Shown: positions 1 to 42,665 of the stretch, piece after piece
Layout: every line of letters begins with the position of its first letter
Position numbering within the stretch: the stretch's first letter is position 1
Assembly: GCA_017552615.1 (NCBI GenBank)
Contig: JAFZPI010000045.1
Span: forward strand, 1 to 42,665
Direction: 5' to 3'
Source: Clostridia bacterium
Lineage (GTDB): Bacteria; Bacillota; Clostridia; Christensenellales; Aristaeellaceae
Length of the DNA: 42,665 bases
The notes under the pieces: model-generated
The model's input: only the letters and a program-made list of their open reading frames with translations
Database searches by the model: none
Told to the model about the DNA's origin: nothing
Program-made: the position numbers and the translations under genes

Positions 1-1338
1 CCTTCGGAAGCCAGCAGGCGCTCAGGTCGCACCTCTGCGTTGCCCTATCCTCCATTGCTGGCAATCCCATTCTATCATGTTTCGCTGCTGTCGTCCATTG
101 TCACAAATTCGATTGTCCTTGACACGGGGAGCACTTTAATCGCTCCGCCGGGATCCAGAAAATCCGCCGTGATTCGGGCGATGACGGAGCCGATCGAAGA
201 CTATGAACAGGATTACAACGAAAGAATGAAGCCGCAAATTCGAAAAAACCGGCAGGAGCGGGAATCACTGCAGCGGGATATCAACAGGCTGACAAAGCAG
301 CTGGAAACCAAGTATGACAAAATGACAGAACTGGAACTCCAGCATGCGCAGGACAACCTCGCGGATTTGCCGGATCTTCGTCCTCTGCAGGTCTTTACCG
401 ACGACTGCACGAGCGAATCCATGATCCGGCTGCTCCGGGAAAACGGCGGTCAGATGGCACTGATCTCCGCGGAGGGCGGTGCGTTTGACAATATCGTCGG
501 CCGGTACACCAAGAAACCAAATCTGGATGTATGGCTGAAGGGCATCTGCGGGGATACGATCCGCGTGGATCGTATCAACCGCGAACCGGACTACATCCGG
601 AATCCGGCGCTCTCCATGATCATCAGCGCACAGCCCAGCGTTCTGGGCGAGATCATGCGGGACGGAATGCTGGATGGCCGGGGATTCCTGGCCAGGTTGC
701 TGTATATCAACATCTCCGCTATCGCTGTGCCAAGGACATTTCAATCTGAACCGATTGCGGATGAAATCAAAGAACAATACCGCAATCTGATCACGGGACT
801 CCTGAATCTGCCGTCAGAGAAGCCTGTCACCCTTCATCTTGCCCCGGAGGCAGTTGTGCGCATGGAACAATTCTGCTTCGATCTGGAAACGTTTCTGCAA
901 AGAGAACACCGGGACATGCTGGAATGGGGAAGCAAATTCATAGGCCTGGTGCTGCGTATTGCGGGGTTGCTGCATGCGATTCGGAGCCCGGATAACGACA
1001 TCGGCGTCAATATGATCGAATGTGCCATCAAGATCGGCGCATATGCCTTCGCGCAGGCACAGTATGCCTATTCGGTGCTCGGAACGGATGAAGCCATTGA
1101 AAAGGCGATGCATGTGGTCACCAGATTGCGAAGAGAGAGGATATCCCATATCAATCGGTCCGATCTGTATCAAAAATGCCGGGGACGGTTCTTCCGTGAC
1201 GTGAAAGAAATGGATCCTGTACTGGCGTTGCTGGAGCAGCACGGGTATATCCGGGTTGAAGCGACGCCTTACAGCGGTATCGGCAGACCGCCAACCAGCA
1301 TGATTTATGTGAATCCGCTGGCGTATGAAGTGGGATGA
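1..1338 (+). CDS. DUF3987 (YfjI-type) primase/helicase-like protein, 5' partial
   Basis: The frame is open from base 1 to the TGA at 1336-1338, so the gene very probably starts before the window; 445 residues are visible. A P-loop-like stretch reads APPGSRKSAVI, the RKS variant common in DUF3987 proteins, and is followed by a charged helical segment. Family-type blocks follow: DDCTSESMIRLL, ISAEGGAFDNIVGRY, PNLDVWLKGICGD, MIISAQPSVL and DGRGFLARLLYI. Proteins of this family sit on plasmids and integrative elements beside primase-like or mobilization genes and are thought to help element replication; the exact activity is not established. Here mobC and a relaxase follow at once. The first 40 or so residues do not read like the usual family N-terminus, so a frameshift or a different fusion there is possible. 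The in-frame TTG at 40 is unlikely to be the true start. Confidence 0.75.
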   Translation, partial: PSEASRRSGRTSALPYPPLLAIPFYHVSLLSSIVTNSIVLDTGSTLIAPPGSRKSAVIRAMTEPIEDYEQDYNERMKPQIRKNRQERESLQRDINRLTKQLETKYDKMTELELQHAQDNLADLPDLRPLQVFTDDCTSESMIRLLRENGGQMALISAEGGAFDNIVGRYTKKPNLDVWLKGICGDTIRVDRINREPDYIRNPALSMIISAQPSVLGEIMRDGMLDGRGFLARLLYINISAIAVPRTFQSEPIADEIKEQYRNLITGLLNLPSEKPVTLHLAPEAVVRMEQFCFDLETFLQREHRDMLEWGSKFIGLVLRIAGLLHAIRSPDNDIGVNMIECAIKIGAYAFAQAQYAYSVLGTDEAIEKAMHVVTRLRRERISHINRSDLYQKCRGRFFRDVKEMDPVLALLEQHGYIRVEATPYSGIGRPPTSMIYVNPLAYEVG

Positions 1339-1406
1339 TTCCACCGGGACTTTTTTGAGTTGTTAGTGTTGTTAGGACGCATAAGCGTTTACGTGAGGAA
1401 AAGGCT

Positions 1407-1751
1407 ATGCCGACAAGAGAAAAGAAGACCGTATACTATGGCTTTAAGGCTTCCGCCACAGAGGATACTGCAATCCGATCAAAAATGCAGACAATGGGTA
1501 TCACAAACAAATCCGCATATATCCGGGCAATGGCATTGAACGGGTATGTGCTGAAACTTGATCAGCCAGCGTTTCGAAAGGCCGTGCGGCTGATCGGATA
1601 CCTGGGCAACAACGTGAATCAGATCGCGAGACGAATGCACGAAAGAGGTTCTATCTACGAAACAGAAATGGATGAAATTGTTGAAAAGCAAGACGAGATT
1701 CTGAAAACCCTGAAACAGATTCTGAGCAAACTGGATTTCTTGAATGGCTGA
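1407..1751 (+). CDS. mobC: MobC-like relaxosome accessory protein
   Basis: This 114-residue protein begins with a basic, probably ribbon-helix-helix segment (about residues 1-45). It carries the MobC core at about residues 57-80, ending in LGNNVNQIARRMHERG, followed by a C-terminal amphipathic helix. MobC proteins bind the transfer origin and help the relaxase open the DNA there. The relaxase follows about 80 bases downstream on the same strand, the usual pairing in mobilizable elements. The start at ATG 1407 is preceded by a purine-rich GAGGAAAAGG. Length and motif both fit the family. It has no rival assignment that I can see. Confidence 0.85.
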   Translation: MPTREKKTVYYGFKASATEDTAIRSKMQTMGITNKSAYIRAMALNGYVLKLDQPAFRKAVRLIGYLGNNVNQIARRMHERGSIYETEMDEIVEKQDEILKTLKQILSKLDFLNG

Positions 1752-1829
1752 AAATCCGGTAATGATCGAGGCGGCATCTTGTTCACAGCAGGCTGCCGCC
1801 TTTCAACATGCTATCGGGAGGGAAAATCA

Positions 1830-3233
1830 TTGGCGACCACAAGAATCATGTCCATACATATCGGGAAAGGGAAAACAGCAAAGCAATGCATCACGGAGCG
1901 TCTGGATTACATAATGAATCCGGAAAAGACAGACGGCGGCATGCTTGTATCTTCCTTTGCCTGTGCTCCGCCGACCGCTGCGGATGAATTCCTGCTCTAT
2001 CGCAGTGAATACCAAACCAATACCGGCCGTTCAAGCGCAAATGAAGTGATAGCCTATCATATTCGCCAGGCTTTCAAGCCAGGAGAGATCACGCCGGAAG
2101 AAGCGAACGCAGTTGGAAGAGAATTGGCCGGGCGAATCACGGAGAACCGCCATGCCTATGTCGTTGCAACCCATATTGATAAACAGCATGTTCACAATCA
2201 CATTATCTTCTGCTCTACCGATCTGGAATGCCGGCACAAGTTCCGAGATGCAAAGCGATCAGGCAAGGATATTGCACAGATCAGCGACGAAATCTGCAGG
2301 AAACACGAGCTATCGATTATACAGAATCCTCGGGAAAAATCACTGACCCATGACAAATGGCAGGGTAATCAACGAAAAACAACGCATCGGGACACCCTGC
2401 GCATGATGATTGACGCTGTGCTCCGGCTCGAGCCGGACGGATTTGACGCGCTGATGCAGATGCTGAAAGACGCTGGATGTCTTATTCGACGCGGATCACG
2501 TGTCAGTATCAGACCGCCGGGTGGAGAACGGTTTATCCGGCTTGACAGCCTTGGCCCGGAGTATGATGAACAATCGCTGTGCCGTGTGCTTGCCGGTGAT
2601 CATGTGCACATTCCCAGAATTCCAAGGAGTGATTACACCCGCGATCAGGTGAAACAACTGATCGATCTTGAAAAGAGGCTTCTTGCCGGAAAGGGAAAAG
2701 GTTATGAAGTCTGGGCACAGCGTCACAATCTTGACGCGAAAGCACAGTCTGTCATTTTTCTGAAAGAAAACAATATCGGTTCCATGGATGAACTTGAAAA
2801 AAGGATTCAGACATTGCTGGCAGAGAAAAGCCGGATGAACGCCTCGATCCGCGAAAAGCGAAACCGGATGAAAGAGATTAACGAACAGCGAAGAGCAATC
2901 CGTGATTACAGTCGAACAAAAGAGATATACACACAATACCGGGAGTCCGGCTGGTCATCAGAATTCTACGCTGACCATCGGGAAGAAATTGAAAAACACA
3001 AAAAGGCGCAGGCAGTCTACACCCGCTGTGGCGGGAACTTACCGGCGCTGAAAGAACTGACCGCTGATTATTCTGATCTGCGCAATCAGGTTAGTGGAGA
3101 GAAAGCTTCACTGGATAAGCTGAAACAGGAGATTACCAACCTGAAGCATGTCAGGCACAACTGTAATTTGATCATGCGTGATACCGCACCTGAGAGAAGG
3201 AAACAGCAGCGGACATATCATGAAGATCGATGA
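1830..3233 (+). CDS. mobA: HUH relaxase / mobilization nuclease (MOBP-like)
   Basis: The relaxase nicks one strand at the transfer origin and pilots it into the recipient cell. The N-terminus reads MATTRIMSIHIGKGKT, with a candidate catalytic tyrosine at residue 27 (LDYIMNPEKT). The metal-binding histidine motif is HVHNH at residues 120-124, within HVHNHIIF. The C-terminal third is a long charged coiled coil (about 320-450), usual for these proteins. I chose the TTG at 1830, giving 467 residues: GGGAGGG lies 8 bases upstream and the family N-terminus begins exactly there. An in-frame TTG at 1779 would add 17 unlike residues and lacks a ribosome site. It follows mobC closely. No coupling protein or type IV secretion genes are visible, so transfer probably relies on a helper element. 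Confidence 0.87.
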   Translation: MATTRIMSIHIGKGKTAKQCITERLDYIMNPEKTDGGMLVSSFACAPPTAADEFLLYRSEYQTNTGRSSANEVIAYHIRQAFKPGEITPEEANAVGRELAGRITENRHAYVVATHIDKQHVHNHIIFCSTDLECRHKFRDAKRSGKDIAQISDEICRKHELSIIQNPREKSLTHDKWQGNQRKTTHRDTLRMMIDAVLRLEPDGFDALMQMLKDAGCLIRRGSRVSIRPPGGERFIRLDSLGPEYDEQSLCRVLAGDHVHIPRIPRSDYTRDQVKQLIDLEKRLLAGKGKGYEVWAQRHNLDAKAQSVIFLKENNIGSMDELEKRIQTLLAEKSRMNASIREKRNRMKEINEQRRAIRDYSRTKEIYTQYRESGWSSEFYADHREEIEKHKKAQAVYTRCGGNLPALKELTADYSDLRNQVSGEKASLDKLKQEITNLKHVRHNCNLIMRDTAPERRKQQRTYHEDR

Positions 3234-3659
3234 ATCCGTACCCGGTTTCCGGGTCAGATGATCTACAGCGAATGAATGATTCATATCAGTGATTATCATT
3301 GACACCGGCCGCCGGATCGAATTGGCCAACCGTACCTTTACAATCACAGCGCTTGCGCTGGTCATAAGGGGTTTGGGGGACACTCCCCCAACAAGCAAAA
3401 TGCAAATGGTTTAACCTTTGCCCTGCTTGCTACTTTTGTATCGGTAGAGGTGCCCAATGTTCCGGAATGCACTACCTACCTGTTTGAAATAACGCATCTT
3501 TCAATTATCGTGCGGGCTGATCCTCTGCGCGTTCACATAAAGCTGCCCTATGTCATGCTGTCGCGAAGCATGATCCGAACATAGGGCAGCACTTTTCTTC
3601 CTGTCTGTGTGATCGGACACACAGCAGTTGCATCAATCATTTCAGCAACAGGAGGAGAA
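3234..3659. other. Non-coding stretch between relaxase and CHC2 gene
   Basis: About 425 bases hold no convincing gene. The stretch contains two tight hairpins close together (see 3347-3391). A 41-codon frame from GTG 3289 to TAA 3414 runs through the hairpins but has no ribosome site. The last 50 bases carry the ribosome site of the CHC2 gene (AGGAGGAG just before ATG 3660). The place, beside a relaxase gene, makes it a candidate for the transfer origin. Confidence 0.4.
3347..3391. repeat. Paired hairpins, candidate oriT-like structure
   Basis: Two perfect inverted repeats are seen. The first is CAGCGC-TT-GCGCTG at 3347-3360. The second, TTGGGGGA-CAC-TCCCCCAA at 3373-3391, has an 8-bp stem and a 3-base loop. 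Neither is followed by a T-run, so simple terminators are unlikely. Transfer origins commonly carry such hairpins near the nick site; no nick consensus could be assigned. Confidence 0.4.
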
Positions 3660-4283
3660 ATGGGTTCACTTTTCAAACAAGTCAAGTTCCAGATCACCAC
3701 ACGACAAGCTGCGGAACAATATGGTGTCCCTTTCAGCCACAATGGAATGGCATGCTGTATCTTTCATGATGACCGACATCCATCGATGAAAGTTGACGAG
3801 CGGTTCTACTGCTTTTCCTGCCATGCTACAGGCGATGTGATTGATTTCACTGCCAAGTTGTTTGGCCTCACATTATGGGAAGCAGCAAAAAAGCTGGCAA
3901 ATGACTTTGGCATTCAGCCACTGACACCGGGACAAAGTATGCCGATAACAGAAGCACCCACAGCTTGTTCGGAACGAAAAGAAGAGCAACGATTTCTCGG
4001 ATTGCTCGTCGATTATGAGCAGCTCCTGAAAGAATGGAGGAGGAAATGGGATTCGGCTTCACCGGCCGTTGAAATATGGGATGAACGGTTTGTTCAGGCA
4101 GTAAAGCAGCTTGGGCCTGTAGACTATGCCATTGACTGCTTGTTTTCAGCGGATTCGGACGAGCGAAAAGGAATGGTTGATTCTATCAAGAGAACAGGTA
4201 TCGCAACGGAAATCGAAGCAATCCTGAACGGAACAATATCGGATATATCAAACATATCGTATGAATTGCTGATGAGTGTCTGA
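3660..4283 (+). CDS. CHC2 zinc-finger (primase-type) protein
   Basis: This 207-residue protein has a CHC2 zinc finger like that at the N-terminus of DnaG primases: C33-x2-H36 and C51-x2-C54, with FHDDRHPS and YCFSCHATGDVIDF around them. A helical region (LTLWEAAKKLANDFGI) follows, and then a C-terminal half I do not recognise. No TOPRIM or polymerase domain is present, so it is a short DNA-binding relative, as often found on integrative elements. The start is ATG 3660 with AGGAGGAG four bases before; an upstream in-frame GTG at 3609 lacks such a site. It lies between relaxase and xis and probably serves element DNA processing or replication. Confidence 0.78.
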   Translation: MGSLFKQVKFQITTRQAAEQYGVPFSHNGMACCIFHDDRHPSMKVDERFYCFSCHATGDVIDFTAKLFGLTLWEAAKKLANDFGIQPLTPGQSMPITEAPTACSERKEEQRFLGLLVDYEQLLKEWRRKWDSASPAVEIWDERFVQAVKQLGPVDYAIDCLFSADSDERKGMVDSIKRTGIATEIEAILNGTISDISNISYELLMSV

Positions 4284-4340
4284 ACAGGATAATAGAAGAA
4301 AACTGAAGTTTTACACTTTAAAGTACGAAAGGAGATTGAC

Positions 4341-4670
4341 ATGGCCAATTCCGTCCTCTATACTAAAGAACAGGTTCTCCGGATTGTGGAAGAAGCATTT
4401 CGCAAAATGGACGAAACCCCGGCTCTACAGCAGGAGCCGTTGAACCTTGACAACGATATGCCGCAAAAAACTTCGCCTGAAAACACGAAAGTCACACTGA
4501 CAGTCGCAGAGGCTGCAGAGGTGGTCGGGATTTCCAAACCGAAGATGTACGAGCTCGTCCGCGCAGGGAAGTTCCGCATCGTCAAGATCGGAAAGAAGAT
4601 CCTGATCTCCCGGCAGTCGCTGATGGACTGGCTGAAGAAAGGAGACTCCTATGGCAAGGAAACGTGCTAA
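4341..4670 (+). CDS. xis: Excisionase-family helix-turn-helix protein
   Basis: The protein has 109 residues. The C-terminal half (about 50-105) is a MerR/excisionase-type winged helix with the pattern LTVAEAAEVVGISKPKMYEL, followed by a basic wing and SRQSLMDWL. The N-terminal 45 residues are acidic and variable. Excisionases bind near the attachment site and tilt the integrase toward excision. It overlaps the integrase start by 20 bases, a translational coupling often seen in such pairs. AAAGGAG precedes ATG 4341 closely. The family assignment is solid; the role in excision is inferred from the neighbour. Confidence 0.85.
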   Translation: MANSVLYTKEQVLRIVEEAFRKMDETPALQQEPLNLDNDMPQKTSPENTKVTLTVAEAAEVVGISKPKMYELVRAGKFRIVKIGKKILISRQSLMDWLKKGDSYGKETC

Positions 4671-5859
4671 CGGCGAAGGATCTATCAGAAAAAGAAGCAA
4701 CAGCTGCTGGGAAGCGAGGATCACAATTGGAGTCAATCCGGAAACCAGAAAGCTGATCAGCAAGAGCGTTTACGGCAAAACCCAGAGGGAAGTCCGGGAA
4801 AAGATGAAAGCGTTGGAAGAGAAGAAGGAGCCGAAGGGCAGCGTGTATGTTGCCCTTAGCTCCGATGCTCCGACAGATGCTGAGCAGTCGGCCGGACCGA
4901 AGGAAATGACTGTCGGTGAATGGCTGGATACCTGGCTGAAAGAGTACCTGGCCGATGTGAAGCAAGGAACGATCATCCATTACGAATCTGTTGTCAGGCT
5001 TTTCCTGAAGCCGGAGTTCGGAGATGTTCCCCTCAGCCAGCTCCGTACACCCATGGTGCAAAAACTCTATAACCGACTCCGCGAAGAGAAGCGAAGCCCG
5101 AAGTACATCAAAAACATCCACGGTATTCTGCACCGGGCATTGGAGATGGCGGTACGTCTTGAATATATGATGCGGAATCCGACTACCGCCTGTGTGATCC
5201 CAAGGGTTGTGGAAAAGAAAGTCACACCGCTGGACGCACCGGATCAGAAAAAGCTGTTTGAGGTTTTGCGGGGTGAAGAATTCGAGGCCTTGTTCATGAC
5301 AGACATCTTTACCGGACTGCGTTCGGGAGAGCTGATCGGACTGACCTGGGATTGTGTGGATTTCGATCACGGAATCATCCGCGTGGAAAAACAGCTGTGT
5401 CAGGTCCGGCAGAAAGGACTTCAATTCTATTTCGGGACACTGAAGAATGGGAAAACGAGAATCATTGAACCGGCGCCTTTCGTGATGGAAATCCTGAAAA
5501 AGCATCGGGCTGAACAGGAACGGCGGAAGAAGAATGCCGGTGATTTCTGGAATGAAGGAGAGTTCCCCAATCTGGTTTTCACCCACGCGGACGGCAGTCA
5601 TCTGAATCAGTGGTTTGTCTGCCGCACATTTCAATCATATCTGGTAAAGGCAGGACTCCCGCACCATCGGATGCACGATCTGAGGCACACGTTTGCAGTC
5701 AACAGCATCATGGCCGGGGATGACATCAAAACGATTCAGGAAAACATGGGCCACTATTCCGCAGCGTTCACCCTGGACCGTTATGGTCATGTGACGGACA
5801 CCATGCGTCATCAATCATCCAACAGGATGCAGGCCTTCATACGGGATTTGACCTCCTGA
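4651..5859 (+). CDS. int: Tyrosine recombinase / integrase
   Basis: The 402-residue protein has the full three-part architecture: an N-terminal arm-binding domain (about 1-60, GEGSIRKR and WEARITIG), a core-binding SAM-like domain (about 85-185) and a catalytic domain. Catalytic residues are visible: R224 in TGLRSGEL, K265 or K268 in the beta-hairpin, H342 and R345 in HDLRH, H368 in GHYS, and nucleophile Y378 in DRYGH. It integrates and excises the mobile element. GGAGACTCC precedes ATG 4651 within xis. The gene stops just before a row of TTGGGTR repeats and a tRNA-like 3' end, the standard place for the attachment site. Confidence 0.92.
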   Translation: MARKRANGEGSIRKRSNSCWEARITIGVNPETRKLISKSVYGKTQREVREKMKALEEKKEPKGSVYVALSSDAPTDAEQSAGPKEMTVGEWLDTWLKEYLADVKQGTIIHYESVVRLFLKPEFGDVPLSQLRTPMVQKLYNRLREEKRSPKYIKNIHGILHRALEMAVRLEYMMRNPTTACVIPRVVEKKVTPLDAPDQKKLFEVLRGEEFEALFMTDIFTGLRSGELIGLTWDCVDFDHGIIRVEKQLCQVRQKGLQFYFGTLKNGKTRIIEPAPFVMEILKKHRAEQERRKKNAGDFWNEGEFPNLVFTHADGSHLNQWFVCRTFQSYLVKAGLPHHRMHDLRHTFAVNSIMAGDDIKTIQENMGHYSAAFTLDRYGHVTDTMRHQSSNRMQAFIRDLTS

Positions 5860-5867
5860 CGGACGCT

Positions 5868-5904
5868 TTGGGTACTACTTGGGTATGGTTTGGGTATTTG
5901 GGTG
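5868..5904 (+). repeat. Phased TTGGGTR repeats, likely integrase arm-binding sites
   Basis: TTGGGTA occurs at 5868, 5879 and 5890 (exact 11-bp steps), followed by TTGGGTG at 5898. Two related TTGGGGTA words lie at 6074 and 6086. Tyrosine integrases bind short direct repeats flanking the crossover core through their N-terminal domain. Position directly behind int supports that reading. Confidence 0.55.
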
Positions 5905-5916
5905 CGGGCAAAATGA

Positions 5917-5943
5917 AAGAACCCTTGATTTACAAGGGTTCTT
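5917..5943 (-). terminator. 11-bp stem hairpin, terminator reading leftward
   Basis: AAGAACCCTTG (5917-5927) and CAAGGGTTCTT (5933-5943) form a perfect 11-bp stem with a 5-base loop. On the minus strand it is followed by TTTCATTTTG, a plausible T-rich tail. It comes directly after the tRNA-like 3' end on that strand, the normal order for a tRNA gene and its terminator. Confidence 0.55.
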
Positions 5944-5947
5944 GGAG

Positions 5948-5967
5948 TGGTCGCAACAGGACTCGAA
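5948..5967 (-). other. Candidate attachment core (tRNA 3'-end remnant)
   Basis: Read on the minus strand this is TTCGAGTCCTGTTGCGACCA: a T-loop TTCGAGT, the 3' T-stem half, seven acceptor-stem bases and the final discriminator A. The bases upstream on that strand do not pair to complete a T-arm, so only the 3' end is present. Integrative elements commonly carry exactly such a piece as their core site. The exact crossover point cannot be set. Confidence 0.5.
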
Positions 5968-6164
5968 GAGATACTTGGCGTGTTTCCGGCGATCAACGGC
6001 GACCAAAAACGTAGGATTTACAAGGGCTCACAGACAATGGTGAAAAACGAAAAACAACTTCAAACAACCCGGGTTGGGGTATGAATTGGGGTACGGCTGC
6101 CAAGCTGCTTTGCGCCTCTTTCGGTCTGATTCTCAGAAATAACAGTGCTGAAAGGGATGAGAAA

Positions 6165-6413
6165 ATGGGTATTTATTGTGCATTCTACGACATGGATGAC
6201 AACAAGGTGTGGGTATGGCAATCGGACCGGAACATTGTTGCGATTGACTGCACCGCGGTTGAAAACGCAGTGGCCGAAAACCTGTATCAAAAATCGGAAT
6301 TGGACTATTTGATTTGGAACGACCCGATAGCTTATGCGGAGCTGGTCCTGAATGGTGACCCGGAGAAATATCTGCGGGAAGTTACTGTGTGCAGAGCTGA
6401 AGAACTCAAGTAG
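6165..6413 (+). CDS. Small hypothetical protein, element-borne type
   Basis: This 82-residue protein begins MGIYCAFYDMDDNKVWVW and contains the run ELDYLIWNDPIAYAELVLNG near its end. I recall similar small acidic proteins (DUF6061-like) on Clostridial integrative elements, but this is from memory and unproven. GAAAGGGATG precedes ATG 6165; an in-frame ATG at 6081 has no ribosome site. It lies just outside the proposed attachment core and is followed by a strong terminator. Composition is closer to the element than to the GC-rich genes beyond 6558. No function can be given. Confidence 0.55.
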   Translation: MGIYCAFYDMDDNKVWVWQSDRNIVAIDCTAVENAVAENLYQKSELDYLIWNDPIAYAELVLNGDPEKYLREVTVCRAEELK

Positions 6414-6447
6414 CCCTCTGTTATCACAAAGCGTTGCTGAACAAGCC

Positions 6448-6485
6448 GAGGTTTGTCCGGGATTTACGGATAAGCCTCACTTTTT
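6448..6485 (+). terminator. Rho-independent terminator after the small gene
   Basis: GAGGTTTGTCCG (6448-6459) pairs with CGGATAAGCCTC (6467-6478) over 12 bp with two G-U pairs and a 7-base loop. A run of five T begins at 6481. Confidence 0.8.
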
Positions 6486-6557
6486 GTTTGTCGGAAGTAA
6501 GCTTTTCTTACCGTGTGAACGTACCGTCTGCGACACATTCACCGAGCATCGCTGCGC

Positions 6558-7370
6558 TCAGTTTAAATACCCATCCCGCGCCCTGATCCCGAACCGCTTC
6601 TCCAGCAGGTGCATCTGCTCGTCGGTGATGGTGTTGATCCGGGGCAGGTGGGCGATCTTCATGTAAATCTCGGCGGCCTTCTCGGCGGTCTCGATCAGGC
6701 CGAAGGTCTCGTCCAGATCCTTGCCGGCGCCGTAGATGCCGTGCTGGGCCCAGACCACCAGGCGGGCGGTGGCCATCTTCTCGGCCGTGGCCTCGCCGAT
6801 CTCGTTGGTACCGCAGAGCATCCAGGGCAGAACGTTCACGCCCTCCGGGAAGACCACGATGCACTCCGTGCACATCTGCCACAGCGTGCGGGTGAATTCG
6901 CGCTCGTCCAGGGTGTGGACATAGGTCATGGCCAGCAGGTTGGCCGGGTGGCAATGCATGACGACCCGGTTCTTCGGGTCCACCTTCAGGCGCGCCACAT
7001 GGCTCATCATGTGAGCGGGGAACTCGCTGGTGAACTGCCCGCCATCGGTGTAGCCCCATAGCAGGTCCGCCTGCTGTCCCTGCTTTTTCAGGCGGACGAC
7101 GCCGAGGTTCACCTCCGGGGCGACCTGCACGTTCTTGAAGTACTTGCCCGTGCCGGTGACGAGGAAAAGCTTTCCGTCCAGTTCCGGGGCGGTGAAGCCC
7201 GTGGGGATCGTGCGCAGGACGGCGTTCAGGTCCAGGTACTCGCGGACTTCATCTTCGTCCAGCATCAGGGAGATATTGCCGCCGTTGCGCTCGTCCCAGC
7301 CGTGGGCGTACATATTCGTTGCGGTTCGGATCATTTCCACCATGAAGGGGGCCGTCAAAATGTCTTTCAT
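6558..7370 (-). CDS. rhaD: Rhamnulose-1-phosphate aldolase
   Basis: RhaD splits L-rhamnulose 1-phosphate into dihydroxyacetone phosphate and L-lactaldehyde in the cytoplasm. The 270 residues match the E. coli enzyme closely in length (274). Zinc ligands are seen as H139 and H141 (HCHPAN) and H210 (AQHG), with catalytic E116 in SEFPAH; all lie within two positions of the E. coli numbering. The N-terminal segment HGWDERNGGNIS is the class II aldolase substrate loop. I chose ATG at 7370, after AAAGGA; an upstream in-frame ATG at 7409 would only translate a hairpin repeat. It is the third gene of the rhaB-isomerase-rhaD operon. The fate of lactaldehyde is not covered in this window. Confidence 0.95.
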   Translation of the reverse strand: MKDILTAPFMVEMIRTATNMYAHGWDERNGGNISLMLDEDEVREYLDLNAVLRTIPTGFTAPELDGKLFLVTGTGKYFKNVQVAPEVNLGVVRLKKQGQQADLLWGYTDGGQFTSEFPAHMMSHVARLKVDPKNRVVMHCHPANLLAMTYVHTLDEREFTRTLWQMCTECIVVFPEGVNVLPWMLCGTNEIGEATAEKMATARLVVWAQHGIYGAGKDLDETFGLIETAEKAAEIYMKIAHLPRINTITDEQMHLLEKRFGIRARDGYLN

Positions 7371-7380
7371 TGTGTTTCCT

Positions 7381-7419
7381 TTCCGTGGGGGCTTTCCGGT
7401 CGCCCCCACACCCCTTCGG
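7381..7419 (-). repeat. Intercistronic hairpin repeat, copy 1
   Basis: This 39-bp unit lies between the isomerase stop and the rhaD ribosome site. It contains an 8-bp stem, GTGGGGGC (7385-7392) and GCCCCCAC (7402-7409), around a 9-base loop. It is identical to copy 2 at 8859-8897 except for two bases, which are pairing partners (T-A here, C-G there). Confidence 0.85.
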
Positions 7420-7421
7420 GC

Positions 7422-8846
7422 TTATCTCGTGATAACATCCACCGGGACGTTGAAGAGCTTCGCCACCTTCAGGATCGTGTCGATGTGGCGTCCGGCGGCC
7501 GCGGCCATGTGGTGGGTGGGACCGGCCTCGCTCCAGCGGTTGCAGAAATCTCTCGCACCGCAGGTGAAGCGCATCCGCATGTTGGTGTCGCCGAACATGA
7601 AGATCGGGCCTTCCTCGTTGACACCCTCAGCAACGACAAACTTGAAGTGTCCGTCCCGATCCTGGGTGATGCCCAGGAAGGTGATGGGCATGTTCACGGG
7701 CGGATAGAACTGGGTCAGGTACCCGCCGCCGGTCTTGCCGTGGAAAACCGGCACGATCTTCATGGTGGGTTTTTTGGCTTGCGAGATGTCCGCATCGCCG
7801 GAGCCGGAATGCCCGATGATGCAGATGTCCTCGTCGAAGTCGATGGAGTACATCTCCGAGAGCTGACCCGTGCCGGCGATCGTCTTGAGGATGCCCATGG
7901 CCATGGCGACCTTGATGTCGCCTTCCACGGCGCAGGCGGTGCCCTGCTTGATCAGCATGGAGAAGGCCGGGATCAGCATGGCGTCCAGTTTTCCGGCCAC
8001 CCCCTGCGCGAACCCGTCGTAGTGCGAGGCGACAAAGCCCAGCTTCTCCTCCTTCACCCAGTGTTCGAAGGCTACGACGTACTTTGCCATGTCCCACACG
8101 GTCTCCACGGTCGCGCCGCCCTCGATGTCGAAGGTGTCCAGGATGTCCTGCGCCTTCGCCTTGATGGCGGTTTCGTCGGTGATGTCGTCCGCGATGGCCC
8201 ACATTTTCTCCCAGTCGAACTGCTTGGTATACAGCCACATCCGGTGGTAGAGGTTCGTCTCGTCGATGTACAGGTCCATCATGCCGGGATAGGGCCGGCC
8301 GATCTGGGCGATGTTGGTGTCCCGGAAGCGGCGGCGCACCTGGGCGGCCCGGCACCAGTCGGCGATCTCCCGCTCGACCTCCGGGTCTCCGCCCTCCACC
8401 ACGCCGGTGATCACCGCGTGGCGCTTCCCGGCTCTCTCGAGGTCCGCCACCATCTCGCCCACGGCGCCGCAGGCGTAGAGCTCACCCAGCCAGGTGGCAG
8501 TGTCGGTGTTCTCGTAGTCCGGGGCCTTTTTCTTTTGCACGTTCACCAGCACCACGGGGACGTCCAGGTCCCGCACGGCGGGGAGCATGTTGTAGCTGGT
8601 GGCGTAGGTCAGCAGCTGCAGGATCACCAGGTCCACGTCGGCGGCGCGGAACTTGTCGCCCGCCTCCATGGCCTTCTCCTTCGTGGTGACGAGGCCGCCG
8701 TCGATCAGCTCCACCGTGTCCGGAAGGGTCTTTTTGAAGGCGGCGTACTGCCCTTCAAACTCCGGTACCAGGGACGGGAACTGGGGCAGGTACGCACCCA
8801 GCGCGATGGCGAAGACGCCGATCCTTGCTTTGGTTTCAACTAACAT
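7422..8846 (-). CDS. L-fucose/L-arabinose isomerase-fold sugar isomerase, probable rhamnose isomerase substitute
   Basis: The 474-residue protein has the three-part FucI/AraA architecture: an N-terminal Rossmann-like domain (KARIGVFAIALGAYLPQFP), a middle domain with LGFVASHYDGFAQG, and a C-terminal barrel. Metal-ligand-type positions occur in CAVEGDIKVAMAMG, DFDEDICIIGHSG and near the end in HHMAAAAGRH. The family interconverts aldose and ketose sugars using a divalent metal. It lies between rhamnulokinase and rhamnulose-phosphate aldolase in one operon, and no classical RhaA is present, so I infer L-rhamnose to L-rhamnulose conversion. Its start overlaps the end of rhaB by 7 bases, and GGAGG lies 10 bases upstream. 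An arabinose or fucose isomerase role cannot be excluded. Confidence 0.75.
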   Translation of the reverse strand: MLVETKARIGVFAIALGAYLPQFPSLVPEFEGQYAAFKKTLPDTVELIDGGLVTTKEKAMEAGDKFRAADVDLVILQLLTYATSYNMLPAVRDLDVPVVLVNVQKKKAPDYENTDTATWLGELYACGAVGEMVADLERAGKRHAVITGVVEGGDPEVEREIADWCRAAQVRRRFRDTNIAQIGRPYPGMMDLYIDETNLYHRMWLYTKQFDWEKMWAIADDITDETAIKAKAQDILDTFDIEGGATVETVWDMAKYVVAFEHWVKEEKLGFVASHYDGFAQGVAGKLDAMLIPAFSMLIKQGTACAVEGDIKVAMAMGILKTIAGTGQLSEMYSIDFDEDICIIGHSGSGDADISQAKKPTMKIVPVFHGKTGGGYLTQFYPPVNMPITFLGITQDRDGHFKFVVAEGVNEEGPIFMFGDTNMRMRFTCGARDFCNRWSEAGPTHHMAAAAGRHIDTILKVAKLFNVPVDVITR

Positions 8847-10162
8847 GACGATTCCTCCTTCCGCGGGGGCTTTCCGGTCGCCCCCGCACCCCTTCGGATC
8901 TGGACACTCAAATTGCCGATGGCCGTGGCCTCGATGGGCAGGGCAATGACTTCCTTCCCGGTGGCTTCCTCCGTCAGGCGGTTGAGAAAGCCGTTCTTCG
9001 CGCCGCCGCCCACGATGTACAGCTTCTCATAGGTTTTGCCGGTGTTCCGCTCGATCTCCTCGATGGCCTGTTTGTATCCCTGGGCCAGGGAGCGGTACGC
9101 GCAGCGGAAGTATCCGGCTGTGCACTTCGGCGGATGGGGCAGTCTTGCGTCGAAGGCCGCCTTCATGCTCTCCGGGGCCAGGAAGATCTCGTCGTTCACG
9201 TCCAACAGGTGGTCGAAGTGCTTCGCCTCCGCCTCCTTCGTGATTTCATCCCAGGGTTTGTCCGGGCAGAGCTCACTCCGCAGGCGGTTCACCAGCCACA
9301 TCCCCATCAGGTTCTTCTGGTAGCGGTTGTAGCCCACGCCGCCTTCGTTCGAGTAGTTGGCGGCCATGCTGCGCTCGTCCGTCAGGGGCTTCGGCGTCTT
9401 GACGCCCAGCAGCGACCAGGTGCCGGAGGAGATGTACAGCTCGTTCCCCTCCATGGGGATGCCCTCCACCGCGCTGCCGGTATCATGGGTGGCGCAGAGC
9501 ACGACCCGGATGCCCTTGTATTCGCCGATCACGGTCCCCGGCGGCTGCAGCGGCCGGAACAGGTGCGCGGGCAGACCCAATGCCCCGATGATTTCCGGGT
9601 CATATTCGCCCGTCTCCGCGCTGACCAGGCCGGTGGTGGTGGCGTTGGTGTACTCGTGGCTCTTCGCGCCGCAGAGGCGGTACATCAGGTATTCCGGGAT
9701 CATCAGGAAGTCCGTCACGCTCTCCAGCCGCCCAGCTTCTTTGTCAGCGCACAGCTGGTAGATCGTGTTGAAGGGCTGGAACTGGATGCCCGTCCGGTCG
9801 TACAGGTCCGCGAACGGGATCCGCTCGTGCACCACGGGGATGACGGCTTCCGTCCGGCTGTCCCGGTAGGCATAGCAGGGCAGGACGGGCTCGTCTCCCT
9901 TCATCAGCACATAGTCCACCGCCCAGGTGTCGACGGACAGGCTTTCGATGTCAGGATACAGTTTCAGGGCCTCGTCGATGCCCGCGCGGACATGCCGCTC
10001 CAGGGCGTCGATGTCCCAGGTCAGGTGGTCGTCTGCTTCAGCGACACCGTTGGGGAAGCGGTAGACTTCCCGGGTGCGGATCTCACCGTTCTCCTTCCAG
10101 CCGACGATGTGGCGGCCGCTGGAGGCGCCGATGTCAATGGCAAGGTGATATCTCAAGCTCAT
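8840..10162 (-). CDS. rhaB: Rhamnulokinase with C-terminus replaced by repeat translation
   Basis: RhaB phosphorylates L-rhamnulose at O1 using ATP. It is an FGGY-type kinase: ATP loop AIDIGASSGRHIVG near residue 8, catalytic base D227 in CATHDTGS, phosphate segment SSGTWSLLG, and adenosine motif IVGGGAKNGFLNRL. The length is 440, against about 470-490 usual for the family. The last recognisable family residues are ATAIGNLSVQI; the final 18 residues are simply translated copy 2 of the hairpin repeat (glycine, arginine and lysine rich). The usual last helix of about 40 residues is therefore missing or replaced. It is first in its operon, under a clear sigma-A promoter at 10198-10226. GGGAGAG precedes the start. 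Confidence 0.9.
   Translation of the reverse strand: MSLRYHLAIDIGASSGRHIVGWKENGEIRTREVYRFPNGVAEADDHLTWDIDALERHVRAGIDEALKLYPDIESLSVDTWAVDYVLMKGDEPVLPCYAYRDSRTEAVIPVVHERIPFADLYDRTGIQFQPFNTIYQLCADKEAGRLESVTDFLMIPEYLMYRLCGAKSHEYTNATTTGLVSAETGEYDPEIIGALGLPAHLFRPLQPPGTVIGEYKGIRVVLCATHDTGSAVEGIPMEGNELYISSGTWSLLGVKTPKPLTDERSMAANYSNEGGVGYNRYQKNLMGMWLVNRLRSELCPDKPWDEITKEAEAKHFDHLLDVNDEIFLAPESMKAAFDARLPHPPKCTAGYFRCAYRSLAQGYKQAIEEIERNTGKTYEKLYIVGGGAKNGFLNRLTEEATGKEVIALPIEATAIGNLSVQIRRGAGATGKPPRKEESSC
8859..8897 (-). repeat. Intercistronic hairpin repeat, copy 2
   Basis: Same 39-bp unit as at 7381-7419. The stem is GCGGGGGC (8863-8870) with GCCCCCGC (8880-8887). It lies inside the last codons of rhaB and directly before the ribosome site of the isomerase. 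The single T-A to C-G exchange relative to copy 1 preserves the stem. Confidence 0.85.
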
Positions 10163-10197
10163 CTCTCCCTGCTTTGGGTTGTGTCAATCCTGCATTG

Positions 10198-10226
10198 ATT
10201 ATAGCAGTTCAGGCGCAGCAGATCAA
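10198..10226 (-). promoter_or_regulatory. Sigma-A promoter of the rhamnose operon
   Basis: On the minus strand TTGATC (10226-10221), a 17-base spacer and a perfect TATAAT (10203-10198) lie 35 bases before the rhaB start. The -35 overlaps GATC-AATA-GATC, a possible repressor site. The paired GTCGG half-sites found at other promoters here are absent. Confidence 0.8.
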
Positions 10227-10246
10227 TAGATCGACGGACTGGACGG

Positions 10247-12490
10247 TTACGCATCATTCAGCGTCGCGATCAATGACCTCAGCTGCTCGGGCGTCATCCG
10301 GCCGTAGCTCACCAGTGCGCCTAACGGGATGCCAAGGGTCATCTCCTGCATCATGCGCTCGCTGCCTTCGCCCATCGAATCCGTCTGGTCCGCGTGCGCC
10401 ATGGCGGAAGAACTCATCATGCCCCTGATGATGGCCGCTCCTTTCGGATGCTTCAGCAGCTGGCCGATGCTGGTGGTTTCGGTGACGACAAAGGGGATGA
10501 GTGTCGTCCCTTCGACATGAAGGCTCCGGCTGAGACGGATGTCCCGGCTGCTCTCGCCGATTTCGATCACAAACTCGCCGCTCTCCACAAACCAGTTGTG
10601 GCACTTGGGTTCCCAGTACGCGAAAACCCGGTTGTCGAGAGTGAAGCTGACTTCCTTGATTTCTCCGGGCGCCAGCGCGACCTTCTCAAAGGCCCGGAGC
10701 TCCCGGACCGGACGGCGCACCGTACTCTCCGGGTCGCGGACATACAGCTGTACGACAGCCTTTCCGTGGCGGGTTCCCGTGTTCTTTACGGTCACGCTTG
10801 CGGTTAAGGTATCCGTGTCTTTGATGCTCTCTGCACTGAGCTTCAGCTCGCTGTACGCAAAATTCGTATAGGACAGACCGTGTCCAAAGGGGAAAAGCAC
10901 AGGCATATCCTTTTTATCGTAATACCGATAGCCCACATAAATGCCTTCGGCGTAGGTGACAACACCATCTTCACCCGGGAAATTGAGATAGCTCGGATTG
11001 TCCTGCAGCCGGACAGGCCAGGTTTCGGCCAGATGGCCGGAGGGATTGACCTGGCCCCACAGCAGGTCGACAGCGGCCGCTCCCGCCTGTTCGCCTGCCA
11101 GATACATGCACAGCACCGCGGGAACCTGTTCCAGCCAGGGGAGCTCCGCGGGGGAACCCCCGTGCAGCACGACGACGGTATTTGGATTTGATTTGGCAAC
11201 AGCGGTGATCAGTTCATTCTGGTTGTTCGGCAGGCGCATGTGATCCCGGTCCGCGCCTTCGGTCTCGAAAGCGTCCGGGAGACCGGCAAAGACCACGGCG
11301 ACATCGGCAGCCGCGGCCGCGGTAACAGCATCCTTCAGGAGTTCCGGGTCCGTCGCCTCGCTGTGCGCGTCATAGCCTCTGGCATACACGGCTTTTCCTG
11401 CCGCGGCTTCCACAGCACCGACGGTGTGGGAAACGTTGATATGGCTGGAGCCTGCGCCCTGATAGCGGGGTTTGTCGGCAAACTCGCCGATCAGGGCGAC
11501 GGTCTGATCCTCCCGCAGGGGCAGGATGCTGTCATTTTTCATCAGAACGGCGCATTCGCCCGCCAGATCCCGGGCCAGGCGGCGGCAGGCGTCACGGTCG
11601 ATCACGGCTTCCGGATCCCGGTTCTCCAGGGAGGTCTGCACAAAGGCCAGCAGCCGCAGGACGGCCCGGTCCAGGTCAGCCTCGGCCAGCGAGCCGTCCC
11701 GGACGGCCTGCGCGATCTCCTCGCCGGTGGCGTTGGGGCCGCCGGGCATCTCCAGATCCAGCCCGGCCGCAATGCCCTTGGCGCGGTCCTTCACGGCGCC
11801 CCAGTCCGTGACCACAAAGCCGTCATAGCCCCACTCGTCCCGCAGAATGTCATGAAGCAGCGTTTTATTCTCGGCACAGAACATACCGTTGATGCCGTTG
11901 TAGGCGCACATGACACTGCGGGTCTTTCCCTTTTTCACCACGGCTTCGAAAGCGGGCAGATAGATCTCATGGAGCGTCCGCTCGTCCACTTCGGAGGAGC
12001 CGGACATGCGGCGGGTTTCCTGGTTGTTGCAGGCAAAATGCTTGGCGCAGGCGGCGATGCCCTTGCTTTGCAGCGCATTGACATAGGCTGCGCCCATCTC
12101 CCCGGCCAGATAAGGATCCTCGGAGAAGTACTCGAAGTTGCGGCCGCACAGCGGGCTGCGCTTAATGTTGAGCCCGGGTCCGAGCAGCATGGCGACGCTC
12201 TCTGCCTGGCATTCCTGCCCAAGAGCTTCGCCAAGGCGCGCCATCACGTCCCGGTCGAAGGAGGAGGCCAATGCGGCGGCCGTGGGATAGCAGACGGTCT
12301 CAATGCTCTTGTTGATGCCCAGGTGATCGCCCTCGCCCTCCTGCTTCCGCAGGCCGTGAGGGCCGTCGCACATCATGACGCCTGGCACGCCGAGGCGCTC
12401 GATGGCTTTCGTATGCCAGAAATCCCGCCCGGAGCAGAAGGCGGCCTTTTCTTCAAGGGTCATCTGTTTCAGGATGGTTTGCGCGTTCAT
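10247..12490 (-). CDS. GH3 beta-glycosidase (beta-glucosidase type), cytoplasmic
   Basis: The 747-residue protein has the GH3 order: N-terminal barrel (MTLEEKAAFCSG, CDGPHGLR), the KHF motif at about 150, nucleophile D229 in VVTDWGA, an alpha/beta sandwich beginning near 310, a fibronectin-like domain (about 570-660), and then a helical tail (about 672-747). It removes beta-linked sugars from non-reducing ends. There is no signal peptide, so it acts on imported material. It follows the MATE gene by 18 bases and is cotranscribed with it from the promoter at 13957. The tail (LLKHPKG, MMQEMTLG) resembles a segment in the GH2-esterase fusion at 31087. Glucose is the likeliest leaving sugar, but GH3 enzymes also take xylose or arabinose. 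Confidence 0.9.
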   Translation of the reverse strand: MNAQTILKQMTLEEKAAFCSGRDFWHTKAIERLGVPGVMMCDGPHGLRKQEGEGDHLGINKSIETVCYPTAAALASSFDRDVMARLGEALGQECQAESVAMLLGPGLNIKRSPLCGRNFEYFSEDPYLAGEMGAAYVNALQSKGIAACAKHFACNNQETRRMSGSSEVDERTLHEIYLPAFEAVVKKGKTRSVMCAYNGINGMFCAENKTLLHDILRDEWGYDGFVVTDWGAVKDRAKGIAAGLDLEMPGGPNATGEEIAQAVRDGSLAEADLDRAVLRLLAFVQTSLENRDPEAVIDRDACRRLARDLAGECAVLMKNDSILPLREDQTVALIGEFADKPRYQGAGSSHINVSHTVGAVEAAAGKAVYARGYDAHSEATDPELLKDAVTAAAAADVAVVFAGLPDAFETEGADRDHMRLPNNQNELITAVAKSNPNTVVVLHGGSPAELPWLEQVPAVLCMYLAGEQAGAAAVDLLWGQVNPSGHLAETWPVRLQDNPSYLNFPGEDGVVTYAEGIYVGYRYYDKKDMPVLFPFGHGLSYTNFAYSELKLSAESIKDTDTLTASVTVKNTGTRHGKAVVQLYVRDPESTVRRPVRELRAFEKVALAPGEIKEVSFTLDNRVFAYWEPKCHNWFVESGEFVIEIGESSRDIRLSRSLHVEGTTLIPFVVTETTSIGQLLKHPKGAAIIRGMMSSSAMAHADQTDSMGEGSERMMQEMTLGIPLGALVSYGRMTPEQLRSLIATLNDA

Positions 12491-12508
12491 GAGACTTTCC
12501 TCCTTGTG

Positions 12509-13891
12509 TTATGTCCAGTATTCCTGCTTGTCGCGGAGCTCCTTGCGATAGTCTTTGTAGCAGAACCAGAGAGATACAACCGCCGCCAGCACCGTGGTCA
12601 CGGTGGCCGCGAAGATCACGCCGTACATGCCGAAGGCGAGTTTCATCAGGAACAGGGCCGGAATGTAGATGAGGCCTTTCTCCAGGAGGGAGACGATCAC
12701 GGCCTTCTTTGACTTGCCCGTGGCCTGCAGATAGGTGGTGCTGATCTGGTAAAACCCGTAGAACGGGCCGATGATGACAGAGGCGTACAGGCAGATGCGG
12801 CCGACGTCCAGCACTTGGTTGTTATTGAGGAAGGCGTTCAGCAGCGGATCCCGCAGCAGGAAGCAGAGCAGGGAGAGCACGGTGCCGACCGTGAAAGCCA
12901 GCGCGCTGGTTTTTATCAGGATTTCCGTCAGCCGCTTCACGTTCTTTGCGCTGTAGTTGTAGGAGATGGCCGGCTGCATCCCCATGCAGACACCCATCAC
13001 GGTCATGGAGATGATCATGCCGATCCGGCTCGCCACGCTCTGCCCCGCCACGGCGACGGCACCGTATTCCATCATCATGTTGTTGGCGATGGCGCCGGAG
13101 ACGCTGCCGAGAATGGTGGAGCAGGCCATGGGCAGGCCGAGACTCAGCACGGTCAGGGATACTTCTTTCCGGAGGGAAACATGCTTCGGGTGGACGGAGT
13201 AGATCTTCCCCTTGGTCTTCACAAAATACAGATAGTAGACGGTTGCGACCGCATTGGCCGCCACGGTGGCCAGAGCCGCGCCGGAAACGCCCATGCCGAA
13301 GGTCCGGATCAGCAGCGGGTCCAGCGCGATGTTCAGCACAGTGCCGATCATGTTGCCGATCATGGAGTCGACCGTGGAGCCGTCCGCGCGGATCAGGCTG
13401 GGCACCACATTGGTGAACATGATCACAGGAGCGCCGATGGCGATGATCCGCAGATACTCCGCAGTGAAGCCTTCCGTGTCTGCATTTGCTCCCAGAAGAC
13501 CGCAGATCGGGCCCATCAGGGGCAGCACCGCGCAGGCAAAGACAGCGCCGACGGCAACCGCGCCCCAGACACAGAATGCGCTGATCTTCTTGATGCCGCT
13601 GTAATCACCCCGGCCCAGCGCCAGAGAAATCGCGGTGCAGCCGCCGTTGCCCAGCAGGACGCCCAGGCCGGAAAGCACGCTGAACATGGGCGAAGCCAGG
13701 GAAATGGCCGCGACCTTGTTCGGATCTCCGGTCTGTCCGATGAAGAACACGTCCGCCATGTGATACAGCACGTTGACCAGCATGATCAGGATGGCCGGGA
13801 CGCAGAGCTTCAGCGCAAGCTTTCCGTAACTGCCTTCACGCAGCATCGCTTCATTGGCGGCGGGATTTGCCTGCCTTTTTTCTTTTGCCAT
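12509..13891 (-). CDS. MATE-family multidrug/phenolic efflux transporter
   Basis: The protein has 460 residues with about twelve hydrophobic segments in two halves, the MATE plan. Family motifs include VPAILIMLVNVLYHMADVFF near the N-terminus with FIGQTGD behind it, and the paired LGNGGCTAISLALGRGDY region. MATE carriers export cationic or phenolic compounds by sodium or proton exchange at the cell membrane. It is the first gene of a two-gene transcript with a GH3 glycosidase, driven by a promoter carrying the same paired half-sites as the sugar genes. This suggests, as inference, export of aglycones freed by the glycosidase. It is not a sugar carrier family. The start is ATG 13891 after an AGGTGTT site. 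Confidence 0.88.
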   Translation of the reverse strand: MAKEKRQANPAANEAMLREGSYGKLALKLCVPAILIMLVNVLYHMADVFFIGQTGDPNKVAAISLASPMFSVLSGLGVLLGNGGCTAISLALGRGDYSGIKKISAFCVWGAVAVGAVFACAVLPLMGPICGLLGANADTEGFTAEYLRIIAIGAPVIMFTNVVPSLIRADGSTVDSMIGNMIGTVLNIALDPLLIRTFGMGVSGAALATVAANAVATVYYLYFVKTKGKIYSVHPKHVSLRKEVSLTVLSLGLPMACSTILGSVSGAIANNMMMEYGAVAVAGQSVASRIGMIISMTVMGVCMGMQPAISYNYSAKNVKRLTEILIKTSALAFTVGTVLSLLCFLLRDPLLNAFLNNNQVLDVGRICLYASVIIGPFYGFYQISTTYLQATGKSKKAVIVSLLEKGLIYIPALFLMKLAFGMYGVIFAATVTTVLAAVVSLWFCYKDYRKELRDKQEYWT

Positions 13892-13956
13892 GCCATAACA
13901 CCTCTTTGTTCGCCCGAACGGTTCGGATGCCTGAAGATTCCTTAAGGTCCGATTGA

Positions 13957-14020
13957 ATTATAGAGGATCGGTCTGCCTGCTGTCTCATTGGATTCCGACC
14001 CATACTTTCACAAATCCGAC
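13957..14020 (-). promoter_or_regulatory. Predicted YesN-type operator and promoter of the MATE-GH3 transcript
   Basis: On the minus strand GTCGGATTT (14020-14012) and GTCGGAATC (13999-13991) are direct repeats 21 bp apart. A perfect TATAAT -10 box lies at 13962-13957, 28 bases further on. No -35 hexamer is present at the right distance, which suits an activator-dependent promoter. The site is back to back with the one at 14046. Confidence 0.7.
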
Positions 14021-14045
14021 TTCACAGAGATGAACGGTCAGGTCT

Positions 14046-14108
14046 GTCGGTTTTCTGTCATTCCTGGTCGGAATAGGGAAAGAATTCGACGGGCCCAGCT
14101 GATAGAAT
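14046..14108 (+). promoter_or_regulatory. Predicted YesN-type operator and promoter of yesL-hydrolase
   Basis: GTCGGTTTT at 14046 and GTCGGAATA at 14067 are 21 bp apart. TAGAAT at 14103-14108 serves as -10 after 27 bases. No good -35 box is present. The yesL start follows 34 bases after the -10. Confidence 0.68.
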
Positions 14109-14142
14109 ACTGGCGAAAGCGAACGGTGAAGGAGGCATATGC

Positions 14143-14841
14143 ATGCAGATCTTTAAGCCCGAAAGCAAATTTTCCCAATTCATCTATACCGCCCTGGACT
14201 ACATCAAGCTGGGCCTGGTCTTCCTGCTGTTTTCGATCCCCGGGATCACGACAGGAGCCGCGGCCGCAGCCGTGATGACCGTGGGCATGCGGATCGAGCG
14301 CAAGGAAGCGCCGGTGATCTTCCGGCCGTTCTGGCAGGCCTTCAAGGATAATTTCAGGCAGGGAACACTCCTGACCCTGCTGTTCATGCTGCTCTTCGGT
14401 TTCTTGGCTGCAGACTGGTACATCCTCCTTCAGATGGAGAATGCGTCCTTCCTGATCCGGCTGATCATCGGGCTGGTCTTTGTGCTGGCGCTCCTGGTCG
14501 CGGGAGTGGTGCTTTGGGCTTTCCCCACCCTGGCCCGGTTTGAACTGACGAACCGGCAGGTGATCCACAATGCCATGCTTCACATGCTGAGCCGTTTTCC
14601 GCATACCCTGCTGGTCCTGGCCTGCGCGGTCGGCGGCTTTGTTCTGGCAAACCTCATGCCCCAGGTGCTGCCGCTGGTGACGTTTTTCGTGCCGGCCTTT
14701 GTGATCTGGTATATGTCCAGGGTCTGCGTCAAACGCTTCCGCAAGTTCGACGGCTCCGCGGAGGAGCCCGCTGAAACCGAAACAGAAGAGTCCGTTTCCG
14801 GCACAAATCGGCAAACGACGAACGCGATGCAATTGAACTGA
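14143..14841 (+). CDS. yesL: YesL family membrane protein (DUF624)
   Basis: The 232-residue protein has about five or six membrane segments: LGLVFLLFSIPGITTGAAAA, FMLLFGFLAADWYILL, LIIGLVFVLALLVAGVVL and two near 150-195. A basic, acidic-ended cytoplasmic tail follows. The opening MQIFKPESKFSQFIYTALDY and the RPFWQAFKDNFRQG block are typical of YesL/DUF624 proteins. These occur beside YesMN systems and LplABC-type sugar importers throughout Firmicutes; their role is not known. ATG 14143 follows AAGGAGG; a nearby ATG at 14139 would stop after five codons. It is transcribed from its own paired-half-site promoter and followed by a hydrolase 44 bases on. Confidence 0.88.
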   Translation: MQIFKPESKFSQFIYTALDYIKLGLVFLLFSIPGITTGAAAAAVMTVGMRIERKEAPVIFRPFWQAFKDNFRQGTLLTLLFMLLFGFLAADWYILLQMENASFLIRLIIGLVFVLALLVAGVVLWAFPTLARFELTNRQVIHNAMLHMLSRFPHTLLVLACAVGGFVLANLMPQVLPLVTFFVPAFVIWYMSRVCVKRFRKFDGSAEEPAETETEESVSGTNRQTTNAMQLN

Positions 14842-14885
14842 ACCTTCCAATCCCATACCCGACCGATCCAGAGGAGGACGATTAT

Positions 14886-17000
14886 ATGGAAAAGAAAATC
14901 TATGACCCCCAGACCGACCCGCGCTTTGCCAACCCTGTCATCGACCGGGACGAATGGCAGGAGCGCAGCCTGCCCAACGGAACGGTGCTGCCCTTCCGGC
15001 TGATGCACGGATCTTTCGAGGGGACCAACGTGAAGTTCCTCTTCTGTTTCCCCACAAAGGAGAAGTACGGCAACCGCTTCCAGCAGTATCTCTCCCCCTT
15101 CCCGGGACCGGACGAAGAGATGGCTTCTCTCGGGCACACCGGGTACGAGGACCGCATCGCCTTTGCCCTGTCCTGCGGCGCATACTTTGTGGAGACCAAC
15201 ATGGGCTCCGAGTCCCAGTTCGGCGGCAAAAAAGACGATTTCCTGACCTGGCAGTCCTCGGCCGCAGCCGCGGAGTTCTCCCGGAAGAAGGCCATGGAAG
15301 TTTATGAGACGGACAAGCGGCCGTACGGTTATGTGTACGGCGGTTCCGGCGGCGGATACAAGACGATGGCCTGCATTGAGAACACCCGGGCCTGGGACGG
15401 CGCGGCGCCTTTTGTCATCGGGTCTCCGGTATCCCTTCCCAACACCATTACCATGCATGTGCAGGGCCAGCGGGTGCTGCGGAACGCCTTCCCGAAGATC
15501 CTGGACGCTCTGGACGCGGGCGGCTCCGGCGATCCCTATGCCGGCCTGACCAAGGACGAAGCCGACATGCTGCGGGAACTCACCCGGATGGGCTTCCCGC
15601 CCCTGGCCTGGTATCTGGAGGCGAAAGGCATTGTGGATGCGGGTTCCCTGCCCGTCCTGATGCCCGGCGTCAAGGGCCTGGACCCGGACTTTTTCACGGA
15701 TTTCTGGACGAAGCCCGGCTACGCGGGCGCGGACTCGGAGAGTTCTTCCTCAAAGGACCGCATCGTTCATCTCACCCGGGTGAAGAGCGTTCACCTCCCC
15801 GAGGCCTCCGGCGCGCGCCGCCCGGAGGACGGCCTCAACGGTGTGGATGACGCATGGAAGAAGCAGCTGGCGGCGGGCAACGGCGCCTGGCTGGAACTGG
15901 AAACCCTCCCCGGGGGCGAGAACCTGTATCTCGAGGGCCTGTCCATGGTCTTCCAAAGCGGGGAAGCCAAAGGCGCCAACCTGCTGGTGGGCAGGATGAT
16001 GCACTACGGCGACCGCACGGGCGGTATTGTGACGATCGGTTCGGCTTACGGCACCTCGGATCTGACGGAGACGCTGAATAAAGTCCGGCCTGGGGACGAA
16101 ATCCTCCTGGATAATTCGGACTACATTGCCATCCAGAGCTATTACCGCCACCAGGTCCCGGAGGATCTCTCCTTCCACGCCTGGGACCAGTTCCGGGATC
16201 AGGACGGCAAGCCGATCACGCCTCAGCGGCCACCGTTCCCGATCCCCTTCACCGGGGTTGGCGTGCGGCAGGATGGATGCATCCAGGGCAAGGTCATCAA
16301 CATCCAGGCACTGATGGATGAGTCCACCTGTCCCTGGTGCGCGGACTGGTGGCGGCACAAGATCATCGAGGCCAAGGGCAGCGACGCGGATCACCGCACT
16401 TACTTCATGGAGCGCTGCATGCACGGCGATGTGAACGCCATCGGCAACTACATGGTGGTCAATTATGTAGGCGCTCTGCGGCAGGCGCTGATCGACCTTT
16501 TCCGTTGGGTGGAAGAGGGCACAGAACCCCTGCAGCGTACAGCCTACACGCTGGAAGAGGACGGCCAGATCCATACCGAGCCGGACGTGAGCAAGCGCTT
16601 CGGCATTCAGGGCATCCCCACGCTCCTGGCCAACGGGAGCAAGTGTGCCCGCGTAAAAACCGGCGAGTGCGTGCGCTTCACAGTAGATGTGGAGGTGCCC
16701 GAAGGCGCCGGCGAGGTGACAGAGATCCTCTTCAGCCGGGAGGAAAAGCCACTGGCGGTTCCGGATTCCGGCCCGCTCGCACATATCACGATGGGCCGCG
16801 AAATGTGGGACGGCGCGCTGCCTTTCACAAAAGGCGCGAAAGGCGCTGTACACACAGCTCATGCGGAGACGGTCACGGCTTATGCGAAGCCCGGAACCTA
16901 CTTTGCCACGGTGCGCATCGCCACGCAGCGGAACGGCGATGTATCCGATCCCTTTACCCAGGTCCTGAACCTGGACCGCGCGAGGATCATCGTGGAGTGA
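14886..17000 (+). CDS. Large alpha/beta-hydrolase, tannase/feruloyl-esterase-like
   Basis: The 704-residue protein has no signal peptide. It has a nucleophile-elbow motif GGSGGGYK with S154, followed by MACIENTRAWDGAAPFVIGSP, which echoes the tannase/feruloyl esterase pattern around the active serine. A candidate histidine is H513 in MERCMHGD, followed by LIDLFRWVEEGTEP, again like the end of that fold. A lid-like middle region lies at about 200-480, and DESTCPWCADWW holds two close cysteines. The last 110 residues look like a beta-sandwich. I infer ester hydrolysis in the cytoplasm, perhaps of acylated or phenolic sugar derivatives. The family is not one I can name exactly. It is coexpressed with yesL; GAGGAGG precedes the start. 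Confidence 0.6.
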   Translation: MEKKIYDPQTDPRFANPVIDRDEWQERSLPNGTVLPFRLMHGSFEGTNVKFLFCFPTKEKYGNRFQQYLSPFPGPDEEMASLGHTGYEDRIAFALSCGAYFVETNMGSESQFGGKKDDFLTWQSSAAAAEFSRKKAMEVYETDKRPYGYVYGGSGGGYKTMACIENTRAWDGAAPFVIGSPVSLPNTITMHVQGQRVLRNAFPKILDALDAGGSGDPYAGLTKDEADMLRELTRMGFPPLAWYLEAKGIVDAGSLPVLMPGVKGLDPDFFTDFWTKPGYAGADSESSSSKDRIVHLTRVKSVHLPEASGARRPEDGLNGVDDAWKKQLAAGNGAWLELETLPGGENLYLEGLSMVFQSGEAKGANLLVGRMMHYGDRTGGIVTIGSAYGTSDLTETLNKVRPGDEILLDNSDYIAIQSYYRHQVPEDLSFHAWDQFRDQDGKPITPQRPPFPIPFTGVGVRQDGCIQGKVINIQALMDESTCPWCADWWRHKIIEAKGSDADHRTYFMERCMHGDVNAIGNYMVVNYVGALRQALIDLFRWVEEGTEPLQRTAYTLEEDGQIHTEPDVSKRFGIQGIPTLLANGSKCARVKTGECVRFTVDVEVPEGAGEVTEILFSREEKPLAVPDSGPLAHITMGREMWDGALPFTKGAKGAVHTAHAETVTAYAKPGTYFATVRIATQRNGDVSDPFTQVLNLDRARIIVE

Positions 17001-17012
17001 ACCGGCGACCTT

Positions 17013-17075
17013 GTCGGATTTACGGCATTTTTGATCGGAAACGGAAAAGCGGCCTGAATGAAAAACAGCTATGAT
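17013..17075 (+). promoter_or_regulatory. Predicted YesN-type operator and promoter of the ABC importer
   Basis: GTCGGATTT at 17013 and ATCGGAAAC at 17034 are 21 bp apart. TATGAT at 17070-17075 is the -10, 27 bases beyond. No -35 box is present. The solute-binding gene starts 60 bases downstream. Confidence 0.7.
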
Positions 17076-17134
17076 TTGATTGATGAAATCCCTTGCCTGG
17101 TTCAATCCGTGCAAATGAGAGGAGCTGAGGACCC

Positions 17135-18970
17135 ATGTCTTTGCGCGTCAAGTGGATCCTGCTGATGGTCGGCGTCGTGGTGATGCTGGTCGGCATGCAG
17201 GTGTATTACAGCACCGTTGCGTCCGGCGGTGGCAACGCCCCGCCCGAGACGACCTTTGAGTGGTGGATCTATTCCGGAACGTCATCCGAATACTACGGCG
17301 GAGACTACTCCAAGAATCCGGCGATCCGGTATACCCTTTCGCGGACCTGGGGGCCGGAGAACAAGTCCGTCGCACTGAACTTCCTGCAGCCGCCGGCCGG
17401 CACGGAATCAGACAACTACACCCGTATGATCGCGTCAGGTGACCTCCCGGACATCATCGACGCCGTGATCTGCGACCCGCCCCGGGTCATGGTGGAGCAG
17501 GGTTACGCGATCGAACTGACGGACTATGTGAACCAGTACATGCCCAACTACTGGGCTTTGGTGCACTCAAACCCCGAGATTTACAACAACGCCGTTTCGG
17601 TGGATGAGGATGGCAACGAGCACTATTACAGCATTGCCACCGTCCGGGATGCCTACGACACGGTCTTCCAGGGGTTCATGTACCGCCGGGACTGGATCGT
17701 GAAGTACGGGAAGAACGCCTCCACCGGCGCGGCCTTCACCGGCGGATACACGGATCCCGAGAATGTGGACAGCTGGCAGGACGACGTGATCTTCCCCAGC
17801 TGGTATGACGAGGAAAAGAAAGCTTACGCCCTGAGCGTTTATCCTGAATGGGACGGCACGGATCCCTTCTTCGTCTCCGACTGGGAGTGGATGTTCGGGA
17901 TCTTCACTGCGGCTCAGGCAGACCTGGGGATCACCGACAAGTACAGCATCAGCATGTACTATCCCGGCTTCACCTGGTCCGGCGGACTGCTGAGCTGCTT
18001 CGGCGGCGGCGTGAACGTCTGGTACCAGGATCCGGAAGGCAAAGTCCATTTCGGCGGCAACGAGGAGCCTTTCAAGACCTACCTTGAGTGTCTGCACCAC
18101 TGGTATGAGATGGGCTGGCTGGACCAGGCCTTCAACCAGCGCACGTCGGACGCTTTCTACTCCATCGACAATACCTCGGTCCGCCAGGGACAGATCGGCA
18201 TGTGGTGCGGCGTACAGTCCGAACTCGGCGGCCGCCTGGACATGCATGACGGCGGCCTGACGGAAGGCATCTTCGCGGCCGGCGCTGCCTATCCCATCAA
18301 CGATATTTACGGACCGGAAAGCTGCCAATATGTGGTGCCGGACTGCGTGATGGGCAGCGGCCTGACTTCGGGCGGCATCCTGATCACGCCCACCGCAAAG
18401 GATAAGGATCTGGCGACCCTGTGCTCCTATCTGGACTTCTTCTATACCGATGAAGGCGCCATGATCAAGACCCTGGGCCTAAACAACAGCCAGGTGGCGG
18501 AGTTTACGGAAAACACCTTCTACGCCGAGCACGGACTGGTCGAAGGTGCTTACACCCTCGGGACAGACGGTCTCTATCACAAGAGCCAGGTGCTGGTGAA
18601 TGACGGCGGCCAGCTGGCTACAGCTGTCGGATTCAACAAGGCCCCGGGCCTGCAGATCATTGCGCGGCTGGACCTGGGATACGACCCGACTTACCAGGCT
18701 TCGCTGGACCGCTGGTCCCGGTACCCCAATACCGGTTTCTTCCAGGGCAGCCGGACCACCGATGCCATGAGCCAGGAAGACAACAATACCAAGGATCCGA
18801 TCTTCAGCAAGGCGCTGGAGTACATGACCAAGAACGCAGCCGACTTTATCACCGGGAAAAAGAATTTCGGGAAGGATTGGGACACCTGGTGCAAAGCCCT
18901 GAGCAAATTCAGGCTTGATACCGTGACCAACATCCTGCAGTACTATGTGGACAATTATCCCTTCCGCTGA
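17135..18970 (+). CDS. lplA: LplA-type extracellular sugar-binding protein, membrane-anchored
   Basis: The 611-residue family 1 solute-binding protein captures oligosaccharides outside the cell for the permeases that follow. The N-terminus has one hydrophobic segment (about 6-26, ILLMVGVVVMLVGMQVYY) but no cysteine in a lipobox. Unlike most Firmicute binding proteins it is therefore probably held by an uncleaved helix or released. Family features are FEWWIYSGT, the Asp-rich MIASGDLPDIID and many aromatic residues (tryptophan, tyrosine) across the presumed cleft, fitting a carbohydrate ligand. It is longer than the usual 430-560. The first gene of the importer transcript, it sits behind the 17013 operator and 29 bases before lplB. 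No ATPase gene is in the window; a shared MsmX-like ATPase elsewhere is expected. Confidence 0.9.
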   Translation: MSLRVKWILLMVGVVVMLVGMQVYYSTVASGGGNAPPETTFEWWIYSGTSSEYYGGDYSKNPAIRYTLSRTWGPENKSVALNFLQPPAGTESDNYTRMIASGDLPDIIDAVICDPPRVMVEQGYAIELTDYVNQYMPNYWALVHSNPEIYNNAVSVDEDGNEHYYSIATVRDAYDTVFQGFMYRRDWIVKYGKNASTGAAFTGGYTDPENVDSWQDDVIFPSWYDEEKKAYALSVYPEWDGTDPFFVSDWEWMFGIFTAAQADLGITDKYSISMYYPGFTWSGGLLSCFGGGVNVWYQDPEGKVHFGGNEEPFKTYLECLHHWYEMGWLDQAFNQRTSDAFYSIDNTSVRQGQIGMWCGVQSELGGRLDMHDGGLTEGIFAAGAAYPINDIYGPESCQYVVPDCVMGSGLTSGGILITPTAKDKDLATLCSYLDFFYTDEGAMIKTLGLNNSQVAEFTENTFYAEHGLVEGAYTLGTDGLYHKSQVLVNDGGQLATAVGFNKAPGLQIIARLDLGYDPTYQASLDRWSRYPNTGFFQGSRTTDAMSQEDNNTKDPIFSKALEYMTKNAADFITGKKNFGKDWDTWCKALSKFRLDTVTNILQYYVDNYPFR

Positions 18971-18999
18971 TCCGGACGACCGCTCAGGAGGTGTCATTC

Positions 19000-19956
19000 A
19001 TGGCGAAAAAGAATCCATCGGACCTGGCAGGTTCCGCCCGGCGCAGCTGGAAAACCGAGTTCCGGCGCGACTGGGTCGTCTACCTGCTGTTTGTCCCCAT
19101 CATCGTGTACGAGGTCGTGCTCCACTATCTGCCCATGTTCGGCATTGTGATGGCTTTTGAGGACTACAATGTTATCGACGGCTATTTCCGCAGCCCCTGG
19201 GTCGGATTCAAGCACTTCATCGATCTGTTCTCCGGCGAGGACTTCCCCATCGCCATCCGCAACACGGTGGCCATCGGCCTGATCCGCTGCACCTTCGGCT
19301 TTGTGGCGCCGATCCTCTTCGCCCTGATGCTGAGCCTGATCAACTCGAAGAAGTTCAAGCGCGTCGCTCAGACCATGTCGTACATGCCAAACTTCGTGGC
19401 CGCGGTCATCGTCTGCTCGCTGTTCACGCAGTTCCTCTCCAAGGACGGCCCGCTGACCATGCTGCTGACAAAGGTTTTCGGGGCGGAGAACCAGAACTGG
19501 TTTGCCAATGACCAGATCCCGGTCTTCTGGATCATCTACACCCTGATGGGCATCTGGCAGAGCATAGGCTGGGGCTCCATCATGTATGTGGCCGCCATCT
19601 CCCAGGTCAGCGGCGATCTGCATGAGGCCGCGGCCCTGGACGGTGCTTCCCGCCTGCAGCGGATGTGGAAGATCACGATCCCGAGCATCCTGCCCATGGT
19701 GCTGATGATGTTCGTCATCAATGTAGGCACGGCGCTGGCTGCGGGATATGACAACATCCTGTTGCTGTACATGCCCAGCACATACAACGTATCCGACACG
19801 GTTTACACCTACACCTACCGTCAGGCCTTCGGCGGCGGCACGACCAACTACTCGCTGTCCGCGGCTTCCGGCCTGTTCCAGTCCGTTGTCTCCACCATCC
19901 TTCTGGTCGGCTCCAACGCCCTGTCCCGCAAGGCCGCCGGAAGCTCCCTGTTCTGA
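19000..19956 (+). CDS. lplB: LplB-type sugar ABC permease
   Basis: The 318-residue inner-membrane permease has six predicted helices. The EAA loop that docks to the ATPase is visible as EAAALDGASRLQRMWKITIP near residue 210. The N-terminal FRRDWVVYLLFVPIIVYEVV is typical of LplB/YteP-type proteins that import oligosaccharides such as rhamnogalacturonan pieces. I chose ATG 19000, 7 bases after AGGAGGT; a GTG at 18991 lies within that site. It forms the transport channel with the next gene, 15 bases downstream. Confidence 0.93.
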   Translation: MAKKNPSDLAGSARRSWKTEFRRDWVVYLLFVPIIVYEVVLHYLPMFGIVMAFEDYNVIDGYFRSPWVGFKHFIDLFSGEDFPIAIRNTVAIGLIRCTFGFVAPILFALMLSLINSKKFKRVAQTMSYMPNFVAAVIVCSLFTQFLSKDGPLTMLLTKVFGAENQNWFANDQIPVFWIIYTLMGIWQSIGWGSIMYVAAISQVSGDLHEAAALDGASRLQRMWKITIPSILPMVLMMFVINVGTALAAGYDNILLLYMPSTYNVSDTVYTYTYRQAFGGGTTNYSLSAASGLFQSVVSTILLVGSNALSRKAAGSSLF

Positions 19957-19971
19957 GAGGAGGCGCCCGAT

Positions 19972-20961
19972 ATGTCAAACATTCAGGACACGGCTGTCCG
20001 CAGTGAACGGACGCCCGTTGCGGCCAAGGCCGTGATTCAGGCCGTCCGCGGCACCAAAAAGCAGCGCAAGAAGGAAGAATGGGAAAACAACATGGTGGAG
20101 ACCAAGTCCGCGGCGGATATCATCGTGGATGTCATCGTCTACATCATCGTCGCCCTTGTGGCCTTCTGCAGCGTGATCCCCATGTGGCATGTGCTGATGT
20201 CCTCCTTCTCCGACGGCAAGTCCCTGCTGAGCCATGTGGGCCTGGTGGTCTGGCCGGTAGGCGGCTTCACCCTTGCAGGCTATGAGAAGGTCTTCAGCGA
20301 TTCCAGCGTCATCTCCGGCTACATCAACACCATCATCTACACCGTGGCCACCACGGTGATCGGCTTCCTGCTCTCCACGGTGACAGGCTACGCCCTGAGC
20401 CGCGACACCAAGCTGAAGAAGCCGGTGACCATGGCCCTGATGGTCACGATGCTCTTCGGCGGCGGCATGGTGCCCACCTACATGGTGATCCGGGCCCTGG
20501 GCTGGGTCGGCACCCCTTGGGCGCTGGTCATCCCGGGCTGCACCAACTCCATGTACTGCATCATGATGATGAACGCCTTCAACAGCATTGACAAGTCCAT
20601 GTACGAAGCCGCCCACATCGACGGCGCGGGCCACCTGTCCACCCTCTTCGAGATCACCCTGCCGCAGGCCATGAACATGGGATCGGTCATCATCCTGAAC
20701 CTGGCCATCGGCGCGTGGAACTCCTGGCTGCCCGCTTCCATCTATGTGCCGAACAAGAAAGCCCTCTGGCCGCTGCAGCTGGTGGTCAAGCAGATTACCG
20801 CGGACAACGCGGAATTCCTCAAGTCCTCCAATCCCGATTACGCCCGTTACCTGATCCAGTTCGCGGTGATCATCATCGCCATCGCCCCGCTGATCATCGC
20901 CTTCCCCTTCTTCCAGGACAAGATGGAGAAGGGTGTCATCCAAGGCGGCGTGAAGGGCTGA
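19972..20961 (+). CDS. lplC: LplC/YtcP-type sugar ABC permease
   Basis: The 329-residue second permease subunit has six helices and an EAA loop, EAAHIDGAGHLSTLFEITLP. An unusually long charged cytoplasmic N-terminus (about residues 1-45, rich in lysine and arginine) comes before the first helix, IIVDVIVYIIVALVAFCSVI. The C-terminus (DKMEKGVIQGGVKG) is the standard ending of this subfamily. GAGAGGAGG lies directly before the start. It is the last gene of the importer transcript, followed by a strong terminator. Confidence 0.93.
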   Translation: MSNIQDTAVRSERTPVAAKAVIQAVRGTKKQRKKEEWENNMVETKSAADIIVDVIVYIIVALVAFCSVIPMWHVLMSSFSDGKSLLSHVGLVVWPVGGFTLAGYEKVFSDSSVISGYINTIIYTVATTVIGFLLSTVTGYALSRDTKLKKPVTMALMVTMLFGGGMVPTYMVIRALGWVGTPWALVIPGCTNSMYCIMMMNAFNSIDKSMYEAAHIDGAGHLSTLFEITLPQAMNMGSVIILNLAIGAWNSWLPASIYVPNKKALWPLQLVVKQITADNAEFLKSSNPDYARYLIQFAVIIIAIAPLIIAFPFFQDKMEKGVIQGGVKG

Positions 20962-20976
20962 TCCTTCCGGTATTCT

Positions 20977-21006
20977 CAGCCTCTGTGCGAGCAGGGGCTG
21001 ATTTTT
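20977..21006 (+). terminator. Rho-independent terminator after the importer operon
   Basis: CAGCCTCTG (20977-20985) pairs with CAGGGGCTG (20992-21000) over 9 bp with one G-U pair and a 6-base loop. Five T follow at 21002-21006. Confidence 0.82.
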
Positions 21007-21009
21007 GGT

Positions 21010-21038
21010 TTTACAGAACGCTGGTTTTCGTGTATAAT
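21010..21038 (+). promoter_or_regulatory. Sigma-A promoter of the two-component genes
   Basis: TTTACA (21010-21015), a 17-base spacer and a perfect TATAAT (21033-21038) are seen. No paired GTCGG half-sites are present, so the regulator pair seems to be expressed constitutively. Confidence 0.8.
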
Positions 21039-21094
21039 AGCCTCAACACAGCGAACCGCGCATGGAATTCCGTTTCACACAAAGGGGAGTGCGC

Positions 21095-22519
21095 ATGAAT
21101 CTTTACCATCGGATCCCGAACTTCCTGTGGCGGCCGTTCCGGAACCGCCCGCTCTTCCGGCGCCTGGATAAGCGGATGCACACCATGATCCTGGCGCTGG
21201 TGATGCCGGTCTGCCTGGCTTGCATCGCGATCTCCGTCGCATCGGCCATCCAGACCGCTAGCCTGGTTCGCGAGAGCAGTGCCAACGCCCTGGCCCTGCA
21301 CATGCAGACTGTAGCGGTCCGCCAGGAAACCCAAGGAATTGATCCCCTGGAAAACTTTCCGGAAGCCGTGACGGAACTGACTGGTTTAAGCAGGACGGTG
21401 GAGGGCTTCGGCGGCAGTTTCTACACTTCCATGGACGGACACCGGGCATGGAAAATCCTTCCGGATAAGAAAGGCGAGCCTGTGGATACCGACTTTGAAA
21501 AGCTGGCCGGCGCGCGCTCCCATTTCCTGTGGCAGGCGGAGGACGGCTCGTATCAGATCCTGGTCACCTTTCCATACAACTTTATCCTGCGTGTCATGCC
21601 CGCCTGGCATTGGTTTGGCCTGGCGCTGTCCGTGCTCACGATCCTGTCCTGTCCGTTCCTGTTCAAGCGGCTGAAGCTGGACGTCCTGGATCCGATGGAT
21701 ACCCTGAACGGCGCGATCAGCGGCATCAAGACGGATCTCTCCTACCGGATCCCGGAGGGAAAGGGGCGGGAGAGCGACGAATACCTTCACCTGTTCGCCG
21801 AGTTCAACGCCATGGCGGAAGAGGTGCAGGCCTCCCACGAGAAGAGCATCCGTATCCTCGAGACGGAGATGGATAACCTGCGCTTGCAGGTAAACCCGCA
21901 CATGCTCCTGAATTCCTACAACATGATCTACGCTCTGGCTGAGTCCAAAAACTACGCCGTGATCCAGGACTACACCCTCTGTTTGGTGGATTACTTCCGC
22001 TATGTGCTCCGCCAGGGGCAGAACGTGGTCACGGTCCGCCAGGAGCTGAACTTTGTGGACAACTTCATCCGCATCCAGCGGATCCGCTTCCCCAACCGTT
22101 TCTCCTACGTCTACCAGGCGCCGGAGGATTGCATGGACGCGCGGATCCCGCCGTTGCTGATCGAGAACTTTGTGGAGAACGCCGTCAAATATGCCCTGGA
22201 CCCGGTGAAGGCCATTGAGATCATTGTGTCAGTGCACCGCGAGCAGGATGATAACGGCAAAGAGAAGCTTCACATCGCCATCACGGACACCGGAAGCGGC
22301 ATCCGCCCGGAAGTGCTGGAAAAGCTGAAAGCCCATGAGCCCTATATCGACGAAGCCGGCCATCGGCATATCGGCATCTCAAACTGCTTCCGCCGGGTGG
22401 AACTGTTCTACGGCGAAGAAGGGACCATCCATTTCTCAAGCGGCGTGGATCAGGGAACCCAGATCTATCTGGTCGTTCCCTTCACCACCGATGACCCCGC
22501 GGAGGAGGCGAGCGCGTGA
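21095..22519 (+). CDS. yesM: YesM-type sensor histidine kinase
   Basis: The 474-residue membrane kinase senses an external signal, probably the imported sugar. Its order is: TM1 (about 31-55), extracellular sensor domain of only about 115 residues, TM2 (about 170-190), HAMP linker (LDPMDTLNGAISGIK onward), phospho-acceptor H269 in LQVNPHMLLNS, N-box ENFVENAVKYAL and G-box DTGSGI. The usual LYTS-type motif NPHFLFN is changed to NPHMLLN. I chose ATG 21095 after AAAGGGGAG; an in-frame ATG at 21062 has no ribosome site. It overlaps the response regulator by four bases (GTGA), so the two are coupled. The short sensor part is below the usual size of dCache-type YesM proteins. Confidence 0.92.
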   Translation: MNLYHRIPNFLWRPFRNRPLFRRLDKRMHTMILALVMPVCLACIAISVASAIQTASLVRESSANALALHMQTVAVRQETQGIDPLENFPEAVTELTGLSRTVEGFGGSFYTSMDGHRAWKILPDKKGEPVDTDFEKLAGARSHFLWQAEDGSYQILVTFPYNFILRVMPAWHWFGLALSVLTILSCPFLFKRLKLDVLDPMDTLNGAISGIKTDLSYRIPEGKGRESDEYLHLFAEFNAMAEEVQASHEKSIRILETEMDNLRLQVNPHMLLNSYNMIYALAESKNYAVIQDYTLCLVDYFRYVLRQGQNVVTVRQELNFVDNFIRIQRIRFPNRFSYVYQAPEDCMDARIPPLLIENFVENAVKYALDPVKAIEIIVSVHREQDDNGKEKLHIAITDTGSGIRPEVLEKLKAHEPYIDEAGHRHIGISNCFRRVELFYGEEGTIHFSSGVDQGTQIYLVVPFTTDDPAEEASA

Positions 22520-23286
22520 ACATCCTGATCGTGGACGACGAGGTTCTGGCCGTTCAGGGCATGCTGGACGGCGTCAACTGGGAAATGCTAGGCTTTGACC
22601 ACGTGCTGACCGCCGGCAGCTATGCGGAAGCGGTGAATGTGTTCAAGAACACCTACATCGACATCATGATCAGCGACATCGAAATGCCCGGCGAAAGCGG
22701 CCTGCGGCTCATCGAATACGTGAACGGGCACAGCGCCAACACGGAGTGCATCATCCTCACCTGTCATGACGAGTTCGATTATGCCCGCACCGCGGTGCGC
22801 CTCAACTGCATCGAATACCTGCTCAAGCCTATCCGCTACCAAAAGCTGACGGAGATCATCCAGCAGGCAAAAGAGAAAGTGGAAAACCGGCGCCGGAACG
22901 AGCAGATCCGGCAGTACGGGGAACAGTATATCGATTCCCTGGCCAGGGAGACCCGGGGCGATACGGTCAACGCTCTTGACACTGCCGTCAGCTATATCGA
23001 CGACCATCTGGCGGAAGAATTGTCCGTGCGGGACCTGGCGTCCACCTGCTATGTCAGCGCGGACCACCTGACGAGGCTTTTCAAGAAGCGGTTCGGCATG
23101 ACGGTGTCGGAGTATATCCAGGACAAGCGCCTCCATCTGGCGGGAGAACTCCTGCGGCGGGAGGATCTGACCATTTCCATGGTGGCGAACACCGTGGGCT
23201 TTGGCAATTACTCCTATTTCACCGAGCAGTTCAAGAAGAAGTACGGCCTCACGCCGAGAGAATTCCAGAAGCAGTCCCGGGGATAA
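22516..23286 (+). CDS. yesN: YesN-type response regulator, AraC-family DNA binding
   Basis: The 256-residue regulator has a receiver domain (about 1-120) with D7, D8, phospho-site D54 (MISDIEMPG) and the LLKPI lysine. A short linker leads to an AraC-type double helix-turn-helix (about 150-255): ELSVRDLASTCYVSADHLTRLF, then ISMVANTVGFGNYSYFTEQF and the ending YGLTPREFQKQ. YesN relatives are often 350-540 residues; here the middle part is nearly absent. AraC-type domains contact two half-sites about 21 bp apart, exactly the spacing found at five promoters of this locus, so it is the probable activator of them all. The start GTG 22516 overlaps the kinase stop. Confidence 0.93.
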   Translation: MNILIVDDEVLAVQGMLDGVNWEMLGFDHVLTAGSYAEAVNVFKNTYIDIMISDIEMPGESGLRLIEYVNGHSANTECIILTCHDEFDYARTAVRLNCIEYLLKPIRYQKLTEIIQQAKEKVENRRRNEQIRQYGEQYIDSLARETRGDTVNALDTAVSYIDDHLAEELSVRDLASTCYVSADHLTRLFKKRFGMTVSEYIQDKRLHLAGELLRREDLTISMVANTVGFGNYSYFTEQFKKKYGLTPREFQKQSRG

Positions 23287-23294
23287 AACGACAG

Positions 23295-23357
23295 GTCGGA
23301 TTTACAGGGTTTTGCGTCGGATTTCATACAGCGTTTTCCCCTTCAACGTGCCATAAT
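23295..23357 (+). promoter_or_regulatory. Predicted YesN-type operator and promoter of the secreted-protein/glycosidase transcript
   Basis: Two identical GTCGGATTT half-sites lie at 23295 and 23316, 21 bp apart. CATAAT at 23352-23357 is the -10 after 27 bases. This is the best match of the five sites. The first gene starts 80 bases after the -10, leaving room for a leader. Confidence 0.75.
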
Positions 23358-23436
23358 GGGCACACGGAAACACAGGAAAGGCCCTGCGGTTTCGATCCTC
23401 CGGCACACGCCGGAAAGAGACAAGGAGGAAACGTAC

Positions 23437-24510
23437 ATGAAAAAGATGATCACCCTGCTGCTCTGCCTGGCGATGGCCCTGAGCGTCTGTTCTTTCGCGG
23501 CTGCCGAGAGCGAAGTGCCGGACCTGGCGAACACCTACTTCTCCTACGGCTATGACGTCGGCTTCTGGATGGACTACTTCTTCCATTTCTACGATGAGGT
23601 TCCCGGCTTCGGCAAGATCTTCTATGCCGGCTACTGCCTGAACCAGATCGTGTACACCGGCACCTACGAAGTCGTCGCAGAGCCCTATGAATACCACTGC
23701 TGGGCGGACCGCGCCGATGTGACGGCCGCGGGCGAAGGCGCCGAGGCTCCCGCCGGCACGGCTCCCTACACCGTCATCTTCTATGATTTCGACGGCAACG
23801 AACTGGACCGCTGCGGCCTGGATGAGACCCATCTCTACAACGACATGGCCAATGTGACCGGTGTCGGCGGCGATCATGTGGTCTACAACCTGGACACCGA
23901 TCCCGAAAACTCCGCGTTCACCGGCTCGTATAACGGTGAGCAGGCGGTGGCCCTGCTGAGCTTGGTGGATCCCGACGACGACAGCGCCACGCTGGAACTG
24001 AAGGTCAACGGCAAGTATGACGACATGGTGCTCTTCTATGTCGAAGGCACCTTCGCCATGAACGAGGACCAGACCGTCATCACCCTGAGCCCCGACAGCG
24101 AGGGCGATGAGGGCGCCACTGTGACAAAGAACGAGGACGGCACCTACACCTACGTCTCCACCGACGGCACCGAGGTGACCCTGCAGGCCGTGGGCAGTGC
24201 GGAAGTTGCCTACAGACTGGCCGGCAAGATCCCTGTACCCGGTATGGAAGGCGTTGAAGCTGACCTGAACTGCGACCTCTACAGCGACAATACCACCGTC
24301 CTCTACGCTGAGTTCATGGGCAACAGGATGGACATCGACCAGGGCACCTATGAGATCGACATGACCACCTATTCCTTTGTCCTGCATTTTGAAGCTGCCG
24401 GCGATCTCACCACCGAGGGCTTCGCGGACCAGATGGTCCTGAACTATGCGCAGGCCGGCCACGGGATCTTCGGCGACATTGCGCAGACCCTGAGCTTTGT
24501 CACCGAGTGA
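23437..24510 (+). CDS. Secreted acidic protein of unknown function
   Basis: The 357-residue protein begins with a classical signal peptide (MKKMITLLLCLAMALSVCSF, then AAAES). The single cysteine is not in a proper lipobox, so free secretion or wall association is likelier than a lipoprotein. The mature chain is rich in Asp, Glu, Gly and Tyr. It has two roughly parallel parts with beta-rich phrases such as TYEVVAEPYEY and GTYEIDMTTYSFVLHF, each ending in a short hydrophobic strand. I recognise no family and no catalytic motif. AAGGAGG precedes ATG 23437. It is first behind the strongest paired-half-site promoter, and a hairpin terminator separates it from the glycosidases, suggesting higher expression than theirs. 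A surface sugar-binding role is a guess. Confidence 0.75.
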   Translation: MKKMITLLLCLAMALSVCSFAAAESEVPDLANTYFSYGYDVGFWMDYFFHFYDEVPGFGKIFYAGYCLNQIVYTGTYEVVAEPYEYHCWADRADVTAAGEGAEAPAGTAPYTVIFYDFDGNELDRCGLDETHLYNDMANVTGVGGDHVVYNLDTDPENSAFTGSYNGEQAVALLSLVDPDDDSATLELKVNGKYDDMVLFYVEGTFAMNEDQTVITLSPDSEGDEGATVTKNEDGTYTYVSTDGTEVTLQAVGSAEVAYRLAGKIPVPGMEGVEADLNCDLYSDNTTVLYAEFMGNRMDIDQGTYEIDMTTYSFVLHFEAAGDLTTEGFADQMVLNYAQAGHGIFGDIAQTLSFVTE

Positions 24511-24542
24511 CAGATATTCAATCATCGGAACGACTGAAAGAT

Positions 24543-24570
24543 GCCGCCGCCACGAACAGGCGGCGGCTCT
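24543..24570 (+). terminator. Partial terminator/attenuator between secreted protein and glycosidases
   Basis: GCCGCCGCC (24543-24551) and GGCGGCGGC (24559-24567) form a perfect 9-bp GC stem with a 7-base loop. Only a short TCTTT follows, so read-through into the glycosidase genes is likely. Confidence 0.65.
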
Positions 24571-24594
24571 TTCCGGATTTTAGGAGGGACAAAC

Positions 24595-26145
24595 ATGCGG
24601 CAGTACGAGACGTTCGAACTCAGTTTCACAGGCGATGTGCTGACAGAAAGCTGGGCGCAGCCCGATCTGAAGGCGGTCTTCACCTGCAAAGGGAACTCCA
24701 CGGAAGTTTCCGGCTTCTATGCCGGAGACGACCGGTATGCGGTGCGTTTCCTTCCGGACCGACCGGGCCTGTGGCACTGGAAGGTGACAGGTTGTGTCGA
24801 AGCAGAGGGCGAAGCGGTGTGCGAACCGGCCGCAGGCTTCCATGGTCCCGTGTGTGCCGTGGAAACGCATTTTGAGTACGCGGACGGCACGCTGTTCATC
24901 CCCTTCGGCACCACGGTCTACGCCCTGGCGCATCAGGAAGACGCGCTGGTTGAGGAGACCCTGGAGACCTTGCGGACGTCTCCGTTCAACAAAGTGCGCA
25001 TGTGTGTTTTTCCCAAACACTACGATTACAACCACAACGAACCGCCTTTCTACGCGTTCGAGAAGAAGGCGGACGGCGGCTGGGACACCGGCCGCCCCAG
25101 CCTGGCTTTCTGGGAGCGGTTTGAGCGCATCCTGAACCGCATCGGCGCCATGGGGATCCAGGTGGACCTGATCCTCTTCCACCCCTATGACCGCTGGGGT
25201 TTTTCCAAGATGCCGAGGGAAGATAATCTGCGCTATCTTGACCATCTGCTCCGCCGCCTCTCGGCCAAGCCGTACATCTGGTGGTCCCTGGCCAACGAAT
25301 ACGACCTGAACATGGATGCGAAGTCTCTGGCGGACTGGGAAGAGATCGAAGCGTATGTGGCGGACCATGATCCCTTTCATCATCTGTTGTCCAACCACAA
25401 CTGCATGTGCTTCTGGGATCCCAGCCGTCCCAATGTGACCCACGCCAGCCTGCAGACCAAGGCCCTGACGGAGATCCCGCGATGGATCCGCGAATACCGC
25501 AAGCCCGTGATCATCGATGAATGCTGCTACGAGGGCAATCTGCCGCATTTCTGGGGGAGCATCTCGGGCCGGGAAATGGTGCGGCGCTTCTGGCGCTGCT
25601 GTGCCAGCGGCGGGTACTGCACGCACGGCGAGACCTTCCTCTCGGATGACGAGATCCTCTGGTGGGCCCGGGGCGGTAAGCTGAAGGGCGAGAGCCCCAA
25701 GCGCATCGCGTTCCTGCGGAGCGTCATGGAAAGCCTGCCCGGGCCCCTGACGCCTTCGTCCGGCGGTCTTTCGGCCATCGCGGAGATGAGTGAGGAAGCC
25801 CTGCAGTCCGCGCTGGCCTCCGTTCCGGAAGAAATGCGCACGGCGCTGACGTTCTTCGGCAAAAGCATCCGCAGGATGGACCTGCGGAACCGTTCCCTGC
25901 ACCTGGCGGGCGAACACACCTGGGAAGCCCATTGCGGCGAGGACGCTTACCTCTGGTACCATGACCTGCAGTGCTACGGCGTGCAGACCCTGAAACTGCC
26001 GCAGGAGAAAAAGTACCGGGTGGAGCTCATCGATATCTGGGAGATGACCCGTGAAACGATCTGCGAGTGCGCTTCCGGCGAAACCGTGATCAAGCTGCCC
26101 GGGAAGGAAAACCTGGCGGTCCTAGCTGTCAGAACGGAGGATTGA
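24595..26145 (+). CDS. DUF5060/DUF5605 glycoside hydrolase, GH140 (apiosidase)-like
   Basis: The 516-residue protein has no signal peptide. The N-terminal beta-sandwich (about 1-92, DUF5060 type, with RFLPDRPGLWHWKV) leads to a TIM barrel (about 95-400) and a C-terminal DUF5605-type beta domain. Barrel signatures are FPFGTTVYAL-like residues near 104, FNKVRMCVFPKHYDYNHNEP and LILFHPYDRWGF. Acid/base E235 lies in SLANEYDL and nucleophile E309 in VIIDECCYEG. The architecture is related to DUF4038 barrels, which include GH140 enzymes acting on apiose in rhamnogalacturonan II. With an apiose-type catabolic operon in the same locus, apiosidase activity is my leading inference, not a demonstrated one. 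AGGAGGG precedes ATG 24595. It is first of six glycosidase genes packed with gaps of 5-13 bases or overlap. Confidence 0.78.
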   Translation: MRQYETFELSFTGDVLTESWAQPDLKAVFTCKGNSTEVSGFYAGDDRYAVRFLPDRPGLWHWKVTGCVEAEGEAVCEPAAGFHGPVCAVETHFEYADGTLFIPFGTTVYALAHQEDALVEETLETLRTSPFNKVRMCVFPKHYDYNHNEPPFYAFEKKADGGWDTGRPSLAFWERFERILNRIGAMGIQVDLILFHPYDRWGFSKMPREDNLRYLDHLLRRLSAKPYIWWSLANEYDLNMDAKSLADWEEIEAYVADHDPFHHLLSNHNCMCFWDPSRPNVTHASLQTKALTEIPRWIREYRKPVIIDECCYEGNLPHFWGSISGREMVRRFWRCCASGGYCTHGETFLSDDEILWWARGGKLKGESPKRIAFLRSVMESLPGPLTPSSGGLSAIAEMSEEALQSALASVPEEMRTALTFFGKSIRRMDLRNRSLHLAGEHTWEAHCGEDAYLWYHDLQCYGVQTLKLPQEKKYRVELIDIWEMTRETICECASGETVIKLPGKENLAVLAVRTED

Positions 26146-26150
26146 CGATC

Positions 26151-28556
26151 ATGAAAACGTATATGAATGCCGGCCTGAAGCCGAAGGAGCGGGCCGAACT
26201 GCTCCTGCGGGAGATGACCCTCGACGAGAAGATGGCGCAGCTGGCCGGCGTCTTTGCCATCGAAGGTGCGGAGGACCGCATGGCAGCCTTCCTCAGGAAC
26301 GGCATCGGTCAGATCAGCAGCCTGGAATTCCGCGGGATCGGGAGTCTCGAGGAAGCCGCGCAATGGCAGCGCCGGCTGCAGACCCTGGTGATGGAGAACA
26401 GCCGCCTGCACATTCCGGCGGTTTTCCACATGGAAGGCCTCTGCGGCCCGCTCATGCAGGATACCACAACCTTCCCCTCCGGTGTGGCCCGCGGATCCTC
26501 CTTTGATCCGGAACTGGAAAAACAGATCGGCGAAACCGTCTCCCGCCAGGAGGCGGCGGTGGGCATCACGCAAATCCTGGCGCCGGTGCTGGACATCTCC
26601 CGGGATTCCCGCATGGGCCGCCAGTGCGAGCCCTACGGGGAAGACCCCACGCTGGCTGCCGCCATGGGTACCGCCTATACCCACGGGATCCAGGAGACGG
26701 AGACCGACGGCCGTACACCCGACGCGGCCGCCAAGCATTTCTTCGGCTTCCAGAATTCCTCCGGCGGCATTCACGGCGCCCATGTGGACGCCGGGGACCG
26801 GTTGATGCTGGAGATTTACGGCAAGCCTTTCCAGGCAGCCATCAAAGAAGCCGGGCTGAAAGGCGTGATGCCGTGCTACTGCTCGCTGAACGGCCTGCCG
26901 ATCCACGCTTCGAAGCACTATCTGACCGAGATCCTGCGGGGCGAAATGGGCTTTGAAGGCGTCACGGTCTCCGATTACGGTGGGGCCAGCAACGCCTGGG
27001 AGTACCAGGGCGTCGGCGAAACCATGGGGGACGCCGGCCTGCGCTGCCTGAAGGCCGGCCTGGACGTGGAACTGCCCATGCCCAAAGCCTATGCGGATGA
27101 ACTGAAAGCGAAGTTTGTCTCCGGCGAGGCGGATCCGGCCATCCTTGACCGGGCGGTGCTCCGGGTCCTGGAAGCCAAGTTCCGCATGGGCCTCTTCGAG
27201 CACCCGTTTGCGATGACCGGGGAAGAACTGGCGAAGACGGTGCATCATGCAGAAGACGAAGCGCTTGCCCTGCAGTCCGCCCGGGAGGCGCTGGTATTGC
27301 TGAAGAACAACGGTGCCCTGCCCCTTTCCGGCAAGGAAAAAACCGTGGCCGTTATCGGACCCGCGGCGATGAATGCCCGGTATTACTATGGGGGCTATAC
27401 CCATCTGTCCATGGTGGAGGCCAAGCGCGCGGCCCGCAACTCCATGGCCGGCGTGGCGGGCAACGGGGAGCACAGCCAAATCCGGGTCGTACCCGGAACA
27501 AACGTGGAAGAGGACGAAAGCGACATATTCAACGAGGTGCTCACAAAGCTGAAACCCAATTGCCGCAATCTGGTGGAAGTGCTGAAAGCCGAAATGCCTG
27601 ACGCCCATATCCTGTGGGCCAAGGGCTATCACAAAGCCGGGGCGGACGAAAGCCTGTTCGCGGAAGCGCTGGAAATCGTCAGGCAGGCGGATGTGGTCCT
27701 CCTGACCCTGGGCGGCAAGAACGGTTCCGGCTCCATCGCGACCATGGGCGAAGGCGTGGACGGCACGGACATCAACCTGCCCGTCTGCCAGGATGCCTTT
27801 ATCCGGGAGGCAAAGAAACTGGGCAAGCCGCTGATCGGCCTGCACTTTGACGGTCGGCCCATCTCCAGCGACACCGCGGACGAATGTCTGGATGCCATCC
27901 TGGAATGCTGGAATCCAGCCACGTATGCCGCTGAGGCGGTGACGGACGTGCTGCTCGGGCGGGAGAATCCCTCCGGCAAGCTGCCCCTGACGGTGGCCCG
28001 CTGCGCCGGACAGATTCCCGTGTATTACAACCATCCCAACGGCTCCATGTGGACGCAGGCGCCCAGCATCGGCTTCAGCGACTATGTGGACTGTTCTCAC
28101 AGGCCGCGTTACTGCTTTGGCCATGGCCTGAGCTATACCAGTTTTGCCTATAGTGGACTGTGTCTGGAAAAAAAGGAGACCGCATCCTTTACGCCGGTAA
28201 CCATCTCGGTGAAAGTGAAAAACACCGGCGAAAAACCCGGTACGGAGATCGTACAACTGTATGTCCGGGATGTCCACGCTTCCATGACCCGGCCCGTAAA
28301 GGAGCTGCAGGGTTTCGCGAGGGTCCCGCTGCAGCCCGGTGAATCAAAGGCTGTACACTTCGTTCTCCATCCCAGCCAGATGGCTTTCCTGGATGAGGAT
28401 ATGCGCTGGAAGATCGAGAAAGGTGAGTTCGAGGTACAGGTCGGGTCTTCCTCGGAAGACATCCGGCTGAAAGACAGCTTCCGGGTGACGGAAGACGGCT
28501 GGCTGGAAGGCCGGGACCGCGTATTCTATTTGCTGGGAACACAGGAAGACGCATAA
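26151..28556 (+). CDS. GH3 beta-glycosidase, second paralogue
   Basis: The 801-residue GH3 enzyme has no signal peptide. The barrel begins LLLREMTLDEKMAQLAG; the substrate loop KHFFGFQNSSGG and nucleophile D275 in VTVSDYGGAS are seen. An alpha/beta sandwich starts near 385 (LLKNNGALPL) and a fibronectin-like domain ends the chain. It is only distantly like the GH3 at 10247: it lacks the helical tail and carries an inserted stretch near 415-470. It likely removes beta-linked glucose, xylose or another terminal sugar. ATG 26151 follows CGGAGG; the five-base gap to the previous gene fits one operon. Substrate cannot be set from sequence alone. Confidence 0.9.
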   Translation: MKTYMNAGLKPKERAELLLREMTLDEKMAQLAGVFAIEGAEDRMAAFLRNGIGQISSLEFRGIGSLEEAAQWQRRLQTLVMENSRLHIPAVFHMEGLCGPLMQDTTTFPSGVARGSSFDPELEKQIGETVSRQEAAVGITQILAPVLDISRDSRMGRQCEPYGEDPTLAAAMGTAYTHGIQETETDGRTPDAAAKHFFGFQNSSGGIHGAHVDAGDRLMLEIYGKPFQAAIKEAGLKGVMPCYCSLNGLPIHASKHYLTEILRGEMGFEGVTVSDYGGASNAWEYQGVGETMGDAGLRCLKAGLDVELPMPKAYADELKAKFVSGEADPAILDRAVLRVLEAKFRMGLFEHPFAMTGEELAKTVHHAEDEALALQSAREALVLLKNNGALPLSGKEKTVAVIGPAAMNARYYYGGYTHLSMVEAKRAARNSMAGVAGNGEHSQIRVVPGTNVEEDESDIFNEVLTKLKPNCRNLVEVLKAEMPDAHILWAKGYHKAGADESLFAEALEIVRQADVVLLTLGGKNGSGSIATMGEGVDGTDINLPVCQDAFIREAKKLGKPLIGLHFDGRPISSDTADECLDAILECWNPATYAAEAVTDVLLGRENPSGKLPLTVARCAGQIPVYYNHPNGSMWTQAPSIGFSDYVDCSHRPRYCFGHGLSYTSFAYSGLCLEKKETASFTPVTISVKVKNTGEKPGTEIVQLYVRDVHASMTRPVKELQGFARVPLQPGESKAVHFVLHPSQMAFLDEDMRWKIEKGEFEVQVGSSSEDIRLKDSFRVTEDGWLEGRDRVFYLLGTQEDA

Positions 28557-28569
28557 GGAGGCAATCGAC

Positions 28570-31074
28570 ATGCGAAACGTGAATCTCAATCGGGGATGGA
28601 CCTTCGGACACGGGCAGATCGATGTAGGAAGCCGGATGCGCAAACAGTTCGGTGACCGGGTGGTGAACCTCCCGCACGATTTCATGATCGAAAGCGACGT
28701 GTACCTCGAAGCGCCTTCCGGAAATGCCAGCGGCTATTACAACGCGGGCGTTGCCCACTATGTGAAGGAAGTGGAGATTCCCGCGGACTGGGCGGAGGAC
28801 CGGATCAGCCTGCGCTTTGACGGGTCGATGATGAACACCACCGTGGAGGTGAACGGCAGCAAGGCCGGCTTGCACCACTACGGGTATTCTCCCTTTGAGA
28901 TGGACATCACCGGCCTGGTATACGCGGGTAAGATAAACCGCATCATTGTCACGGTGAATCTGAGCATGCAGCCCAATTCCCGCTGGTATTCCGGCGCGGG
29001 CCTTTTCCGCGGAGTGGAGCTGGTGCACACGCCGAAGCTGAATATTGCGTTCGGTGGGCTTTCGGGGTATACGAAGAAGATCGAATACCACGCCGACGGC
29101 AGCCCCGAAACCGCTTTTCTGCAAGTGTCCGCCGAGATTCGGAACGAATGGGCGGAGAACCGGGTGGCGGAAGTCACATTTGACCTGATCCGGGACGATA
29201 CCGGCGAGACCGTGCTCTCCCGGAAGACCCTGACCCAGGTGCAGCCTCTGTCCGCCGCCACGGCCTATATGACCCTGACCGTGAACGAGCCCAGGCTCTG
29301 GAGCGCCGAAACACCTGACCTCTACCGTTTGCAGGCAACGGTCAGGCCGGTGGGCACGTACAAGACCCATGTGGTTCCGGTTGAGAACACCTCGACCGAT
29401 GCAGAGAGTGTGCTGTTCGGCATTCGAACGGTGGAAGCCGACGTGAAGCACGGCCTGCGGATCAATGGGAAAGAGACCAAGCTGAAGGGCGGCTGCTTGC
29501 ACCACGACAACGGGCCGGTCGGCACAGTCAGCCTGTATGACATCGAAGCCCGCAAGATCCGGAAACTGAAGGAAGTGGGCTACAACGCCATCCGCACCAC
29601 TCACAACCCGCCCTCCTCTGCCCTGATCGAAGCCTGTGACCGACTGGGCATGTATGTGTTCGACGAGGCTTTTGACGCCTGGGGTATGGGCAAACAGTCT
29701 GGGGACTACAACCAGTACTTTGCCGCGGATTGGGAGGCGGATCTCTCCGCCTTCGTCCGGAGGGACCGCTGCCACCCCAGCGTCATCATCTGGTCCACGG
29801 GCAACGAGATCACCGAGCGCGCCGGCCTCGGCGACGGGTATGTCTGGGCGGCCCGGCTGGCAGAGACAGTACGCCGCCTGGATCCCAGCCGTCCGGTGTC
29901 CAACGCTATCTGCTCCTTCTGGAACGGCTTGGACGACGAGTTCCAGGAAGCGGCCATGCGACAGTGGGCGGAATCCCTGACCGGCGGGATCCAGAACGCG
30001 GACCTGGGCGGCAAGAAGGATCGCCTCTGGGAGGAGTACACTGAGGCCTTTGCGAACGGGCTGGATATTGTCGGGTACAACTATCTCGAAGGCAAGTATG
30101 AACAGGATCACGAATGGTTCCCGGAACGTGTGATCCTGGGCTCCGAGAACTATCCCAAGGAGATCGGCATCCATTGGCCCATGATCGAGAAAACACCGTG
30201 GGTCATCGGAGATTTCACCTGGACGGCCTGGGACTACATCGGCGAGGCCGGCATCGGCAAGGCCATGTTCTATGAGCCCGGCGATCCGCGGATCGGGAAT
30301 CCCTGGGGATCGCCGTCGGATTATCCCTGGCGCACGGCCAACGATGCCGATTTTGACATCACCGGAGGCATCCGGCCCCAGGGCGTGTACCGCCGCATCG
30401 TGTGGGGCAGCCCGGAGACGGCCCTGTTCTCCTATGACCCGGCGAATGCGGACAAGGTCGAGGTTCTGTCCATGTGGGGCTTCCCCGGCGTTCATGCCGG
30501 CTGGAACTGGCCAGGGCAGGAGGGCAAACCCGTCGATATCGCGGTGTTCAGTGCCGCGGAAGCAGTTGAACTGTTCCTGAACGGCCGGAGTCTCGGCCGC
30601 GTTAAGGCCGGCGATGCGCTGATCCACGACATGCCCTGCACCTTCCGCTTCCGTACTGTGTACGAACCCGGCACGCTCGAAGCCGTAAGCTATACAAACG
30701 GCAAGGAAGTCTCACGGTGCTCGCTCAGGACAACCGGTGTCCCCGCCGCCATTCGTCTGGTCCCCGAGACGGACGTTCTCCGCGCTGACGGTGAATCCGT
30801 GGCCTATGTGAACGTTGAGATTACCGATGCGGACGGGAATGTGGTCCCCGACGCAAAAGTATTGCTCACCGCGCAGGCGGAAGGGCAGGCGGAGCTGGCG
30901 GGCTTCGGCTCGGGCAATCCCATCACCGACGAGAATTACACAAAGGGAACCTTCACAAGCTGGAACGGCCACGCCCTGGCGATCCTGCGCTCTGGCGATG
31001 AAGCCGGTTCGGTGACGCTGACCGTGTCGGGAGACGGCCTCACGCCGGCATCCGTGACCCTCCCTGTGCGCTGA
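28570..31074 (+). CDS. GH2 beta-glycosidase (beta-galactosidase type)
   Basis: The 834-residue GH2 enzyme has no signal peptide. Domain order is a jelly-roll sugar-binding domain (about 1-165, with LNRGWTFG, VNLPHDF and RWYSGAGLFRGVEL), an immunoglobulin-like domain (170-290) and the barrel (295-610). Two C-terminal beta domains follow (about 620-710 and 715-834, the latter with TDADGNVVPDA). Acid/base is E413 in WSTGNEITE; the probable nucleophile is E526 in LGSENYP. The subfamily includes beta-galactosidases and enzymes on uronic acids or other hexoses. It sits mid-operon, 13 bases after the GH3 and 12 before the GH2 fusion. Release of galactose from imported oligosaccharides is the default inference. 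Confidence 0.9.
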   Translation: MRNVNLNRGWTFGHGQIDVGSRMRKQFGDRVVNLPHDFMIESDVYLEAPSGNASGYYNAGVAHYVKEVEIPADWAEDRISLRFDGSMMNTTVEVNGSKAGLHHYGYSPFEMDITGLVYAGKINRIIVTVNLSMQPNSRWYSGAGLFRGVELVHTPKLNIAFGGLSGYTKKIEYHADGSPETAFLQVSAEIRNEWAENRVAEVTFDLIRDDTGETVLSRKTLTQVQPLSAATAYMTLTVNEPRLWSAETPDLYRLQATVRPVGTYKTHVVPVENTSTDAESVLFGIRTVEADVKHGLRINGKETKLKGGCLHHDNGPVGTVSLYDIEARKIRKLKEVGYNAIRTTHNPPSSALIEACDRLGMYVFDEAFDAWGMGKQSGDYNQYFAADWEADLSAFVRRDRCHPSVIIWSTGNEITERAGLGDGYVWAARLAETVRRLDPSRPVSNAICSFWNGLDDEFQEAAMRQWAESLTGGIQNADLGGKKDRLWEEYTEAFANGLDIVGYNYLEGKYEQDHEWFPERVILGSENYPKEIGIHWPMIEKTPWVIGDFTWTAWDYIGEAGIGKAMFYEPGDPRIGNPWGSPSDYPWRTANDADFDITGGIRPQGVYRRIVWGSPETALFSYDPANADKVEVLSMWGFPGVHAGWNWPGQEGKPVDIAVFSAAEAVELFLNGRSLGRVKAGDALIHDMPCTFRFRTVYEPGTLEAVSYTNGKEVSRCSLRTTGVPAAIRLVPETDVLRADGESVAYVNVEITDADGNVVPDAKVLLTAQAEGQAELAGFGSGNPITDENYTKGTFTSWNGHALAILRSGDEAGSVTLTVSGDGLTPASVTLPVR

Positions 31075-31086
31075 CAAAAAGAAGGG

Positions 31087-34053
31087 ATGAAGACCATGCG
31101 GAGAATCCTGCCCTTCAATGATGGCTGGTCCTTTGCCAAACCGGGGGAGACCCCGGTCCCGGTCACACTGCCCCACACCTGGAACGCGATTGACGGCCAG
31201 GATGGCGGCAACGACTACTGGCGCGGCACGGCGGCTTACACCAAGACATTCGACCGTCCAGAAACGGAGCCGGGCGAGCGCGTTTTCCTGTCCTTTGACG
31301 GTGTCGGCATGACGGCGGACGTGAGTCTCAACGGCCATTCGCTCTGCCGTCACGAGGGCGGGTATTCCACCTTCCGGGTCGACATCACCGACGTGCTGGC
31401 GGACCGAAATGAACTGACCGTCCTGGCGGACAACAGCCAGAATGACCGCGTTTATCCCCAGAAGGCAGACTTCACCTTCTACGGCGGGATTTATCGGGAT
31501 GTTTCCCTGATCATCGTCCCCGCGGAACACTTTGAATTGGTCAAGAGCGGTACACCCGGCCTCAAAGTGACGCCTGTGCTGAAGGATGGTTTTGCCGAAG
31601 TCACCGTGGAAACCTGGCAGAACACGAATGCATCGGTGCGTATGACGGTAAACGGGGAGACGAAGGAAGTGCCTTCCGAAGACGGTCACGCCGTAGGTGT
31701 TTTCAAAATTACGGATCCCCATTTGTGGAACGGCGTGGAGGATCCCTATCTCTACACCGCGGAGGCTACGCTTCCTTCCGGGGACCGGATCAGCGCCCGT
31801 TTCGGTGTGCGCAGTATTGCCTTTAACCCGGAGAAGGGATTCTTCCTGAACGGAAAGAGCTATCCCCTGCGCGGGGTCAGCCGCCATCAGGACCGGGAGG
31901 GGATCGGCAACGCGCTGCTGCCGGAGCATCACCGGGAGGACATCGCCCTGATCCGGGAGATCGGCGCGAATACCGTGCGCCTGGCTCATTATCAGCACGC
32001 GCAGTGTTTCTACGACCTCTGTGACGAAGCGGGGCTGATCGTCTGGGCAGAGATCCCATATATCACGGAACATATGCCCAACGGACGGGCAAACACGCTG
32101 TCCCAGATGCGGGAGCTGATCACCCAGTGCTATAACCACCCCTCCATCGTCTGCTGGGGACTCTCCAACGAAATCACCGCAGCCAGTCCGGTGGATGAAG
32201 ACCTGCAGGAAAACCATCGCCTGCTGAACGACCTGTGCCACCGGATGGACGCCACGCGGCCCACCACCATGGCGCATGTATTCATGCTGGAGACGGACAG
32301 CCCGCTGATCGGCATCGCGGACATTGGCAGCTACAACCTGTACTTCGGCTGGTATCTGGGCGAACTGAGTCAGAACGAAGCGTTCTTTGACAAATACCAT
32401 GCGGAGCACCCGGACCGGGTGATCGGTTTTTCCGAGTACGGCGCCGACACAAACGTACAGTTCCATTCGTCTGCCCCGGAACGCGGGGATTACACGGAGG
32501 AATACCAGTGCCGCTATCACGAGCACATCCTGAACTGCATCGAACAGCGACCCTTCCTCTGGGCGACCCATGTCTGGAACATGTTTGATTTCGCCGCGGA
32601 CGGCCGGGATGAAGGCGGCAAGAAGGGGGTGAACCAAAAAGGCCTGGTCACCATGGACCGGAAGCTGAAGAAAGATGCCTTCTATCTGTACAAAGCCGCC
32701 TGGAGCCGGGCGCCTTTTGTTCACCTGTGCGGAAGCCGCTACACAGACCGGATAGAGGACGAGACAGAGATCAAAGTTTATTCGAATTTGCCGACAGTTA
32801 CCCTTTATATGGACGGTGCCAAGATTGGCGAGCAAACGGGTCAACAAGTTTTCACTTTCAGGATCCGCATAACCGAAGAGCATCTCATCCGAGCCGTCGC
32901 GGGCGACTGCTCTGATAAAATGACCGTCCGCCGCGCGGCGGAGCCCAACCCGGCGTATCGCTTCCTGAAGCAGGAAGTGGTCAACTGGTTCGATCGGGAA
33001 GAGATTGACCCGGCATACTACTCCGTCCGAGACACCCTGGGCGACTTGCGCAAACATCCGCAATCCATGTTCCTTCTGGAGACCATGATGGACCGGATGC
33101 GCGCGGCCCGGGGGGATGTTGCCAGGAGCACAGCCGCCAATCCGATGCTGGCGGCCATGATGCAGGGGATGACGCTCGAAAGCCTGCTCCGACAGGCGGG
33201 CAATGTTCCTGCTGAAACGGTGAGGCAGCTGAATGAGACGCTGCAGCAGATCCCCAAAGCGGACGCGGAACGCCTCCGGGATAACTGGGATCCGCAGCAG
33301 ATGGCGTCGGACATTCATCGCGTTGAAAACGCTTATGATCTGGATGACCGTTTTGTGCTGCGGGACGGGAAGCGTCATCCCTTTGCCGTGATCTGTCCCG
33401 GCGGCGCGTATACCATGGTGTGCAGCTATGTGGAGGGCGTTCCCTTTGCGAAACGGCTGAATGAGATGGGCATTTCCGCGTTTATCGTGTATTACCGTGT
33501 CCGGGAACTGGCGCGTTTTCCGGCGCCGCAGGACGATCTGGCCCGCGCGGTGCGGGAGATCCTGACCCGGGCGGACGAATACGGGCTGGACATCAGACAC
33601 TATTCGGTCTGGGGCTCCTCTGCCGGTGGACACTTGGCAGCCAGCTTTGGCACAACGGCGATGGGGTACTCCCATTACGGGCTTCCCAAGCCGGAGGCCA
33701 TGGTCCTGGTGTATCCCGTCATCAGCATGGACCGGGAGATCACGGAGAACGAGACGCACAACAATCTGCTTGGTGCAGAGGCAACAAAAGAACAGGAATG
33801 TTCCGCCAGCGTGGACCTTCAGGTCGACGCGAACTACCCGCCCACCTACATCTGGTGCGGCGACGCGGACCGGGTCGTGAAACCGGAGAACACAAAGAGG
33901 ATGGCGGACGCGCTGCGGGCAGCAGGCATTCCGTACCGCTGCGAGATTTTCCCGGGCATTGACCACGGTGTCGGCCTGGCCGCAAACACGGCGGCAGGGG
34001 AATGGTTTGACCACGCGGCGGCGTTCTGGAAACAGCAGATGACGGATCAATGA
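31087..34053 (+). CDS. GH2 glycosidase fused to an acetyl-esterase-like hydrolase
   Basis: The 988-residue protein has two catalytic parts and no signal peptide. Residues 1 to about 615 are a full GH2 enzyme: jelly-roll, immunoglobulin-like domain and barrel, acid/base E362 (GLSNEIT) and nucleophile E450 (FSEYGAD). Residues about 646-725 form a methionine-rich helical linker (LRKHPQS, MMQGMTLESLL). Residues about 745-988 are an alpha/beta hydrolase of the BD-FAE/acetyl-esterase kind: CPGGAY, GSSAGGH with S845, an Asp in GDADRVV and a His in DHGVG. One chain may thus deacetylate a sugar and cleave its glycosidic bond. The frame is open throughout, so the fusion is real unless misassembled. A second ATG at 31096 has the better ribosome spacing. 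Confidence 0.88.
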   Translation: MKTMRRILPFNDGWSFAKPGETPVPVTLPHTWNAIDGQDGGNDYWRGTAAYTKTFDRPETEPGERVFLSFDGVGMTADVSLNGHSLCRHEGGYSTFRVDITDVLADRNELTVLADNSQNDRVYPQKADFTFYGGIYRDVSLIIVPAEHFELVKSGTPGLKVTPVLKDGFAEVTVETWQNTNASVRMTVNGETKEVPSEDGHAVGVFKITDPHLWNGVEDPYLYTAEATLPSGDRISARFGVRSIAFNPEKGFFLNGKSYPLRGVSRHQDREGIGNALLPEHHREDIALIREIGANTVRLAHYQHAQCFYDLCDEAGLIVWAEIPYITEHMPNGRANTLSQMRELITQCYNHPSIVCWGLSNEITAASPVDEDLQENHRLLNDLCHRMDATRPTTMAHVFMLETDSPLIGIADIGSYNLYFGWYLGELSQNEAFFDKYHAEHPDRVIGFSEYGADTNVQFHSSAPERGDYTEEYQCRYHEHILNCIEQRPFLWATHVWNMFDFAADGRDEGGKKGVNQKGLVTMDRKLKKDAFYLYKAAWSRAPFVHLCGSRYTDRIEDETEIKVYSNLPTVTLYMDGAKIGEQTGQQVFTFRIRITEEHLIRAVAGDCSDKMTVRRAAEPNPAYRFLKQEVVNWFDREEIDPAYYSVRDTLGDLRKHPQSMFLLETMMDRMRAARGDVARSTAANPMLAAMMQGMTLESLLRQAGNVPAETVRQLNETLQQIPKADAERLRDNWDPQQMASDIHRVENAYDLDDRFVLRDGKRHPFAVICPGGAYTMVCSYVEGVPFAKRLNEMGISAFIVYYRVRELARFPAPQDDLARAVREILTRADEYGLDIRHYSVWGSSAGGHLAASFGTTAMGYSHYGLPKPEAMVLVYPVISMDREITENETHNNLLGAEATKEQECSASVDLQVDANYPPTYIWCGDADRVVKPENTKRMADALRAAGIPYRCEIFPGIDHGVGLAANTAAGEWFDHAAAFWKQQMTDQ

Positions 34054-34062
34054 GGTGACAGG

Positions 34063-36315
34063 ATGAACTGCGACTGGATTGGACTTGAGGATGCTCACGC
34101 CGAGGGAAAGTTTGCCCTGTTCCGCCTGGACGCGGAATTGCCTGAATGCGCTTCGCTGACGGCGGAGATTACGGCGGCGGCGCAATATCGGCTCTGGGTG
34201 AACGGCGAACCCGTGTGCTCCGGTCCCTGCATGGGGGATCCGCATGTCTGGTACGCCGATACGGTGGAACTGACACCGTACCTGAAGCCGGGCGTCAACC
34301 GTTTTGCCGCGCAGGTCCTGTGCGTGGACCCCGCAGAGGCGATTGATCAGGGCCGGGAGAACACTTCCCTGATCCGGCTGATGGTACCGGACCACCGTCA
34401 CCGTTTTGCCTTGGCCGGGGCTGTTGGGGATGCGGACCTGTCCACAGGAAAGGCCGACTGGCGCGTCATGCCGGATGAAGGCCGGTCGCTGCGCACGGAC
34501 AAGATCACCGAATTCCTGGGGGCGACCTCTGAGACCGTGGACTTCAATGTCAGTCCGGTTTCATGGCAGGACGCGGACTGTTCGGGCTGGCCCAGGGCCG
34601 TTCGCCTGGAGAGCGTGGAGCCCGACAACTATTATCCCACGGTCGGGATCACCAAGCGCTATCCCGTGCAGCCCAGACCCATCCCGATGCTCTTTGAGCG
34701 GGAGGAGGGTTTTGAACGGGAAGTGCTGACGCATACCAGCATTCTTGAAAAAGGCTTTAGCGAAATCCCGCCGCACAGCATTTTTGAAGCGGTGCTGGAC
34801 GCCGGCCAGGTGAAGGTGACGCATCCGGTTTTTCCGTTGGAAGGCGGCAGGGGGGCATCCCTGGAAATCACTTATTTCGAAAAATTCACGGCCGAGGGGC
34901 AGAACCTTCGCCGGGACGACTGGGAGCACGGGGAGATTGAGGGCGTCCGGGACTGCGTGACGCTCAGCGGGGACACGGTGCGCTACGAGCCCTTCATGGT
35001 ACGTACCTTCCGGTTTATCCGTCTTCGGCTGGCGACCGGGGAACAAGGCGCTGTGCTGCGTCTGCCGGCCTTCCGCCGAACGGGCTATCCGCTGACGGAG
35101 GACAGTAAGGTTTCGTCTTCTGAGCCCTGGGTGGGTCAGTTCTGGCGCATGAGCGTCGAGACCCTGCAGAACTGCATGCTGAGCACCTACATGGACTGCC
35201 CCTATTATGAGCAGCTCCAGTACATCATGGACACGCGCCTGCAGGTGCTGTTCAACAATGCCGTCAGCCGCGACACCAGGATGGCCCGGAAAGCGCTGGA
35301 GGACTTCCACCGAAGCATCCTGCCCTGCGGCCTGCTGCCGGGCAAGTATCCGACCGCCTATCTGCAGGTCATCTCGACCTTCTCCCTGCACTACATCTTT
35401 ATGGTGCTGGAGTATTATCAACAGACCGGCGATCCGGAGGTCCTCCGCCTGTACCGGGCGGACTGCGACCGGATCCTGGCCTATTACGAACAGCATCTCA
35501 CCGCGCGCGGGATGATGGGAAACCCCGGCTACTGGCCTTTCGTGGACTGGCAGGATGCCTGGAGGGACAACGCGGGTGTCCCCGCTGCGCTTCGGAAAGG
35601 CGAGAGCGCGATTATCTCCCTGATGTACGCCTATGCGCTCGGCTGCGCCGCTGAGATCAACCGCGCCAGCGGCAGGCCCGGCTTGGCAGAGGAGTACCTG
35701 GAGAGGAAACAACAGGTCTGTGCGGCGGTGCAAGCCCTGTGCTGGGACGAGGAAAGGAAGATGTACCGGGAAGGGCCGGCCTTCCGCCAGTACACGCAGC
35801 ACGCCCAGGCCTGGGCTGTCCTTTGCGGGATCGGGGACGCGCGCTGCCTGCGGGCGGCTATGGATGCCCCGGATGTGCTTCGCGTCACCTTCTCCACCAG
35901 CAACGAATGGTTCCGGGCATTGGAAAAAGCGGGTCTGTACAACCACGCAAAAAAGACCTTGCAGCAGTGGATCGACCTGATCGCTCTCGGCTGCAAGACC
36001 TGCCCCGAGACGCCAGGGATTACACGCAGCGAAAACCATGCCTGGAGCGCTCAGCCCATGCTGGAGCTGATCCGGGGCGTGGCCGGAATCCGACAGGAAG
36101 GCATCGGGTGGAACCGTGTCGTGATTGCGCCGCATCTGATGGATCTGCCAGACCTTTCCGGCACGCTGGCAACGCCAAAGGGAGACATCTCGTTTGCGTA
36201 TCAGCCGGACCGCTATGAAGTCACGCTGCCCGAAGGCATAACGGGGACTTTCATGGATCCCGACGGCCATACTAAAGCCCTGCATGAAGGATTCCAACGG
36301 ATTGAGAGGTCATGA
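34063..36315 (+). CDS. Alpha-L-rhamnosidase, GH78-like
   Basis: The 750-residue protein has no signal peptide. N-terminal beta-sandwich domains (about 1-330, with YRLWVNGEPV, FDCVNLS-like spacing and RYEPFMVRTFRFIRL) lead to an (alpha/alpha)6 barrel (about 340-680) and a short C-terminal beta domain (about 685-750). The active-site region DCPYYEQLQYIMDTR gives candidates D378 and E383, and D495 lies in WPFVDWQDAW; the C-terminal HAWSAQPM matches the family. It should release terminal L-rhamnose, which the rha operon can use. In this sub-branch the classical CPQRDER motif is replaced by CPYYEQ, so another sugar specificity is possible. It follows the fusion gene by 9 bases and overlaps the GH1 gene by four. 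Confidence 0.83.
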   Translation: MNCDWIGLEDAHAEGKFALFRLDAELPECASLTAEITAAAQYRLWVNGEPVCSGPCMGDPHVWYADTVELTPYLKPGVNRFAAQVLCVDPAEAIDQGRENTSLIRLMVPDHRHRFALAGAVGDADLSTGKADWRVMPDEGRSLRTDKITEFLGATSETVDFNVSPVSWQDADCSGWPRAVRLESVEPDNYYPTVGITKRYPVQPRPIPMLFEREEGFEREVLTHTSILEKGFSEIPPHSIFEAVLDAGQVKVTHPVFPLEGGRGASLEITYFEKFTAEGQNLRRDDWEHGEIEGVRDCVTLSGDTVRYEPFMVRTFRFIRLRLATGEQGAVLRLPAFRRTGYPLTEDSKVSSSEPWVGQFWRMSVETLQNCMLSTYMDCPYYEQLQYIMDTRLQVLFNNAVSRDTRMARKALEDFHRSILPCGLLPGKYPTAYLQVISTFSLHYIFMVLEYYQQTGDPEVLRLYRADCDRILAYYEQHLTARGMMGNPGYWPFVDWQDAWRDNAGVPAALRKGESAIISLMYAYALGCAAEINRASGRPGLAEEYLERKQQVCAAVQALCWDEERKMYREGPAFRQYTQHAQAWAVLCGIGDARCLRAAMDAPDVLRVTFSTSNEWFRALEKAGLYNHAKKTLQQWIDLIALGCKTCPETPGITRSENHAWSAQPMLELIRGVAGIRQEGIGWNRVVIAPHLMDLPDLSGTLATPKGDISFAYQPDRYEVTLPEGITGTFMDPDGHTKALHEGFQRIERS

Positions 36316-37592
36316 ACATGAAATTGCCCTTGGGTTTTTGGGTCGGCGCGGCCACCGCGGCCCATCAGGTGGAGGGGAACAATACCCGCAGCGACTACTG
36401 GGCCCAGGAACAGATACCTCACGGAGGCTTCAGGGAGCCCAGCGGGATCGCGTGCGATCACTACAACCGCTATGAAGAGGATATCCGCCTGATGGCGGAA
36501 GCGGGGCTCAACGCCTACCGCTTCAGCATCGAATGGGCGCGGATCGAGCCGGAGGAAGGACGGTTTGACGTGCAGGAGACGGAGCATTACCGCCGGGTGA
36601 TCCGCTGCTGCCGGGAACGCGGCATCGAGCCCATCGTGACGCTGCATCACTTTACCAGCCCGGTGTGGCTGATCCGGAAAGGCGGCTGGGAGGCGGACAC
36701 CACGCCCGCCGATTTCGCCCGGTACGCGGCGTACATCGGGGAGCAGCTTGGGTCGGAACTCCGATATGTCTGCACGATCAACGAGGCCAACATGGGCGTG
36801 CAGATCTCAGCCGTGGCCCGGGACATTTTTCAGCAGATGCAGGCCGCCGGAAAGATCCAGATGGGGGTGAATCTGGAAGACCTGATGCGGAAGGGCGGCG
36901 ACACAGCCCGGGAAAACCGCGAAGTGTTCGGCACGGACAATCCCGCGGTCTTTGTCTCTGCCCGCACCCCGCACGGAGACGAAATCGTCATGCAGGCGCA
37001 CAGGGAGGCAAGGGCGGCGCTCCGCAAAGCCGCGCCGCACCTGAAGATCGGCTGGACCCTGAGCCTCCACGATGTGCAGGCTGTCCCCGGCGGCGAAGAG
37101 AGGGCCAGAGAAGAGTGGGGCCAGGAATTCACCCACTATCTGCCGGTCATAGCGGAAGACGATTTCATCGGCGTGCAGAACTATTCGCGCACCCTCATTG
37201 GTCCGGGCGGTTCTCTTCCGCCTCCCGAAGGCGCGGAACTGACCCAGATGGGCTACGAATTCTATCCCGAAGGTCTGGAACATGTGATCCGCCGTGTTCA
37301 CGAGGATTTCAAGGGTGAAATCCTGGTGACGGAGAACGGCATCGCCACCTCGGACGATACCCGCCGCGTGGCATTCATCACCCGCGCCCTTCAAGGCGTC
37401 GGCAGCTGCCTGCGGGACGGCCTTCCCGTCAAGGCCTACTGCTACTGGAGCCTTCTGGACAACTTCGAATGGCAGAAGGGCTTCTCCATGACCTTCGGCC
37501 TGATCGGTGTGGACCGTGAGACGATGTGGCGCATCCCGAAGGACAGCTTGTGGATGCTTGGGCAAAGCCTGATTGCGGACGACGGGAACTGA
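36312..37592 (+). CDS. GH1 beta-glycosidase
   Basis: The 426-residue TIM-barrel enzyme has no signal peptide. Features are FWVGAATAAHQVEG at the start, RFSIEWARIEP, acid/base E158 in TINEANMG (the usual TFNEP is altered at the position after Glu), nucleophile E341 in LVTENGI and the ending YWSLLDNFEWQKGF. It is shorter than the usual 440-480 residues and lacks part of the variable loops. It likely removes beta-linked glucose or a similar sugar from small glycosides inside the cell. It begins with ATGA overlap with the rhamnosidase and closes the operon, followed by a terminator. An in-frame ATG at 36318 is nearly as good a start. Confidence 0.92.
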   Translation: MNMKLPLGFWVGAATAAHQVEGNNTRSDYWAQEQIPHGGFREPSGIACDHYNRYEEDIRLMAEAGLNAYRFSIEWARIEPEEGRFDVQETEHYRRVIRCCRERGIEPIVTLHHFTSPVWLIRKGGWEADTTPADFARYAAYIGEQLGSELRYVCTINEANMGVQISAVARDIFQQMQAAGKIQMGVNLEDLMRKGGDTARENREVFGTDNPAVFVSARTPHGDEIVMQAHREARAALRKAAPHLKIGWTLSLHDVQAVPGGEERAREEWGQEFTHYLPVIAEDDFIGVQNYSRTLIGPGGSLPPPEGAELTQMGYEFYPEGLEHVIRRVHEDFKGEILVTENGIATSDDTRRVAFITRALQGVGSCLRDGLPVKAYCYWSLLDNFEWQKGFSMTFGLIGVDRETMWRIPKDSLWMLGQSLIADDGN

Positions 37593-37609
37593 TACGGAAG
37601 GATATGCTG

Positions 37610-37641
37610 AGCCCCTGTTTTCAAAAGAGGCAGGGGCTTTT
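37610..37641 (+). terminator. Rho-independent terminator closing the glycosidase operon
   Basis: AGCCCCTG (37610-37617) and CAGGGGCT (37631-37638) form an 8-bp stem; an inner TTTTCAAAAG can pair further in the loop. TTTT ends at 37641. Confidence 0.82.
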
Positions 37642-37648
37642 ATGTTTG

Positions 37649-37710
37649 GTCGGATTTGCGGTAAAAGCCGCCGTATTCCTGAAAGAACGTTCGAGGTCCA
37701 ATGTGATAAA
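37649..37710 (+). promoter_or_regulatory. Predicted YesN-type operator and promoter of the isomerase-transketolase-kinase transcript
   Basis: GTCGGATTT at 37649 has a weaker partner GCCGTATTC (6 of 9 bases) at 37670, again 21 bp on. GATAAA at 37705-37710 is a possible -10 after 26 bases. It is the weakest of the five sites. Confidence 0.55.
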
Positions 37711-37745
37711 TTCTCATTGCAGAGTAACATCAGGAGGTGTACCTC

Positions 37746-39173
37746 ATGTCCAAGACTGCCATCAAACTCGGCTTTGCCCCCACCCGCCGCGCCATCTTCA
37801 GCGCGCCTGCCGCAATTGAATACCGCAGGCTGACCGCGGGTCGCCTGCTGGAACTCGGGATTGACTTTGTGGATATCGACGACATCAACGAGGAAGGTCT
37901 GCTTTACGACGACGCGGGATTGGAAAAAATCATCGCTAAGTTCCAGGCGGAAAAGGTGGACGGTCTTTTTCTTCCCCACGCGAACTTCGGCACCGAGTAT
38001 GAGTGTGCCCGCCTGGCCAAGGCGTTGAATGTGCCTGTTCTGCTCTGGGGTCCGCGGGACGAACGCCCCGATGAAAACGGAATGCGCCTGCGCGACAGCC
38101 AGTGTGGCCTGTTTGCCACGGGCAAGGTGCTGCGCCGTTTCCGTGTGCCTTTCACTTACATGAACAACTGCAACCTGACCGATTCGGAGTTTGAACGCGG
38201 CATCCGTGATTTCCTGGCAGTCTGTAACGTGGTCAAAGTCTTCCGTCACACCCGCATTTTGCAGATCGGGCCGCGCCCCTTTGACTTCTGGTCCACCATG
38301 TGCAACGAGGGCGAGCTGTTGGAGAAGTTCAACATTCAGCTGGCCCCCATCCCGCTGCCGGAGCTCTACGCGGAAACGAAGAAGTGGCGGGACGAGAAGA
38401 CCGAGGTGCAGAAGGTCGTCGCTTACTGTAAGGAAAACATGACCTGCAACATCGAAGATCATTACCTGACCATTGTAGCTGAACTCAAGGTTGCCATGAA
38501 AGCACTTGCAGAGAAGTACGGTTGCAACGCTGTCGCGATCCAGTGCTGGAACGCCCTGCAGGACGAGATCCACATCATGCCCTGCGCCGCCAACAGCCTG
38601 CTGAACGAGGAAGGCATCCCGGTCGTCTGCGAGACAGACATCCACGGCGCCGTCTCTCAGCTGATCGCGGAGGCGGCCACCATGAACGAGCGCCGCGTGA
38701 TGTTCTCCGACTGGACGGTGCGCCATCCGGACAATGACAACGGTGAACTGCTGCAGCACTGCGGCCCCTGGCCCATTTCCGTGGCAAAAGAAAAGCCTGC
38801 CATCTGTGTGCCGGTGGCTTTCCCGCAGAACGGCGCGGTATCCGCGGAGGCCAAGCACGGCCTGATGAGCCTTGTGCGCTTCGACGGAGACGAGGGCGAA
38901 TACAGCATCCTGCTGGGCCACGCGCGCGGGATCGACGGTCCCCGGACGCGCGGCACCTATGTGTGGGTCGAGGTCAACAATCTCAAGCGCCTGGAAGCCA
39001 AGGTGGTCGAAGGCCCCTACATCCACCATGTGGCGGCGATTCACGGCGACGTGGTGCCGGTGGTCTACGAAGCCTGCAAGTACATCGGCGTCAGGCCGGA
39101 TCTCTACGATCCCATTGAGGACAAGGTGAAGGCTTATCTGCACGGCGAGGACGTCGTGTTTGACGAAGTGTGA
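37746..39173 (+). CDS. FucI/AraA-fold sugar isomerase, candidate D-apiose isomerase
   Basis: The 475-residue protein has the FucI-type three-domain plan: an N-terminal Rossmann-like domain (IKLGFAPTRRAIFSAPAA, then GLFLPHANFGTEYE), a middle domain (AIQCWNALQDEIHIMPCAA) and a C-terminal barrel (SLVRFDGDEGEYSILLGHARG, HHVAAIHGDV). Metal-ligand candidates are the Glu and Asp in CETDIHGAV and the late histidines. Aldose-ketose isomerization is the family reaction. The following genes are a split transketolase and an FGGY kinase, the same set as ApsD, AptA/AptB and AplK of the D-apiose route, and there is no fuculose aldolase. I infer apiose or another branched or pentose sugar. It is distinct from the isomerase at 7422. 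AGGAGGTG precedes ATG 37746. Confidence 0.72.
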   Translation: MSKTAIKLGFAPTRRAIFSAPAAIEYRRLTAGRLLELGIDFVDIDDINEEGLLYDDAGLEKIIAKFQAEKVDGLFLPHANFGTEYECARLAKALNVPVLLWGPRDERPDENGMRLRDSQCGLFATGKVLRRFRVPFTYMNNCNLTDSEFERGIRDFLAVCNVVKVFRHTRILQIGPRPFDFWSTMCNEGELLEKFNIQLAPIPLPELYAETKKWRDEKTEVQKVVAYCKENMTCNIEDHYLTIVAELKVAMKALAEKYGCNAVAIQCWNALQDEIHIMPCAANSLLNEEGIPVVCETDIHGAVSQLIAEAATMNERRVMFSDWTVRHPDNDNGELLQHCGPWPISVAKEKPAICVPVAFPQNGAVSAEAKHGLMSLVRFDGDEGEYSILLGHARGIDGPRTRGTYVWVEVNNLKRLEAKVVEGPYIHHVAAIHGDVVPVVYEACKYIGVRPDLYDPIEDKVKAYLHGEDVVFDEV

Positions 39174-39188
39174 AAGGATACGGCGAGG

Positions 39189-40019
39189 ATGAACAGCTTG
39201 GCAGTCAAGGCCTATGATTTGCGCCAGGATGTGCTGGATATCATTGTATCCGGCGGCGGAGGGCATATCGGCGGCGACATGAGCAGCATGGAAATCATGC
39301 TGACGCTGTACAGCCGCATGAATGTTTCTCCCGACCGGGCGGACGACCCAAACCGGGACCGCTTCGTTCTGTCCAAAGGGCACTGCGTGGAGACGCTCTA
39401 TGCGGTGCTGGCGGACAAAGGCTTCCTGGACATTGAGGAAGTCAAGGCGCGGTTCTCGAGGTTCGGCAGCGAGTACATCGGTCACCCCCACAATACCCTG
39501 CCGGGCATTGAGATGAACTCCGGCTCCCTGGGGCACGGCCTGTCCGTGTGCGTGGGCATGGCGCTGGCGGGGAAGATGGACAGGAAGCGCTACCGGGTTT
39601 ACACCCTGATGGGAGACGGTGAGCTGGCCGAGGGCTCCGTATGGGAAGGAGCCATGGCGGCCGGGCACTATCGGCTGGACAATCTGTGCGCCGTCGTGGA
39701 CCGCAACCATCTGCAGATCTCCGGCACCACCGAGCAGGTGATGAGCCCCGGTGATTTGCATGCGCGTTTTGCCGCCTTCGACTGGCATGTGATCGACGTG
39801 GCGGACGGCCATGACATTGACCGGCTGAACGCCGCTTTTGACGAGGCGGAGCGCACCCGGGGTCAGCCCACGGTGATCATCGCCAATACCGTGAAGGGCA
39901 AGGGTTCCGCGCTGATGGAAAACAAGGCGGGCTGGCATCACCACCTGCCCGATGCCGCGGAATGCGAAATCATCCGCAAAGACCTGAAGGAAAGGAAGGA
40001 GGCGCTGATGCGTGAATAA
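39189..40019 (+). CDS. Transketolase N-terminal (subunit A) half
   Basis: The 276-residue protein matches the thiamine-diphosphate-binding first half of transketolase: VSGGGGHIGGDMSSMEI, RFVLSKGHCVETLY, NSGSLGHGLSVCVGMA and the cofactor motif GDGELAEG at 142-149, followed by the usual DRNHLQISG. The second half is the next gene, overlapping by 8 bases, so the two make one heteromeric enzyme. Transketolases move a two-carbon ketol unit. In a sugar operon with an isomerase and kinase, it may act on a ketose phosphate such as apulose 4-phosphate, giving xylulose 5-phosphate and dihydroxyacetone phosphate. It could equally be a housekeeping-type split transketolase serving pentoses. Confidence 0.92.
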   Translation: MNSLAVKAYDLRQDVLDIIVSGGGGHIGGDMSSMEIMLTLYSRMNVSPDRADDPNRDRFVLSKGHCVETLYAVLADKGFLDIEEVKARFSRFGSEYIGHPHNTLPGIEMNSGSLGHGLSVCVGMALAGKMDRKRYRVYTLMGDGELAEGSVWEGAMAAGHYRLDNLCAVVDRNHLQISGTTEQVMSPGDLHARFAAFDWHVIDVADGHDIDRLNAAFDEAERTRGQPTVIIANTVKGKGSALMENKAGWHHHLPDAAECEIIRKDLKERKEALMRE

Positions 40020-40947
40020 GGTTCCCAATCGGGCTGTCATGTGTGAAGTGCTGAAGGAAGCCGCAGCCGCCGGGGACAGGGATGTCGTCGTCCTGTGCAG
40101 CGACAGCCGCGGCAGCGCGTCCCTTTCCTCCTTTGCCGACGCCTATCCCGAGCAGTTCGTGGAAGTGGGCATTGCCGAACAGAACCTGGTCGGCATCGCG
40201 GCCGGGCTGGCCTCCTGCGGGAAGAAGGCGTTCGCCGTTTCCCCCGCGTCCTTCATCTCCACCCGCAGCTACGAGCAGTGCAAGGTGGACTGCGCTTACT
40301 CGGGGACCAATGTGAAGCTCATCGGCATCTCCGGCGGCGTCAGCTATGGCGCTTTGGGCATGAGCCATCACTCCGCCCAGGACATCGCCGCCATGAGCGC
40401 CATCCCCGGCATGAGGGTGTATCTGCCCTCCGACCGGCACCAGACCCGCAAACTCTTTGAGGCGCTCTTGCGGGATACGCAGACCGCCTATGTCCGCCTG
40501 GGACGCAATCCGGTGGAGGATGTCTATGAAGAGGGCCGCGTGCCCTTTGTGATGGACAGGGCCACCGTGCTCGGTGAAGGCAGCGATGTGCTGCTGGTCG
40601 CCTGCGGCGAGATGGTGAAGCCCATCCAGGAGGCGGCCGGGCTGCTGAATGATCGGGGGATCTCCACCGGCGCGCTGGACATGTATTGTGTCAAGCCCCT
40701 CGACAAAGAGGGTTTGCTGAAAGCGGCCGCCGGCAAAAAGCTGATCGTCACGGCGGAGGAACACGCGCCTTTCGGCGGGCTTGGATCGATGGTCGCGCAG
40801 GTGATTGCCGCCCATGATCCCAGACGTGTCATCAATCTGGCGCTCCCGGATGCCCCGGTCATCACGGGCACTTCGCGGGAAGTGTTCGCCTTCTATGGCC
40901 TGACGGGCGAGGGGATCGCGGAAACCGTGAGGAAAGCGTTGTCATGA
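40012..40947 (+). CDS. Transketolase C-terminal (subunit B) half
   Basis: The 311-residue partner carries the pyrimidine-binding domain with the catalytic glutamate in EVGIAEQNLVGIAAG, the segment SPASFISTRSYEQ, and a C-terminal domain (about 185-311). GTG 40012 is preceded by AAGGAGG and overlaps subunit A by 8 bases, giving coupled synthesis. Neither half contains the other's motifs, so both are needed. A GC hairpin lies between this gene and the kinase. The same caution on substrate applies as for subunit A. Confidence 0.92.
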   Translation: MNKVPNRAVMCEVLKEAAAAGDRDVVVLCSDSRGSASLSSFADAYPEQFVEVGIAEQNLVGIAAGLASCGKKAFAVSPASFISTRSYEQCKVDCAYSGTNVKLIGISGGVSYGALGMSHHSAQDIAAMSAIPGMRVYLPSDRHQTRKLFEALLRDTQTAYVRLGRNPVEDVYEEGRVPFVMDRATVLGEGSDVLLVACGEMVKPIQEAAGLLNDRGISTGALDMYCVKPLDKEGLLKAAAGKKLIVTAEEHAPFGGLGSMVAQVIAAHDPRRVINLALPDAPVITGTSREVFAFYGLTGEGIAETVRKALS

Positions 40948-40961
40948 TCTTCAGACGCATA

Positions 40962-40988
40962 CGCCGGGAGGTTCGTTTCCCGGCGTTT
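40962..40988 (+). terminator. Attenuator-like hairpin between transketolase and kinase
   Basis: CGCCGGGA (40962-40969) and TCCCGGCG (40978-40985) form a perfect 8-bp stem with an 8-base loop, followed only by TTT. Partial termination would lower kinase expression relative to the upstream genes. Confidence 0.5.
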
Positions 40989-41004
40989 CTCGGGAGGAGA
41001 GCAG

Positions 41005-42471
41005 ATGAGCAAGTATGTATTGAGCGTGGATCAGAGCACCCAGGGCACCAAAGCCCTTCTCTTTGACGAACAGGGCGAGCTGCGCCGGCGCGCCGATCTT
41101 CCGCACCGCCAGATCATCAGCGACGCCGGCTGGGTTTCCCATGATCCGACGGAAATCTATCGCAATGTGCTGATCACGGCCCGCATGGTGACGGAACAAG
41201 CGGGCATTAGCCCGAACGACATTGTCTGTATGGGGATCAGCAACCAGCGGGAAACGTCTGTCGCGTGGAATCGCGGGACAGGTGAACCTGTCTGCGACGC
41301 GATCGTGTGGCAATGCGCCCGCGCGGCGGACGTCTGCGCCGAGGTTGAGAAAACGGGCATTGGCGAAACCGTGCGCAAACGGACGGGCATTCCCGTTTCG
41401 CCCTATTTCCCCGCCGCCAAACTGGCGTGGATCCTGCGGAATGTGCCGGAGGCCAGGCACCTTGCGGATGCGCATCAGCTGGGCATGGGTACGGTGGATG
41501 CATGGCTGGTCTGGAAACTGACTGGCGCGTACAAAACAGACTTTTCCAACGCCTCCCGCACGCAGCTGTTCAACATCCACCGTCTGCAGTGGGACAGCGA
41601 CATTTGCGCGACCTTTGGCATTCAGACGGATGACCTGCCGGAGGTCACCGCCTCGGACGCAGTTTTCGGCATGACAGATCTGGATGGACTGCTCAGCCAT
41701 CCGATCCCGGTCTGCGGGGTGCTGGGTGATTCCCATGCGGCGCTCTTCGGGCACGGCTGCCTTGGCAGGGGCCAGACGAAGGCGTCTTATGGCACCGGTT
41801 CCTCTATCATGATGAACATCGGCGACGAACCTGTAACGTCCCGAAATGGACTGGTGACATCGCTCGCATGGAAATACAGGGATCGGGTCAGCTATGTGAT
41901 GGAGGGAAATATAAATCATACCGGTGCGGTCATCACCTGGCTGAAGGATCACCTCGGCCTGATCTCCTCCGCCGCTGAAACAGAAGCGCTGGCGCGGCAG
42001 GCAAACCTGGCGGACACGACCGTGCTGGTGCCGGCCTTCACAGGGATGGGTGCGCCGTACTGGAAAAGTGATGCGAAGGCGCTTATCTGCGGCATGAGCC
42101 GTACCACCGGTAAGAGCGAAATTGTCCGGGCAGCGTTGGAGAGCATTGCCTTCCAGATCTGTGACGTGATTTCCGCCATGGAAAAAGATACCGGCATTCC
42201 CCTGTCTGCTCTGCGGGTGGATGGAGGCCCTACCCGCAACGGTTTTCTGATGCAGTTCCAAAGCGACCTGCTGAACACCGCTGTGTCCTGCCCGGACGCG
42301 GAAGAACTCTCCGGCATCGGGGCAGCTTATATGGCGGGCATTTCGGCGGGTGTCTTTTCGGAGAAGGTTCTGCACACGCTGCATTATCGGCAGTTCATGC
42401 CGCGGATGGAAAGCAAAGAACAGATCCGGAAACGCGAAATCTGGGAGGATGCTGTCCGGCGTGCTCTGTGA
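41005..42471 (+). CDS. FGGY-family carbohydrate kinase, candidate apulose kinase
   Basis: The 488-residue kinase has the two-domain FGGY fold: N-terminal phosphate loop VDQSTQGTKALLFDE, ISNQRET, the catalytic base Asp in GVLGDSHAALFGHGC, the segment ASYGTGSSIMMN, and the adenosine motif LRVDGGPTRNGFLMQF. The patches EGNINHTGAVITWL and VPAFTGMGAPYW make it look like glycerol kinase or xylulokinase. Its place behind an isomerase and split transketolase argues for a ketose substrate; apulose kinase (AplK) is the matching known activity. AGGAGAG precedes ATG 41005. It is last in the operon, with no clear terminator in the remaining 190 bases. Glycerol kinase remains the main alternative. Confidence 0.85.
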   Translation: MSKYVLSVDQSTQGTKALLFDEQGELRRRADLPHRQIISDAGWVSHDPTEIYRNVLITARMVTEQAGISPNDIVCMGISNQRETSVAWNRGTGEPVCDAIVWQCARAADVCAEVEKTGIGETVRKRTGIPVSPYFPAAKLAWILRNVPEARHLADAHQLGMGTVDAWLVWKLTGAYKTDFSNASRTQLFNIHRLQWDSDICATFGIQTDDLPEVTASDAVFGMTDLDGLLSHPIPVCGVLGDSHAALFGHGCLGRGQTKASYGTGSSIMMNIGDEPVTSRNGLVTSLAWKYRDRVSYVMEGNINHTGAVITWLKDHLGLISSAAETEALARQANLADTTVLVPAFTGMGAPYWKSDAKALICGMSRTTGKSEIVRAALESIAFQICDVISAMEKDTGIPLSALRVDGGPTRNGFLMQFQSDLLNTAVSCPDAEELSGIGAAYMAGISAGVFSEKVLHTLHYRQFMPRMESKEQIRKREIWEDAVRRAL

Positions 42472-42665
42472 AAAAGATAGTATAGCACAAAAGTGAGCCT
42501 GTGTAAACGTGATAAAACAGCTGCGCACGGCTTACGCATGAATAGAAAGAATAACATGAGCGAGATATTCATCATCATACGCACAGTGCCTGCGGCGTCT
42601 GGCAACGGACATGTTGTCTTTCATACTTTTCAACACAGAGAGCGCAAAGTGACGAATGACTGCGA

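Follow-up and report, generated by a model that had tools for sequence, protein, structure and literature searches.

A 21-bp-period direct repeat at five promoters as the putative operator of an adjacent YesM-YesN system in an uncultured member of the Clostridia

The window, i.e. the whole analysed stretch of 42,665 nucleotides from a Clostridia bacterium (contig JAFZPI010000045.1), raises the question whether paired repeats at five of its intergenic promoters are the operators of a single regulon, and which protein acts on them. Our analysis favours YesN. The repeats are probably the operators of an activator, the response regulator of the adjacent YesM-YesN pair, and the five promoters would form one regulon under its control.

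Five operators and the genes they face

All five pairs of half-sites that had been predicted at intergenic promoters are present in the sequence, each with a -10 hexamer 26-28 nt past the second 9-mer:

13991..14020, minus strand: operator 1, GTCGGATTT (14020-14012) and GTCGGAATC (13999-13991), directed leftwards to the MATE, GH3 and sugar-catabolism genes
13957..13962, minus strand: -10 of operator 1, TATAAT, with a weak -35 (GAGACA) 18 nt upstream
14046..14075, plus strand: operator 2, GTCGGTTTT and GTCGGAATA, -10 TAGAAT at 14103-14108; faces the DUF624 and alpha/beta-hydrolase-like genes
17013..17042, plus strand: operator 3, GTCGGATTT and ATCGGAAAC, -10 TATGAT at 17070-17075; faces the ABC importer genes
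23295..23324, plus strand: operator 4, GTCGGATTT twice, -10 CATAAT at 23352-23357; faces the secreted-protein and glycosidase genes
37649..37678, plus strand: operator 5, GTCGGATTT and GCCGTATTC, -10 GATAAA at 37705-37710; faces the isomerase, transketolase and kinase genes

The consensus is a direct repeat, GTCGGATTT-N12-GTCGGAWT, with a period of exactly 21 bp in 5/5 pairs. Four first half-sites are identical as predicted (GTCGGATTT at 14020-14012 on the minus strand, 17013, 23295 and 37649), the odd one being GTCGGTTTT at 14046. The second half-sites (GTCGGAATC, GTCGGAATA, ATCGGAAAC, GTCGGATTT and GCCGTATTC) are less strict. Pairwise identity among the five promoters is 85% within the half-sites vs 31% outside the half-sites and the -10, so they are not duplicates of one promoter.

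The operators lie upstream of linked ABC importer and glycosidase genes. The features facing them are:

12509..13891, minus strand: MATE-family transporter, first gene leftwards of operator 1
10247..12490, minus strand: GH3 glycosidase
8840..10162, minus strand: FGGY kinase, closest to rhamnulokinase, under its cut-off
7422..8846, minus strand: sugar isomerase-like protein, weak matches to the L-fucose/L-arabinose isomerase families
6558..7409, minus strand: class II aldolase
14143..14841, plus strand: DUF624 protein
14886..17000, plus strand: alpha/beta-hydrolase-like protein of 704 residues, GGSGGG motif recognised by eye
17135..18970, plus strand: probably the binding protein of the importer, judged by gene position; matches in neither Pfam nor NCBIfam
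18991..20961, plus strand: two ABC permeases (18991-19956 and 19972-20961)
23437..24510, plus strand: protein without a family match directly under operator 4, signal-peptide-like N-terminus by eye
24541..37592, plus strand: six glycosidase genes
37609..37639, plus strand: terminator-like hairpin (AGCCCCTG...CAGGGGCT followed by a T-rich stretch), past the glycosidase genes and just ahead of operator 5
37737..42471, plus strand: sugar isomerase-like protein, split transketolase (two genes) and FGGY kinase (closest to glycerol kinase)

The six glycosidases comprise an apiosidase-like protein, a GH3, a GH2, a GH2-esterase-like fusion, an alpha-L-rhamnosidase-like protein (6-hairpin) and a GH1. 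An isomerase, a kinase and a split transketolase acting on apiose and apulose make up the D-apiose catabolic cluster; the isomerase, kinase and transketolase of the window match known enzymes at family level only. The gene of the 704-residue hydrolase-like protein also occurs in many orthologous loci. This protein has no sequence match in Pfam, NCBIfam or the PDB, and its structure model was poor (pLDDT 55) and was set aside. The secreted protein under operator 4 was modeled mainly as β-strands (pLDDT 78), with no PDB fold match at E ≤ 0.001. The stretch 37600-37645, which holds the terminator-like hairpin, folded with a z-score of -3.6. For regulatory RNAs, the window gave no Rfam match at gathering score. 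A small excisionase-like helix-turn-helix protein of a mobile element (4341-4670) is a further DNA-binding regulator-like protein.

Distribution in the assembly and in related genomes

In the window the pattern (≤2 mismatches) matched five times, vs a mean of 0.027 and a maximum of 1 in 300 first-order Markov resamples. The 2.03-Mb assembly gave 16 matches at ≤3 mismatches, the best five being the window sites, and two matches to a reversed control pattern. Frequent matches at unrelated genes, which the original prediction had named as grounds against itself, were not observed in this assembly. Lone GTCGGATTT half-sites (≤1 mismatch) showed no excess in the window (14 vs 10.8 expected); it is the pairing that stands out, not the single half-site. 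Single matches to a short pattern (≤1 mismatch) turned up in 15 more genomes, including a perfect one in G012, and are probably due to chance.

Since the search pattern was derived from the window's own sites, the independent evidence comes from relatives. Profile R1 was built from 38 sites hand-picked from clear matches. In the assembly (E ≤ 10) it returned the five window sites only, with 150 of 319 candidates scored; recovery of these five is by construction, and the absence of other matches is the informative part. Operator 5 was the lowest scorer of the five (30 bits). In loci with a YesN of 52-59% identity, six of the ten R1 matches were likewise by construction. We therefore built profile R2 from 32 hand-picked close sites, none of them from these loci, and profile R3 from the window's five sites only. 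Family-wide searches employed strict filters, with 24 candidates scored per genome.

R3 found 29 further sites at E < 0.002 over 200 genomes of the family, all in nine genomes. Adding the genome of the window itself gives 10 genomes, precisely those that possess the cluster, as judged by the hydrolase-like gene (10/10 carriers vs 0/190 others, Fisher p = 4e-17). Two weaker R3 matches at E ≤ 0.01 fall elsewhere (G120 C14 and G080). R2 detected nine sites at E < 0.01, four of them at E < 2e-6, in six of the ten loci with a YesN 52-59% identical, and nothing under E = 0.09 (best 0.096) in 27 loci whose YesN-like proteins are more distant. R2 and R3 agree with the R1 picture, but with weaker E-values; locus L091 has three R1 sites, the third of which was not recovered by R2. 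Nine of the ten R1 sites in the 52-59% loci stand ahead of an importer, hydrolase-like or secreted-protein gene.

Half-site pairs in 21 close-orthologue loci had the 12-nt gap in 43 of 45 cases and another gap in two, counts that include overlapping or near-identical cases and are not independent, because several loci and genomes share contigs (L068/G099, L069/G125, L082/G055, L083/G036, L084/G082 and L085/G120) and L070, L071 and L073 are near-identical around their sites. No pair at any gap was found in 440 kb of distant loci. The set comprised 59 loci in all; L101, a 54-residue match, was kept out of the gap-count groups and gave a partial match (E = 1e-4) in the profile searches. The operator follows YesN orthologues and the gene cluster across genomes, and the proposed conservation upstream of orthologues was thereby borne out, four loci of one sub-clade excepted.

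YesN as the putative activator

The two-component system is encoded between operators 3 and 4:

20976..21001, plus strand: terminator-like hairpin 3' of the second permease gene (fold z -4.2)
21010..21038, plus strand: sigma-A promoter of yesMN, TTTACA-17-TATAAT, without operator
21062..22519, plus strand: YesM-type sensor histidine kinase (His_kinase and HATPase_c); translation may in fact begin from the ATG at 21095
22516..23286, plus strand: YesN-type response regulator (receiver and AraC-type DNA-binding domain), proposed activator

YesN consists of a Response_reg domain (residues 3-115) and HTH_AraC (two stretches) and HTH_18 matches within residues 161-253. Its open reading frame overlaps that of its partner YesM by 4 nt, and operator 4 begins 9 nt past the yesN stop codon. 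A half-site-free, sigma-A-like promoter precedes yesM in 10/10 loci (the window and nine close loci; 15 loci, chosen by hand, were inspected overall), in keeping with the plain promoter predicted for yesMN. The first recognition helix is covered by a match in 30 orthologue loci. It reads SADHLTR or SPDHLTR in 28 of them and GADHLTR and SADYLTR in the others; the first two forms occur in 0/25 distant loci. For the second recognition helix, part of the conservation is built in, since the loci were collected with the peptides CHDEF[DN]Y and YFTEQFK.

The choice of YesN as likely activator gains support from an operator that tracks its orthologues. The sequences show the operator itself, its geometry, its conservation and its link to YesN orthologues, whereas binding, phosphorylation, activation, the signal and the extent of each transcript are inferred. 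We propose the following mechanism. YesM and YesN would be supplied at a basal level from their own sigma-A promoter. A signal to YesM, probably extracellular, would lead to phosphorylated YesN and to a YesN dimer, whose two AraC-type domains would each occupy one of the head-to-tail half-sites, on the same face of the DNA and with two helical turns between them. The second half-site would be located at about -48. As it starts 36-37 nt before the -10 in most sites (35 nt in operator 5), the domain bound there would extend into the -35 position, and YesN would draw RNA polymerase to a promoter without a good -35 box. Five transcripts would be induced jointly by one sensor: MATE/GH3/kinase/isomerase/aldolase, DUF624/hydrolase-like, ABC importer, secreted protein/glycosidases and isomerase/transketolase/kinase.

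The repeats could be a true operator whose binder is encoded elsewhere in the genome, with YesN a mere neighbour. YesN and the target genes travel together, so the binder is not nameable from co-occurrence alone, and linkage does not tell YesN from another protein. Four YesN orthologues of one sub-clade (L086, L088, L092 and L098) have no operator in the 3.5-13 kb available for each; here the unfiltered full model gave nothing below E = 0.17, and no alternative 21-bp repeat was common to at least three of the loci. Their first recognition helix resembles that of the site-bearing L091, the importer was found in none of them, and two adjoin a MATE gene. Three of the 10 carrier genomes (G119, G150 and G196) gave no YesN at E ≤ 1e-60 on any contig, though their site-bearing contigs stop short of the expected place of yesN. 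Against a different binder, half-sites 21 bp apart ahead of a promoter with a poor -35 are the geometry expected of an AraC-type dimer, and YesN is, as predicted, the sole AraC-type protein found among the window ORFs searched. Moreover, the operator is kept with YesN proteins of 52-59% identity in which the first recognition helix is preserved. We consider another binder unlikely.

YesN could also bind as a repressor, or in both roles, and free the promoters once phosphorylated. The second half-site does extend to the -35 position, and activator-like site placement among the AraC-type two-component regulators of C. bescii is described, in the excerpts of that study, for 3/5 systems, not for all (PMC8579813). 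Both half-sites, however, lie upstream of the -10, and the proximal one abuts or overlaps the position of a poor -35, a class II-like activator layout. Among 81 distinct sites (≤3 mismatches), 64 have the start of the second half-site 36-37 nt before the -10. The best TTGACA match across the 81 sites is 4/6 at most, so the promoters would be weak unaided. We consider repression, alone or in a dual role, unlikely. The prediction that the -35 box is missing holds in the sense that a good one is absent overall, but not for the minus-strand site, where GAGACA-18-TATAAT scores 10/12; the counterparts of this site in relatives make up most of the sites with a 4/6 match.

In an alignment of 48 sites, obtained from the 64 by removing those ≥80% identical, the conserved columns are 0-8, 21-29, the -10 and an A at 14 and 35 (also 21 apart); the -10 columns lean on selection, since a -10 at 36-37 nt was required. 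A conserved block ahead of a conserved -10, with no good -35 box, would also be expected if GTCGGATTT were the -35 element of an alternative sigma factor. There are two conserved blocks, however, the -10 is of the sigma-A type, and the second block ends 26-28 nt before it in the window (27-28 nt in 64/81 sites), much longer than the usual spacer of 15-19 nt. On this spacing we rejected the alternative sigma factor as very improbable. Chance, or one duplicated promoter, has a negligible probability even for a pattern chosen by eye in one window, given five sites vs 0.027 in the null, 31% identity outside the half-sites and out-of-sample matches of R2 and R3 in relatives.

A fixed back-to-back layout of the two divergent operators was rejected as well. 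Depending on the relative, their first half-sites lie 15 to 28 nt apart, so divergent operators need no phase.

Relation to known systems and implications

The putative YesN operator resembles that of E. coli AraC, which at araI1-I2 contacts a direct pair of 17-bp half-sites set 21 bp apart, of which the proximal member overlaps the -35 by ~4 bp. AraC, in contrast, binds arabinose directly and loops DNA, whereas YesN carries a receiver domain and is encoded with a partner kinase.

Caldicellulosiruptor bescii likewise combines a local sensor kinase and an AraC-type response regulator with ABC importer and carbohydrate genes. According to the excerpts of that study, the sites of its regulators (BxgRS and AxuRS among them) are tandem repeats with a large spacer, found as repeated 7-11 bp units of 21- or 32-bp periodicity, and 3/5 systems have their sites upstream of mapped promoters and are called activators (PMC8579813). 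The likeness is one of architecture, the motif letters being in figures; host lineage and target genes differ, and in the window one site is common to five promoters of a single locus. (The wording 'inverted repeats' in that method evidently means tandem ones.)

Hybrid two-component systems of Bacteroides also place repeats ahead of glycan-utilisation genes and carry an AraC-type domain. The excerpts describe direct repeats of 16 bp with a 5-bp spacer or 12 bp with a 9-bp spacer, both of 21-bp period, and one further site of 14 + 6 (PMC3878776). This likeness, too, is without comparison of motif letters, and in these Bacteroidota sensor and regulator are one protein and uptake is by SusC/D. 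In Clostridium cellulolyticum XydS/XydR, an AraC-type response regulator activates plant-glycan genes; the text seen maps binding to two stretches of ~250-270 bp and mentions direct and inverted repeats, with no consensus site (PMC3572039). Pneumococcal YesN shares the name and the two-component type, with no clear repeat motif in the part of that report covered (PMC11034029).

The original prediction had also taken the motif to be undescribed. This holds for the sequence, which we did not find in the text of the YesN/AraC motif literature (a logo in a figure or supplement could have escaped), including the excerpts of PMC10766802 and PMC9675976; it does not hold for the 21-bp-period repeat architecture, which is already published (PMC8579813, PMC3878776). 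Among the matches listed for the literal string GTCGGATTT there was no YesN or AraC regulator title, and among those for apiose nothing on bacterial regulation. An operator whose sequence we did not find reported, within a known AraC-type two-component architecture, is thus a well-supported reading.

Through this site, very probably the one recognised by the regulator of the cluster itself, one sensor could turn on both the import and the degradation of plant sugar conjugates. Tentatively, the regulon may be devoted to acylated plant phenolic glycosides. A sensor facing outwards would then trigger import of the intact conjugate, and the esterase together with GH78, GH3, GH1 and apiosidase-like enzymes would remove rhamnose, glucose and possibly apiose intracellularly. 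The sugars would enter two catabolic pathways that share this operator, and the freed aglycone would leave through the MATE pump. If this were true, genomes of uncultured gut bacteria could be searched for such loci with the operator as a tag.

For one YesMN system of the uncultured Clostridia, sequence alone thus allows an operator to be assigned, together with a local regulon, as predicted here, and a matching recognition helix. The site may help to trace co-regulated genes in incomplete genomes and to guess substrates. With a regulator that has diverged to ~53% identity while its site has been kept, the system would also be useful for understanding how AraC-type response regulators read DNA.

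The operator in the window and in its genome

According to the original prediction, five intergenic promoters share an operator of paired half-sites, with YesN as the likely activator of the resulting regulon. Its facts proved right when the sequence was read again and scanned, and its interpretation is very probably right as well. The features concerned are:

1–5859: mobile-element genes (DUF3987, MobC/NikA-like, relaxase, CHC2 zinc finger, excisionase-like HTH, tyrosine integrase)
12509–13891: MATE transporter, first gene under operator 1
13991–14020, minus strand: operator 1, ahead of MATE, GH3, a rhamnulokinase-like kinase, an isomerase-like protein and a class II aldolase
14046–14075, plus strand: operator 2, ahead of DUF624 and a hydrolase-like protein
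14886–17000: 704-aa protein with a GGSGGG motif, found in 10 of 200 family genomes and many orthologous loci
17013–17042, plus strand: operator 3, ahead of an ABC importer
21062–22519, plus strand: yesM, sensor kinase
22516–23286, plus strand: yesN, AraC-type response regulator
23295–23324, plus strand: operator 4, ahead of a secreted protein of unknown family and six glycosidase genes, then a strong hairpin (z −3.6)
23437–24510: first protein under operator 4, apparently secreted and of no assigned family; close relatives share this arrangement
37649–37678, plus strand: operator 5, ahead of an isomerase-like protein, a split transketolase and a kinase

All five intergenic sites are present at these positions. 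Each consists of two head-to-tail half-sites spaced by 21 bp, with a −10 hexamer 26–28 nt past the second 9-mer. The first half-site is GTCGGATTT in four operators and GTCGGTTTT in the remaining one; the second half-sites are looser. Compared pairwise, the five promoters are 85% identical inside the half-sites and 31% identical outside them, with the −10 region excluded.

The proposed whole-genome scan was run on the organism's own assembly, 2.03 Mb in 49 contigs and 73% complete, in which the window is on contig C11. At up to three mismatches, GTCGGATTT-N12-GTCGGAWT gave 16 matches and the reversed control pattern two. The five operators account for both perfect matches, the sole one-mismatch match and two of the four with two mismatches; the other two of these lie on contigs C16 and C21, and nine matches have three mismatches. 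The five window matches at up to two mismatches compare with a mean of 0.027 and a maximum of 1 in 300 first-order Markov resamples. Single half-sites with up to one mismatch are not enriched in the window (14 versus 10.8). A 74-position sequence profile from 38 hand-picked sites (R1) recovered the five operators and no other match at E ≤ 10 among 150 of 319 candidates scored.

In 48 non-redundant sites the conserved columns are 0–8 (GTCGGATTT), 14 (A), 21–29 (GTCGGAWTT), 35 (A) and the −10. Since the conserved A residues at columns 14 and 35 likewise repeat at 21 bp, the alignment suggests half-sites of about 15–17 bp, each with two contacts one turn apart, such as a domain composed of two helix-turn-helix units should make. 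In 64 of 81 distinct 97-mers the second half-site begins 36 or 37 nt before the best −10; with this −10 at −12 to −7, the half-site starts at about −48 and extends to the −35 position. The claim that a −35 box is missing stands insofar as the best match across all 81 distinct sites is 4/6. It needs qualification for the minus-strand MATE promoter of the window and its counterparts, which are six of the nine sites that reach this score.

Conservation in relatives and at distant loci

YesN has a match at E ≤ 1e-60 in seven of 200 family genomes, every one below 1e-120. Conservation near orthologues, which the original prediction had put forward as a check, was observed: the repeats surround the gene in all six relatives with YesN. 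A simple pattern with up to one mismatch occurs in 23 of the 200 genomes, at least twice in seven of them (the window's genome, five YesN carriers and G196). G125, the seventh YesN carrier, has two sites with 2–3 mismatches. Sixteen genomes have a single match; the one in G150 sits on a cluster fragment, and the other 15 look like chance. Among these is a perfect match in G012 (C70:4595–4623, locus L129), a genome without cluster or YesN; it has no conserved −10 at the usual place and is probably due to chance.

R1 gave 35 matches at E ≤ 3e-6 in the 200 genomes, confined to ten genomes; the next match is at 2e-4. Because R1 includes sites from several of these genomes, the search was repeated with a profile built from the window's five sites alone (R3). 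At E < 0.002 it found 34 sites: the window's five and 29 spread over nine further genomes, which gives the ten genomes already obtained with R1; two weaker matches (E ≤ 0.01) lie in G120 (contig C14) and G080. The 704-aa hydrolase-like gene was detected in all ten and in none of the other 190 genomes (Fisher 4e-17), and YesN in seven of the ten. In G119, G150 and G196 the site-bearing contig stops short of the place of yesN, and none of their other contigs supplied YesN.

A scan of a named genome collection yielded 59 loci: 21 close loci (YesN 72–82% identical; every record carries the label Clostridia or Clostridiales, and nine of the 21 titles name the gut of goat, sheep or roe deer), ten with 52–59% identity (labelled Lachnospiraceae, Blautia, Roseburia, Ruminococcaceae, Eubacteriales or Clostridia), 27 more distant loci and the partial L101. 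Nothing like the 52–59% loci turned up in the 200-genome sample of the window's family, so they probably belong outside it.

Half-site pairs (RTCGGATTT and RTCGGAWT, one mismatch in all) were counted at gaps of 4–30. The close group has 43 pairs at gap 12 and two at 21, the 52–59% group eight at gap 12, two at 13 and one each at 24 and 28, and the distant group none in 440 kb. With three mismatches, the main pattern matches seven times in the distant group versus three for the reversed control, which is background. R1 found ten sites at E ≤ 3.2e-6 in six of the ten 52–59% loci (L089, L090, L091, L093, L095, L096), six of these sites being themselves in the model. R2, built from close sites without any from the 52–59% loci, recovered nine of the ten, four at E < 2e-6 and five between 4e-4 and 0.01; the best matches in the 27 distant loci were 0.096 (R2) and 0.16 (R1). 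One of the ten sites is at the end of a contig; the other nine precede the gene for the importer, the hydrolase-like protein or the secreted protein.

The remaining 52–59% loci (L086, L088, L092, L098) form one sub-clade. Neither importer nor operator, even with filters off, was found in the 3.5–13 kb of DNA available for these loci. It is the chief finding that speaks against a simple one-to-one rule.

The regulator and its promoter

Among the window's ORFs searched, YesN was the sole AraC-type protein; the other small HTH protein belongs to the mobile element and is excisionase-like. Beside the sugar locus, the left-hand part of the contig has the look of an integrated mobilisable element. 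At 28 of the 30 orthologue loci where a match covers it, the first recognition helix of YesN is SADHLTR or SPDHLTR (exceptions: L089, GADHLTR; L084, SADYLTR; the split YesN of L087 was left out), and neither motif occurs in the 25 distant loci with a covering match. The second recognition helix was of limited use, one search peptide having fallen within it. On two MAG contigs tblastn matches come in two pieces (YesN in L087, 10001–10764; the binding protein in L036, 9433–11234), possibly by frameshift or assembly error.

As claimed, the yesMN promoter does without the operator: in the window and nine close loci, TTTnCA-17/18-TAnnAT without a half-site precedes yesM, with an equal-scoring alternative stretch in three of the ten. 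A strong hairpin (z −4.2) lies ahead of the window's copy. The promoter is clear in one (L089) of five 52–59% loci looked at. Since it has no half-site, YesN is probably not required for its own synthesis; a promoter of its own suits a sensor needed ahead of the signal. L089 differs from the close group in a lone ATCGGA(TTT) half-site (8226–8231) in the spacer ahead of yesM, which may reflect weak autoregulation or be due to chance. The single RTCGGA words of L091 and L095 are probably inside coding sequence.

The regulon and known systems

From shared strand and spacing we infer that each operator's gene set is one transcript. In relatives each operator again precedes its own genes, with rearrangements. 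The presence of a rhamnosidase-like enzyme, kinase, isomerase and aldolase makes rhamnose-containing plant conjugates a reasonable guess at the substrate. Apiose is a weaker guess, since the set of isomerase, kinase and split transketolase is no more than reminiscent of a published D-apiose pathway and the kinase of the operator 5 set scores best as glycerol kinase. The MATE transporter, whose place is kept in relatives, may export the aglycone left by deglycosylation. The 704-aa protein, without a match in Pfam, NCBIfam or PDB sequences, is possibly a new esterase-like family. The secreted protein, also under a site in several 52–59% loci, has a β-strand-rich predicted model without a PDB fold match.

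In C. bescii, tandem-repeat sites have been assigned to AraC-type two-component systems; the motif search used 7–11 bp units that recur every 21 or 32 bp, and three of the five systems, with sites upstream of mapped promoters, were termed activators (PMC8579813). In the hybrid systems of Bacteroides the direct repeats measure 16+5, 12+9 or 14+6 bp (PMC3878776). The tandem-repeat architecture seen here is that of these systems and already known. An R. cellulolyticum cluster combines a two-component system with an ABC importer, glycosidases and esterases (PMC9675976). The portions available on XydR of C. cellulolyticum (PMC3572039) and pneumococcal YesN (PMC11034029) give no clear consensus, and neither the operator sequence nor the regulon was found in the available literature on YesN or AraC motifs. 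As far as its sequence indicates, the locus carries a clean operator and a local regulon for a YesMN system, with cross-species support.
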